Assembly (NCBI GenBank): GCA_963971405.1
Contig: OZ020484.1
Span: forward strand, 40,446,770 to 40,510,769
Direction: 5' to 3'
Source: Psococerastis gibbosa
Lineage: Eukaryota > Arthropoda > Insecta > Psocodea > Psocidae
Length of the DNA stretch: 64,000 nucleotides
Part shown: in pieces, positions 1 to 64,000 of the stretch
How positions within the stretch are numbered: the stretch's first letter is position 1
Layout of the letters: the number at the start of each line of letters is the position of its first letter
Position numbers and translations under genes: made by a program
The notes under the pieces: generated by a model
What the model was told of the DNA's origin: nothing
Databases searched by the model: none
What the model saw: only the letters and a program-made list of their open reading frames with translations

Positions 1-90
1 GTAATTTTTAACATAGGTGGCGCACTATTCGCCAACGAATAATAGGATTGGCGCCAATATTTAAATTGCTACTAGTTGTTATTGTGCTTT
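1..90. other. Unannotated AT-rich sequence
   Basis: No ORF, repeat or signal is recognised before the left arm of the fold-back. Confidence 0.5.
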
Positions 91-533
91 CTTGATAATA
101 AGAAGTGTAATTTCGTAAAGTGTCCTGTTATTGTTGTGGCAGTTGAATCCGGAGTAGGATGACGTCTGGATGTTTGACAGATAAGTAGAGTAAATAGATA
201 ATGTGGAAATAATTGGATCTCTTACATGGGAATAAATCTATACCAGTTTAGTATCGGCCTATATTTCAATTTAAAAAATCGTCAATTTCGAAAGTAAATA
301 TGATGTTAGGCACCGAATGAAGTAATTAGATTGTTGGGGCTCTTCCGAAATTGACGATTTTATTTATTGAAACATAAGTTTATACTAAACTGGTGTAGAT
401 CTTTTCCCATGTAAGAGATCCAATTACTTCCACATTATCTATTAATTCTACTGTCAAACACCCAGACGTCAGTCTATTCCAGATTCATCTGACACAATAA
501 TAACAGGACCTTTACGTACATTTCTTAGTCAAG
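91..533. repeat. Large fold-back (inverted-repeat) element
   Basis: Left arm 91-296 and right arm 345-533 are reverse complements with scattered mismatches and small indels, separated by a loop of about 50 bp. Landmarks on the left are TGTCCTGTTATTGTTG at 121, GATGACGTCTGGATGTTTGA near 159 and TTGGATCTCTTACATGGGA near 213. Their complements occur in reverse order on the right, for example TCCCATGTAAGAGATCCAA. No ORF is present, so this is a non-autonomous fold-back or the fused arms of a TIR element. Arm divergence looks like roughly 10 to 15 percent by eye, so it is not very recent. Confidence 0.85.
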
Positions 534-1575
534 TTCCAAATTATTTACTGAATTTTTTAATACAGTTACACAATATTTTAAATGAAATTCATCTGTATCC
601 TACTGTATATTCCGGTTTTTTAATATTTTTTTGGAGCGGTAAAAACACAAAAGCTTAAAAAGCAGCAGAAAAACAAATTAAAAGCTCGGGATTTCATCAG
701 AGAAACCTCTCAATTTTTAATTAACTTGCTGTTGAAACGCATGATAAGGCAAAGGATAATTTTCCGATTCGCAAAATCAGTTTAGGAAGAAACTTGTACT
801 AAAACTTAACATTTTCCTTGGAAAATTCACCATGAAAGCCTTGTCATCAACAATTCTTTACTTCTGAAAGTAACGTAAGTCATAACTTTTTTAATCTTTT
901 GATAAAGAGTCAGCTGTTAGGTGAGTAACTCAGGTTTGGAACCCACTTTGGGTGGTAAAATTATACAGTAACTGCCCCGGTTTTTAATGTTTTTATAATT
1001 TGAATAATTAATTATGATAATTTTATCATTATATTATACATTTTATTGCATCATACGGTACCTATCACCGATCTGGGTGGTAGATAATATTAGAGTATTA
1101 TTGTGTATCTGCTATTATAATTTATAATAATTAATAGTCTTATTTAATATTTTTTTTAAATTACAAAAATGAATGATAATAATCTAAAATGTTGTACCCG
1201 TGACCTATAGGTGTGACCAAATCCATGACAGTGTCTTAGATGTAATTTTTAAACGTTAATGTTTAATCTTTAAGTAATTGGCATTCCTTTGAGTAGGCTA
1301 TACATAAACAATTTTAATAAAATACCGGCAAATGCTACAGTTAAAGTAAACATGGAAATAAGTGAGAGAAGGATTAGAACGCTAATCGCATTGTTTCTTT
1401 GCTTCATAAAATTCCTCGTAAACTGGGAAAATCGGTTTTTGAAATATTTCCCCCGCTGTAGTAGCGCTAGTTTGCTGTTTCTTATGGGCCGAAAAACTGT
1501 TGTTATTTCTGTGAATTCTTCATGCTACAATTTGTTTTCCTTTTTTATATGCTCAGATTGGCTACTACGATCAAG
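534..1575. other. AT-rich stretch, no gene seen
   Basis: Very AT-rich sequence with homopolymer runs. The short ORF at 1289-1582 has no recognisable domain and no coding-like composition. Nothing else could be supported. Confidence 0.5.
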
Positions 1576-1700
1576 ACCGTAGCCAGGGTTTTTTTCGGGG
1601 GGGGGGTTCCGAAATGTTATTGGATATTTCATAGTAGTTTTTATTTTTCCTCTCAAAATCCGATTCTATACAGTATCAAGCCATTTCATTTCAACCCCCA
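1576..1700. repeat. Poly-G-bearing repeat fragment
   Basis: CCGTAGCCAGGGTTTTTTTC followed by a G-run matches, in inverted form, the end of the poly-C repeat near 54890-54923 (CGGCCTTG tip) and resembles 55410-55443. It is one end of an interspersed element whose other end is not clear here. Confidence 0.55.
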
Positions 1701-1711
1701 TGAGCCCCCCT

Positions 1712-1777
1712 TCGCTTGAAAAGTCTCTGTACGGGATACTGGATGGCACCACCATGTTTCCTAGACTTTTCAAGCGA
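1712..1777. repeat. Perfect 15-bp inverted repeat (hairpin)
   Basis: TCGCTTGAAAAGTCT at 1712-1726 is exactly complementary to AGACTTTTCAAGCGA at 1763-1777, with a loop of about 36 bp. A related motif, TCGCTTGAAAAGTCAC, occurs near 37739 with an imperfect partner near 37790, so this is probably a small MITE-like family rather than a terminator. Confidence 0.65.
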
Positions 1778-1789
1778 TTGTGGAAGCTA

Positions 1790-3144
1790 CTCTAAGTTAA
1801 CATTGTTGGGGATACTGTAGGTAGGAAAAATAAAGGAACCACACTTCGAAGCGTGCTGAAAAAATTCTTGCACGCCAATACCTACGAACTATCTCCGATA
1901 GCATAAGTTCTTTCTCAAATGAAAAATATGGATTCTTTATGGATATGGATGCTTTTAATTTCCGATGAAAAGTCCTCCTTCTTTTCTTTTATTTTCTTCT
2001 TCAGGCCCTACACCCCTTGACGGGCCAGGATTTTCACGACGCTCCACCATCAACTAATTTGGGAGGTCGGGTTCTAATTAGTCCCCTCATCGGTTTTGTG
2101 GATGTTCCTGCAGTCGTCATTGAGTCATCTTTGCCTTGTAAATTTTGTGCAGCGTGCAGTTTTCTGACAAGTACCCATCTTATTACGTCCCCCAGGCTCT
2201 TAGCCATCTTAGACGCTGCACTTTTAAACCACGGACTGTCTTCTCCATGGAATATCTTCGTCTATTCTAGTATTGTTTCATATACACTGAGAAACAATTA
2301 AGTCTTGACAATCCTGTAGGTCTAAATAATTATATTTTAAATAATTTTTCCGCGACATAAAGCTTGACCTGAGTGTGGGTCACGAACGTGCCTGTCATAC
2401 TGTGGTGGCCTTTGTTCTAATACAAAATAAAAATGTAAAAAAATATAGTGCAGGCTTACTTGAAGTGCCAATAAAACCTATTCCCTTGCTGAATGAAATT
2501 ATCCTGTGGAGCATAAAACACAACATGGATTTGCGGCAGAGCAGCTGTACTATGGCGCTACAGTTAATTTGGGACCCAAAATAAAGCCTGGGGGATACGT
2601 GAGAGCGGTCTGTGTGTGTCCTCATCCCCTGGGCAGTGTGACTCAGCCGCCCCCCCCCACCGAAAATGTATTTTACCCATGGAACCGTCAGCAACAATTT
2701 CCAACAATTTAAGTCTCTACAGCGTCACATTGAATTGGGTTTTAATTCGCTTTTCTGGCTGGCATATAAAAATTAATAACTCGATGGGCGTGGGTCGCGA
2801 ACAATGGTGGAGAAATAAATGGAACAATGTCATTGAAATGCGTTGTGTGAGCCTGAGGCTGGGAAAATAAGGTTTGTGATGGAGTGACGGCAGGAAATTT
2901 CGTGAGTGACGTCACTGAATCGCCATTGTTGGTTTTATTTCTCTGTGCTGTTACGCTGGGCGGCCCACGTTACTGGATGGGCATACAGTCCAGCAGCTAA
3001 AGTATATGCCTAGAGAGTGAAATGTACTATGAAAAGAAAGGATTGGGTTCGATTTCTGATATAAAAGAAAAAAATAGACACGTTAATCCACCGTCTCATT
3101 TCCTCTTTACCATGTGTTGATAACACACCAAGCTTAAACCATTT
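1790..3144. other. No gene recognised
   Basis: Several short ORFs on both strands overlap each other and show no domain. A C-run near 2649 and the general composition fit neutral repeat-derived sequence. Confidence 0.45.
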
Positions 3145-3988
3145 TTGCTTTCCAATTGATACGTAGTATAAGGAAAGCTTTGTGACGGTCGAAATTTTCG
3201 ATTCCGAGATTTTAACGGATTTACACGTTTTGGGGTCCCAGGAACCCAAAAAAGTGTTTTTTTACGAAATGTCTGTCTGTCGGTCTGTTGGTCTGTCTGT
3301 TCGTCGATTTCCGGGCAAACTACTCGGTGGATTTGAGTGAAATTTGGCATGTAGGTTAAAATAAATCATACTTCAGGACTACTATTTTTTTTATTTTGGG
3401 CTAACTCAATTTAGGGGGGTTTTATTCTCAAAAAACTCCAAAAAACGTCTAAAAAAATTATTTCTCAAAAACGGCTCCAACGATTTCTTTTAAATTCACA
3501 TATATTCTAGTCGTTCTTAATGTTGATAAAATGCGGGGGTCGCTTACCCCTTGATAGTTTGCTTCAGGGGGTATAAAAATAAAAATAACTTAATTTTAAT
3601 GAAAAATGTTTAAAAAATAATATTTCTGCGAAACTTTTCTATCGATGATTTCTACCTTCAGGCATGTTTTAGGTGTTGAGTATCGAAACCGGACAGTTTG
3701 CTTTCCCAAAAACCTATTTGCTTTTGCGCAAAAAGTTTTTTTTTGAAAAAATGATAGAAACTTCACGCTGAAATGCATTGCCTGCCCTGCCATTATTACT
3801 GTGTTGTAATGTGTTTTAAATATATTGAGGCTACCTCACCTCCAGTGACGTCAGTTGGACACCCCCCCCCCCCCGAGAAATCCGAAATTTAACCATAGGA
3901 AAATTATTTACCATGAAATTATTCATTTTCTCTCCCTACTAATTGATAAATTGGAAAGCATGTTCGAGTAAACTCGGACCGGTTCTTG
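3145..3988 (+). mobile_element. TIR element of the TCTG-repeat family, copy 1
   Basis: It starts with TTGCTTTCCAATTGATACG and ends with ATAAATTGGAAAGCATG followed by a tail GTAAACTCGGACCGGTTCT, which gives short terminal inverted repeats. Internally it has a TCTG-rich tract near 3270-3302 and a conserved AAACTACTCGGTGGATTT block. The same element is found at 26694-27457 and, inverted, at 47130-47977. No transposase is encoded, so it is non-autonomous. It carries a poly-C module (about 3815-3885) that copy 2 lacks. ORFs antisense to it are shadows. Confidence 0.8.
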
Positions 3989-4273
3989 TCCATTGAAGTT
4001 AAATTGTGATACGAGCCGTGTTAAAATAAATAAATAAATGTGATACACAATTGAATGAGTTACCAGCCAACGTGTACAAATGACATATTCTTACTTTTTG
4101 AGATAAGTTCACCAGCATGATGTCAATCTCCGAGAGATAATCTATGTGAACAGCTAACCGGTATATCTCTTTCATACATAGTTGTTCCGCTATAAGAGGT
4201 TGAAAATATTGTCCACCGTTAAAATGACTACAGACTATCAAGCTTCAACAACAGCGTTTTTCCCTAAATCATC

Positions 4274-4630
4274 CTGTTGTTGTTGTTGTTTCTAACGCCT
4301 ACTTTCAGCATTTCTGCTTTAAGCAACCCTGTCAGCCTGGCGGGTGGAGTGAGTCTGTTTGTTAACTTGAGGCACCCTAAGGGCAGACTCTTTCTCCTCG
4401 GGGAAAGGGGAGTTGACTAACAGGGTGGACCTCCTGATTATAGTGGATTCTGAACCACTTGGGGAACATGGTACAGTCACACGATTAAATCGGAGGTGAC
4501 CAGCACTCGACTTATACTGCCTAAGCGCGTTATCATGTCCCACCAGGTTCCCCTGCCAACGCTGTGCACACTACCATGTTGCCGCAGTTTGAAACATGCT
4601 CTGCTCTAATGGAATCAATATGGTAAGGCC
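4274..4630 (-). repeat. SINE-like element, copy 1, (GTT)n end
   Basis: This is the reverse complement of 5913-6308 over essentially its full length. On the minus strand it runs from GGCCTTACCAT to an (AAC)n tail, the form expected of a retroposed element with a microsatellite tail. A GTGGTTCAGAATCCAC block is present but no convincing pol III B box. No protein-coding capacity is evident. Confidence 0.75.
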
Positions 4631-5912
4631 TGACAGTACTTGTACACATTGGCTTCTAACACATTCAATTATTGGTGCTTGTGATTCAGAGGGGCACATA
4701 TGGCATTCCCGTGATGGTTGTTTTAATGTTCCATGTCTTAGCTACATACGTTTGTGCCAAAATAAAATATAAAAAAAATTCCACAGAAACTACATATTTC
4801 ACAATTTTAAAGTGTAAACTTTACAATTGTTGCTAATACAATTGAACGTCTCAAAGCAAGCTGATAAAGCGACAGATTCTTGCTGAACTGCAAGCCGAAA
4901 AAGCCAAAGACGATTCGAAAGCCCATTGATTTCCGATACAACATGCCTATAATTGAAAATGTCTCCAATACCGCGAGATCTGGCGAATCTTGCGGACGAT
5001 TTATTGGCCTGCAGCAATCAATGTACCAGCAACCAGCAAGTGTCTCAGCCGTGTCCGCGGAAACTTTAAGTGCCACAAACTGCTGTAAATTATACTGTTT
5101 CTCATGCCACTGTTCAAGTGCGTTTTATTTATTTGTATATGCATGACTGGAAATATAGAGATGTTGAGAATGTAGCAGATTTTATTGTACCCATTTCCTT
5201 TTAAACAGAACACACCCTTGCATTACGTTGGGCATACCCTACCCCAGATACCATTCAGTGGCGGGATTCAGGTTAACTACGGGTCATGACTACTTTCTAA
5301 AACACCGTATTCACCGTGTAGCAGTAGCAGCGGGACGAAATGGACAGAAAACACTGTAAGACTTGACCTGCTCTCTTCAATAGCAGAGGTTCACCAGATT
5401 ATGACATATATATATTATATATACAGTATCTATATCTATTATTCTTTTTTATTTATTTATTTATAGTTTTATATTTATTATATATATCTATATATATATA
5501 TATATATTTAATTATCAAATATGGTTTAAATTTTTAAAATATTGTTTGTGTCGTATTGGGCTACAGGAAAACTAATGATGCAAGTCTAATGTTATGGCGT
5601 AATTTTAAAAAAAAATCTGGACATGGAAAGGTTTTTGGGTCCATATATATTTATTGTATTCTGATTTTCACCGGAGACTCCAAAAATGATGGAAAAAAAG
5701 GAATACATTAACATTGAATAGTAAAGTGGCTGTCAATACCGTCTTTTGCATTTTCGAAACGTTGCTTTACTCTAGTGATGTCATAAATTTACATTGATTT
5801 AGCTCTTTTTTTCTTTAAAGAAAAAGAAATTGACATTTTTATCAATTTTGTGTGAAAGATTGTGAGATATACATATTACTTATTTTTCCCTTTTATGTTT
5901 CCCCTAGCCAAC
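4631..5912. other. Spacer between inverted SINE copies
   Basis: Contains a TA-rich microsatellite-like tract at about 5404-5512. A degenerate repeat at about 5374-5605 (GCAGAGGTTCACCAGATTAT, then CGTATTGGGCTACAGGAAAA) recurs at 27515-27590. ORFs at 4799-5213 overlap on both strands and have no recognisable domain. Confidence 0.55.
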
Positions 5913-6276
5913 GGCCTTACCATGTTGAATCCATGAGAGCAGAACATGTTTCAAACTGCGGCAAACTTGGTAGTGTTCACAGCGTGGGCAGGGGAACATG
6001 GTGGGACATGATAACGCTCTGAGACTATACCAGTCAGTCAGTCTCTACGTGCGTGTCGAGTCCTGGTCCCCTCCGATTTAATCGTGTGACTTTATCATGT
6101 TCCCCAAGTGGTTCGGAATCCACTATAATCAGGAAGTCCACCATGTCAGCCAACTTCCCTTCCCCCCAGGTGAAAGAGTCTGCCCTTAGGGTGCCTCAAG
6201 TTAACAAACAGACGCACTCCCGCCACGCCAGGCTTACAGGGTTGCTTAAAGCAGAAATGCTGAAAGCAGGCGTTGG

Positions 6277-6307
<31 letters not shown>

Positions 6308-6308
6308 T
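5913..6308 (+). repeat. SINE-like element, copy 2, (AAC)n tail
   Basis: Runs from GGCCTTACCATGTTG to an (AAC)n tail at 6278-6308. It is the inverted partner of 4274-4630, with about 1.3 kb between the copies. The two copies differ by many substitutions and small indels, so they are separate insertions rather than a recent inverted duplication. Confidence 0.75.
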
Positions 6309-6550
6309 TATTTTTCCAATGTCTGATAAATAACAGTCAAGCATGGCTATAAACCCCAGCAGGCCCTTTAAATTTAAATATTGTACTCGTATTTAGGCTC
6401 CATGGTAAATTGCTGCATATCGCAAACAATACAGAATTTTATGGTGATTCTCGTCATTCGTTATTTTTTTAATTTGATTGATTTTTGCATCGAATATTTT
6501 TGAAATATAAGTAGGCGGCTACATTTAAACGCACGATCCTTAGGGTTTAT

Positions 6551-6724
6551 TTTTTAAAGATTTATCGCATACAAACAATTTAATGAATGTGTCCGATTGA
6601 TCTCTTCAGTCGCCTCTGTAGGGTAGTACCCGCGTCGAGTTACGACACGTCTCCGATCGCATGGCGTGTAAAGACTAAAGACTCACACCAGTGCAAGCAC
6701 GTTACCACCTGGCCATCGAAGTCG
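6551..6724 (-). repeat. SINE family 2, copy 1
   Basis: On the minus strand it reads GATGGCCAGGTGGTAACGTG, a GGAGACGTGTCGTAACTCGA block, then TGTTTGTATGCGATAAATCT and an A/T-rich tail. The same order occurs at 15176-15355 and 60549-60714, and the 3' end alone at 59515-59579. The TGGC..GGTGGTAA start resembles a pol III A box. A canonical B box is not obvious. Confidence 0.75.
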
Positions 6725-7099
6725 AGTTTATTACGTTCTCTTACTAATCCATGGCTTTGTTTGGAGAGTTTAAACTGTATTTAGACTCTTGCAGTTCGTC
6801 AATTCACAAATTAAACGAGTAACATATACGGAGAAATATATGTATGTTTACCATTTAAATACGGTAATGAAAGCAGGAATATGTCGTACATACTGTTTAT
6901 ATTAAAATATGTATTGTCATTTTGAATTGTTGATGGAGCTCATCCTGGAAATTGATTCTGCATGGGTTTAGCATGAGTATCCAACAATAAACGAGCTGCA
7001 ATTATTAATCTCTGTTGACAAACCATTTTATTCAGTACTAGCATCCCCATTAGTTCCCGTCAATTTGATTTCACTGGGGTTTAGTACGAAAATTAACAC
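6725..7099. other. No feature recognised
   Basis: AT-rich sequence without ORF or repeat signature that I can support. Confidence 0.4.
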
Positions 7100-8420
7100 T
7101 TCTTTCAGGATGAGTTGTTCTTTTACGTTCGTGCCACAGCTGCAGGCGAGCCACTAGGCAATTGCTTTGTGGAAACCACAAAGTCAGCTATTACAGGTGG
7201 AGAGAGGATTGCCATTGAGTAATGCAAGTAGACGGAGGCTCTGCAATAAAAGATCTACCAACTGGCGCAATTTTAGGAAACCTCCAATCACAGTGCCTGG
7301 TGAGCAGAAGAGGAGTGCCTCAGGGCACAATCCTAGGTCCTTTTTTATATTTATTTTATGTGAACTCAGTCCTAGAGCACTTTCCCTCCGAATCTTTCCT
7401 AGATCAACCCACCCCCCCTCCCCCCTTCCGTCTCATCACCCCCTCACCCGTTACCTACCTTATACCTCCCTCTACGCCAACCACAACACCATCCACCCCC
7501 CCTGTATTACCAACAGCTTGCCCTATACTACTAGACCCTCCCATGGCATGGTAACACAAATCCCTGACAAAAAGGTGGATTTTTCGCTAGGAATGTTTGC
7601 TGACGTTACTTCAGTGATTTTCTCTGGTCCGACCTTTAGGGGAACAGGGCTTATTGCAGCGTCATTTATCGACAAGCAGCTGAAATACATATTTGCCGAA
7701 CATTGCTTGCTGCTTAATGAAGATAAAAAAATCAATTATCAACTTTAAAAAACCTCAGTCCACCTCCAATCTAACCATAAAATGCGTAAATAACTGTAAA
7801 TATTTGGGGGTCATTATGGATGTAGACCTTAACTGGAGGCCTCATATTGAAGCTCTTGTAAAAAAACTCAGCGGCAGTGCATTTGTTATTAGGCGTTTCT
7901 CTAAGCTAGGGCTAAGGTCGCTTTCAATGCTTACATATCACGCACTCTTTGCAAGTCACCTGAATTACGGCATTGAGGTATGGGGTGGAGCATCTAAGCA
8001 GAATATTGAAGATATACTAAAAGTGCAGAAAAGGGCTATAAGAGCTATATTAAATATTCCTCCTAGCTCCTCTGCAAAGGAGGGTTTTAAACATTCAAAT
8101 ACTAACTGTTTGCTCTTTGTATGTGTTCAAAATTGTTATATATGGAAAAATATTAATTGATAATGGAACACTTACAACTTGCAATCATCATGCATATCCG
8201 ACAAGATCTAATAACAGCATCAGTCATGACCGAACAAGGACTAGAGCTTACGATAAAAGTCCCTTTGCTGCAGCTGCAATTTTCATTAACAAGCTACCAT
8301 CCGGCTTTCATTCTCACCCCCTACCTCAGTTTCGTAAGAGTATCCTAGAGTTCCTGAAAAATAATGTTTTTTATACTGTTGACGACGCACTAGCTAACAT
8401 AAAAAATGTAAAATTGTGAA
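7100..8420 (+). pseudogene. Decayed LINE reverse transcriptase fragment
   Basis: Pieces in several + frames carry reverse-transcriptase landmarks in order. SRRGVPQGTILGPFLY (about 7302-7350) is the palm GVPQGS-LGP block. FADVTSVIFSG (about 7591-7625) is the YADDT catalytic block with the second Asp replaced by Val. YLGVIMDVDLNWRPHI (about 7800-7850) and HALFASHLNYGIEVWG (about 7940-7986) are the thumb-side motifs typical of CR1/Jockey-like non-LTR elements. Shifts between frames, a C-rich insertion at 7407-7505 and the missing endonuclease show that it is dead. It lies upstream of the host gene, on the same strand. Confidence 0.8.
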
Positions 8421-8458
8421 ATTGGTTCATTACGCAATTTCCCTTATACTGTATACTG

Positions 8459-9217
8459 TTGTATGTATACAAGCTATACAGCTATTTCACAAAAATACAA
8501 AAAATGCAAAATAAAATAGTAAAAAACATGCTATCTAATAAATTAAACAAAAAATTAAAAAATATAGACGAAAAATACAGATTTCTAGATATACTACCAA
8601 TAGGAAAACTGTACAAATATCTTATAATAAAGAATAACTATTTTATGTATTTAGGCAAAATTGTTGGAAACACACAGAATAAGAGGCAACTGAGAAACGT
8701 AGACACATTGAGACAAAATATTCCTATAACACATAATAAGTACGGCAGACGCCTCAATGAAACAGTTTTACCAGAGATATTTAACAAATTGCCACTTAAA
8801 CTAAAAGAATTGAACAAAATAGGGAAAATAAAAAAAGAATTAAAAAAATACTTAATTTTAAATACAGACTATTAGCCATTTCATTATACATATAATTTTA
8901 CATCAATATATAATAATATTTAATAGTATAAATAATAAATATATATAAATACATCCTTCAGAGTTCAGAAGGATCTCACTCATTGCAGAAAGCTAGAGTG
9001 AGTACTATATAATAGTTTATTATTATTAATTATTATTAATTATATTTATATCTTGCAGAGCCACTGCACTATGATCGCTCGATAAGCGGAAGCTTGAGCG
9101 TGATAATGCTGATTAATAACAAATTGTTGTTCTCAATATATGCACCTTGTCCGGGGTTACCGGTCAAGGAAAAAAGTGAAGTGAAGTGATTATTATTATT
9201 ATTATTATTATTATTAT
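8459..9217 (+). mobile_element. 5'-truncated LINE 3' end with (TTA)n tail
   Basis: An open frame at 8459-8872 (138 residues, very Lys/Asn-rich) resembles the C-terminus of a Jockey-like ORF2, for example KIQKMQNKIVKNML and a closing FNKLPLKLKELNKI. A non-coding 3' region follows and ends with TTACCGGTCAAGGAAAAAAG and a (TTA)n tail at about 9189-9217. Positions 9093-9217 are almost identical to 60895-61020, so both belong to one recently active family. It is a different family from the RT fragment just upstream. Confidence 0.7.
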
Positions 9218-10377
9218 GCCAGTAAACACATGGCTTGTAATTTTCATTTATAAATAAAATATCGTAATTAAAATGCAGAGATCTACCCCGTACTCATTAT
9301 ACCGTCGCAAATCAGAAAAAAACCTCATTTGCTTCTAGCCCCACACTGGAACTGACTGAAACCTCAAATGAGTTGCAAATTTAGCCAGAAAAAGCAATTA
9401 AATGCAGGGTACGGCATGTTTTTACATTCTTTTGAGAAGCCTACCCCTCTTGATGGACTCATTAAAGTCAAGTAGATTCCAGTTTGTTTTACGCGCCGTG
9501 ACTTGATGTTGGCTGTCATTATATTTTGATTGCACACAAGTTTTCCACGTTGATTTTCGCAAGCAGCATGTTGCTTGCGTCGTATTAGACTTTCAAATAT
9601 TCCCTTTCAGGTCGTGCTCTATAGAATTATTTTCGTCAGATATACTTAAGATTTGCTTATAGTCTAACCACGTAAAATCGAATGTGGCAAATGTGTTAGT
9701 TCTTCTTTATTATACTGAATGTACTGTATATTAGTTATGTACGATGTATTTGTAACCTTATTTGCCTTTCGTCATACAATACCTTAACTTACAGGACCTA
9801 CCTTACTAATACGAGCATATTGTACGAAAGGTACTTATAACATGGCTCACTAGTATCGTACAATGTGTGTGGGTCTCAAGAGGGTAATATGGGCATCCGC
9901 AGCGCATCCAATGAAGCAGCAAAAAGTTATGACTGAGATTCGCCTTGGAAGTTCTCTTCATAAGCTAATCACAGTCATAATAAAGCTATTTAGGTTGCGA
10001 GTCAAGTGCGCAGTAACTTTCTGCGCCGGATCCTGTTGTCAGACGTGGCTGCTGAACTATTCATATTTTGGTTTTAATTTAACGCACTTCTTTTTTATTT
10101 TCTTTTATAAGAACCCTACAAACTCAGTCACATTTCCTATTGCCATTAATTGTTTTGACATTTCCCCCTGGGCTACGTTTCACCTATATCGGCCTTATTT
10201 AAGGTTTGGGCCGTCTATTTTATTTTATGTGTTTGACAGGTATGTATTCGAACGAGCATTTAATATGTATTAATCCTGTAACTTACGTGGGTACCGGAAT
10301 GTACAACATCACAGTAGGCGATTACAAATAATTACATGCTAATTAATACGCCTAACGGTTGTTTTGTATTGTTTCAG
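9218..10377 (+). other. Sequence upstream of the LRR gene exon, ending in a splice acceptor
   Basis: No coding exon is recognised. The stretch ends with a pyrimidine-rich acceptor (TTTTGTATTGTTTCAG, AG at 10376-10377), so at least its 3' part is an intron in the 5' UTR. The ORF at 9863-10273 has no domain and is not supported. Confidence 0.5.
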
Positions 10378-10409
10378 GGGCTCCAAAATTGATTCACAAT
10401 GACTGTGAG
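10378..10409 (+). promoter_or_regulatory. 5' UTR part of LRR gene exon, with uORF
   Basis: This is the short stretch between the acceptor and the chosen start codon. An upstream ATG at 10399 opens a four-codon ORF (MTVR) whose TGA at 10411-10413 overlaps the main ATG at 10410 as ATGA. Such an overlap could lower translation or work by reinitiation. An in-frame ATG at 10359 lies before the AG, inside the intron, and was not used. Confidence 0.5.
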
Positions 10410-13400
10410 ATGAAGAAAAGACGGCTGGTTCCCCGGGGGAGCCCCTTACAAATAGCTACGTCGCTGCTGCTCATTCTGTGTACGCGAGGAGCGGACTTGC
10501 CAGGCCACTGTCCCCCACCGGAGGATAGTCCAAACTGCTCATGCTACAGTTTCACCGAAGGATTATTTTTCGAATGTCGAGGTGCGCCCCCCACCATTCG
10601 GTCATCAATTAACTCTCTCAGTATCTATGAATTGGATAAAGGGAATAAAATCCTGACAGCATCCATATTGCCGCAAAAATCCGTTCTGCGGCAACTTCAG
10701 ATTTCCCACTCAAATCTCCAAGAAATTCACGAATTTGCGTTCGACAATGTAAAGGAGAATTTGGAGTCACTAGTGTTGGATTCAGGAAAATTGAAGCGAG
10801 TACCGCAGAAGGCGTTTAATGGACTAGTAGCCTTAAGGTCGCTGGACTTGTCAGCTAATGAAATCAGCGATATACCAAGCTACAGTTTCTACGGTCTCAA
10901 ACTATTTAAATTGATTTTGAAGGGGAACCAACTTGAGAGAACTTCAGAGTATGCTTTTGCAGGGTTGGAGAAAACTTTGACTGAACTGGACCTCTGTGAA
11001 AACAAAATGAAAGTATTTCCCATGACGAGCTTGCGGCTATTGGATCATGTCATGTCTGTGCGGCTTGGCTGGAACGAGATCTCTGAAATAAAAGACGATG
11101 GTTATTCTCGGATCAAATCTCTGCGTGTTCTTGACCTTTCTTCAAATAATTTTGAATCAATTCCCTCCAACTGTTTTCGTCCAATGTCGTCGCTCACTAC
11201 ACTTTCTTTATATTCAAACGCCATTGAGACCGTCCACACAGACGCCTTTTTAAACCTCCAAGAATTGGAGTATTTGGACGTAAGTCACAATAAAATCATT
11301 CACCTTGATAACAAGGTTTTCCGGTGTAACAAAAAATTGCGGACAATCGATATTACCAATAATCATATTCACTCCGTAAGTGGTGTATTTGCACATTTGC
11401 CAGAACTTTATGAAGTATTTGCGTCTGAAAATAATGTACTAGAAGTGTCACGGGACTCCTTTACAGATGGAATTTACATTGGTGTCTTAAGACTACATGA
11501 AAACGCCATTAGACGCTTAGACCAAGGGGCTTTCTCAACGATGTTTAATATAACAGAGCTGTACTTAGCAAGAAATTTTATAAAGTCCATACCACACCAC
11601 TTATTTTCATCTAATTCTCTTTTAACGACACTAAGCTTAGATCATAATTTCATAACGCAATTGGAGGTGGGAGTATTTGCAAATTTAAACGTTTTACGAG
11701 AATTACGACTGCATAATAATAAGTTGAAATTTATTCAGAGGGGTGTGTTTGAACCTCTCTCATCACTCACGGAGCTTCATTTGCAGAATAATGAAATCAG
11801 GGTTGTGGAGTCTGGCAGCTTTCATGGCATGCGATCCCTACAACATGTCAGTCTGCAGGGAAACTTAATTTCAATTCTAGGAGATATTTTTTATAGTCTT
11901 ACGCCGTCGCTTGTATCTGTTCAAATTGACTCCAATCGTTTGACTCATATCCAAAATGATTCATTAAAGGAACAAGCTAGTTTACGAATAATGTGGCTAG
12001 GACACAATTTGCTCACACAATTGGACCAATCTATTTTCACTGACTTACATTTGATCCAGCGGATTTATTTCACCAATAATTCAATTTCGTCAATTCAAGA
12101 CCGGGCCTTTGCTCCAATGCAGGCTCTCGTATTTTTGGATTTGAGTTACAATCTTCTGAAAGTAGTCAACAAGCACACGTTTACAGAACTTCATCAACTT
12201 GAAGAACTCAACTTGTCAAAAAATCATATTAAAAGTATCGTTCCATTTGCTTTCAAAAGCCTAAATAAGTTAAGAGTTCTGGATTTATCGGGAAATGAAT
12301 TGGCAACATTACATGAAAATATGTTCCAGGCAGGACTTCCAATAAGGCAGCTGAATTTAAGAAACTCAGGTATTACTCAAATACACAAAAACACTTTTAA
12401 AGAACTGAATAATCTGAATGAGCTGAATTTAGACAATAATTTTTTATCTCAAGACTCTTTAAAAAGTCTCGATATCCCAGGACTCCGAATTCTTCGCGCT
12501 GGGGGAAATTATTTTAACTTGAATGGAACATCCATCAATAAACTTCAGTCTTTACACACTCTTAATCTCGACAACTCATCACTACACCATTTCCCAGATG
12601 CCTTTCTCCGAAGTAACAAGGAGCTAGTATTATTGAGCCTTGCCAAGAATGCTTTGAAATATATCTCCAAAACATCATTTTCAGAGCAGAAGAATGTAAA
12701 CGAACTGAAGATAAATGAAAATCAATTTGAGGTTGTACCTTATGAAGCACTTTCACCTCTACAATCCCTTACAGTTTTAGATATGTCAATGAATCTGATT
12801 TCGTCAGTTGATTTTTCAAAGATCAAAGGAATTTACAATCTTCGTGAACTATTTCTGCAGGATAACAGAATTTCATCATTACTCGGATTCGCATCATCAA
12901 ATTTATCTGAACTGCAAATTGTCTATTTCAATGGTAATCAACTATCAGCACTTCCAGCCAATTTTTTTATGCAATCGTCGCAACTACGAAAGCTTGATAT
13001 GTCATTTAATAAATTTTGGCAAGTCCCTGTTGTAGGGGAAGGCACATTAATCGAGCTCTATTGGTTAAATCTAACGGGTAATCCGATGAATAGATTACGC
13101 GATCCCACTTCACCACGACGACTTCGTCATCTAGAAGAACTTCATATTAGCGGAACCAACTTATCAGTTGTCACTTCCCAAGACTTTGAAACATTCCCGC
13201 GATTGCTTCATTTATATATTAACGGAAATAAAATATCGCGGATTTCACCCAGCGCATTCAGTACACTGGCTTTACTTTTAACATTAGACATTAGTGCCAA
13301 TGAACTAGAAATATTACCCCAAGAAAGACTTCAAGGTATGCTTGATTTACGCTCTTTGAATGTATCACAAAATCGGCTCAAGGATCTCGACCCATTTCCG

Positions 13401-13656
13401 GCAGATTTGAAAGAACTGCAGATTTTGGACTTATCTTTCAACCAACTGATCCGAATTGCCAAGAATGTTTTTCGACACCTGTCTCATCTCGCTGAACTTC
13501 ACTTGACGGGTAACTGGATTTCTTCTATTACAAGTGAATCATTTCGACCTTTGAAGCAGCTGCACGTTCTTGACCTAAGTCGGAATTATTTAGAAAACTT
13601 ACCACTCAGTGCTTTTCAACCATTAGAGACACAAATTCGAAGCTTACGAACAGAAG
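10410..13656 (+). CDS. atk: Artichoke-like LRR transmembrane protein, exon with signal peptide and LRRs
   Basis: First coding exon, residues 1-1082 of a predicted 1327. ATG 10410 gives a basic N-terminus and a hydrophobic core (IATSLLLILC, residues 15-24), a clear signal peptide. An N-terminal cap has Cys 34, 43, 45 and 56. About forty LxxLxLxxNxL repeats follow without interruption. Phrases such as QLQISHSNLQEI, RIMWLGHNLLTQL and VPQKAFNGLVAL, in this order, fit my recollection of arthropod Artichoke, an extracellular LRR protein linked to sensory cilia in flies. I could not align it. The exon ends at an AAG|GTGAGT donor, phase 1. Read-through would stop two codons into the intron. The role here is inferred from family: cell-surface or matrix protein binding. 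A paralogous LRR family remains possible. Confidence 0.9.
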
Positions 13657-14496
13657 GTGAGTAATTTCATGCCCATTAAGTTATAAAATATGAATTGGGG
13701 TAAGTGTGAGGAATGCATAAACGAATATTAAATTATTTCATGCCTGACAGCCGCTCAGAGCTAAGCGCTGGTTTCCAGGGATTTCCCTTCTTCGCGAAAA
13801 TGAGATATGTCATTCTAACCCGTGCCAAAGGAACAGTGTTGTCTTTCACCATTTGCAATATCTGTCATATATGCAGCAAAATACGTTCTCTCACTGTAGT
13901 GGTTGGACCAGTTAGGCTAGTTAGCTCTTATATGCCTCGATTAACCCTTTCACCAAAGAAATTAATATGTCTGTTGTATTACAATGGGTGGGCAATAAAA
14001 TGAAATAAAATACTATATCGTATTACAATAGGAAAATTTCCACTTATTTGTCAGCTTATTTATCGACAGTGTATGAGCATAGAGTATACAACACTGTCGA
14101 TAAATAAGATGACTGTATACGATAACAATATCACACAGATAAAAAAAGAAAATGACTTAATTACCATGGACGAGATGAACAATTAATTGCAGGCAATAGA
14201 CATGTTCTGCACACTGTTGAACTTACCTGTATATGCAATTTCACATCGACGTAGCTACAGATATCTGCGGAAGTTTGTGACCAGAACTGGACTGAATGAC
14301 CGCTTGGATTGATGTAATATTGTATATTTAATGTGAATGACATAATAATGTGTGATAAGACTGTTCAATGGGTTTGAAGAAACCTACGTCAGCTTGTAAT
14401 GAACAATAAATAAAAAAAGGCATCTACCTGATTAAATCACTTACAATAAAAGGCGACATTGTTAATGCCACTTGTGATTGTTTATACTACCCGTAG
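13657..14496 (+). other. Intron 1 of the LRR gene
   Basis: Bounded by GTGAGT and CTACCCGTAG. The acceptor has a weak pyrimidine tract, but the phase-1 join to the LRR cap exon (RTEENPITCSC) is convincing. It holds a palindrome at 14050-14112. Confidence 0.75.
14050..14112. repeat. Palindrome with 18-bp perfect stem
   Basis: CTTATTTATCGACAGTGT at 14055-14072 is exactly complementary to 14091-14108, with an 18-nt loop. The stem continues outwards with one mismatch (GTCAG / TGAC). It lies in intron 1, is not followed by a T-run, and is probably a hairpin repeat rather than a regulatory site. Confidence 0.75.
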
Positions 14497-14780
14497 AAAA
14501 TCCAATCACGTGCAGCTGCGACCAACAGGAGCTGTGGGAGTGGCTGCAGGACCATCAACGGCTGTCAACGGGTCCGCTACGTTGCGAGCACCCACCAGAA
14601 CTTCGGGGCAGGCTCTTCCTAGAGCTCGAGCCCCTCGCTCTCTGTTCCACACCTCTGGTCCTCAAGCTGGCCATACAGGACATCCAGCCGTTCTCTATTG
14701 TCGTGTCGTGGCAGAGCAGAAACCATTCCGGACTCCATGGCTATCAAGTGTCATACACCAATGTGGATCGGTTTGAACCG
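14497..14780 (+). CDS. atk: LRR gene exon: C-terminal LRR cap and first half of FN3 domain
   Basis: Residues 1083-1177. The joined codon gives E-N-P-I-T-C-S-C, the start of a typical LRRCT cap with Cys 1088, 1090, 1112 and 1132 and the WEWL motif. After the cap, LKLAIQDIQPFSIVVSWQ and GLHGYQVSYT match the first beta strands of a fibronectin type III domain. Acceptor CCCGTAG at 14490-14496; donor CCG|GTAAGT, phase 0. It is markedly more GC-rich than the LRR exon. Frame-shifted ORFs over the same bases are shadows. Confidence 0.88.
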
Positions 14781-15175
14781 GTAAGTACTGTATCGTACGA
14801 TATATAGATAGCAGTGTGACATTTGAACATAAAATTTGACACCATGGAATAAGAAAGAAGAAATAGCCAAATAATTCCGTTATTGCACCTAACTACAGTT
14901 TTTTTTTTTCAAATTTTGAAGCTGTATTTAGGGCCATTTGTACCATAGAATCACTGTTATCACTTGTATGCTTAATATTGAAACTATTTTATGTACTAAT
15001 GTCACAGATATGTTATGAAAACATGATAGGGTAAATATTACACAAACACAGTAGGCTTATATAAGTTGTGATAGCTAAACCCATACAGAATGGTATCATT
15101 TAGATTAGAAGAATTCTAATGAATTTGGCTCCTCTCACAAGCATCTTAATTGGCTAGTAGGCTACTTAACAAACG

Positions 15176-15355
15176 GACTAGATGGCATGGTGGTAGAGGG
15201 ATTGTACTTGTACAAGTCTTACACGCCACGCGATCGGAGGCGTGTCGAAGGCCACGGGCACTAATCTGCAGAGGCGACTGAAGAGGTAAAGTGGATACGT
15301 TCATTTAATATTGTTTGTATGCGATTAACCTTAAAAAAAAAAAAAAAAAAAAAAA
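15176..15355 (+). repeat. SINE family 2, copy 2, with poly-A tail
   Basis: Reads GATGGCATGGTGGTAGAGGG, ACGCCACGCGATCGGAGGCG, a CAGAGGCGACTGAAGAGG block, then TTGTTTGTATGCGATTAACC and a poly-A run at 15333-15355. This gives the element's orientation and confirms that it is retroposed. It lies in the gene's second intron, sense orientation. Confidence 0.8.
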
Positions 15356-16840
15356 TTGGATTATTGGACAAATGCATTGGAGATGCAACTCCAGCAATCT
15401 GAAAAAGGAAAACTGGTAAAATTGTACGACATTTTAATAATTTTAGATTTAACCACTGTCCTTTATTTATCTCCTTTTAATAGACTATGTAATATACCAT
15501 CAGCATGATATAATCAATGAATTTAACAGTGAATATCCGAATGTGCAATGCACCTTCTTGTAAACTGAATGTTTACAACATTGCGCTATTGCCGAAATCG
15601 TTGATAATTGTTTCCGGTTTTCATACTCCGTATCGCAATCAAAAAAATGGTTTAAATTACCCTCGGATAAATTTCCAGGCCATTTGCCGTTATGTGATTT
15701 GGTCATTATGTAATTTTATTGTATTCCACATTCGAGAATAATTCATGGATGTGCGTAAATAGCACTAAAATCTCTGGTGATCGTAGTGTATAAGTCATTT
15801 GGTTCATTTATATAAAGGAGCCTAAAAGGCCTACCAGCACATTTCAATATGCAGTATGTGACGAGCAAAACAATCAATCCCCTTCTCCCATGGGATCAAC
15901 ACGAGTGCGGATTTTATGCACCCAATGCACAATAAACATTTTATTCAGAATTAGCACTACAATCCCGTATTAATGCCTCCTGTGGTGGGACTTGGGCCAT
16001 TTCTATTTACAGAGTCACGTATTAATTATTTAGATAATGCTAATGCTAACGCTTTCTGATTTGTACTTCCTACTGCTACTGGATCCGAGTGTTCGATTCC
16101 GCCATTAGTTGAAAACTCTAAGGTTTATTTAATTATTCAAAATGCTTGAGAACAGGATGTTACAGCTTAGAATAATTGATTGCCTACATTACCTCCAACA
16201 AGTCAGACCAATTATTCTCTCCCCTCCATTAGCTTGCTTTTTTGAGAGCATAGCCTATAATTTATCTGTATTAAGCTGGATATTTAAGGAATTGTTTTGC
16301 TTTAACTTCTCAAATTGCTTAATTTCGGCATAATTTGCTATACGTTTTGAGCATTTCCAGGGAACGCTGATAATAATAATTTTTCCAAATTACGCAGAAT
16401 TATCGTTAAAATTTATTCCTGTTTTTTAATTTTCGCCAGCAGTTGCACTCAAAGTTATAGAAACTTTTGCTCTGAATTGGGAATTATTGGTTTTCGTAAT
16501 TGAACGGGACATATATATAACATAGGGGTGCCGCCCAGATTTCTTTACCAAGCCATTGCTAAGGATGATAACTTAACGCCTAAGGAGCCCCAAACATCAC
16601 CATTATGTATAAAATCAAATTGCGCAGGAAATATCGACCGTAGAGCTATCATTATCATTATCTGTATAAAAGTAAATATTTACTATTATGTACAATACTG
16701 ATAACCCGGGTCCCGATTCAGAGTAAAAGTTTCTATATAACTAGTGTCGGCAGTAACTGATCACCACCTATTATAGCCTGCCTTGGGGGGAGGGGGTGAC
16801 TTCGGACATGTCAGCCAAACTGCTGACAGAAAGCACTTAC
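15356..16840 (+). other. Intronic sequence without recognised features
   Basis: Short ORFs at 15500-15741 overlap on opposite strands and at 16142-16333 have no domain. Nothing else is supported. Confidence 0.45.
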
Positions 16841-16859
16841 GTTAAGTTGACTTGCTAAA

Positions 16860-17045
16860 AATTTGGTACACATGGTCATTGGGGACATAGTGGAAGAAAC
16901 CAGTAGGAGAGGGTGGCTGAAGAAGGAATTCATGGATCAACTGAAGGCGCAAGAGCTTGAAGAGCTGAAGTGGAAGGCACAATACCGAGAGAGCTGGAGG
17001 ATGATTAGGAAGAGTTGCTTCCAACCAGTCGTTGAGATGTGACCC
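16860..17045 (+). pseudogene. Diverged RTE-type LINE 3' fragment
   Basis: The sequence encoding GRPKKEFMDQ-like residues (AAGAAGGAATTCATGGATCA at about 16920-16939) and a CWR-like end matches, with many changes, the C-terminal tail of the better-preserved copy at 18470-18614. It ends near a GATGAAGAAG tail at 17047-17056. It is older than the copies at 17875 and 40880. Confidence 0.6.
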
Positions 17046-17056
17046 CAGATGAAGAA

Positions 17057-17868
17057 GGTATTTTAGCGTCTCTGGTGAGGGTAAGGGAACTTCAACATCT
17101 GGCCCTTGAATGCACCTCAGGGTTGAGACATTGTTGTATGGTAGAATAGCAAAGGGTGACTTCACCAATATTGGCTAGGACAACGACACATGAGGAATTG
17201 GCTCAGCTCTACATTTGACGGCGTCAAATGGCCTACCAAACCAAGACGGGCGTTGGCTGAAGAAGAATAAGAAAAAGCTACTTCATGCTAGGGCTTTAGC
17301 TTGAGCGAAGCGGGGTAGAGGATCGCACCATAATAAAATTATATGCCAAGGCCAGAGTCAACTATCCTATCAAGCCCAACGCTCTCCCCGTGGTGTAGCT
17401 CTTCGAAGGAGCAGTAGCAGGCAATCCCTTAATAACTACTATTGCTTTGGGAGATGTAATGTGAAGTAACTTTCAAATTAACATCTTAATCCCCTTGAGA
17501 GTAACAAGTAAGGAAGTGTGAAATTAATGTTTATAGAGGAGGAATTGGTTCGCAGCAAGCAGGTTTAATCTGCTGTGGCAGAAACTCTCCAGGACAAGTG
17601 CCGACTTTAAGCACAAGGGTCAGTGAAATTGAAATTGCTTCGGAAATTGAGTTTACCCACTAAGTAAGTTATAAAACTGCGCAAGGGTTGCAGGAACACT
17701 GTCTCACTTATTTTGGACTGGTATTAATTAATTTGAGCTTGCTGGCTGTGAGTTACTGCTGACCTTTATGCGTTGGTTGATCAGGCGAGCGAAGCGTCTC
17801 TGTTTTAAGTTTTGCTTTTCCCCGTGTTGATGTGTGTCTTCGCCAGCAGGTTTCGTTTTTCAACGTGT
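17057..17868 (+). other. Intronic sequence, no gene recognised
   Basis: No domain-bearing ORF. The last bases (17840-17868) probably belong to the TIR element that the next LINE interrupted, because AACGTGTAAATCC continues into the matching sequence at 18636. Confidence 0.4.
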
Positions 17869-17874
17869 AAATCC

Positions 17875-18632
17875 ACTGACGACGAAGAGGAACTACAGCG
17901 TGCCTTAGAAACAATGCAGGACATATTGACAAGAGGATATAATATGACCATAAATAAAAGCAAAACCAAAGTCATGGTTGTGAAGAATATGAATGACATT
18001 AGCCAAGCATATGCATCCCTTGACAGAGTAGTTCTCAGCAGTGTCAAGCAATTTAAGTACCTGGGCAGCACAATAACAGAAGACAATAGCTCAGCGATTG
18101 TAATAAACAGCCGTATCCAACAAGCCAAGGTGGCATTCAATAAAAAATCCAAGATTCTGGAATCCTATAACATAAAACTAACCATCAGGAAGCAATTTCT
18201 AAAAACATGTGTGTGGAGTGTTTTATTGTACAGCTGTGAAACCTGGACTATAGCAGATAAGGAACTAAAGAAACTCGAAGATTTCGGAATGTGGTGTTAC
18301 AGAAGGATGCTACGGATCATGTGACAAATGAAAGAGTGCCAGACGCTATCGGGGAAGAAAGACAGTTGGTAGCCCAGATACGAATCAGGAGAGCGAAATG
18401 GATGGGGCATTTGCTAAGGCACGAAAATCTGGTGCACACTATTATCGAGGGCACAGTAGAGGGAAATAACCGAAGAGGACGGCCGAAGAAGGAATTCATG
18501 GATCAAGTAAAAGAAGACGCAGGAGCAATATCATATCAAGAACTGAAGAGGAAGATCGAGGACCGAGTAAACTGGAGGACGATATGCAGGGAGTTGCTGC
18601 CAACCAATCGCTAAGATTGTAACCTTAAGAAG
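17875..18632 (+). mobile_element. 5'-truncated RTE-type LINE, reverse transcriptase C-terminus
   Basis: Frames at 17875-18321 and 18291-18614 encode the end of an RT ORF. Recognisable are NKSKTKVMVVK, FKYLGSTITEDN, VLLYSCETWTI, MLRIM and then RAKWMGHLLRHEN and RRGRPKKEFMDQVKED, all typical of RTE-like endonuclease-reverse transcriptases. One frame change near 18300 splits the ORF. The tail is (AAG)n. Direct repeats AAATCC at 17869-17874 and 18633-18638 flank it, the expected target-site duplication, and the site lies in a TCTG-family TIR element. Intron 2, sense strand. Confidence 0.85.
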
Positions 18633-18713
18633 AAATCCGTTGGAATCTCGAAATCGATCATTTCGACCATCACAAAGCTTTCCTTGTGTATATCGTATAA
18701 ATAGGAAAGCAAA
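18633..18713 (-). mobile_element. Fragment of the TCTG-repeat TIR element
   Basis: GTTGGAATCTCGAAATCG, ACCATCACAAAGCTTTCCTT and ATAAATAGGAAAGCA match the terminal 80 bp of the inverted copy at 47900-47977. It is the right-hand remnant of the element that the RTE LINE landed in. Confidence 0.7.
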
Positions 18714-18724
18714 AACGCCATGAC

Positions 18725-18898
18725 ACGACAACGACAGCGGTTGAGCCTGAGGACTGGTAGAGAATCCTATCTCTTACTCTATTTGTGATGCTCTGGTTTG
18801 CAACATGCCCGGCAACCACGTTTTATCCCTACCTGTGAAGTTAGGGAACCCATTAAGGTTGAGTGGTCCCAGGCTTTCCCTTTAAATAAATAAATAAT
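18725..18898 (+). repeat. SINE-like repeat with (AAAT)n tail
   Basis: CAGCGGTTGAGCCTGAGGAC and GGTTTGCAACATGCCCGGCA lead to GGTTGAGTGGTCCCAGGC and a TTTAAATAAATAAATAATTA tail. The form (about 150 bp body, simple-repeat tail) fits a SINE, but no second full copy is in this window. Confidence 0.45.
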
Positions 18899-18997
18899 TA
18901 AATAAATAAATAAGGACTTTCTGTTGTTTCCATTACTAAGCCAACCTTTGTGTTGAGTCTCAAATAACGACCATCCGTTTCATAGTTTGGTTACCAA

Positions 18998-19279
18998 CAG
19001 GGGCGGATTGGCTTTGTGCGGATATAGGCACTTCCCGTGTCGCGAAAATTAATAATTATTGTATGTATGGGGGGAGGGGGGGGGGCGCTCAGTAATAAAA
19101 CCACTATTTTTTTAAATTTTATAACCAAAATAACCCACTTTCTCATCCTTCATTATTATGTAATTATGTAAATAATTATTTTAATTTTTTTTACATAACA
19201 TGCACAAAAAATATATTTAATGTACACGCGCGCGGATATAAGCATTCGCCTTGGTTCCCTATTGGTGAATCTGCCACTG
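18998..19279. mobile_element. hAT-like non-autonomous element (MITE)
   Basis: Starts CAGGGGCGGATTGGC and ends with the complement of CAGTGGCAGATTCAC, terminal repeats of the CAGNGGCGGATC type known from hAT transposons. The flanks GTTACCAA (18990-18997) and GTTATCTA (19280-19287) agree at 6 of 8 bases, consistent with a decayed 8-bp duplication. It has an internal G-run (about 19070-19083) and no ORF. Confidence 0.75.
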
Positions 19280-20205
19280 GTTATCTACCTACAGGGCTAC
19301 TACTCCTTGCCTCTACGTTAATATATGTACATACTATAATACTAGAATGTAGTAGGCTACCGAATCATTGGAAACCGATGTTGAGAAGCTAGACAGATCT
19401 TAACTAAGGACCCTTTCCAACGCTTTCCAATAATGGTGAGTTTTGGAAAGTTCGGTTGCTGCTGTTTCCACAACTCTCGCTTTCCTAATAGGCCCAGTTG
19501 CCGCACGTATTCGCAAATCTTCCTCACAAAGCAAACGGACAAGCATCCAAATTGTCAAAGTCGCTGAAAACTTTACGAAACTTGTTCCATTTTCTCTGAT
19601 AAATTACTTTCGGAGAAAGTGAAAAATTGGCCCAAGGAGAAAGAAAACGGGTTTAATCACTTCACACCTTATAGCCCATCTTTATCGCAGCTTGGATGCG
19701 TTTAAAAACTTTTATACTTCTTATTTTCACTTCAGCTCTTAACGGGACTTTACTTTAAAAATCTTGCTGATCTTATTAAATTTTAATCTCATGCTATTCA
19801 TCAGCACTTTTTTTCTTTCCTCGTAGCTGATACTTTATTAGGTACTGAAACTTTGACTGCCTGTACTTCCTTCAACGTACGGTTAACTGTGTTCATTCTC
19901 CTTGTGAGAATAAAGTTGAACTTTATACTGGTTGCCCCAGATTCGGTGGATATGGTGGCTATTTTATGACGCCACAATTTTTTCTACTGGTATCAACGAA
20001 AACATTGGCAATTACAGCTTAGCAACCTGCCTATATATGGATAAAAGGAACTGTAATTAATAATGGATAGAAAACGTAGGTTACTGTTCATTTATGTACC
20101 TAGGTATAGAATAGCGTAATCTACAAAATATTTCTTTGGATTTAATATCTTGACGTATATTTGAACAAAATCTAAGAGGTTTATGGTATAATAGCCTAAC
20201 TAGTA
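19280..20205 (+). other. Intronic sequence, no gene recognised
   Basis: A short minus-strand ORF at 19357-19542 has no domain. Nothing supported. Confidence 0.45.
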
Positions 20206-20367
20206 CAAGGGCGGATCCCGTGAAAAATTTAGGGGGGGGGGTCACAAGATAATTTTTGATGTTGAAAAGTTGAGTTTTATTCATTTTTTTGTTATCTCGT
20301 GAATTTACTCATTTAGGGGGGGGGGGGGGTTCATGACCACCCTGACCCCCCTGTCGATCCGCCATTG
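20206..20367. mobile_element. hAT-like MITE with internal G-runs
   Basis: CAAGGGCGGATCCCG at the left and the complement of CAATGGCGGATCGAC at the right give the hAT-type terminal repeat. Two G-runs, near 20232 and 20319, lie inside. No clear target-site duplication could be read. Confidence 0.65.
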
Positions 20368-21640
20368 AGCTACGGTAGTAGAGAATGGGTGGTCGAGGAT
20401 CGAAATTTGACATTCGTAAAGGAAAACACTTCGGTCGTACCTTGGTGCACCCAATAGTAATGTGTCTATACCTTCATTGGCAGGAAAAAAACTAGCCTTC
20501 CGGGCATGTTTCTGTCATCAAAATCCCAAAAGGAGCAGTGGTTAAGAGATAGGATTTTCTATCAGTCTTCAGGCCTATACTCTCAATGGGTTGCCGTACC
20601 ATGGCGTTTTTTTTTAAAGACTTGCATCAATATACCTAGCGGATTTATGGGTCCATGCCCTGCATCAAGTAGCCTACCCTTGTTATGTTCTAGTTGACCA
20701 TGTAGAAGGCTGTACACATTAATAAGACCTATGATTAATACAAATACAATATAATACATTATACATAGACTTACCCTCTCTGGCATCTCAATAGTCTGAA
20801 GTCATCTGGGGATTGCCTGGAAATTTCCCTCTAAGTTGCTGTTGCAAGCCTTGTATCACTTTAGGGAGTCTACCCATCAGTAGTCTAAAATACATACGTA
20901 ACTAACGCTCTGATTAGCTAATAATGACGCACAATTGATGACAAACAGGCCATAGGTACACTGGTTCACACGTGTATTACCTTTAGAACTAGCTGTCCAG
21001 ACTGAATCATTATTATGCAATTTTTTTTTTTTTTTATTAAAATGAAATACCACGAAGTCACGAGTAATCTAATTATTTACCATTGAGGACAATTGTTAGC
21101 AAGCACAATACCCCCAAAGCATGTGGCAAGAGTCGATCTCAAACTAACAACCTTTGGGGCGAAAGTCCGTATCTTATTAGAAGACACGTATGAGTTCTTA
21201 TAAGCTGGGGGGTTCAGTTCATTATATTTTGTAAATGTAGAGCAATGTCGCTGTCTGTCCATCTCCAGTGCCATTTCTCATCGTCTCAGTTCGAAGTGCA
21301 GTTTGAATATTTATTGCCCTACTTTAGCTTCAAGCTCTGTTACCCTTCATCCTGTCATTCCTTGACTTTATGCCACCTAATGATGTTTCTTGAGTGTGTA
21401 TCTGTGTTGAATATAGAATTTAAGAGCAAACTCGATAAAATTGAGAAAAAATATATTCATAGACGACATTTGTACAATATAATAACCTGGGTGAAATTTC
21501 ACCGAATTTATGGACCTAGTGTGGATACTATGAACTTCGAAAGTGAATAAAAGAGTTTATAAAGAAATTTGGATACGGGAAGTATATATTTTTCGCGGAA
21601 AGTTAGGTAGGTAGGCCCTACGTTACGATTTTTTCGTTTA
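20368..21640 (+). other. Intronic sequence, no gene recognised
   Basis: Short unsupported ORFs and a T-run near 21020. No repeat partner identified in the window. Confidence 0.45.
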
Positions 21641-22060
21641 AAAAAAATGTTTTTTGGGGTATAGAAACAAATTCTGTCATTTCCCACCTACATTTCGGGG
21701 TGGAACATTGCCAAAAATGCAAGAGAAGTGAAAAAAATCAAGTCCTCCCATGGTTTTTGTCTCTTCTGAAAATTCGCCATTTTGGAGTTAAGCAGTTTGC
21801 TAATTAGAGTCTCGAAAAGTGACATAGCTTCTCCAACAATCATCAAATTGTCAAGTACAGTAGATGCAAACCTTACAAAATTTGGTAAGTTTTCGAGCAA
21901 CAGCGAGAAAACCTCAAAGAGGCGTGAATTTTTTCAGTTCTTTCGCATGCCCCAAAATTTCTGTGGGAATGACCGAACTCAGCGCCCCAGAAAACATGAA
22001 AAATGGAAAAAAAAAATCGAGGTCAACATAACTTTCCTGAAACACGGTGTTTTCATTTTA
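21640..22060. repeat. Diverged interspersed repeat
   Basis: GAATGACCGAACTCAGCGCC and the A-rich block that follows (about 21969-22024) resemble AATGACAGAATCGTATTCAG with its A-rich block at about 42580-42640. Borders are not defined. Confidence 0.4.
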
Positions 22061-22139
22061 AATTTATCGCATTATTGAGCGAATTACATGTTAAGCGCAC
22101 ACACTATGTACTCTATCTACAGCAGTATACTTATACTCT

Positions 22140-22210
22140 AAGTATATATTTCTCTATTTTTAAGATATATAATATATATATATATATATATATTAGATAT
22201 TATAATAATT
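22140..22210. repeat. AT dinucleotide tract
   Basis: Alternating TA run at about 22164-22200 inside a longer AT-only stretch. Confidence 0.8.
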
Positions 22211-24065
22211 AAGATAGCGGCATGTTCCATGCGTCCTCCATTTTTTCGTTGTTGTGTTATTCCAAGGATAAAACACCTTCAATATTAATCCAAACTTTTC
22301 TTTATGGCCGTCAAGCCTAAGCCATAGGGCAGAAATATGACAAGGGCCCTTTCGAACCTTCAATCTCTCAAATTTTAGTGGAAGGAGAATTTATCGTAAA
22401 GGCATATTTAAAAATAGATAGGTAGGACACTGTGCAGGGGCGCAATTGTGCCTGTGTTCATTTACATATAACTAATATTTTGAAATGCACACTAAAATGC
22501 TGTTGGGTGCCCCTATTATAAATGAATAAGAGAAAATTTCCAAAATCTGTTATAATAAGAACTCCCTCAATTTTATAGAACAAAGGGAGTTTCCATTCGG
22601 CTGCCAGCAGGTATCCGGTTGTATGGTTTCAGTAAATCCGTCTTTTCAACTTTTAATGAAAAGATAATTTTAATTAATTTTTTTCATCTGATCTTTGCTC
22701 CAGGTGGCAGTTTTTGGAAGCTTTTCTTCACAATATTTGTGTGAAATTGCGAAATGCACAGAGGCAGATACAAATGCAGAGATTTTGAAGTAAATTGTTT
22801 ACTGGTATGTGTAGTCCCACAAGACTGGGTGTTCAAAAGGAATTGTATTCTTAATTTTTCAAGAGAAAGTTGATTCTCCAATACTTTCACCCAACAGCGA
22901 TTTTGCCTCTTGAAAATTCAATAAACTGCGAGTAATTGGTTTTCGTTATTTCAGAAGTAAAAGTAATCAATCATAAAACGATACCTATACCTAGACGTTA
23001 AAAAGGTCTTATCAAATTACCAGAAAAGTAACTTTCAAGAATGATGTTTACATTTTTGTAGAGTAATATTAATTATCAGTAGCTGTCAGGACCGTAAAGA
23101 GTCAAAGAGAATCATCCTGTGGCTGGAGACCGTTATCAATATGGCTGCTAGTGTAGCCTGCATAAGATAAGTACGCAATTTGGCGGGGGAAACCAGTGAT
23201 AAGTGTAGCCTGCACAAGCTAATTACATAGTTTTTGACCGGGTCCAGGTATCCGTTCTGCTATGCTGCAATGTGTTACTTCGATATTTTTTGCGTTGGTA
23301 CTTATCTCTGATAGTTGGCTTATGGTTAACGAGTGCCTCGTTAGGAATATTATGGCTCCCACCGCTCCAGTTAATGTATTTCTATGAAGAGAATCAGTGG
23401 GCCCCCCACGCATTACCATCCAGGGCAAGTTGTAAGGGTGGGGCGACTACCCTCGGCGCGTTTAGAGCTGACCAAAACGGCATTTTACAAGACAGTTTTT
23501 ATTGGCTTATTGACGGTGGGAGGAGGGGGGAGGGGGGTACGGAGCATTTAATTATTATTTTCTTCTAATCGGCCGGAAGTTGCACTGACGTTAAAATTTT
23601 TCACTGGATCGGTCAGTTATTCATCACAACAATATTTGTGCGGCAACGCTCGATAGGCCCGCCGTCTACTATGAGGGCATACCCTGCCGTTTGAAGGATA
23701 ACTTATTCTGGGGTTAAAATGGTAAACAAAGCTGCCGCTTTTCTAAAATTTTGTTGTTTACCTTACAATAAATTATTATCCTTCTAATGGCATGGTAGCC
23801 TACAGTCAGGGGTGCCGAGTTCGGGGGTAGGGTGTAGGTTTTTGCCCCACCCGGAAAATTTATTCGGTCTGAACCGATCCGAATTTGAGGTCCAGACCGA
23901 ATAGAAATCGGTGGATCGAACCGAAAAATTAGCGGATGGATCGCGGTTGTCAGTCCGGTTCGTCCAACACTTCCAGTGTGTGACTTGAACCATTAACCGG
24001 GAGACGATCAAAATTCTAATGGACACAGGGTACAGTATTGCATCTCAACAAGTTTTTATTTTCAG
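22211..24065 (+). other. 3' part of intron 2, no gene recognised
   Basis: Contains a G-rich block at about 23519-23537 and, at 23850-23995, a stretch of short reiterations around GACCGAATAGAAATCGGT and TCGAACCGAAAA. It ends with a good acceptor. Confidence 0.45.
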
Positions 24066-24282
24066 ATTGAAGTGGAGCTTTTGGACCGGAGCAGCCGTTC
24101 GGTGCGCGTTAACCGGTTGGAGCCGGCAACACATTACAAGGTCTGCGTAATGGGGCTCGGGTCCTGGCTACCACCTGAACCGGATGACGTCATCACCAAC
24201 TTCACGACTCTTATGGACTCGCCAACGAGCAAGTGTACCGATGTCACAACGCTTGACAGCCCCGATGTATCCTTCGGAAAAG
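24066..24282 (+). CDS. atk: LRR gene exon: second half of FN3 domain and juxtamembrane stalk
   Basis: Residues 1178-1249 plus one base. IEVELLDRSSRSVRVNRLEP and ATHYKVCVMGLGSW are the last strands of a fibronectin III domain, with the expected L-x-P-x-T-x-Y motif. A Thr/Ser-rich stalk with one Cys (SPTSKCTDVTTLDSPD) follows. Acceptor TTTTCAG at 24059-24065; donor AAAG|GTACAG, phase 1. GC-rich like the previous exon. Confidence 0.87.
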
Positions 24283-26257
24283 GTACAGTGTCTGATAGAT
24301 AGGTGGTACAGCTATGGACTAAAAAAATTAGCTTTCTCTTTATTATGTTATACCCGAAAAGTGGGAGTCAAGAAACGTCGCGTTGTCCTGTGCAAGGCTA
24401 GCTTTCTTTGCTTGTCTCACCTGTAATTAGTTTGCTAGAAACGTTTCATTACAGCAAAGATTGCCGTTCTAAATTTCAAAACCTCCTATAAAAAGTGTTT
24501 CACTTAAAAATTAACTAGGCCTACAACTCTCCAAGGTTTCAATGAACAAACAAAAAATTAGTGTTTTAATAAACCTAGTTATAGTGACTAGTTTTATTAA
24601 AACATTTTTCTTGTGGGTTAGTTAAAAATCATGAAATACAATGAAGATTTTTTTCTATTAATACTGGCACCAGAGAATCACAAAGTAGGCCTAAAAGTCT
24701 TTTCTTATACTTCTATCAGAAAAAAAAAACTGGTTGCTGGAAGTTGATAACCAGTTTCTAACTGTTTATGCGGTAACGCCTTGGCTAAACCAAAATACAC
24801 AATATTGTACCCTAATCATGTAATCATTTTGCGTGCTATTTTAGGCATACTTATCTTATAAATTAGTGCGGTTAACAACAATTAGGATAACAGTTATAAT
24901 AAATAAATTAATTAATTTGTTAATTTTCAATAATTTTACAATCATGCCAGACTATTTCTTATTTCTTATTACAACAAATGCTTATGTATAGAAATATAAA
25001 TAAAGATGGTAAAACTTGTAAATATGACTAAATAAACTTGTAAATATGACATTGAATGGAAGTTTCATTTATTGATTTGTCTGTTTGCTTGTTTACTAAT
25101 TTCTAACTATTGTATAAATATTACTATAAGTACACGTATATCTGCTGGTTTGGCAAAATAAAAACACTAGGGAGAGAAAATGTAATAGCGGTATTTTGTA
25201 ATTTTTTTTAGTAAATACCCAAACTCCACCTAAAAGGAAAAAACAGAGGGGTATGTACACTGTGTTAAAGTTTTAGATCGCACAAATTGTAGCTCACTAA
25301 ATTTATGTCTCACTAGAATTAACATCAGCACAATAAAAATATTTGAATCAATCAACAAATATATACATACATATGTTCTTAATTTTTTATTGAGCACCTA
25401 ACTAATAATTTAACAATAATATAACAATAATTACGCTGTTTAACAACATTGTATTATACCACAGTAAATAAATAACCTATACAATCTGCACAAGAAAATA
25501 TTAATATTATTTATTGAAAAACTAAAAAAAAAACAATTCATGCAATTTAGAGCACTAAGTCATAAATGCAATAGTGAACACAGCTTTTGTATTGTGTATA
25601 CTGTATACCGTACATACATCATCCTCATTTTATGAATTTCTCATATGATGGTACGAATCACATGCGGTCAGTTAAGGTTAACAGGACAATGATCTTGACT
25701 TAATTAATTAATAAAAGTTTGGTTCGCCCTAAATTTGCATACATGTATATACTGTATATTGTATTATCTTAGAATGTGAAGCCAGTACCATAGCAAATTA
25801 TATCAAATTTAAAGGTGAATAGTGTATATGACTTCATAAAGGTATTTCGTTTCTTTGTAATGGGAAAAAGGGGTTGGAGAACAAGGTAAAAATTTGCCAC
25901 TAAAGAATCCTTTAACTACCGTACCTATCTACGATATTATGATTTAAGACTGAGATTTCAAATTAATTTGCAAACAAAGCTTAAAGCGTCTATTTGACGA
26001 TATTCCTAACTGTATTATTAAATTTAGGCTACTACAAAGGCCTGTATTTTTTTTTTTCATCTGATTGCTTTCAAACCTTCGGGATGGACTGAGGGCCTGT
26101 GAAAGGAGGAATGAACTAATTTTTTGCATACAAAGCATTTGGAAATGTGTGCCTTAAGTTACATCATTGTCCAACGTTTCCCTTGAGCTCCCTAAATATC
26201 TTCCCAAACACGCCGAAGAGATATTAAGGTATTTAATTTATTGTCTTTTTCTCTAAG
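24283..26257 (+). other. Intron 3 of the LRR gene
   Basis: Strongly AT-rich; bounded by GTACAG and TTTTTCTCTAAG. No repeat family or ORF could be supported in it. Confidence 0.75.
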
Positions 26258-26444
26258 GGTCTGGAGACAGATGGGACGCGTCCAACTCAATTTTGACGCG
26301 GAGGCTCGGCCTAATCGTCGGCTGCTGCATGGGTACCGTCGTGTTCTTCATCCTCATCTCCGTACTCGGATACATGAAAATCAAGAAACAACGCCAAGTC
26401 ACCAAGCGTGACCAGCCGCAACCCACAGACTTCATATCATACAG
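26258..26444 (+). CDS. atk: LRR gene exon: transmembrane segment and start of cytoplasmic tail
   Basis: Residues 1250-1311 plus two bases. A single hydrophobic segment, LGLIVGCCMGTVVFFILI and onward to VLGYM (about 1266-1289), is followed by basic KIKKQRQVTKR, a stop-transfer signal. The repeat-bearing half is therefore extracellular. Acceptor CTCTAAG at 26251-26257; donor TACAG|GTGATG, phase 2. Reading through the donor gives AGG TGA, so an unspliced transcript would end here as ...FISYR. Confidence 0.88.
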
Positions 26445-26693
26445 GTGATGGCCCCTTTTAACTTTGCACATCCACTGCTTTTTGGCTTTGAGATAGACTT
26501 TCCGACACTATAGCTAATGCAGCGTAAAGAACACGATAATATTTAATTGGCATTTAGAAACGAGTTTACAGCCGTTACTGTTTTTAATAAAACTACTATA
26601 AACGACATGGTCGTTATGTTAAACTATTTCGTTTCAATCAAGATAAGCTCTTCACTCGTCTGTTGAATGCAATTAAGATACGAATGCCATATT

Positions 26694-27457
26694 ATTGCTT
26701 TCCAATTTATACGTAGTATAAGAAAAGCTTTGTGATGGTCGAAATTTTCGATTCCGAGATTTCAACGGGCTTACACGTTTTGAGGTCCCAGGAACCCACA
26801 AAAGTGGTTTTTACAAAATGTCTGTCTGTCGCTCTGTCTGTCTGTCTGTCTGTCAGTCTGTAGTTCTGTCTGTTCATCAATTTCCGGGCAAACTACTCGG
26901 TCGATTTTGATGAAATTTGGCATGTAGGTTTACAAAAATCATGGCTCGGGATGATTTCTTTTATTTTGGGCAAACTCAATTTGGGGGGGTGTTATTCTCA
27001 AAAAACTCCAAAAAAAACGTCTAAAAAAAGTTATTTCTCAAAAACGGCTTCAACGATATCTTTTAAATTTCACATATTGTAGTCGATAATAATGTTAACA
27101 AAACGTGGTGGGTCACTTGCCCCTGTTTGCTTCTGGGGGTAAAAAAATAAAAATAACTAAATTTTCATGAAAAATGACTAAAAAATAATTTTTCTGCGGA
27201 ACCTTTCAATCGATGATTTCTACCTTCAGGTATGTTTTAGGTGTTAGAGTAACAATACCGAACAGGTTGCTTCCCCAAAAAAGTATTTGGTTTAGTGCAA
27301 AAAATTATTTTTTGAAGAAATCATATAAAATTCACGCCCCAATACATTGCGTGCCGTGCTATTATTATTAAATTATTTACTATGAAATAACTCATTATGT
27401 CTAACTAATAATTGATAAATTGGAAAGCATGTTCGAGTAAACTCGGACCGGTTCTTT
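26694..27457 (+). mobile_element. TIR element of the TCTG-repeat family, copy 2
   Basis: Same ends as copy 1 (ATTGCTTTCCAATTTATACG; TGATAAATTGGAAAGCATG plus GTAAACTCGGACCGGTTCT). The TCTG tract is longer (26820-26873). It lacks the poly-C module between about 27370 and 27375, so it is shorter, 764 bp against 844 bp. Confidence 0.85.
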
Positions 27458-27514
27458 ATCTTGGCTTGCTCGTACTTACTATTTTAACACCTTAAGACGT
27501 GCCCTGTTCTAGTC

Positions 27515-27595
27515 AGTAGCAGAGGTTCACCAGATCATATGCTGTATTGGGCTGCAAGAAAGCTGATGGCGGAAGCCTAATGCTATGGTGTAATT
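27515..27595 (+). repeat. Short repeat shared with 5374-5605
   Basis: GCAGAGGTTCACCAGATCAT and GTATTGGGCTGCAAGAAAGC match the upstream copy, which has about 130 bp of AT-rich sequence inserted between the same two blocks. Confidence 0.55.
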
Positions 27596-29940
27596 AAAGA
27601 AGAAATATTTATCTTGGCAGTTGAGATGAGACACATGATAGACACTAAATATAACGCATTTGAAAATTGCCTATATGCCTGACATGTAGAAAATTCAAAG
27701 CGTATATACAGTACATGTGTATTGACGTATTGCACTAGTATATATTGTAATGGCCAGGTTATTTTTTTATTGTGATAATATAGAGAAAGAAACGGAGAAA
27801 CATAGTCTGCAATAACTACTGTACCTACATGGTACCAATTATTGCGCATTAGCTGAAGCTATGAATTAACAAGTCACCTTCGATATATCAATACAATAAA
27901 TTTTCCTGACGACCAGTTAGTGGCTATAAAAATACGGAATGGAAAACTGGCAACATTGTGTTGGCTTCTTTCCAAAGGAATTTTTAGACTCTAATCCGTA
28001 CCTACTGTAAATTGAGAATATTTAACTTGCATGCACAACATCAAGTTTTATCTTTTCTCTTTGTGTTTTCAATCTTGATATAATAAGTCTCAGATCCGAA
28101 AGGTCACCTACATGTATATCTTTAGACTGCCACGTCAATGTTTGATTTTTAAATCAAAATTAAATTAAAATTTGAAGAGGTATTTGAGTTATCCTTCCTT
28201 AAAAACTTAAATTTAATATTATTCTGGTTGCGTTTCTAAATGCCAAATTTAATTTATTCAAGCTGAACTAGCAGCTTTGCCTTTATGGCTAATTATTAAA
28301 AAATATTGCACTTTAAGAGCCTAGCTAGCAATTTTGGGCAAATAAATAGTCTAGCTTAAAAACATACAATAGAACACCCCGTTCAATAATGTGTCTTTCT
28401 GTGTCAAAAGTATTTATGATTTGTACGTTTTTCTCATTCTAACTGTTTCAAATTTCTTTTTTTTTACATAGTGCATAACTTATCCACTGTGGTATTTTGC
28501 ATGCTTTCTAATCTTTTTGATTTTTTGCTCAGCTGTATTTATCAGCAAATCGACACCCCCACTACGTGTTTTTTTTGTACAAAGTCGAATTTATTATGAA
28601 ATATTGATCATAGAGCCATAAAACAATAAGAGTGCCTACCTAGTAGGAGAAATTCTCTACTTACAATTATACACATAGTATGTAGCTGGTGATGGTGATG
28701 GCACAGTTTTGGTTGGCGTGGAAAAAATGCAAGGTTAGAATAGGTCCACAACATCAAAAATGAACGGTGTTAGCGTCGCGCCTGCTTTGTACAATATAAA
28801 TATGACTCCTACCAAGCTATATATGACTTCCTAAAAGAAATCCACATAGAGTTTTAACCCCACTTACACCATGGCTGTATGTGAACCCACAATGCCAAAA
28901 AAAAAACTGTATTGATATAAAAAAGCAGAGGAGTATTTCTTCTGCGTCTTCTACACGCATTTATGATCGTCTATGATCAATATACGATATCATAGGGAGT
29001 CGATTTAGTGCAAAAAACGCTTATTTGGGACGTCCGATTTTCTCTTAAAACTAAATTATAAGTTTTAAACGTTTATGATAACAAAATACTGTAAACAAAT
29101 CGCATGTGTGAACCTCCTTAGACATTTTTTAGACAGTTGTATTTCATTTCCAGGGGGACAGACTAATACCTATCGTCTTTAGAAAAGATAGAAAAGTCAA
29201 TTTCATGGTTATTTCCACGTTGGGAAAAGTAAGAGGCAAGTTTGTACCTTTGGCAGTTTGGTAGATTGTGAGAGTTTATGGTCGAAACCCCTGCACGAAG
29301 TGGAGCACTTATAACCTTGTGTACCTAACTTCAAATATTTGCAGTCATTTGGCACAAAATGTACAAGTCAGCATTACTGAATATTTTTCCATTTGCATTG
29401 TAATGTTTTTATACCTAACTAAAGTGATATCCTGCATATAGTTAGCTTATTAATTCAATTTGTAATTGCTGATTTTTATAGTAGAATTTTGAATTTATTT
29501 AGGCTATAGCTTAATGGCATTACTCATGAGAGTTAGAAATTTACTTGGTATAATTAAGAAATGTATTAGGCACAAAACCGTTTCGTTAAATTCTGAATTT
29601 TTGTGTCAGAAGACTGGAAATGCCCTAAACTCAGGGACTAAAAAAAAAAGTTAGATCTATCGCACTTAATATTGCTGTGCAATCGTTCTGTGACCTCATA
29701 GAAGGAAGATAGGATAGGTATGCCTTAGTGATCTCAATCATTATGCCATTAGATGTCCCATTTCTGTTTCATTTATTCCCTATTTAACATCATTCGTATA
29801 GTATGAGTCGTATAAGCCAAAAAATGGGGTTGTTACCTTTGCAGCCATGTGTAATGCAAATATTAACTCAAGCTTCATAAACTAATTTTGTTTATTTTAT
29901 TATTCTGTGTATGAAGATAATTATAACAATAAAACAATGT
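27596..29940 (+). other. Intronic sequence, no gene recognised
   Basis: AT-rich, only short overlapping ORFs. Nothing supported. Confidence 0.45.
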
Positions 29941-29944
29941 CAGG

Positions 29945-30140
29945 ACATGTAGAGTAGTGATACAGACTCCGACTTTCACCCAAAAGGTTGTTGGTTCGAG
30001 TCCCGCACTTGCTACATCTTCTAGCCGTGCTTTGGTGGGCATGAAAAGCAGGCGGTCCCGGGTCTTCCTAGTTCAGTGAAAGAGAGGGCTTTATAGCCAT
30101 AACTGATTAACTCCGCTAGGTTGGCTTAGTAATAGAATAA
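29945..30140 (+). repeat. tRNA-derived SINE (family 4)
   Basis: A pol III B box, GGTTCGAGTCCCGCA (about 29992-30006), sits 50 bp inside the left end, with an A-box-like AGTAGTGATACAGACTCC upstream. The 3' body reads AACTCCGCTAGGTTGGCTTA then GTAATAGAATAAAA. The same 3' end is found at 50500-50532 and, inverted, near 18936-18957. Confidence 0.7.
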
Positions 30141-30207
30141 AAAAGTCAATATATATATTTATTTAATTAATTAATACAAGGTGTGCCAGCAAGGGTGCGA
30201 AAAGTAT

Positions 30208-30467
30208 CAATTGAAGACGTCAGGGAAAAACCGGAAAGGTGATCAAAAGTTGATTTTTATTTTTCAGAAATCGAATTTTAAAGTTTAAAGTAGCCTTATG
30301 TATACTGTTTTTTTCCCACGCCATTTTTGCAGACTGCAGAACCTTACTTGTTTTTCTCCGGTTTTGTTAGATAATTTAAAACTACGGAAAATCTGAACAG
30401 AATCACCATTATCTCAATTTCAACCGAAAGTGCACCTTTCCTGTTTTTCCCCTGACGTCTTCAATTT
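30208..30467. repeat. Fold-back element
   Basis: ATTGAAGACGTCAGGGAAAA with CCGGAAAGGTG on the left is complementary to the block ending CCCCTGACGTCTTCAAT on the right (30431-30467). The interior, about 190 bp, is not obviously paired and encodes nothing. Confidence 0.7.
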
Positions 30468-30912
30468 GTCTTGAAACCGGTAGGTAGAATTCCAATAGGA
30501 AAATATTTTATTTGTTCCAAGTAGGTACCTATAGAGAAGAAATTATATTGTAGGTACTTCACTCCACGTATAATGCAAATTTCCTCTAATGCTGTATGGT
30601 ACCTACCGGCATATTTTATCTATGTATTACATTTACCTACTCAGTACGTAAATGCGACATGAAAATATTATGTCCCACTGTGCACGGAGCGTGGTCTGAA
30701 ACTACAAGTAGTAAAATACGCAACTGGGACGGTTCACCCTCATGGGACACAGTCAGAGCGAATGAAATTAAAGATTGGGGTTCGTAGCAAGGCTGCGCGC
30801 ACGGCGTACACCCGTTTACTATGCGGGGGTGAATAACCTGTAGTTTGGAGTGAGTGACCAATGACAGCGCTTTTATGATTATGCAACCATGTAAACTGTG
30901 GCATTGACGCAC

Positions 30913-31093
30913 TATAGTCCGTTCATTAATTTTACAGTCACAGGATGCGCCTTGTGACACGCTCTGAACAACTACACTATTAGTAGATCTCTAACTACTT
31001 GGAGGAGTTTGCTAGAGCACGGTCATCATCTGTCGTTCCCATGGAAAGACCGTGCTACCGTCCGATGGCCGTAAATTAGATCAACGGACTATA
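30913..31093. mobile_element. Small MITE with ~25-bp terminal inverted repeats
   Basis: TATAGTCCGTTCATTAATTT at the left and AAATTAGATCAACGGACTAT at the right form a terminal inverted repeat with small differences. Length is 181 bp, with no ORF. Confidence 0.7.
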
Positions 31094-32640
31094 CTAGCAT
31101 AAGTTCTATTGAAGCTGACTAGGAATTATAAGACTTGAAACACTGTGTTTCTTATTATGTCCGAATTAATGTACGTACTAATAGGCGCATGCCTGGTTTC
31201 GAATGCGGCAGTACAATACATATGTATATATACAGTATATACTCGTATATGTAATTTTGAAGAATAAAATAAAATTAATGTAAATTAATGCCTATGGTAT
31301 GCCGCACCCTTGCTCCCACACCCATAAAAAATTCAATAAAGAGCGTACCTTTTTTATGTATCAATCCATGCAAGATTTCAATTGTAGATTATTACAATAT
31401 GCAGTACTTAGATAGGTAGCCATGTACGTTATTTAAAAACGAATTATCTTTAAAAAAATGGCTTGTAATAGCCTGTTTGATAAGTACGCAAGGTTCAGCA
31501 GTTAGCTATACAATTTGATAATGTTTTGCAAATTTCACAATCTTATCGTTGGACGCTGGGTATTTTAGGAATTTCGGTTCACAGTATATTGCAGCTTTAT
31601 AGTAAAAATGTTGATTTTTCTTCATTCTATTAAAGTATACAGTATCACACATTGCAAAAGTATTTATAGTGGTTTTGAGTTGCAAAATCATTGAACATTA
31701 AACTTGTAGCCTTGCTTGTCACCTGAAAAACACGCCCTGGTAAAAACTAGAGATTTTTTTGATATTTTAAAGTTTCGTTGTACAAAGTAGGTAGCAATCT
31801 TAATTATACTGAAAATTAAATTTAATAATAAATAAGCATGCTGGGGTTACAAATATTTTGCTGAATATTTTAAAATCATTAAAATCAAATATTGTAGTAG
31901 CTTGATACATCACATTTTTTTATGATATTAACAAATTTATGAAAATGACACTTAAACTTAATAAATTTGTTTTGAAAATTGTTCGACACTAATTTATGTT
32001 CCGTCCATTAAGGGAAAAGTAGGCTATATAAGGCATTTAAAAGGCTAATTTGAAATTCCAATAAAGGTATAATGATACCGTACATGTAATTGATAAAAAT
32101 GAAAAAAAAGTGAAACCTTCAGATTGTCTGCTTCAAATGAGACCAAAAGGGCTTCGCCAAGAAAATATAATCCAAATAGCCAATCTAGGCTATTGGTTGT
32201 GTGCATTGAGAAACACTTATACAATATTACAACTAGCTGAAAACACAGTATTTGTTTATTGTTGCCATATAGTTGCGTATTTTAATCAATTCGAACGTTC
32301 ATGAGTGTTGTCTCTGAAACGTTTTAGAGATGAAATCTTATGCTGGTTCTTTCAATTAAATGAGGCAGAAACATAAATAACTCAGTAAGTAGGTACCAGT
32401 ACCTAACAAAAATTACAAAGTTCCTAAGAGCCACCGGCCTCTTCTTCAACATTTAACCCCCCCCCCCCCCACTACCAACACAACAGGGCGGATAACCCTC
32501 TCCCACAAAGTAATAGGTAAACATACCCAATTTCCTAGCGCGAATTTCCAACAGGGACCCGCTAAACCAAAAAAAATAACAAAACTTAAATGCAAAAACG
32601 CATTAAATAACAACACCATACGAGGAGTGTATTGTATTTC
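31094..32640 (+). other. Intronic sequence, no gene recognised
   Basis: AT-rich, with a C-run near 32458-32471. ORFs at 32110-32304 and 32446-32727 have no domain. Confidence 0.45.
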
Positions 32641-32923
32641 TACTTCGACCATATAATTCTCTAGACACGCCACGTTAAAATTTCCAATGGACCGACATAA
32701 AATGACCTCACACACTGGCAAAAGCACTTAGATGACCAGGATACCTAGCAACAAAGTCTCTGTTGCTAGGTAACTGGTGAACAAATACATCTTTTGCCAG
32801 CACATATGTAAATCTAGGCTGGGACGTTATCCGTTGGCAAACGATAAACAAAATGCTGGTGCCCCAGCTTTCTCATGTAGTGCACCTAGAATGTCGCGTC
32901 TAGAGTACTATATGGTCTAAGTA
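32641..32923 (-). mobile_element. MITE adjoining the last splice acceptor, copy 1
   Basis: Terminal inverted repeats TACTTCGACCATATA and, read back from the right, TACTTAGACCATATAGTA, followed by CTCTAGACRCG on both ends. Read on the minus strand, it aligns along its whole length with 55459-55735 at roughly 75 to 80 percent by eye. An internal palindrome, ACCTAGCAAC ... GTTGCTAGGT, is at 32741-32773. No ORF of its own. Confidence 0.8.
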
Positions 32924-32939
32924 TTTTTATTTTGCACAG

Positions 32940-32988
32940 GCACTTTTCAATTCAAAGTGGAGACGGGGTACTCAACTCTGAACGATAA
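32940..32988 (+). CDS. atk: LRR gene proposed last exon: cytoplasmic C-terminus and stop
   Basis: Acceptor TTTTTATTTTGCACAG at 32924-32939. The first base completes AGG (Arg), and the frame reads RHFSIQSGDGVLNSER, then TAA at 32986-32988. Joined to the previous exon this gives DFISYRHFSIQSGDG, a soluble tail of about 40 residues in all, and makes the CDS length divisible by three. Support is phase, acceptor quality and a plausible tail. I recognise no motif. Alternatives are ending at the TGA just after 26444, or an exon further on. The 3' UTR end is not identified. Confidence 0.55.
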
Positions 32989-33329
32989 TTTATTTCGCAT
33001 TCTTAGACTTTTCGGCCTAAAAACCATAAGGTTTATCGGGTTGAAACAAGTTTTTGGTAAGGTACGTTAATGGATGTTGGGCTCGTTATTGTTCAAATAT
33101 CACGTAGGTAGGTAGATGTTCATTTGATGTTGTCACATTATTCACAAGTCTTTATCATTTTTGATGGGTTGTTTGTTTGTTCGACTTCATAGAATGTGAG
33201 CCAGACTGAGGCACAGATTTTAGGAGATTTGGAAATGGACGCCATGCAATGTAAGGTTGTGCTAGAGTAAATATGAAGGAGTAACATTATCTAGGTATAA
33301 TTGCATAGGATTTCACGCCCGGTGTTACT
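32989..33329 (+). other. Possible 3' UTR and flanking sequence
   Basis: No AATAAA was found soon after the proposed stop. Nothing else recognised. Confidence 0.35.
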
Positions 33330-33602
33330 TGATGAAGCAGTAGAATCTGGGATGAAAGCGTACTTCCAAACGTTTCGTTAACATCTGCGGTGGACGTCTT
33401 CAGTGGAACTGCGTAGACTTCTGCAGGCTCTGCAGCAAATCAGCAGCAGAAACAACAGGAGTTGCTGCTGAGCCCCTGAGATACAATCTTAGAAGTCTCC
33501 CCAGTTCCACTGAAGATGTTGACTTCAGATGTTGACAAAACGATTGGAAGTACGCTTTCAGAACGACCACGGCCTATCATCCCGGATTCAACTGCTTCAT
33601 CA
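33330..33602. repeat. Fold-back element with GATGAAGCAG tips
   Basis: Left arm TGATGAAGCAGTAGAATCTG and CGTACTTCCAAACGTTTCG pair with the right arm ending GATTCAACTGCTTCATCA. A single arm of the same family is at 57066-57190. The arms contain CTGAAGA and CGAAAC blocks when read outward. Confidence 0.75.
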
Positions 33603-35029
33603 CATTATCTAGGTACATGTAAAATATACGTAGGAATTAGTTAGGGGGTATTTATAATACTGTAATAGGCAGTGGGGAAAGTAAGCATTCAAAATAGTGG
33701 CGACAGATAGGCCTAAATCTATGATCTAATATAGCCATTTTGCATTTATGATAGTGTTATCAATAGAAAGTACAATATTAATTGAAATCACTTGAGAGCA
33801 ACATTTTCCGTTTTTTGCACAAAGTCAAATTTCTCATAAACGTTCAACTGTAGGCGAATAGTCATAAATGAGATGTCATACAGTAGAAGAAATGTTTCTC
33901 TTTATTTTTATTATATATATTGGAGTAGCCTATATGGCCATGCAACAGTCCCCATGCAAAGTCCAAATATTCATGGCGTTGGCAAACTTCGCTGGAAGAG
34001 CCTAAAAATGAAGTATAAGATGTGGCCGTGCCAATTGGCCACAATTTTGGAACTCCTTTGGCCTAATTCCGGACTTTGGACCGTTATTTTTTTACAAATC
34101 AAGTTCCTTAACTAGCCTATGGCCAATTAGCGTTACTGACTGCAAAATAATGTACTTCAAAGTGGGGAAAAACGATCGATTTTTCGTAAGATTTGATTTT
34201 GCGCAAAAAAAGGAAATCAAGGGCTCCATTTGCCCTTAATTCATCGTAGAATTGCAAACCAACTAACTCCATTAAACGTAATACTATGAGTTAAAAGTCA
34301 CAAAAATCTACAACAGTTCACCTACTGTTAATTAGGCATTGCTTTATAATTGCTTAACAGTTTAAAAATACATATAAGTAATAGTGGGCACACTTCGAAA
34401 TTTGTACATAGCTTTCTTAGGTACAAACTAAGCAACAAGAGATAATTTTTAGATTGTGATTATTGTAAATATGTCTTGCGATTTATCTGACGCTTACAAA
34501 AACAGGGGAGTTTTTTTTAGACAGAAACCAATTTAATTTATTCATTTATCAAAAAATCACGATATAAACCCATACGGTAAAAATAATGTGGTCTAGCATG
34601 TTCCCATAATAAATCTATGTTTGCTTTCTTGGATAATGTAAGTTTAGTCGTCCCCATAAGAATGTGCATGTACTGTATGTTTTCTGTATTGTAGTATTGT
34701 GCTCTGTCCATAATTTTATTATTACTCAGTTTAATTTCAGATTCGGCTCGCTTAAACAGCATACTGATTAATCTTACCTTACCAGATTACCATATCTGAA
34801 AAATGACTAGTAGCATACAATAGTGTGTGTTGCGGAAACAGAATGAAAATGTATAAATATTCATTATTAAGGAAATGAAACTGGTGCTGAGGGATAAATT
34901 GTTTTTATTATTTTATAAATGCTTTATAAGCAACTTTGGTATAAACATGACATGTTTACTTGCGACACCTGAGAAGCACAGCTACGGGCACTAAGTAGAA
35001 AACGCGTCGAAAAGAAACGTCTTCCATTA
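33603..35029. other. No gene recognised
   Basis: Short ORFs on both strands (33862-34115, 34538-34762) lack domains. The sequence is AT-rich. Confidence 0.45.
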
Positions 35030-35256
35030 GTTAGGTGGCTATTCCACTGACCTCGTTTTTCATAATGCACGTGACATTGACGTGGTAGCAGGCATCATTA
35101 GTAAGTCTCTGCCAGATTTTAAGGAGACTACAATGGAGATACTTAACTTATCAATTATAAATCAAGTTATAATATGGAGACTTATTAATGATGTCTGCTA
35201 CCACGTCAATGTCACGTGCATTATGAAAAACGAGATCGGTGGAATTGCCGCCTTAG
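35030..35256. repeat. Hairpin family copy A
   Basis: Tips TTAGGTGGCTATTCCACTG and, from the right, TAAGGCGGCAATTCCACCG. Then a copy-specific arm (TTTTTCATAATGCACGTGAC and its complement) and the shared core GACGTGGTAGCAGGCAT with its complement. The loop is about 90 bp. No ORF. Confidence 0.85.
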
Positions 35257-35407
35257 TGGGGACTTGCTGCTCAGGCAATCCGTAGAATTCATAAATGGAA
35301 GTAACGATTTTTAAAGTCTGCCTACTTATAGGCGTCAGAAAAACACATTGTTTTCATCCTTCATGAGTATATTAAAGGTGGTTTTATACCTGATAATGGA
35401 ACAAATG

Positions 35408-35796
35408 AGTTGCCTATTTTCAATCTATCTATCTAGCCTAATCTATCTCCGTTTGACTTTACTTTTCAGGAGAGCTAGGAAACCAATTTTCTCCCAATTT
35501 CTTATCCCCATTAGCTCTCAATTAATATGTGGGAGCCATCTTTGTTATTATTGTGATCACAATGGCTGACGCTGATTGGCTGAGATAGAGCTGGCACGTT
35601 CTGGTATAAGGAAAGGACTAAGATAGATTTTCTTAAAAATAAGTCTAACATTAGAGCGGCATTTAATATAGGAAAAAACGTTTTTGACGGCATCGTGAAT
35701 TCTGTCTATCGATAGACCTTTAAATAAGGATTCCAATACAATCAACAACTCATATTCGAAAAAAATGGAGATAGACCCATTTCAAAGTAGGCAACT
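35408..35796. mobile_element. MITE-like element with AGTTGCCTA ends
   Basis: AGTTGCCTATTTTCAATC at the left and AGTTGCCTACTTTGAAAT read back from the right, each followed by CTATCTCC-type sequence. Length 389 bp. ORFs within it show no domain. Confidence 0.55.
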
Positions 35797-36711
35797 AAAA
35801 TATTGTGTCCGTTATGAGTACATGTATCTCATTCTTCTATCCTAAATATATACCAGTGTGGTATGACAATCAATGTTGCCTAAAACCAAAAAATCTATGC
35901 TTGTAAAATTGTAATCCCGTACCGTAGGTACCGTTTTGCTCAAATTAGGTTTTTACTTGGTTGATTTTGTGTTTCAGCATATACCCCACCTCCTGAGAAC
36001 AACTGGATGAGCTGAAGCGTCTGCAACATTTGTCGTACTACTGAATTTCATAGTTATTTCCCTATTGAATTCGTAGGTCCATACTTACCCCCTGACAATT
36101 CCATTTTATTGTATTTCGCAAGTATTAATTTTTCAAATTGACACCAAAGAATATTTTAAGACTACACCTAATATTGTAGTATAGAATTGTAGGTATAATT
36201 GATAAGTTACGAATATATCATTATGGTATTATGATAGTAGTTTGAAGTTTGTCCGATAAAATGGCTGTTAGGGTAGGTATGCTAGGTAGAAGGCATTTAA
36301 ATAAAACGATTGCCACCATAGCTTGAAACGTTTCTGTAAAGAATACGACAAGACAGCATCACCATGCATTGGTAGATCGGTAGCATTTTACTAGATGACA
36401 GGCTGGGTAATTTTGGAAATTGAGAACCAGCTAGTATACTTATGAGTTATGTTATCGGACTTTCTTCGAGCAAAGCTTTAGTTTATAAAATACCGGTAAT
36501 CTACATGTGATTTCCCTTTTTTAACGTGAATCGAATAAATTAATTCTGTCTTAATTAGTTAATTATCAGAATCGTGACTTGACACTGGTTTTATACTTAA
36601 ATATACATAGGCCGGTGTAATAGTTAAATAATTTACCATGCTTTACTGTAGGTACCCAGTGGCACTTAACATTTCAGCACTTCAATGCATTTCCAGTCAG
36701 TCTGCCTGAAG
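35797..36711. other. No gene recognised
   Basis: AT-rich, without supported ORF or repeat. Confidence 0.45.
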
Positions 36712-36894
36712 CAGGGACGGATCCAGCCCATTTTTTTGGGGGGGGGGTTGTTGTGGGTCAAAATAGGAAAAACATATGTAGGGTCGATTAAATCAGAGCG
36801 TAATAAATTAATTTACAATAGATTTACCAAATTTTGGGAGGGGGGGGGGGGCAGCTACCCAACTGCCCCCCCCCCCCCTCTGTATCCGTCCTTG
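36712..36894. mobile_element. hAT-like MITE with 8-bp target-site duplication
   Basis: CAGGGACGGATCCAG at the left and the complement of CAAGGACGGATACAG at the right. Flanks GCCTGAAG (36704-36711) and GCCAGAAG (36895-36902) agree at 7 of 8 bases, as expected for hAT insertion. Inside are G- and C-runs that can pair with each other. The ORF at 36685-36924 runs through this repeat and is not a gene. Confidence 0.85.
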
Positions 36895-36902
36895 GCCAGA
36901 AG

Positions 36903-37382
36903 GCAAATCCAGATTATAATCTGAAGATGCGATTATTTAATCACGTTATAAATTCATAATTCGGATGTATTTATTTAGTAATGTAGCTTTAATACACACC
37001 TACAGGGATTATGAATTAGGTTTACGTCTACTACTTATGATAACAGCGAAAGATTAGTAGTAGGCCTAATTTGTTCTGTGATAGGGTGGTTTGGTAAGCT
37101 AACCATTCTTGTTGCTAATTATGTTACCACGTTTCGTCAGTTATCCTATCACGCACTTTATCGTACTGACTTTGTACGCAAGCTTTGGGTCGTTAAAAAG
37201 GAAACAGGGAATATTGGGCAACAGTGGGATTTAAAACAACGTCGGCCATTGTGAATAAACCTGTAACGTATTGGGAATTGAAAATAGCAATGTAATGAAA
37301 TGGGTAATTTTTATTTTAGACGAGCTTTAGCCCATGATTGTATTTTTAAAGATTAATGGCAATGGTGTAATACTATTTAACT
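36903..37382. other. No gene recognised
   Basis: AT-rich sequence with no supported feature. Confidence 0.4.
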
Positions 37383-37670
37383 AAGGGTTAGGGTTAGAGA
37401 GTTTGCATTTCAATCGGGAGAATGGTAGTTCGAATCCTCAAGGGGATCGGATTTACTTAATAATTCAGAGTAGAATACAAGAGTGATGAGTCAATCGACC
37501 AAAAACCATCAGTCCTTATCAGGCCTAAGACTGATGATGGGAGTAGCACCCACCCGAAACGTCGCCCCCATCCCCTGACAATGGGCTCAACCCTAATTGT
37601 TTGATGCCTCTAATGACTATTAACACAACAGGCAATGTAAGTTCAACTAAACCTTTGTTAAATAGCTTTA
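37383..37670 (+). repeat. tRNA-derived SINE family 3, copy 1, with hammerhead-like core
   Basis: GTTAGAGAGTTTGCATTTC and the pol III B box GTAGTTCGAATCCTC head the element. The body contains CTGATGATGGGAGTAGCACC, then CACCCGAAACGTCGC, then GCCTCTAATGACTATTAACA. A second copy with the same order is at 57928-58213. The CTGATGA ... CGAAAC pair resembles a hammerhead ribozyme core, with TGGG/CCCA as a possible stem II. Confidence 0.75.
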
Positions 37671-38399
37671 GTCCAATAGGGCCACTCTTCTAGCAGCTAA
37701 TTAAACTGGCTAACCAATTAAAGGGCGGTTCCCATCATCGCTTGAAAAGTCACGGTTAGGAATACTGCATACTGTATTCCTTACGGATACATTTTAAGCG
37801 ATACTATAGTGGGATATCGATATCAAAACTTTAGAAACACAACAGCTTAATTTTACATCACCGAATATTATATGCTGTAGCTTACTTACTTACTTACTTT
37901 AAGATTATGTTATAGTTGTTCGTATTGTATGGAATTGTCGGGTGTATGTACGACATTATTATTTTGCATGCTCAGCTCATCCTTTGTGAATTCGTCCGTG
38001 TGCTCAAACATTGTGGAATAGAATGGATCAAACGCCGCCACAAATTTTAAGTTGCCAACGACAAACATAGACACATGCTTGTCACAATTGTACAATAGTA
38101 TTTTATTCTTGTAGAAAATTGAATGCCAAAAAAGGTTTAATATTATGTTATAAAAAATAATTGTACAGTATAGGTCTTACTATTACATTACGATAGTAAT
38201 TGTACATATTTTAATATAAGGTACATAGGTACCTTAGTATTATTTTTCAATAAAATGAGAAGTTCATCTGTTGATTTTTCATTCAGCCTAGTTTCTATTG
38301 TATTACGGCACCTACCTAAAAGCTCGATTCAAATGGAGTCTATTAATCACTCATTAAAAAAAATAACTTTGTAGGCCTATAGTTTTACGTAATAAAATT
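37671..38399. other. No gene recognised
   Basis: Contains a hairpin-like pair around GCTTGAAAAGTCAC (37739) and TTTTAAGCGATACT (37792), a possible relative of 1712-1777, and a (CTTA)n run at 37882-37899. Confidence 0.4.
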
Positions 38400-38404
38400 A
38401 AATT

Positions 38405-38470
38405 AAAAAATACACAACCGGTTTCGGCTCACGCCATCGTCAAGTGCGATTGAAAGCAGATAAAACAAAA
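38405..38470 (-). repeat. Repeat end with CCGGTTTCGGCT motif
   Basis: On the minus strand it reads TTGACGATGGCGTGAGCC then GAAACCGGTTGTG. This motif type is known from retroelement ends that carry hammerhead-like sequence, including Penelope-like elements. Only this short block is seen, so the family is unproven. Confidence 0.4.
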
Positions 38471-38889
38471 CGGTATGTTAGCTAAAACAAAACAAAACGC
38501 ATTGTCAGGATAACACACAGCATCGCATAAAGTAAACAATTTAAATTGAACAATTAAACATTAACCAGTGGAAGTCTATTAATGAATATGCAAAGTGTCT
38601 GTTAGACCCGTAACAGCTTTAGGGACGAATTAGCAACCGAGTTGAGAGTATGTATATGGTGGACATAGGAGTGCCGTGCAAAACCAAGATGACTGGAGGA
38701 GTATTGTTGAGCTGGCCAAAGTCCATATATGATTAAGAGCTGTAGAGCCAGAAGAAGATGAGGAGTTGCTGGACAAGATAGAAATAATATGTGGTTTCTG
38801 ATTGATTTTGTTAAATAGGTAAATGGGTTTCTCTCATAGGTCGAAACAGGAGAATAAGCAACTAATAATTTTATATCCCTTTGTCGTAA

Positions 38890-39245
38890 ACCATTTACTT
38901 ACTTCTTAGTACAGGCCACAGGGCTTCCAGCTCAGGTGATGCCGACTGCCCGATGTCTCAGAAATGCCCTTGATGCTAGTGTCCACATGTTCGGCGTTCA
39001 CAGGATCTTTTGATGTCCCCCTCCTTGTGTCCAAACTGATCGCGTAGTTTGTCCCGTTGTGTGCATGGGGCCGAGCACTACAGGAGTATGTGCTCCAGTG
39101 TTTCATTAGCTATAGGCCACATGCACGGCATACTGGAGATTCGATTAGATGGTAACGGTGCAAGTATTCATTGGTAGTAATGTGGCCTGTTCTTGTTCTA
39201 GCAGCAAAGGATGCAACGCATCTGTTTATCCCGTGATATTGTACC
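38890..39245 (-). pseudogene. LINE ORF2 C-terminal fragment (RNase H / zinc-knuckle end)
   Basis: On the minus strand, RTGHITTNEYLHRYHL is followed by a C-x2-C (PVCRACG) and, across a frame change, ETLEHILL, the order found at the C-terminus of I/R1-type non-LTR ORF2 proteins (RTGH...YLHRF...C-x2-C...ETxEHxLLxC). The frame is broken at least once between the Cys pair and TLEH. No RT domain is present nearby. Confidence 0.65.
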
Positions 39246-40195
39246 GCTGAAGCCGACTTAGGTTGTATTACATACAGTGCTCAACCAACCATTTAACCCA
39301 ATTAAAACTCCCACAATTATTCTTAATAAAATAAAAATTATTCTAAATTTTTCAGCGGTAGCCCTTCTGGCTTATTGAAAGCCAGTACGCCTCCTCTTTC
39401 TAACCTGAGGTTTCACACTGTGTCCTTCTGGTTATAGAAGTGGGTCGTTCTTACTGGAGCCGTTCCTAAGAGTGGTTCTTGAGCTAGGAACTATAGTTGC
39501 AACGGCTCCCGGATACAAAAATATTAGGTTCTTGAGAAATGCAACTCTAAATGGGGATTTCCGGTCAGTTACTTAAAAAGTTCTTACTCCACGGAAAATT
39601 AGTGACAAATTAGTGTTAACGATAATATTTTTTTACTTATTTTTACATAAGCTAACCATTGGCAAACTTGTTCCTACAGAGTATGAACAGGGCACGATTA
39701 CTAGTCACCAGTATTGGGATTGAGCCTAAGCCAGGAACTGGTTCCTAAAAGAACGCATATTAGGAACCGTTATCTTTGATTCACTGAAACTGGTAACACA
39801 AGCTCCTGAAAAAACCAGGAATGGCACATCTCTATCTGGTTACACTTACACCTTCCATTAGTCAGATAGCTACTGTGGTAGCTCCGGCACTAGGTCCCCC
39901 TATCGCCCGGGGCTCATTCGTTCCTGTAGCGTATTTACTCAACAACCGTCCCACATTTTTGCCATTACCTATTAGACCTATGGACTATCAATGTATAGTC
40001 ACTATACAATATTTAGATGACTAATACTCCATGTTTAAACAAGTTGTTAAAAGCTACAGCCAGCAACTATAGTTGCTCAAGAAATCTCGCCCCTGTCGGT
40101 TCAGCCATTTATATCTATTCTCAGTTATAATACTTTTATTATTTATTATCTATAGAATTTGCGTATTGTGTTGTGACTGCCATTCCATCCTTTAG
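39246..40195. other. No gene recognised
   Basis: Includes several GGTTCTTGAG / AGGAACC-like short reiterations at 39450-39810. No domain-bearing ORF. Confidence 0.4.
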
Positions 40196-40260
40196 TGCTG
40201 TGCTCCCTCATCATCTTCGCCGTGGGCCCTCGGTACTACCAGACCACAGGACCAGCCTAA
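40196..40260 (+). CDS. Candidate terminal coding exon of an unidentified membrane protein
   Basis: A possible acceptor (CATTCCATCCTTTAG, 40181-40195) precedes a stretch unlike its AT-rich surroundings. In one frame, entered with one base from a previous exon, it reads LCSLIIFAVGPRYYQTTGPA and stops at TAA 40258-40260; TAAG is followed at once by GTAAGAC. The hydrophobic start and Gly-Pro-rich end look like a membrane protein's C-terminus. In another frame it would join in phase to the LRR gene's exon at 26444. I do not recognise the protein, and the match is short. Confidence 0.3.
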
Positions 40261-40261
40261 G

Positions 40262-40871
40262 GTAAGACCTTCACAACCAACCATTACGCAAATACCTGTA
40301 AAATAACTCATTTAATAGGAGCAGGATGCACAGTGTTCAGATTGTTTACTTTTGCAAAACTGCTGCAAATCTAATTCGACAAGTCAGTCTCCACATGCCG
40401 ATGACTACATTAGGTCTACCGGCAGATGCTACTTTTAAGAGGATATAAATATATTAAAGTGAATTCTGTGCAAATGACGCTTGGAAAAACGTCTGAAGCG
40501 CCTTAAATGAAGTAAATTCCAAACTTAAAGTTAGGCCTAGATTAAGCTTTGATGTAGCTCTAGTAGTTTTGCCCTTTTTTTGCTCTATACAAAACGCATA
40601 TCTTATTGTATGGTAAGCAAAGTGCTGCAACTATTATTTATAAAGAGTAGAAAACAGCTTCGCATTGTATTTACATAATTATATTCGGAAAGTAATTTGA
40701 AGAAATTAATCTTAAGTAAATTTAAACACTTTTCCACGCTCACTTTGGTGCATTTTTTTTCTGAACTTCGGTGGAAGGTGTACGGGTTGGCAGGTCTCAA
40801 TAATATTTCTTTATGCAGTAGGATCTTCATGCTGTATTATGTTTCGTATTTTACAAAAATTATTTACTAGT
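40262..40871. other. No gene recognised
   Basis: Nothing supported; ORF at 40603-40830 has no domain. Confidence 0.4.
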
Positions 40872-40879
40872 ATCATGAA

Positions 40880-41168
40880 AGAGTGCTAGACGCTATCGGG
40901 GAAGAATGACAGTTAGTAGCCCAGATACGAATCAGGAGAGCGAAATGGATGGGGCATTTGCTAAGGCACGAAAATCTGATACACACTATTATCGAGGGCA
41001 CAGTAGAGGGAAATAACCGAAGAGGACGGCCGAAGAAGGATTCATGGATCAAGTAAAAGAAGAGGAAAAGGAGCAATATCATATCAAAAACTGAAGAGGA
41101 AGATCGAGGACCGAGTAAACTGGAGGACGATAACCAATCGCTAAGATTGTAACCTTAAGAAGAAGAAG
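40880..41168 (+). mobile_element. 5'-truncated RTE-type LINE end with 8-bp target-site duplication
   Basis: Nearly identical to 18333-18632: GAGTGCTAGACGCTATCGGG, GAGCGAAATGGATGGGGCAT, CCGAAGAGGACGGCCGAAGA and an (AAG)n tail. Encodes the RAKWMGHLLRHEN region, but small deletions break the frame. ATCATGAA at 40872-40879 and 41169-41176 is a perfect flanking duplication. Confidence 0.87.
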
Positions 41169-41176
41169 ATCATGAA

Positions 41177-42887
41177 GATAGTTAGGCCCAGAAGAATAAT
41201 ACAAATGATCAAGCTAGTTTGCATGATAGTACGCAAAAGATCATTTGGGTCAGTTTTATGAATCAATAACACACCTTGAACGTTCAGTTATATACGAGCT
41301 TACATCGTTCTACAACTGCTCTTCCATAGTCTTAGTAATAAGGAATTCATCTAAGTGAGACATCCTATTAAAATACTATGTATAAGTAGTAATGTGCTAC
41401 AATATGTCAGCCAATGCAAACACAATAATATGGATGTTTTATCAATACTCCCTGTATTAATTAGGGGAAAAAGAAGACATTTGTCGCTTCGTAAGGCAGG
41501 CCATGGAACTGATGGAAAGGCGAAATGGAAAGTGACACGAGAAAGATGTCAGTGGTGACCTGGCTAAGGAAGACAACTATAGTACCGTGATGTTTAGAGA
41601 GGTTAAAGCTCAACCCGATCTGTAGTGCCGAGGAAGTAAAAGAACTAGCTGTTTTAATTAGTAGAATTAGACGAATTTTAACCAGCTACGAACTATGGCT
41701 TAAAATATAGTGCTGACCCTGACAGGGCAGTTTTGGATTGGATTGAATTTGGATTAGTACTGTATTTATGGGTAATTGGCACAAAAGTTATGAAAGGTCA
41801 TTAATATTATTCCTGAAAAACTGCAACTTAGTAGTCATAATGTTGAATACCATTAATTTGTATGTAAATTATACCTACTTCATGTCGCATAATGGGTATG
41901 TACATAGCATGTATTACAATATGGAATGTACCAAATATATAGTATATATCCTGTTAAGAGCGTTGCTATATATCATTCACTGGAGTCTAGACCATGATAA
42001 ATCGTGGTTGAGATTTATTGTGCTCAATTTTGAAACATTCTCCACCTAACGGAACCAGAGGCAACTTCCGACGTAAATGTAACTTCAAGCTGGCCTCAAC
42101 AGATAACACGCCCTGCTGCTCAATCATATTACCAATTTGGAGGAAAAGTTTTTTTTTTAGAATTTCCCTTCTATTCCAAAACCTATAGTTTAAAATGAAT
42201 TTTGCTTCCTTATTTACTCCACGTTACAAAAATCTACTTTTAGTTCATATGACTGTTTCGTGAATTAGAGGCATCAAAATGTGTAAATCTACCAAAACTT
42301 AACGAACACTATTCATTTCTGGAACTAACCTTATATTGTCCGAGCAAAAGACGATTGGGGGACGCAGATGAACAGAATTATATATGAGCTCCCTCATAGA
42401 CTCACGCCAGAAAAATATTTAGCAAGAAATTTGTAGCAAATTATATATGGCCTTCAATTTGGAATAGGGCAATGTTTGTGAAGAAGTTTAATTCGTTTCA
42501 AGCTGCAGCCAGAAAACCTCGATTTTTCCACTTTTTATATGCATTCTTCGCAATGTTTCGTCTCGATATTTTGGCGGGAAATGACAGAATCGTATTCAGC
42601 ACCCCATAAACATAAAAAAATGAAAAAAATCGATGCCAATGGAACAATCCTGATTTGCTTACTTATTTACTGGACTATATTTTAGTTAATTTTGTCCGAT
42701 GACTGCTGTCGTCTTAGTTTTATGTCTGTGAAGGTAGTTTTTCTGTAGGGGTTCCACCTTGTACAAGCAAAAGTCATGCTAAAACCTAGTAGATACTTAA
42801 ACAGGCTATATGTGGGTCTACGTTGACAGAGGTTGTTTGTGATGCCAAGTTCGATACAATAGATCTATGATTTTCCGGGGTATCTGA
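41177..42887. other. No gene recognised
   Basis: ORFs at 41355-41558 and 41768-42049 lack domains. A block at 42540-42660 resembles the repeat at 21640-22060. Confidence 0.45.
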
Positions 42888-43036
42888 TTAGGCGAGGTTT
42901 CCACATACGTCAATGGTCAATGGTAAATATGGTTTTGACGTGGTAGCAGACATTTTTAGTATGTCTTTAATGTCTGCTAAAACGTCAATACCATATTTAC
43001 CATTGACCATTGACGAATGTGGAAACTCCGCCTTAA
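42888..43036. repeat. Hairpin family copy B
   Basis: Tips TTAGGCGAGGTTTCCACAT and the complement ATGTGGAAACTCCGCCTTAA. The copy-specific arm (GTCAATGGTCAATGGTAAAT) is fully repeated as its complement. Core GACGTGGTAGCAGACATT on the left and AATGTCTGCTAAAACGTC on the right. Almost the whole 149 bp is stem, with a loop of about 15 bp. Confidence 0.9.
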
Positions 43037-43142
43037 CTCTACACGCACTTCAGTGATTCCTGTATATTATATTGCAGTATTATAATATGGAGTATATAAC
43101 ACTGACATTAAATTAACTTTGGTTGAAGAGTTAGCCACCACG

Positions 43143-43278
43143 TAATAACCGAAATTAGAGGATATAGAAAAACTGGGCTTGTGGTCCAGCGGTTAAGCTG
43201 ACGCCCCGGTTAGGAGTAGGTCGTGGGTTCGAATCCCGACAAGCCCAGTTTTTTATATCCTCTAATTTCAGTTACTCC
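43143..43278. repeat. Inverted repeat enclosing a tRNA-like sequence
   Basis: GAAATTAGAGGATATAGAAA at 43151 with AACTGGGCTTG is complementary, apart from one base, to CAAGCCCAGTT and the block ending TCTAATTTC at 43269. Including a few more paired bases outside, the stem is about 37 bp. The apex is the tRNA-like sequence at 43175-43247, whose acceptor stem is the inner end of this long stem. Confidence 0.85.
43175..43247 (+). tRNA. tRNA-like sequence, probably not a functional tRNA
   Basis: Seven-base acceptor stem GGGCTTG/CAAGCCC, a pol III A box (TGGTCCAGCGGTTAA) and a B box (GGGTTCGAATCCC) at normal spacing in 73 nt. The T stem has one mismatch and one wobble. The D stem is imperfect and no good 5-bp anticodon stem can be drawn, so the anticodon (TAG by position) is not trustworthy. 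A degenerate tRNA or SINE head is more likely. Confidence 0.4.
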
Positions 43279-45143
43279 TGTATATCCAGAAGTCCCCTGA
43301 TTTTCTATTTATGTTATGGTCACTGACAAGATTCAAATTGTTAGACAAGTCTGACTCCGACAAAGGCAAACCTAGCCCATATTAAATTATAAATTTTAAA
43401 GATTAAATTGACATACTTTAGGTTGAAGGGAGATCAATTTTCAGTCAGGTTTTTCGTGTTTCACTATTTCTGGATATGATGTCATTGGCACAATCTCCTG
43501 GAGGGCGTCTCTTCAACCTAAGCCAATTTAATCATAAACGTTGATAAGGTACAGTAGGTTTGGGAAGAGATATATGTCATAGGTGTAGAATGTTAGTTTG
43601 AATGCCACTAGTTTCGCATGTCTGATGGGCGCAATTTGAAACTGACAGTAGTTAGTCTAGTCAACGGCTGTAATTCTGTGGATGTCCTTTAATTGTTTTA
43701 GCCCTAAGGAAATTTTGGGTTAGGGCCATAATAATTGTAAAAAAATGTGTTGTTTTCAGGTTGCAAATGTATGATTTGTTACATAACACCTCCGTCAACT
43801 TCACATAGCTATTTTATCACCAATCAGTATCCGCTAATGTGAACCAGACCTATCGTAAGGTACTGTGCCTGTCTAACGCGAAATGATTGCAAACAACAGG
43901 TGTGAAACCGCGTGTAGCCAAGTAGCAGACAGCAAAATAGAAAACCGATGCCAGCCAGTAGTGCAGCAACGGACGCGGCACGGGGTGGACGCGAAAGCTT
44001 GTGCTTTTTCAACGATGCCGCGATCTCCATATGACCTGTGCTACAAACCGAAAATTATTTTGGAAATGTCAACCACCTCGTAAGGTAGGCCAATGAAGTC
44101 TGTCTCTAGATTGTTCCCATTTTTCATAGAAATCTGGCGTAGCTGCCTGTAATTTTATCTTTTTACGGACAATGAGCTTCTTATCATTGTACCGTTTGAC
44201 ACTTGATGAGCAATTGAAGTAGTTGAAAAATTTTCATTCAAAGGAAAACATATAAGCTATGCACCCATATTCCTGTAATCGATCAATAGCGCTTGTTTTC
44301 TTTAATTGTTCGTCGAGCTGAAAGGACATCCACATTAAGTTTACATAATGTTATATACAGTATATAACATAGTCACAAGGTATTGATGTTATGAGCTGAA
44401 ACTAATCAAATATATTGGTAAACCTATGAGGTGCTTCTCTTCTCTTCTCGTCAACATCCGCAATAGTATTTTCCAGCGTATGTGTAACAGTCAGCAGCCG
44501 AGTATATTGAATTGGGCCGTTTCGTTCGTTAGGCTGCTGTAAATTGGACATGAGGTAAATACTCGTGTTTCCGGAAAATCCGGTAACTTTGAACATATCA
44601 CGATCTACGAGTCAAAACATTTGAGCAACTGAATGTTTACCTGAACAAACTTAATGTCTCGGGCAAATGTGGTACAGGCCGATTTGGCTTCAGCGTAGAT
44701 TGGCGGGGCAGATTCAGAATAGTATCAATGTTTTAAGAATGTGAAATAGGCGACCTACATTGCCTATTTTGTTTTCAAACATTTTCACTTTATTTTTATA
44801 TTGACTACAAAATCGAAACTTTGTATGCTGAACCACTAAATACCGCAGCCTACATTATTCACAAAAGTGTCACAAAATATGCAATTTTTGTTTTATTTTT
44901 TTAATTTCTGCAAATTCTGAACATCGTTTTTTGAATCGTTCATTTATTGTTAACAAATATTTATGATTTGAGTCTGCTATTTCTCCCCATTGGCTCTACA
45001 CATTCGAATAATGGAACAATATATGCGATCTAATTAATATGGGTCAAAGAAAAATTGGAAAATGCAATACCTAAATTCAGATTCAAATCGTACACATCAA
45101 AATAAACATTCCAAATATTTCATCGATCGAATAAATAAATATG
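43279..45143. other. No confirmed gene; GC-richer island near 43890-44040
   Basis: A minus-strand ORF, 43824-44030, begins MEIAASLKKHKLSRPPRAAS and contains a hydrophobic run AALLAGIGFLFCCLLLGY. It stands out from AT-rich flanks but no splice sites or family support it. Confidence 0.3.
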
Positions 45144-45552
45144 TGATCGAATCATAGATTTTAATAATAATACTAGATATCGAACTCCCATGGTTTCTGT
45201 ATGGAGTGTTGTGAAGCCATCCGCCATTGCTATAAGTGGATAGAAAGAACGGAAAGAATGCAAAGTACCTGTTATTAAATGAGTACTTCTCGACAAAATA
45301 AATTTTATCTTGATTTAATTTCAGTTAATATTGTCTTTTATGTAACTATTGATCAAAATCCACTGAAAATAAACTGAAAGATTGAACTTTTGAACGTAAT
45401 TTTCACAGAAAATGTTAGGAAATCTCATAAGAACGCAAGGTGTTAATGAATGTAAACAACGTTTTCTATCCACTTATAGCAATGGCGGCTGGCTTCAAAA
45501 TATGCAGGGGAGTTCGTTGTCTAGTATTATTATTAAAATCTATGGATCGAAT
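45144..45552. repeat. Fold-back element
   Basis: Left arm 45144-45248 (ATAGATTTTAATAATAATAC, then GCCATTGCTATAAGTGGATA) is complementary to right arm 45463-45552, with a 20-bp indel. The loop is about 215 bp. A short flanking motif, ATTCCAAATATTTCATCGAT, recurs inverted at about 55255-55278. Confidence 0.85.
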
Positions 45553-47129
45553 AAATACTGGAGGGTGTACAGAAGGCCAATTCAGAAAGTAAAGTTAAGT
45601 CTTGGGGCGGCCAATTTCTTATTCAGGCACGAGTGTTGCATCTTATCAAATGTTATCACACAGAATAGTTACTTGGACCCTTTTTACTTTTTACCTTATA
45701 CTTATAGTAAATTCGTAACGTAGATCAATAGTAGATTATCTATTTCTATTTTTTATTATTCTCTTTGACTTACGTGTGTTGTGCATAGCTTGTAGAAATA
45801 TATATCCTACTATTACATGATACTAAGAACAAATTAATGGGAATACCCCCACAACGCGTTTTTTTGTATTTTGTATGATTTTCCCAGGAAATATCGATCG
45901 TAAAATATCCAATAAATAATCAAAAATGCTCCTCTAAATTTTGATGTATGACATTGTGGCCTTCACTAACACCAATTGGTCGCAGTTCTTCAACTCAATT
46001 CAATAATTATAAATAATAAATATGTGTTAGAAATCTGTGTCAGAAAAATAACTTCTGTTTGACGATATATTTTTGTTAATTATTGATATTTAATTTTTTA
46101 AATTTATTAGGATTTTCCCCGTCCCATTGTCTGGGGCAGCTGCCCCACATTTTCAGGTAAAAGAGTTTGATATAATGTTACGAAGTGAAACTACATCTGA
46201 TAAAATTGAATTGTTTCGGCCATGATATTGTAGACCAATAGACTTTCTGCACATCTGCTTTCAGAAACCACGAGCCACCACTGCTGATATTGTAATGTAA
46301 ATAAACAGGGTTATATTGCTACATTATACCATATTATACAGCGAATAGCCTATACATGTTGGAATTCACCTACAATAGATGCATTAAATTCATGCCCTAA
46401 TAATGATAATGGTGTAGTATAGTAGTATAGTGTAATGATAATAAGCCTTCTCTATTGATTGATTTATGATGGCACTACCGATTATGTGAACATTGGACAG
46501 CCCGAATTGTGGTGCCCTACTGGTTGTAGCCTACTTGTTCATTACGGCACCTAGGGAATAATTTTTCAAAGATAATAGTAGTCAGTGACCGTCTGACCTT
46601 ACAGGTACTGTAAGTGATACTGAACCATGCGCCAACAATTGTGTAGATACAATTGGTCACTACAACCAGGACCACTGGTATTGGGTATTTGGTATTTGGG
46701 GGGTGCTCGGATATTAACCTTTTTTAGAAAATATTTATTTTAGCGACTTGTCCGGGGAGATAAAGCCAGCGCTGACTACCCCCCCCCCCCCTCATTCTGA
46801 GTACAGCCTTGACAGTTTACATTCAACGGATAAATCGCGTGTGTATTATCTGTTCTATTCTATCAAATTAACGGACTTTGGATGCACAATTTCTCTCTTT
46901 CACATATGGCATTGCTCCGTTGTTAAAAGTTGAGAAAGCATGGCAAGACTACTCCATCAACGGTTTATTGTAGGCAAACCTATGCAATTTTATTGTTACT
47001 AAATTATCTCTGTTTTGATGAGAGATTTCATCTGCCTATTCAGACGGCGATCAATGCTTGACTTCCGGAAAATTGCTTTATAGCTTTTCATTTCATGACT
47101 CCCTGAGCCTAAAAGCACCCCCATTCAAA
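45553..47129. other. No gene recognised
   Basis: Short unsupported ORFs and a C-run near 46779-46792. Nothing else supported. Confidence 0.45.
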
Positions 47130-47977
47130 AGGACCGGCTCGAGTTTACTCGAAAATGCTTTCCAATTTATCGATTAGTAGAGAGGGAAAATGATTAATTT
47201 CATGCTCCATAATTTTCTTATGGTTAAATTTCGGATATCACGGGGGGGGGGGGGGGTCCACCTGACGTCACTGAAGGTGACGTAAATTCTAGAAAGGTCA
47301 GACCAACACATGACCACACAGCAATAATGGCAGGGCACGCAATGCATTTGAGACCGAATTTCCTTTCATTTTTTCAACAAAACCCAATAGTTTTTTGGGA
47401 AAGCAAACTGTCCGGTTTCGTTACTCAATTTAACACCTAAAATAAAGTTAGAAATCATCGATAGAAAGGTTTCGCAGAAAAATGATTTTTTAGTCATTTT
47501 TCATGAAAATTGAGTTATTTTTATTTTTTACCCCCAGAAGCAAACTATCAAGGGGCAAGCGATCCCCCGCATTTTATCAACATTAATAACGGCTACAATA
47601 TATGTGTATTTTATAGAAATCGTTGGAGCTGTTTTTGAGAAATAATTTTTTTAGAAGTTTTTTTGGAATTTTTTGAGAATAAAACCCCCCCAAATTGAGT
47701 TAGCCCAAAATAAATAAAAATTGTCCCGAGGTATGATTTTTGTGAACCTACTAGCCAAGTTTCATTCAAATCCACCGAGTAGTTTGCCCGGAAATCGATG
47801 AACAGACAGACAGACAGACAGACAGAGCGACAGAGCGACAGAGCGACAGACAGACAGACATTTCGTAAAAACCACTTTTTTGGGTTCCTGGTACCTCAAA
47901 ACGTGTTGAAATCTCGGAATCGAAAATTTCGACCGTCACGAAGCTTTCCTTATACTGCGTATAAATTGGAAAGCAAT
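47130..47977 (-). mobile_element. TIR element of the TCTG-repeat family, copy 3 (inverted)
   Basis: Same ends as the other copies on the minus strand, with a G-run module at 47240-47256 and GACA repeats at 47803-47862. The ORFs on both strands here are shadows of the repeat. Confidence 0.85.
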
Positions 47978-48243
47978 AAAACACTGTAACTATAGTAGAT
48001 GTTATATTATTATTATTTGATATCAACAACTATAAGTTGAAATTAAATTCGATTGGTTATAAAAAGAGTGAAAACTATGGGAAAAAAATGCTTAAATTTA
48101 ATTGAAATAAAAATAGATATGAACATTTTTCGAGAGGCAAGCTATCTAATGCTTACTAATCAGCAATAATATTTTAATAACAGGTCTCATCTGGTTATCA
48201 GGTGGGTGAATGTCAGTCTAATGCTGTCTCTTAGACTATCAGG

Positions 48244-48387
48244 TTAGGTGGCTATTCCACTTATCAATAATGCGTCATTTGTGCTTCAATTATTGATGAG
48301 AATTTTTTTTACTCTATATAAAAACAAAAATCTCATCAGTTATTGATGCACAAATGACGGAATATTGAAAAGTAGAATAGCCGCTTA
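48244..48387. repeat. Hairpin family copy D
   Basis: Tips TTAGGTGGCTATTCCAC and, from the right, TTAAGCGGCTATTCTAC. The arm (TTATTGATGAGA and ATTTGTGC blocks) pairs with the right half. It lacks the shared core. Confidence 0.75.
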
Positions 48388-48553
48388 AAGGCAAATACCT
48401 AATGAAAGCATACCTTGAACTCTGATCAAGGACAATTTACAATTTTTTTGCAAAACGTATAATAGGTACTTAATAAGTCTCTTTGTTGACACGATGACAT
48501 TAAAGTACGGTGCTTTGTACCTTGTAGCCTATTTGATATTTTATCAACTACTG

Positions 48554-48703
48554 TTAGGCGCTTATTCCACCAACGTAAATAGTGATAGTAAATGTAGTAG
48601 GTATTGACGTCGTAGCAGACATTTTTAGACTGTCTTTAGTGTCTGCTACCACGTCAATACTACATTTACTTTCACTATTTACGTTGGTGGAATAAGCGAC
48701 TAA
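48554..48703. repeat. Hairpin family copy C
   Basis: Tips TTAGGCGCTTATTCCACCA and, from the right, TTAGTCGCTTATTCCACCA. The arm ACGTAAATAGTGATAGTAAA is copy-specific and complementary within the copy. Core GACGTCGTAGCAGACATT pairs with GTGTCTGCTACCACGTC. Confidence 0.9.
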
Positions 48704-49155
48704 AGAATTTCTACTGTTTTTTTCTGTGAATGGCTTGAAAGCGTTTTACTGTAATTTAAGTAGGTATTTCTTTAGACACAATTTAAGGAGTTGTTATTTC
48801 ATACGACAGCATTTTAGAAGCTCGGCTTTCTCTTTGTGACAGACGATTAGGATCTTGAAACGTCTCCCAATTTCTTTTGGACAATTTCCTTTGCTACCAA
48901 CCTGGCAACGTTTTCTTGAATCTGACAAATTCAATTTTGAATTCTATTTTTGAGGAATTTCAGAGATTTATCACTAAACTCACCGGGCCCAGTGGTGCAA
49001 TATGTCCCAAGAGGCGCAATTTGCGGCTTTATGGGTATAGTTAACTTAATTAACTAAGTGTAATTATGCTATAGAAAGGAATAGTTGAGCAGATGCAAAC
49101 AAGGTGGAGCCTACAGATAGGAGGCCCAATGGTGGTCAGTTGAAAGGTACCTATT
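48704..49155. other. No gene recognised
   Basis: Nothing supported. Confidence 0.4.
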
Positions 49156-49163
49156 CCAATAGT

Positions 49164-49454
49164 CAGTGCCGGGTTTGGCCTTGAGGGGGCCCTGGGCCGA
49201 ATTGTGTGGGGGCCCTTTCTCGGGCAGAAATGTCTAATACCCTTAGACGAATATTCCACTGTCATTTATATACTCAAGATGCAAAAAAGGATAGAATAAG
49301 GCGATTAATAATTAATGCCACGGCACGTTCCAATTTCCCGCCAAATATTTCGAGTTTATTTATTTGTTTTAGTTTTTTTAATGTAGGCCTGTTGTATTTT
49401 ATGGCGTTTTGTGGGGGCCCTGGGGCCATGGCCCTACTGGCCCTATAGCCAATC
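49164..49454. mobile_element. hAT-like MITE with GGGGCCCTGG blocks
   Basis: Left end CAGTGCCGGGTTTGGCC and GGGGGCCCTGGGCC; right end with GGGGGCCCTGGGGCC and GGCCCTATAGCC in inverted order. Flanks CCAATAGT (49156-49163) and CCAATAAT (49455-49462) agree at 7 of 8. The right terminus has lost the usual CA end. Confidence 0.7.
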
Positions 49455-49462
49455 CCAATAAT

Positions 49463-50499
49463 TACGAATTAGGTACTTCAAAAAATGTTGCTTGCTCTTA
49501 CAAACTGTCATTATAACCGCCAATCGTTACTACAATAATAAAACAACATGGTGTCAAGCTTATACCCTGGTGTAGGGCGACTACTAAACTAAATCCGTGT
49601 CAGCTACAAACAGAAATGATGTACCTGTATTTATAACAAACAGTTTGGTATAATATTGGAGCTTAATCAGTCATCGTGATAAAAAGCAGATTATAAAATA
49701 AATATGCAGCCTATAAAGTTTTCCAGTACGATATCTATCCGAGTTTGGATTTTTCATTTATTAAGATAATAATACCATTTTGTGGAATATTGCAGTTTCT
49801 GCAGCTTAAAAAGCGATTCTTCCATTTATTTTATTCCTCGCAGTTGCTTCCAGCAATGCAACAATGTTGATTTTAGTGAGAATCCAATTAAAAATTTGGA
49901 CAATCAGCTTTCAAAAGTTTAATTTTGTTCTATGGTAAAAGTTTCTTTGCAATTGTATTATGCATTGTACTATACTATAGCTTATATTTTTGAATTGTGA
50001 TTTTTCGGAGTAACACAAATCTAAAGGCTTCGGCTATGAAACTTTTAATTGCTTGACAGTGGTGCGAATATATTTGCTTTGCTTTCTTAGCCTAATGTTG
50101 TTTAATCCATACCTATTGACAACATCTAAGTAAATGGATAAACTAAACTATTTCCTGTTGCATACCAATCTTCATGTGTGAACTCTTTATTAATTGCTGA
50201 TGGACTGGGATAAAGCGATTTTTAAGCGGGCTAGAGGCTAGATGTTGTTTCCAAATTGGACATGTTTACAAGTATACTCATACGGTATGAAGCAGTGGTG
50301 GGCCGTCGCATAGGAACACAACTGAAGTTTTCTATTATAACAACATCCAGAGCCATCTTATGCTTCATTTGTGAGCTTTGGCTTGGAGACTTAGCTATAC
50401 CACGATTCAACCGGTACTTGATGTCTGAGTTTCGCACTTTCGCAACACCCAATATGCTATGGAAGACGGTGGGTTCCCAAAAAGGCGTTGAAAAGGTTT
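49463..50499. other. No gene recognised
   Basis: AT-rich; overlapping ORFs on both strands at 50231-50510 show no domain. Confidence 0.4.
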
Positions 50500-50532
50500 T
50501 ATTCCGCTAGGTTGGCTTAGTAATAGAACAAA
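50500..50532 (+). repeat. 3' end of SINE family 4
   Basis: TCCGCTAGGTTGGCTTAGTA followed by ATAGAACAAAAAA matches the end of the element at 29945-30140. Confidence 0.65.
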
Positions 50533-53500
50533 AAATTCATTATTTATTTACTTTTAGCGGACGAACGACAGGCCAAACCGACAGTGAGCAGCAGCATGTG
50601 CGTATACCTGCCCCCTTACTGTTAGAAAAAAAAATGCAGATATTTTCTTCTTTCTTATGGCTGATTCAGTGTGTGAAGATATTACTGTTGGACCAGCAAT
50701 TGAGACAAACGAAACACCGACTATTTTCGATTTCATTAATTATGCTTCTGGAAGTTTCGGTTTCGTTTCGATTCTTGGTCCAACAGTAGATAGTGTAGCT
50801 AGTGCCGCTAGGGGTAGTGTAAGATTAGTGGCTAAGCTATTAATATAATTTATATTAGGTGATGTTTTGAATAATATTAATATATTTCACCTTTTTATAA
50901 TAAACAATTAACTTTCAAAAATACCTTTCATTTCTTGATTTTTTCCGGATCGGACTACTACAAGTTTTGAACTGCAACTCGTAGGTGAGAAATGGCGGCA
51001 GCCTTCTTCTGCTATACGCGCCAATATTTGAAATCTCGTAACAGGTGATTTCAACTGAAAAGAGCGGGGCTTCACTCCTACCTGCCCATCTGTATAGGCT
51101 AGATATTAAGTTGTGCACAGGTAATTCCTGTTGTAGTTAATGATGACAACATAGTCTATAAACGAGATTCAAGTGAATTATAGGGGTCTATAGCCCCGGT
51201 AGCGTTAATAGTGTTCCTGTTACAAACTTGTTTCCCCCGCAAATGGACTTTTCGCAGATTGAAACTCTTGGGATACCGTACCCAAATATAGACGATGACA
51301 CTTTGCCGGTTGACCGGACTTTGACTTAATAATGCGACGCGATTGGCCCGAGGGTCCTCCACGGGTCCTTCTCTTAACAGTGTCTCCTTTCAGTTGTCTC
51401 CATTGCCCCCCCCCCCGCACCAGCAGTAAAATGCAAATTGTTGTCAATGCGGTGAAAAATTTCATTTTAGCTTGCTTCTGTTGGTTGAGATTAGGGGTAT
51501 CTGCAGGTTCCATTCGAGTTGATTCCAGAATCCAGTATAGGTTATTGTATATATATCTTTCGATTAACGAGTATTTGGTATTTTGGCTACCGACTCCGGG
51601 TGGTATCGATTCCTTTTCATCGGTATCAATTGGTTGGATGATCAATATTTGCTGTTACACAAAGGTTCACTCTCTATCAATTACTGTGTTCGAGTCAAAT
51701 TATACCGTACGATTTCCACAACATATAAACCAGGCTTCGTTTCGAAACTTTTCGCGCAATTTACCCAATTTTTTTTAACGCACAGCTCTTGAATCGGCTA
51801 AAGAATTGGACCGACAATAATTATTCCAGAACGACATCTAGAATATGGTAGCAGTTGTTGCTAAATTGGAACCAAACCACCTTCATTTGGATAAACATTA
51901 TAAAGATAAGGTAATGCACCAGTCCTATATTAGGACTAATACATGCTGGGATGAGCAGGCATTGTGATCTTCATTCAGTACAACACATGGACTTATTTGG
52001 CAGCATCCCCCCCATGAAAAATTTTCAATTAAATAAAACTAGCACCGTTATTATATGAATAAGTCTTCGTCTGTAAATTGTAAGAATCATAATTTACTGC
52101 GCAGCTCCGTATGACCCACAAAATGTTTTCTGCCTATGTTTGCACCAAAGCTAAGACCGCCACTGAACACACTACCTATTATTATTGGGTTTGCTGTAAA
52201 ACAATTAGGCTTGTGCCTTAATACCTGTACCAAGTTTTAATTAATTTTACAGTATCGATGTTTTTCCTGTTAAAATATTTGAAAAAAAAAATTAATATTG
52301 ATGTTTTTTTCTTCTCTAAAGTCTATAAAACGCAGTAAACCAAACTCAGCTCTTTTGATAATTTAGGCAACACTTAACAACCTATTCACTGCCAGCACCG
52401 GAATTACAGTTTGAGCGAGGTAGTCCAAAGTTTAGTCTACAGACCTCGGTGGACCAGTAATTTATTTACAAAGCTCCAAGAACCAGATGATCAAGGCATT
52501 AAGACCAACAATGTGAGCGATTGAAGTGAGAGCATTGCAGGGGGAGGGGGGGGGGCAACTCCATCCCCCTTACTGCCCCTCGAGGTACTCTCCTTGCTCC
52601 AATTTTGGTTTGATTATTTGTATTGGATTTGATTCAGTTTCCAAGTATGCTGACGAGTTGCCTCAAGACTCTATTATACGAGGGGCTAAGCTTTATGGCG
52701 ACTGTTTTGATTTTTATTTTATTTGCTGGATACTCCGGTTAAGTGCTGAGCGCTGTCCTTGCCTGCCATCCTTTCAGACGCTTCGCCTCCTTTTATGTCC
52801 ACTGCCTGTTCCAGCAGGTTTACGTCTTCAATATCCGTTTACGGGGGCATTTTTATGGCAAACGGCATCCCTTGCGATGGAGTAAATTTTTATAAATAAC
52901 TCTACGTCATAGGGACTCAATTTTCCTTGATAACACATAATCATGCGGTGGACTCAGAATTTTTACTAGTGGGAAGCTTAGCCCCGATTTGAAAGACAAA
53001 ATGGGCCCCCTTCCCGAAGTTATTCGCAGTTCAGTGAAACTAGAAACTAGGATAGCACATAACACTGAGGAAATTTTTAAAATTATGGTGGGAAATTATA
53101 ACTTTGGATCCGACTCTGATTTACCGACGTCATTTTGGCATCAGTCTTTTTCAGTTCCTTGCTGTTTCAGGTGATAATAGTCCAGTTTAATCAACTGAGA
53201 GTCACTACCACCGGTCCACCGCACAGCTGTTGACAGTAATGGTTTATCCTATTCAAAAGCATGGCGGTAGACTACAGTTTCTGATAGATTACAAAAGCTA
53301 CAAGTTTATACTGACACATTGTGGGAGTAGCTCTAAGAACCTGGGGGCTTACTATGGTGATTATTTTAAAACTTAACCTGGGATTAAAAATGTAAACATG
53401 GTAATTTTAGAATGGAAAGTGCTATTCATAATTGTTTTGTTTACATTTTCATCCCCATGGTTAAGTTAATACTAAACGGCATAGCAGACCCCCTAGGGAC

Positions 53501-54779
53501 CATTACTTACAGCTTACATAACGATGACGAACAGGTACTGCTTCAGTCTTTTGGGAAAAGGATGAAACCAATAAATTAGAATAGATCGCGCCTCACCGTT
53601 AGCTAAGTGTGGCCAGCAATAGCGGGCAAACTCTGGTGGTGTTAGTCATATCGTCGTGGAAATACCATGACTAGATTTGAAATTTGTTCTGTTCACGCAA
53701 AAAGGACAAAAAAAATTATAAGTAGAAGTTCTACGCACTTGACCTTGCGGCACGACTGCGGGAGTTGTTGTTTGCCAGAGTCTCGGGTGGCCATCTCACA
53801 AGCTTAATTTTGAAAGTATTGAACTTATGGCTAGAACCCCCCGCTTACACTGGGTCACCCCCGCCGAATCGTTGATCGTTAGGAAGCATAGACTTGAATT
53901 TAAGTATATAAAACAGTATCTTTCAGATTCTAGTTACCATAGGTTTACCTAGTCTTCGTAGGAAACCGAACCGTTATCTCCGGTCACTGCTGATCACAAC
54001 AGTACGTACAATTGTAAACAAGGCCGAAGCTGAAAATATTTTTACTACAGCGGATGTTGTACAACATATTATCAACAGTTAAAACAATTAACTGGCAATT
54101 TCATTCAGAATAGTAAAAAAATACAATAATGAGAGAAATATATGGAGGGAAAAAAATATGGAGGGAAAAAAATGAGCTCAGCTCTGCAATATGTCTTGTA
54201 AATGTAAAAACTCTCATGTTTGCAAAAGACATTCATAACATGAGATGAAGAAGTTCTCATTGTCAAGAAAATGAGATTATGTGAAATGGTATACGTCAAG
54301 ACATCAATCAATGGCTGCATTATTAGTTCGGCGTATTAGACTCTCCCGTCACGTCACGACTCCCTTGATTGAAAGAACTTGGAATTAAGCCAGTTGCTGA
54401 CAGTTCCTCACTGTCACTCATTTCAACAATTTTATCATCTTCCTATTTGTTATCCTATTAAATTTAATGTGGATAAATGTGGGCTCCTTAAAAATAGAAC
54501 ACGGGGCTTCATTATTAAGTTCTACTCATGGGAGTTCAATGATCCAATTTATACGCCGAGTAAATGTCCACGTTGGTCAGAATTTAACTATAACATGGAA
54601 AATCAAAGTTCGAAACTCAGAAAAGGGCAAATTTTCTGACTACTATGGGTTCACCCATCATTCCTATTCCCTAATGGGTACACAGGGGAAAATGAGGCAG
54701 CCAGGTTGGCCAAAACATCCCAAATATAATGTAATACTGAAAATGGAAACATTTTCCACCTAGCTGGGTCCACCCAACC
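50533..54779. other. No gene recognised; a few unassigned ORFs
   Basis: A 63-codon ORF, 50657-50848 (MADSVCEDITVGPAIE and onward), and one at 51332-51778 have no domain that I recognise. A G-run sits at 52540-52554 and a pyrimidine run at 51407-51418. No TIR or tail signature could be assigned. Confidence 0.4.
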
Positions 54780-54923
54780 CTAAAAAGCCAGAGGAGAGTC
54801 CAGGAAGTCTGAAATATTTGCAGCGTACACGAGATAGAATGGAGATCTAAATATATTGAGGTTTCCTAACCTAACCTTGTGGACCCCCCCCCCCGCCGAA
54901 AAAAACTTCTGACTACGGCCTTG
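54780..54923 (-). repeat. Poly-C repeat fragment
   Basis: ATATTTGCAGCGTAC, then AATATATTGAGGTTTCC, a C-run at 54885-54895 and CTACGGCCTTG. The first three blocks recur in the same order at 63388-63470 and part of them inside the TCTG-family element at 3815-3880. Confidence 0.6.
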
Positions 54924-55270
54924 CCCTAATTTGTTATATTGTGCCTTGGCTGCTAAGACCGTTACCGACGACAGCATCCCAAATAGATTAGTGCAGAGAA
55001 GATCCTCTAACAGTGATCAAACCTAGATTATTGGGTTGCTGTGTAACGGCGTTTTTTTTTGTTACGGTACCTCTGTGGTAAAAGTGGATTCCCATTTTAC
55101 TTCTGCTGTAACCCCTTATATTTTATTTAGTTTTATAGTTTTGTTGGAGTTTATTATTATTACACTTCGCCGGTGATGTACCTACAGTACGGTGGGTATC
55201 TACATCAAAACAACTGATTAACGGTCTTGATTACACACTAATATTTATTTTATTCGATCGAAGAAATATT
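54924..55270. other. No gene recognised
   Basis: Nothing supported. Confidence 0.4.
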
Positions 55271-55289
55271 TGGAATGTTTACGTTTACC

Positions 55290-55443
55290 CAGGGGGGTGG
55301 TCTTTGGGGTCCCCCCCCCCGAAATAAATTTTTGTGTGTTAACCTGTATGTTTTGAATAATTTATCCATTAATTCATTAATAAATTACGTAAAAAAATGG
55401 ATGGACCCCCCCCCCCAGAAATCAAAACCTGGGCACGGCCTTG
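55290..55443. repeat. Poly-C repeat with two C-runs
   Basis: C-runs at 55310-55320 and 55406-55416, and an end GGGCACGGCCTTG like that at 54923. The left border is unclear. Confidence 0.5.
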
Positions 55444-55458
55444 CGTTGAAGTGTACGA

Positions 55459-55735
55459 TTCTTAGACCAGAACATACTCTAGAGGCGGCATTCTCGATGC
55501 ACTCCATGAGAAAGTTTTGGTCCCATGATTATGTGTATCTTTCGCCAGCGGATGGCGTCACAGCCCTGATTTATGCTGACAAAATATTTATTTGTTCACC
55601 AGTTACCTAGCAACAAAGTCTCTGTTGTCACCTTGTCACCCGAGTGCTTTTGCCAGTGTCTGACGTCTTTTTATGGTGGTCACTCGGAAATTATAACATG
55701 GCGTGTCTCGAGTAGGCTATTATATGGTCGAAGAT
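55459..55735 (+). mobile_element. MITE of the ACCATATA family, copy 2
   Basis: Full-length counterpart of 32641-32923 in the opposite orientation. Shared blocks include TTTGTTCACCAGTTACCTAG and GAGTGCTTTTGCCAGTGT, with the end TATATGGTCGAAG. Confidence 0.8.
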
Positions 55736-55763
55736 ACGATACGATACGATACGATACGATACG
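55733..55763. repeat. (GATAC)n microsatellite
   Basis: Five to six GATAC units beginning exactly at the right end of the preceding MITE. Confidence 0.85.
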
Positions 55764-56534
55764 AAGGCATTAAACTTTCCAATTTTTGTAAGACCCATAT
55801 ATATTGGATCGTATATTTGAACAATATTCGAGTGCGTAATGAGAGTCTTCTTCTTGAGTTACAATCAATGGGTTGGTTTGCAGCGAATGTTGTAGTTCTC
55901 TTCTTCACTCTTGTCTGTTTTGTGCGGTCCTTTTTAGTCCTTTAAGATCCTATGATCTTAGTGAGAGTAAAATATTATATTTTATAAATTTATAATTCTT
56001 AAATTCGGAAAACCAATAAAAATATCGATGCTTAAGTTCACTAAATCAGATCTCTACGGTAACTCATAAAATATTACCGCTTTATACAATATTGAGGAAG
56101 TAGGCATATGAAATAAAATTCCGTGGCGTTATTATCATAAAATATGGCGATAAGGTCGAGAGTTGTGAGTTGCCTTCAATGGGAATGCATGGAGCTGCGC
56201 TACTTTTCCAGCCTTGGAAAATGATGACTGTCATATCCTTGATTTTTTTTCTGAGGGCATTAAAAACACATTTTCCAATGGGAAATGAAGGAAATATTGA
56301 AATATTTTACGACAATTTACCGTATGACTTCTTCTTTCTTCATCATCTTCTTCTTCACCATTTTACTTCTTCCGGTTTTACAGCCCTTCATTGGCTCAAC
56401 ATCATTATGCGATTAAACTCCTCCTTTTCCTCTTCTTTTCGCCAAGCTATTGCTTATGCACAATATAATATATATACATATACATATATACAGTATATGT
56501 ACATTGTATTTGTCAAATTTCTGGTCAATACACA
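55764..56534. other. No gene recognised
   Basis: AT-rich, ending in a short sequence that leads into the ATT repeat. The ORF at 56170-56631 owes its length to that repeat. Confidence 0.45.

Positions 56535-56630
<96 letters not shown>
56535..56630. repeat. (ATT)n microsatellite, about 32 units
   Basis: Uninterrupted ATT repeat of about 96 bp. It produces false poly-Leu, poly-Tyr and poly-Asn ORFs. It may be an expanded LINE tail, since other LINE tails here are (TTA)n. Confidence 0.9.
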
Positions 56631-57065
56631 AAGGCTTTCCCGACTGAAGTCAGATGATGATACAATAGAATACGGGATTATAATTCGATAGAGAACTTCC
56701 AAATGGTTCATCAGTAGTTGCGCTCGACATTGCTTCATGTCAAAAGCATTCAACTACGTAGCAAGTTAGTCAAGGGAGCAACTAATGTATAACGTATAAA
56801 TATTTATTCTGTGATAACGGTAGTTTACTAGTAGCCCTTAACATACATACTGTATGTGTATTCCAACAAACATAGGGTCAGTTGTGTTCCCCAGGTTGCA
56901 GCCCGGGATTAGTAGTAGAAAACAAAATGCAAGACAACAAGGAAAGAAATCATTAATGCACAGTCGTGTCACAATTGACAGATAAATGAACAGAACACAT
57001 TTAAAGTAATATCATTGATGGAGGGACAGGCAGAGCACAAATCAAAGACAACAATGCATAGTAGG
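56631..57065. other. No gene recognised
   Basis: Nothing supported. Confidence 0.4.
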
Positions 57066-57190
57066 TGATGAAGCAGTCGAATCCGGGATGATAAGCCGTG
57101 GTCGTTCTGAAAGCGAACTTCCAAACGTTTCGTCAACATCTGCGATCCACATCTTCAGGGGAACTGCATAGACTTTTAAGATTGTGACTC
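57066..57190 (+). repeat. Single arm of the GATGAAGCAG fold-back family
   Basis: TGATGAAGCAGTCGAATCCG, GCCGTGGTCGTTCTGAAAGC and ACTTCCAAACGTTTCGTCAA match the arm of the element at 33330-33602. No second arm follows. Confidence 0.7.
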
Positions 57191-57927
57191 TCTCCGGTCC
57201 TGTAATGGGGATGACAATGAATCCCCCCTCCCCCGTATATATTTTATCCTTATTTTTTTCACTCTCCTCTTTTTGTTTTCTTCTCTATTTAATTTCAGCT
57301 ATTCAATAATGCAATGTTTTTGTTTTGTTTTTTAGGGTTAGCATGAAAACAAGACTTTAAATAGTCTTATTGTTTGCCTTTTGTCGATTTTCAATAAAGT
57401 CGTTTTTCATTTTATTTCATTCATTTCAATTCATTGTACCTCGGAGGCTCAGTAGCAATGCACAGAATTATTATATATATTATAAACGTAATTGTTTGTA
57501 CGAGCCCTGATGGTCTGATAGTCTGGAGTGACTGACGCCACACTTAATCATTCCAAAATGATTTAAGCTGCTGGAAATCCTTGCCAACAAAGGGTGGAAT
57601 TCCACTGCTGAAAGCCCTTCTATTAATTCCCAGCGACTGGTCCACTCCAGGAATTAGGCTCATCCATCAGCACACACAGCACTGACTGAACACCGGAAAA
57701 CTTTAATCTCTGCTGATGAATACATATGGAAATCCAGCCCCAAAGTGCTCCCGTATTTTTAGGGATGGTGGCACAAATTAATCAACCGATGGACAACTTT
57801 CGTACAGGAAAATGCTTTTGCCCTATCAATCAAATCTTTCAAATCATGGGCTCAACCAATCAAAATATTGGGTTTTGACGTAATTTCTCTATGGATTGCT
57901 ACATTAGGTTAGGACCGTGGATGAATA
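57191..57927. other. No gene recognised
   Basis: Nothing supported. Confidence 0.4.
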
Positions 57928-58213
57928 GTTAGAGAGCTTGCATTTCAATCCGGAATACGGTAGTTCGAATCCTCAAGGGGATTGGATTTACTGAATAGTT
58001 CAGAGAAAAATACAAGGGCAATGAGTCAATGTCAGCAGTCCTTATCAGGACTTAACCTGATGATGATGAAAGCATCCTCTTCCAAGATGTCGCCCCCTTC
58101 CTTTGACATCGGACTCGGTCCTAATTATTCGATGAATATGAGGCCCCTGCCTCTAATCACTATACCTACTTGTGCAACAGGTAATGTGAGTCCAACTAGC
58201 CCTCTGTTAAATA
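57928..58213 (+). repeat. tRNA-derived SINE family 3, copy 2
   Basis: AGTTAGAGAGCTTGCATTTC, B box GTAGTTCGAATCCTC, CAGTCCTTATCAGGACTTAA, CTGATGATGATGAAAGCATC and GCCTCTAATCACTATACC. Here the CGAAAC block of the first copy has decayed to CCAAGATGTCG. The ORF over it is not a gene. Confidence 0.75.
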
Positions 58214-58681
58214 ATATAATACCATTTCCATTAAACTTCACCAATAAATTATATGAGAAAATATTGCATTTGTAGACATTGATTATCAAATTAGGGATTG
58301 TGTGAAAGTCTTTTAATACAATACGTTGCTGCTGAGCCCAAAGTTGAAACCATGTTGCTCTGAGCTGAATTAGTAGAGACTAAGATAAGAAAGAAACTCG
58401 GTTAATAAAGAATATTATTTGGCCCCACAGCGAAAGTCCGCCAAGACGTGAGGAGTTTTAGGAGCTAATGCAGCTGAAGCACAAAACCGCAAAGAGTAGA
58501 TAAAAAGCTGCTGTATCGCTGACGCCCAGTAGGGACAAAACCGAGGAATAAGTCCTAAGTAATTGGGAACAAGCACGGGCCGGTCACGGCAACGTTAAGC
58601 TTATCAAGAGCGGAGTCATACCACACTTGTAGGCAAACACAAGAGAACCATTCTAAACCAAAACTACCAACAGTAACCAAA
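58214..58681. other. No gene recognised
   Basis: Nothing supported. Confidence 0.4.
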
Positions 58682-59071
58682 TTAGGCGCCCATTCCACCG
58701 ACCGGGTAGGGCTATTTACAAAAACGGTGACGTGGTAGCAGACATTCAAGACTTAGGCGGGGTTTCCACTGACCTCGCATTGCAGAATTGATGGAAATGT
58801 TTATTTTCCTCTATGCCATAGTTAAAATTGATCAATGATCATACAGTAAAATCACAAACAAGCAAACCAAAATTAAAAAATGGCGTCATGGGATATGTTA
58901 AGTACAAACATTTTAATAGATTTCTATAAAAAGAAAAATTCTAATTTCCGTCAATGTCATTTGCATTCTGCAATGCGAGGTCGGTGGAAACACCACCTAA
59001 GTCTTGAATGCCTGCTACCACGTCACCGTTTTTGTAAATAGCCCTAGCCGGTCGGTGGAATGGGCGCCTAA
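58682..59071. repeat. Hairpin family copy E, with copy F nested in its apex
   Basis: Outer arms: tip TTAGGCGCCCATTCCACCG, arm GGCTATTTACAAAAACGGT and core GACGTGGTAGCAGACATT on the left, with near-perfect complements ending CGGTGGAATGGGCGCCTAA on the right. Between ATTCAAGAC and GTCTTGAAT, exactly at the apex, lies a second element, 58753-59000, with its own tips TTAGGCGGGGTTTCCACTG and the complement CGGTGGAAACACCACCTAA. Confidence 0.9.
58753..59000. repeat. Hairpin family copy F (inner, nested)
   Basis: Arms ACCTCGCATTGCAGAAT and ATTCTGCAATGCGAGGT enclose an AT-rich interior of about 150 bp. It lacks the shared core. Confidence 0.85.
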
Positions 59072-59514
59072 GGCAACACCGTCACACACACACACCGACC
59101 GGCGCAAATACTGGAAAGAGTCACGCGCCTAAAAATTAACTGAAAAAAAAATTAAAAATAATGAAAATTAGTATCTGGTCCCTCCGAAGCTTCATAGTGT
59201 GTCATTGAAATGTAGGTAACTCGCTTAGTATAGTACACCTCCTCAGTTGTAAGAGAAGTTTTAGAGATTTTACAGGTGAAATTGAACCGAAATGGCCAAA
59301 TGCCATCGAGAGAGAAAATCTTAGAATCAGTTGACTTCAAATGGTGGGTCCAGTGAACCTCGTTTAGTGAAGAACTTCAGTTAGTACAGAAAAAATTGAT
59401 AATGGTCATAATTTATGAATGATTGTAATAATATTGTAATAATTGTGATAATAAATATACTATTGAAAGGTTCCCAAGACCTTGTATGTCCGCTCAACTT
59501 TGTAAATAATAAAA
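59072..59514. other. No gene recognised
   Basis: Nothing supported; a short CA run is at 59085-59094. Confidence 0.4.
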
Positions 59515-59579
59515 GGTCAATCGGATACATTCATTAAATTGTTTGTATGCGATTTATCTTTTTTATATAAAAAAAAAAA
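59515..59579 (+). repeat. SINE family 2, 3' end only
   Basis: GTCAATCGGATACATTCATT then ATTGTTTGTATGCGATTTAT and an A-run. Matches the last 65 bp of 60549-60714. Confidence 0.75.
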
Positions 59580-60548
59580 CTAATAATAGTATGGAGCATC
59601 TACTAGTAGCTTTGCCTGATCTGATGGCTGAGATTCACCGTATTTTTCATTTTTTTTAAATATTTTAGCATTGTTCACTATAAAACAAGGCTTCTAGATG
59701 GTCGATTTAAAGCTTGCAAATACCACAAGATAATTAAACTTTGGGCAATAATCTAAGTTTATAATTGGTTATATAGTAGTATTGCTGTACTTAGTACCGT
59801 AGCCTAACATAGTTGGCTGTAAAAAACTAATTTGCCTTGCAATAGAACCGTACAATAGAAGTTATGAAAGGCTTTACGATGCACGATGAAAGAATTAATG
59901 TATTCTGAAATGTTTAACTTGGATTCCGGTGCTTGGGTCCTATTCGTATCTCTTTTCATTGTTGCATCCTATTCTATAGTAGAACTAGGCCCTACAGTTA
60001 TTCCATCAAAAGAGGGTTTTTTACTACAATAGGAAGGGGAAGGAGCAGCAGGGGGGGGGGGGTTGTTTTCGGTGAACTGAGTCACTGAACTATCCACCGC
60101 GACATGTTACCGTCAGCCCAAGTAACATGCATGAAGCCGACAGCGCCTCATGGTGCGGTCAGTTTGAAGCGCAACCTATCGCCTTTGAGTTAATTATTTG
60201 TTTTAGGCCCAAAAAGGGTGTCTTTAAATAAAGTTGTAAGGCCCTCACTCACTCAGTGAAACAAGCTAAAAACGGCTTAAAATAATAAAAAATCAATAAT
60301 AATTTAATAATAATAATAATAAAAGATGGCCAATAAAAGCAAACTAAAACCGGAAATGTGGACTGAAACGTTTTTTATACGCAACTATATAAATGAAATA
60401 AAACAAACTTGGAAATTGCAAGTATTATAGGGGAGCTTTACCCCCGAAAGACTACTCTCAGGGCCGTAGAGAGGCCTACTTGACCAGTGCTAACCTAAAT
60501 TGTACTATCATGCAGTGATAATTAAGTCAAATTTAGTCAAATTGACTT
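59580..60548. other. No gene recognised
   Basis: AT-rich, with a G-run at 60051-60062. Nothing supported. Confidence 0.4.
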
Positions 60549-60714
60549 CGATGGCCAGGCGGTAACGTGCTTGCACTTGTGCGAGTCTTTACACGCCATG
60601 CGATCGGAGACGTGTCGTAACTCAACACGGGTACTAACTTACAGAGGTGACTGAAGAGTCAATCGGATACATTCATTAAATTGTTTGTATGCGATTAATC
60701 TTTTTTTTAAAAAA
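60549..60714 (+). repeat. SINE family 2, full copy
   Basis: GATGGCCAGGCGGTAACGTG, CACGCCATGCGATCGGAGAC, CAGAGGTGACTGAAGAGTC and TTGTTTGTATGCGATTAATC, ending in a T/A run. It defines the family together with 6551-6724 and 15176-15355. Confidence 0.8.
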
Positions 60715-60829
60715 TATAAACTGGCCTTTTAGGCTAATCACAGGCTAATCGAAATGACTTCTCAATGGTCTGAGATATTTTATTTTTGCTGTTTTCTTTA
60801 ATGTTGTATTGTATTCTTTCTATTAAATG

Positions 60830-60894
60830 CTCCCAGTGCTGGGGGTACCGGCTGGGGGAAAAAAAAATATTATTATTATTATTATTATTATTAT
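60830..60894 (+). repeat. Probable LINE 3' tail with (ATT)n
   Basis: CCAGTGCTGGGGGTACCGGC, an A-run and (ATT)n. The GGGGTACCGG..GGGAAAAAA layout resembles the tail directly following, suggesting related LINE families. Confidence 0.45.
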
Positions 60895-61020
60895 TGCTTG
60901 AGCGTGATAATGCTGATTAATAACAAATTGTTGTTCTCAATATATGCACCTTGTCCGGGGTTACCGGTCAAGGAAAAAAGTGAAAAGTGAAGTGAAGTGA
61001 TTATTATTATTATTATTATT
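60895..61020 (+). mobile_element. LINE 3' end with (TTA)n tail, twin of 9093-9217
   Basis: GCTTGAGCGTGATAATGCTG to TTACCGGTCAAGG and (TTA)n, with only a six-base insertion relative to the upstream copy. A very short 5'-truncated insertion placed directly against another (ATT)n tract. Confidence 0.8.
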
Positions 61021-61575
61021 TCGGGCTATTGCTCCATCGATCAATCCCGTGCTTTAGAATAGGAAAAATCGTTCAATTCACACGTATGACCATATTATTA
61101 TTTACCATGAATGGTCAGAGTCACGACTCACAAGCATTATATATTGTATATCCCACTAAAGGATAAATATGAAAGCATAACATACGCCGGCTCACTCATA
61201 CAGGTTCTTTTATTGGGTTTGGTAGCCTATTTAGTTAGACTGTCAGACTATGCGCCAGCTTTGGGTCGAATGTTCTCAGAATTATCATAAAATATAGTGG
61301 AGTACGCCATTCCCGGGGACTCGTTCCCTGACCTTGCTCCGACGGGTTTATATCTACGAGAGGTCTTCCTCTAAATGTCACTTAGGTTCGGTCTTCTCTA
61401 ACGATTTTTTGCTACAAAACAGAAGTGTGATTCATGTGGAATATATACATGAAATAAAGCTTTATGCAAAAAAGTAGTCCTCAGACCTGTTCAGTTGTTA
61501 TGGCTTATTGCTGTGTCAGTTCGTCATAGCACCAATCTTGTTGATGATCGTCATATTTAAATAATTATAGTAAAG
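61021..61575. other. No gene recognised
   Basis: Nothing supported. Confidence 0.4.
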
Positions 61576-61957
61576 GATTGAGGGACCAATAGAGAGACGA
61601 CGACGACAGTGTAGGGGCAACATGAAAGAAATGGATCGCGGGTTCGAGTCCCACTCACTCTAGATTTTTTTAAATAATATAATTATAATTTAAATTATAA
61701 AAATTGATAATAACTACCCAAACAAACGGATGAATAGGGAAACATGGGTGAATCAGGTCAAAACTTGATTGAGGGACAAATAGAGAGACGACGACGATAG
61801 TGTAGATGACAACATGAAAGACATAGATCGCAGGTTCGAGTCCCACTCACTCTAGAATTTTTTAAATAATATAATTATAATTTAAATTATAAAAATTGAT
61901 AATAACTACCCAAACAAACGGATGAATAGGGAGACATGGGTGAATCAGGGCAAAACT
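61576..61957. repeat. Tandem duplication of a 191-bp tRNA-like repeat unit
   Basis: Two units, 61576-61766 and 61767-61957, are nearly identical. Each has GAGAGACGACGACGA, a pol III B box GGTTCGAGTCCCACT, an AT-only stretch that is itself a palindrome (AATATAATTATAATTTAAAT) and GGATGAATAGGGARACATGG. High identity suggests a recent duplication of a SINE-like unit. Confidence 0.85.
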
Positions 61958-62540
61958 TTGCCGTTAGATTTGACGTCAAAATACAGTTTTCATACATGAG
62001 TAACTTAATTAATTTGTTTTGGTTTCGTTTTAGTTTCATACGTTTTAGTTTCGCTTCAATGAAAATATGAAATTTGGCCTCACATCTAACAGTGAACTTT
62101 TGTCTCGATTCACACATAGCCTGCGTCCCTGTTCACCCGTTTTTACGGTACAAGATGACTATCTACCTTGAACATTAGCAAACGTTTTCATTATTGCTCG
62201 ATTTTATAGGGATCAGCGAAGGAAGGTTTTTTATATTATATATTAAGCTCATAAGAGCGACTGTCCCGTTGTTACCGAGATTTCAGTTCCGACTTCCGTT
62301 CCACAAAATAAAGCCGGAAATATATCATTCATCTCGATATGGTGATGTGTACTCGCCAATGTTTGGAGCTTCAGCCGAAAAACAACAGGGGCATTTGTTA
62401 CCTTCTGATGTTCCTTTCATGCCATCATATACAGTATCCAAATGTTTTGGCCAGCCAACGGGTCGAGTTACCTTACTTACTTACTCCTTGGCGCTACGGC
62501 CGGTGAAGGTTCTTGGCCTGCTCTGCATGGGTCGAGTTAT
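61958..62540. other. No gene recognised; short SINE-like block
   Basis: CTTACTTACTCCTTGGCGCT followed by ACGGCCGGTGAAGG at 62473-62506 is a dispersed-repeat-like block. The ORF at 62194-62601 runs through it and is not supported. Confidence 0.35.
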
Positions 62541-63323
62541 GGGAAAAAAGTCAGGTAAAGTGAGACAGTTAGGCAAAGTGAGACAAGCCTTAAATTCCTA
62601 GACTATTGACTGGAAATCGTCTAATGGCACATAGTAGGCGACATTGGCCAAGGTACGCTACACAAACAAATATGGAGCCATTTGGTACACATTTGATAAT
62701 GTAAGATTGTTTTTTCTACTTTTTACGGGTAGGATTGCAATATTTCATGTTCACTAATGTAATCATAGCCTTCCATATTTTACAGTTACATGTTGTCAAT
62801 CATTTTTATTTAGTTTATTGGCTACTTTTCCACAAATAACAGCAATACTACAACAACTGTTTATATCTGATCCGTGTTAGGGCAGATTGAAATCAAAAGC
62901 GCAGGTGGAGGTAAAGTGATTATATGCCATAAGTGATTATATGCCATGTGCGCAACATCATGTGTCTCACTTTACCTGTCACTTACCTTACCTTAAGTTG
63001 TCTTACCACATTCACTCATTTGTTTTGTGGGGTTTTTCGTTCAGAAATGCCTAATGTTTACTACAGGACGTCAAATCTACAATCTTGGTCAGAGAGCTCA
63101 ATGTCCCGCTTTGCCTGACCTAGTAAGGTAGAGTGAGACAAGTGTCGACTTTTGCCAGAAGTGCTTATGGGCCGAAACTGTACAAATGAATGATGAAGCC
63201 TTCATATCGTTGACATCTGATCAATCACACTATCAGTTGGCAATTTAAGCAGATTCATGTTGGCTTTGATGACCGAGAAATAAAATCACAAAAATTAAGT
63301 GGCTCACTTTACCTGACTTTCCT
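62541..63323. mobile_element. TIR element with GTCAGGTAAAGTGAG ends
   Basis: GGGAAAAAAGTCAGGTAAAG at the left and the complement of GAGGAAAGTCAGGTAAAG at the right. Related GTGAGACA / TGTCTCAC blocks recur inside (62570, 62970, 63133), and ATTATATGCCAT is tandemly repeated at 62919-62948. No transposase ORF. Confidence 0.65.
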
Positions 63324-63349
63324 CTACTCGCCATTATTTATACTGATTA

Positions 63350-63510
63350 TCAGCTCAGCCAGAGGGGTCCGGTCCCCCCTCCACCGAAATATTTGCAGCG
63401 TACATTTGGTAGAACGGAGTTTTAAATATATTGAGGTTACCTCACCTCCGGTGACGTCAGATGGATCCCCCGCCCCGGACAACTTTTTTTTTGGCTGAGT
63501 CAGCCGATCT
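63350..63510. repeat. Fold-back poly-C repeat with CTCAGCCA tips
   Basis: CTCAGCCAGAGGGGTCCGG at the left and CCGGACAAC followed by TTGGCTGAG at the right are complementary at the tips. The interior shares ATATTTGCAGCGTACAT and TATTGAGGTTACCTCACCTC with 54780-54895 and part of 3815-3880. Confidence 0.65.
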
Positions 63511-64000
63511 TAATGAATTGATATTTAATGTACACTAAGTACACAGCTGTTTGTAAATCCGGGGCTACCTACTAAAGCACTCCATCTGCAAATAACAATA
63601 AACTACAATATAACTATAGGATTCAATTATTATTATTAAAATTAATATCCAAAGCGTGGGTGGAGTGTTTTAAGTGTTTTGTATAATCAAGTTACGGTGT
63701 TTCCACTGAAAAATATTGCTCCAGGCAGCAAACTGCAATTGATTTACAATATAACCTAGCCGAAGGTATTTTCCACTTTGAGTTAGATAATGACATTACT
63801 GGTGTGGAAATGCACATGGGCGGATTAGTGTCCAACAGCCAAAGGGTGCATTTTAAGCATTTATACCAATTTGCAAAATCAACCGCTTCCCGTATCCCTC
63901 CCCGAGTTTTTCAACAGTTTCGCTTTTTGTTAATATAATTATTATTATTCCGATTAAGTGCAGTCAAACTCGGGTTTGTAGAGAAGTAAATAATTAAATA
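63511..64000. other. No gene recognised
   Basis: Nothing supported to the window end. Confidence 0.4.

Follow-up and report, generated by a model that had tools for sequence, protein, structure and literature searches.

The maintenance of symmetry in palindromic MITEs seems, in our impression, to be taken for granted more often than it is shown. Galileo/Foldback elements use a P-type transposase and generate a 7-bp duplication, and Galileo in Drosophila is the closest precedent for the hairpins described here. In Drosophila mojavensis, according to the portions of the account used here, this member of the P superfamily has ends that are 98-100% identical within a copy, its repeats lengthen as internal sequence is incorporated, and the model put forward derives one end from a copy of the opposite end, giving TIR1-F1-F1-TIR2 (PMC3573991). 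For ISWpi1 in Wolbachia, too, a terminal repeat converted by its counterpart has been described, as excerpted from that report (PMC3004938). The CMITE families of corals, in the sections of the source considered, have a common internal region that is better conserved than the ends (PMC2872659). Tourist-like elements of the PIF/Harbinger type are defined, in the part of the source relied on here, by 3-bp TTA/TAA duplications, ends of 14-25 bp and a DDE transposase (PMC2213677).

Results

The window, that is the whole 64-kb stretch of DNA analysed here, had been described in a sequence-only reading as carrying hairpins at five places with shared tips, a core in four copies and arms that are specific to each copy. 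All five hairpins are genuine inverted repeats, far above chance (Table 1), and their arms are 84-96% complementary over 46-107 nt (77 nt/92%, 65 nt/91%, 67 nt/84%, 46 nt/96% and 107 nt/95%). The core has 8 matches against 0.03 expected, distributed over four of the five copies. The shared tips hold in a looser form: a 17-nt pattern allowing up to three changes, used without shuffle control, lies at both ends of all five copies, while a 19-nt pattern (6 matches in the window, 0.01 expected) is confined to the 35030 and 58682 copies. Two further tip-like sites, at 49242 and 57592, were dismissed as chance. The copy at 58682 consists of two nested hairpins, with the inner element at the outer hairpin's loop, and the open stretch inside it is covered up to 58935 by a DNA match to that end of locus L094 where the MADF gene lies (82% over 158 nt).

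Table 1. Positions of the hairpin elements and of features within them.
Feature	Span	Element or sub-feature	Strand	Remarks
MITE, 35030 type	35031..35255	35034-35252	.	TTA on both sides
Core motif in 35030-type MITE		35079-35096 and 35190-35207
MITE, 42888 type	42888..43035	42891-43032	.	TTA on both sides
MITE, 48244 type	48244..48388		.	without core motif
MITE, 48554 type	48554..48703		.	C>A on both arms, several one-arm changes
Composite MITE, outer hairpin	58682..59071	58685-59068	.	TTA left, TAA right
Inner hairpin of composite	58753..59000		.	flanks TTA..TAA
ATG-led open stretch, 24 codons	58880..58951		+	inside composite

Genome-wide searches do not bear out the claim of copy-specific arms. 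Across the 409 Mb genome we counted, with up to three mismatches, 202 arms of the 35030 type (104+98), 3,511 of the 42888 type (1761+1750) and 1,803 of the 48554 type (902+901), as well as 6,669 exact matches (3317+3352) to the outer arm of the 58682 type, with a search pattern that spans several haplotypes; reversed-pattern controls gave 0 in every case. Hence all four counted types occur in many dispersed copies, roughly a hundred to thousands each, a result that the sequence-only reading had itself taken to speak against its proposal. The 48244 type is represented by 17 elements, a count within a fetched sample that was picked by exact tips on contig C1. Some arms that seem unrelated are diverged homologues, since the 42888 (86%) and 48554 (77%) arms align to a single nested copy in L094. 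The nested composite itself forms a subfamily of thousands, estimated from the arm count at about 4,500 elements. Tip sites number 10001+9928 in the genome (reversed control 16/17), from which we infer a family of ten thousand or more elements in many subfamilies. The arms appear copy-specific because the view was limited to 64 kb, and a small window can make the arms of large subfamilies look that way.

The hairpins are small non-coding mobile elements, probably of the Harbinger type, and their family is a very large one in an animal-like genome. We assign them to the Tourist-like PIF/Harbinger MITEs because they are short, have mostly TTA/TAA duplications and have one end in common with an element that encodes DDE_Tnp_4 and MADF proteins. 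The 91 sampled pairings span 101-900 bp, mostly 120-400, and the elements are high-copy and, as assessed by eye, non-coding. Among 97 free-standing elements, 53 have a matched TWA duplication, 18 a mismatched TWA and 26 other flanks; C precedes the TWA in 38 and G follows it in 34 of the 97. Flanking 3-mers are identical in 43 of 93 cases, compared to a mean of 30.9 and a maximum of 41 in 1000 shuffles. The coding relative, L094, has a DDE_Tnp_4 ORF (97.1 bits) and a MADF ORF (33.3 bits) behind a tip and an arm like that of L009:1821-2251; it shows one tip only, a second not being found within the 3.46 kb read, and a matching tip lies at only one of the 16 MADF gene starts read. This putative DDE transposase would mobilise the hairpins in trans. 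Four other DDE_Tnp_4 genes (L074-L077), which fall into differing score classes, were not accepted as partners, since no bounding tips lie within the approximately 1.5-1.6 kb read on each side. A separate short MITE lies close to L076. In public contigs the core has no exact match among viral and three among bacterial sequences, and the tip has two among viral ones, where, by our estimate, chance alone would give a few matches at such lengths. Six 14-mers of tip or core had no occurrence in the literature searched.

In the tested subfamilies, the two arms of a copy carry the same change more often than expected, with the exceptions given below. In the composite subfamily, two sites were genotyped in 28 elements drawn from 100 listed arms, 44 of which had no exact partner and were left unscored. 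We obtained AA 12, BB 3, DD 7, AB 3, BD 3 and AD 0, that is 22 of 28 matching arm pairs against 10 expected; the absence of AD among the six mixed elements is weak evidence by itself (0.023). The same tendency is found in the fetched sample, in which 243 candidate pairings were reduced to 111 and 79 rows were used in six subfamilies (L026:4203 and L073:343 each counted in two). Here 27 of 53 doubletons fall within the same element, where about 2.2 are expected; 17 of the 27 stem from three outlying elements, and 10 remain without these. Alleles shared by both arms are in excess in four subfamilies (21 vs 7.3, 21 vs 5.2, 24 vs 6.8 and 117 vs 41.0 expected), but not in the other two (64 vs 67.4 and 25 vs 26.9), which we ascribe to their asymmetric interiors. 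The mirrored C>A change in the window copy at 48554-48703 (GTCAAT to GTAAAT) occurs in three arms genome-wide in its exact context, two of them in this copy, and an allele at L025 occurs in 15 arms and on both arms only in L025. Two mirrored changes that were private in the sample were checked genome-wide, and one of them, at L017, proved not to be private, belonging to a large haplotype of 2,412 arms.

Other changes are confined to one arm. In the 35030 subfamily, the 22 pairs found among 100 listed of the 202 arms, with at most one mismatch per arm, contain 22 private one-arm changes and no mirrored one. Changes within copies are mostly one-armed, and therefore the arms are not generated anew with every copy. 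All pairings by genome search rest on 100 listed places per pattern: the 100 exact arms listed for the 42888 type include both arms of just a single element, and 5 of 19 arm pairs of the 58682 outer type are mixed among the matches listed. Some asymmetric states are inherited, such as the GG/TT difference at the apex of the 42888-43035 copy, which recurs in other copies.

In L030, a 690-bp hairpin, each of the two arms matches the same half of an asymmetric relative as far as an internal palindrome. Between the arms, 8 of 312 aligned pairs are mismatched, and there are indels. We rejected this hairpin as parent of the asymmetric form, because the asymmetric layout recurs in L094, in the inner element of the composite and in L006:1694, while L030 is the only both-strand pair among 100 sites listed.

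Discussion

The two arms of a copy have often undergone the same changes, and we therefore think that sequence is occasionally copied from one arm to its partner; such copying is the simplest reading of the mirrored haplotypes with mixed intermediates, of the near-private mirrored changes and of L030. Our main reading, to which we give a probability of roughly 0.78, is that the hairpins are non-autonomous PIF/Harbinger MITEs in many subfamilies, putatively moved in trans, in which an arm is occasionally copied to the other, the symmetric form spreads and the arms later decay independently. A putative DDE transposase would recognise the common tips and move the hairpins. A lineage would acquire a change on one arm, which would later be transferred to the opposite arm when the palindrome is folded or is being repaired, possibly via template switching or repair of the hairpin. 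Once symmetric, the element could spread, and in an inserted copy the arms would decay mostly independently of each other. What we observe directly are the copy numbers, the target duplications, the mirrored changes, the mixed elements and the end in common with a Harbinger-type element; how the copying proceeds at the molecular level, in which direction the haplotype series runs and when it takes place relative to transposition are inferences.

An unlikely alternative explanation has ordinary subfamilies only, which arose by internal deletion from different Harbinger elements with long and already symmetric ends, so that no copying took place within the MITEs. The high copy number of each counted arm type fits this, as do the L009:1821-2251 arm that doubles as the end of a coding element, the one-armed private changes of the 35030 subfamily and the large haplotype behind the seemingly private L017 change. 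However, it is strained by the one-step mirrored haplotypes with their mixed elements and by the near-private mirrored change in 48554-48703, and it leaves unexplained the L025 allele and the ten mirrored doubletons that remain without the outliers. Moreover, it shifts the same question to the ends of the parent.

Of the two options in the sequence-only reading, many young subfamilies or a process in which an arm gives rise to its partner, each stands in part, but a mechanism acting in every copy is not supported. Snap-back synthesis from a single arm as the origin of every copy is hardly credible: L030, with both arms matching one half of an asymmetric relative, looks like such a product, but mixed elements recur (six of the 28 scored among 100 listed arms), the private changes of the 35030 subfamily are one-armed, and the matched TWA duplications in 53 of 97 elements also count against it. 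Selection for a perfect stem, through transposase binding or hairpin RNA, could in principle fix compensating second changes without copying, and mirrored changes do restore pairing. We regard this as very unlikely, though, as one-arm changes are left unrepaired in many copies and the same bases on both arms of haplotypes would have to arise by independent mutation again and again; it also seems improbable that selection acts on an individual sitting copy like that at 48554-48703.

Occasional arm-to-arm copying, as in our main reading, might be tied to movement. We consider it possible, if rather doubtful, that palindrome symmetrising is coupled to transposition. Sitting copies would gather one-arm changes, whereas in founders of new subfamilies one arm would have been rewritten to match its partner, template switching during excision-gap repair being one conceivable route. 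If true, the arms would be a record of alternating mutation and self-copying, visible as A/A, A/B, B/B, B/D and D/D. Within this single genome, thousands of copies with matched or mixed arm genotypes serve as natural replicates, and the rate and direction of arm-to-arm copying could therefore be determined directly from them.

Compared to known systems, the hairpins resemble Tourist-like PIF/Harbinger MITEs in their shortness, their TTA/TAA duplications and the end in common with a DDE_Tnp_4 and MADF/Myb-like element. Unlike the 14-25 bp ends given for these MITEs in the part of the source used, the inverted repeats here cover much of the element, and a nested composite forms a subfamily of thousands. 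Since CMITE families have a conserved internal region, shared cores are already known, although these elements are piggyBac-related, on the excerpted description, and the likeness covers the shared core alone (PMC2872659). ISWpi1 differs, as far as the excerpts of its report go, in being a bacterial IS with 23-bp ends, whose conversion is tied to element inversion (PMC3004938). The hairpins do not belong to Galileo/Foldback, as their duplication is a 3-bp TWA and their coding relative carries DDE_Tnp_4. Galileo, in the sections considered, belongs to another superfamily and has repeats of roughly 0.9-1.3 kb, and these sections contain no genotype series that includes mixed-arm elements (PMC3573991). 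The likeness lies in L030, which follows the same logic as the end-copying model outlined in those sections for Galileo.

Results

The five hairpins that the sequence-only reading had placed in the window are present, with arms that are 84-96% complementary, and the core claimed for four of them occurs at 8 sites versus 0.03 expected. Its shared tips hold in a relaxed form: the strict 19-nt pattern is found only in two copies (6 sites versus 0.01 expected), and a looser pattern matches both ends of all five. The hairpin at 58682-59071 is a composite, with a second hairpin within the loop of the outer one.

Hairpins, related loci and other features of the window
Feature	Coordinates	Remarks
35030-type hairpin	window 35030-35256	
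42888-type hairpin	window 42888-43036	
48244-type hairpin	window 48244-48387	
48554-type hairpin	window 48554-48703	
58682-type composite	window 58682-59071	
Inner hairpin of composite	window 58753-59000	bordered by TTCAAGAC and GTCTTGAA
Long inverted repeat	window 122-509	two arm pairs of 59 nt and 111 nt, both 86% complementary; different tips
Inverted repeat	window 33330-33602	arm pairs 29 nt (90%) and 70 nt (86%); tips TGATGAAGCAGT; ACATTATCTAGGTA close by on either side
Inverted repeat	window 45140-45557	arm pairs 53 nt (85%) and 38 nt (95%); GATCGAATAAATA-like stretches at each end
Open frame	window 10356-13664	1,102 aa between two stops; leucine-rich repeats (Pfam LRR_8) in 22 stretches
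Tandem duplication	window 61576-61958	192-bp unit, 94% matches; holds a GGTTCGAGTCCC stretch, putatively tRNA-like by our reading
Hairpin L030	L030:4457-5149	693 bp, TTA on either side
Asymmetric element L009	L009:1821-2251	
Coding relative L094	C2:18156100-18159560	
Nested element L095	G000:C3:33654900-33655100	short 48554-type derivative within a 48244-type element, another hairpin in a hairpin

The genome searched, which contains the window, comprises 409,210,807 bases in 68 contigs. With up to two mismatches, the tip occurs at 10,001 forward and 9,928 reverse sites (reversed control 16 and 17). Arm patterns of the 35030, 42888 and 48554 types, with up to three mismatches allowed, match 104+98, 1,761+1,750 and 902+901 sites, and the 58682 outer arm, searched with a degenerate pattern that spans several haplotypes, has 3,317+3,352 exact matches; controls were 0 for all four. 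Thus, these four arm types, which had been taken as copy-specific, each recur at 202 to thousands of sites and are subfamily arms. The 48244 type is represented by 17 elements within the fetched sample.

Identical TTA or TAA flank both sides of 53 of 97 free-standing elements, 18 have one of each and 26 another arrangement; the target site tends towards C-TWA-G (W, T or A). Flanking 3-mers were identical in 43 of 93 elements of an earlier set, versus 30.9 in shuffles (maximum 41). This is the PIF/Harbinger target-duplication pattern, as described in PMC2213677. Genome-wide, 150 DDE_Tnp_4 and 113 MADF profile matches were found. In L094, tip and arm precede the MADF gene start, with a DDE_Tnp_4 ORF deeper inside; tip and arm are 97% alike to L009 over 64 nt, and the MADF end also aligns with the inner hairpin of the composite in the window (82% over 158 nt), where an open stretch of 24 codons in the hairpin begins with ATG. 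The link of the hairpins to a DDE_Tnp_4/MADF element is incomplete: the tip is present at only one of 16 MADF gene starts read, a second tip was not found in the L094 stretch read, and four other DDE_Tnp_4 genes had no such bounding tips within about 1.5-1.6 kb. A separate set of 36 equal-score DDE_Tnp_4 matches (127.2 bits; G000:C2:13832300 and 35 other places), mostly 384-aa open frames, is apparently a young family; hairpin tips of the kind analysed here do not border L074, the sole copy read.

In six subfamilies of 12, 10, 18, 17, 8 and 14 elements, arms within a copy resemble each other more than they do arms of other copies (permutation p below 0.0002 to 0.011). Of 53 alleles that occur on just two arms, 27 have these two in a single copy, versus about 2.2 expected; three outliers (L031, L049 and L023), possibly members of subfamilies outside the sample, account for 17 of the 27, and other elements supply 10. 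Alleles common to at least two elements show a both-arm excess in four subfamilies (21 versus 7.3, 21 versus 5.2, 24 versus 6.8 and 117 versus 41.0 expected), which is absent in the other two (64 versus 67.4 and 25 versus 26.9), where inner stretches are asymmetric. In the composite subfamily, shared differences in columns 6-33 are two-armed in every carrier, including one CpG site. Differences in columns 4-5 are mostly one-armed. Two further CpG sites, at columns 2 and 41, are variable on just a single arm, the behaviour expected if arms decay independently.

A composite-subfamily pattern with two ambiguous sites matches 4,526+4,602 arms genome-wide (control 0). The first 100 places listed yielded 28 elements read on both arms, and 44 arms without an exact partner. 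Their arm haplotypes gave the genotypes AA 12, BB 3, DD 7, AB 3, BD 3 and AD 0. Matching pairs number 22 versus 10.1 under random pairing, a value reached in 0 of 200,000 shuffles, and AD pairs are absent versus 8.3 predicted (p about 1e-5; 0.023 when considered within the six mixed elements alone). Since A, B and D lie successive single steps apart at the genotyped sites, the mixed elements look like intermediates between haplotypes, in either direction. Three mixed elements read had 3 arm mismatches over 104 nt (L096), 4 over 103 (L097) and 7 over 104 (L098). An earlier listing of 19 pairs held three C/C, a further haplotype, and five mixed elements, some mixed at a CpG site.

Each arm of L030 matches the asymmetric element L009 from its left half through its interior, as far as an internal palindrome. 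When the two arms are aligned, 304 of 312 pairs are identical, and indels add to the differences. Both halves of the interior match one single L094 stretch in opposite directions, while L009, the inner element of the composite and L006:1694 have one match each to that end. The palindrome flank occurs at 228+268 sites genome-wide, L030 being the only both-strand pair among 100 listed. The doubled match, single in relatives, together with this sole listed pair, argues that the hairpin is most likely a derived form; its arms diverged afterwards or came from two templates.

Within single copies, 48554-48703 carries GTAAAT on both arms in place of the family form GTCAAT. An exact 25-nt context search, which misses arms with additional changes in that stretch, gave three arms with this allele across the genome: the two of this copy and one on contig C3, where the element is a short derivative that has the allele on a single arm. 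Fifteen arms carry the L025 allele, and L025 alone has it on both. A mirrored change (the same on both arms) in L017 was rejected as private, its allele being a large haplotype on 2,412 arms. By contrast, in 22 pairs of the 35030 subfamily (at most one mismatch per arm), 22 changes affect a single arm and no private change is mirrored; the two mirrored cases in this subfamily have the same sub-subfamily allele. For the 42888 type, both arms are exact in only one element among 100 listed exact arms. Thus, arm-to-arm copying within a sitting copy looks real but uncommon.

Discussion

The proposed process that makes one arm from the other probably stands as occasional copying, in line with the excess of matching pairs, and looks uncommon within sitting copies. 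We infer the route and timing of this copying as follows. A transposase most likely acts in trans on the hairpin tips, template switching or hairpin repair would most likely copy one arm over the other occasionally, and symmetric elements would then most likely become founders of subfamilies. At the inner target site of the composite (14 copies), TTA..TAA is found in 11, a matched pair in 1 and others in 2, the outcome expected of copying through that point, yet probably one inherited event.

Our literature search, with subscription journals mostly outside it, found neither this hairpin family nor a comparable genotype series. Template switching at palindromes is tied to replication in a review (PMC7999016), and coral MITEs are reported to have cores common to several families (PMC2872659). 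The nearest precedent is Galileo, whose ends are 98-100% identical within copies and whose repeats lengthened through copying of one end over the other (PMC3573991); a study of this element in D. willistoni names template switching during gap repair (PMC4168063). Conversion between ends has likewise been demonstrated for ISWpi1 (PMC3004938).
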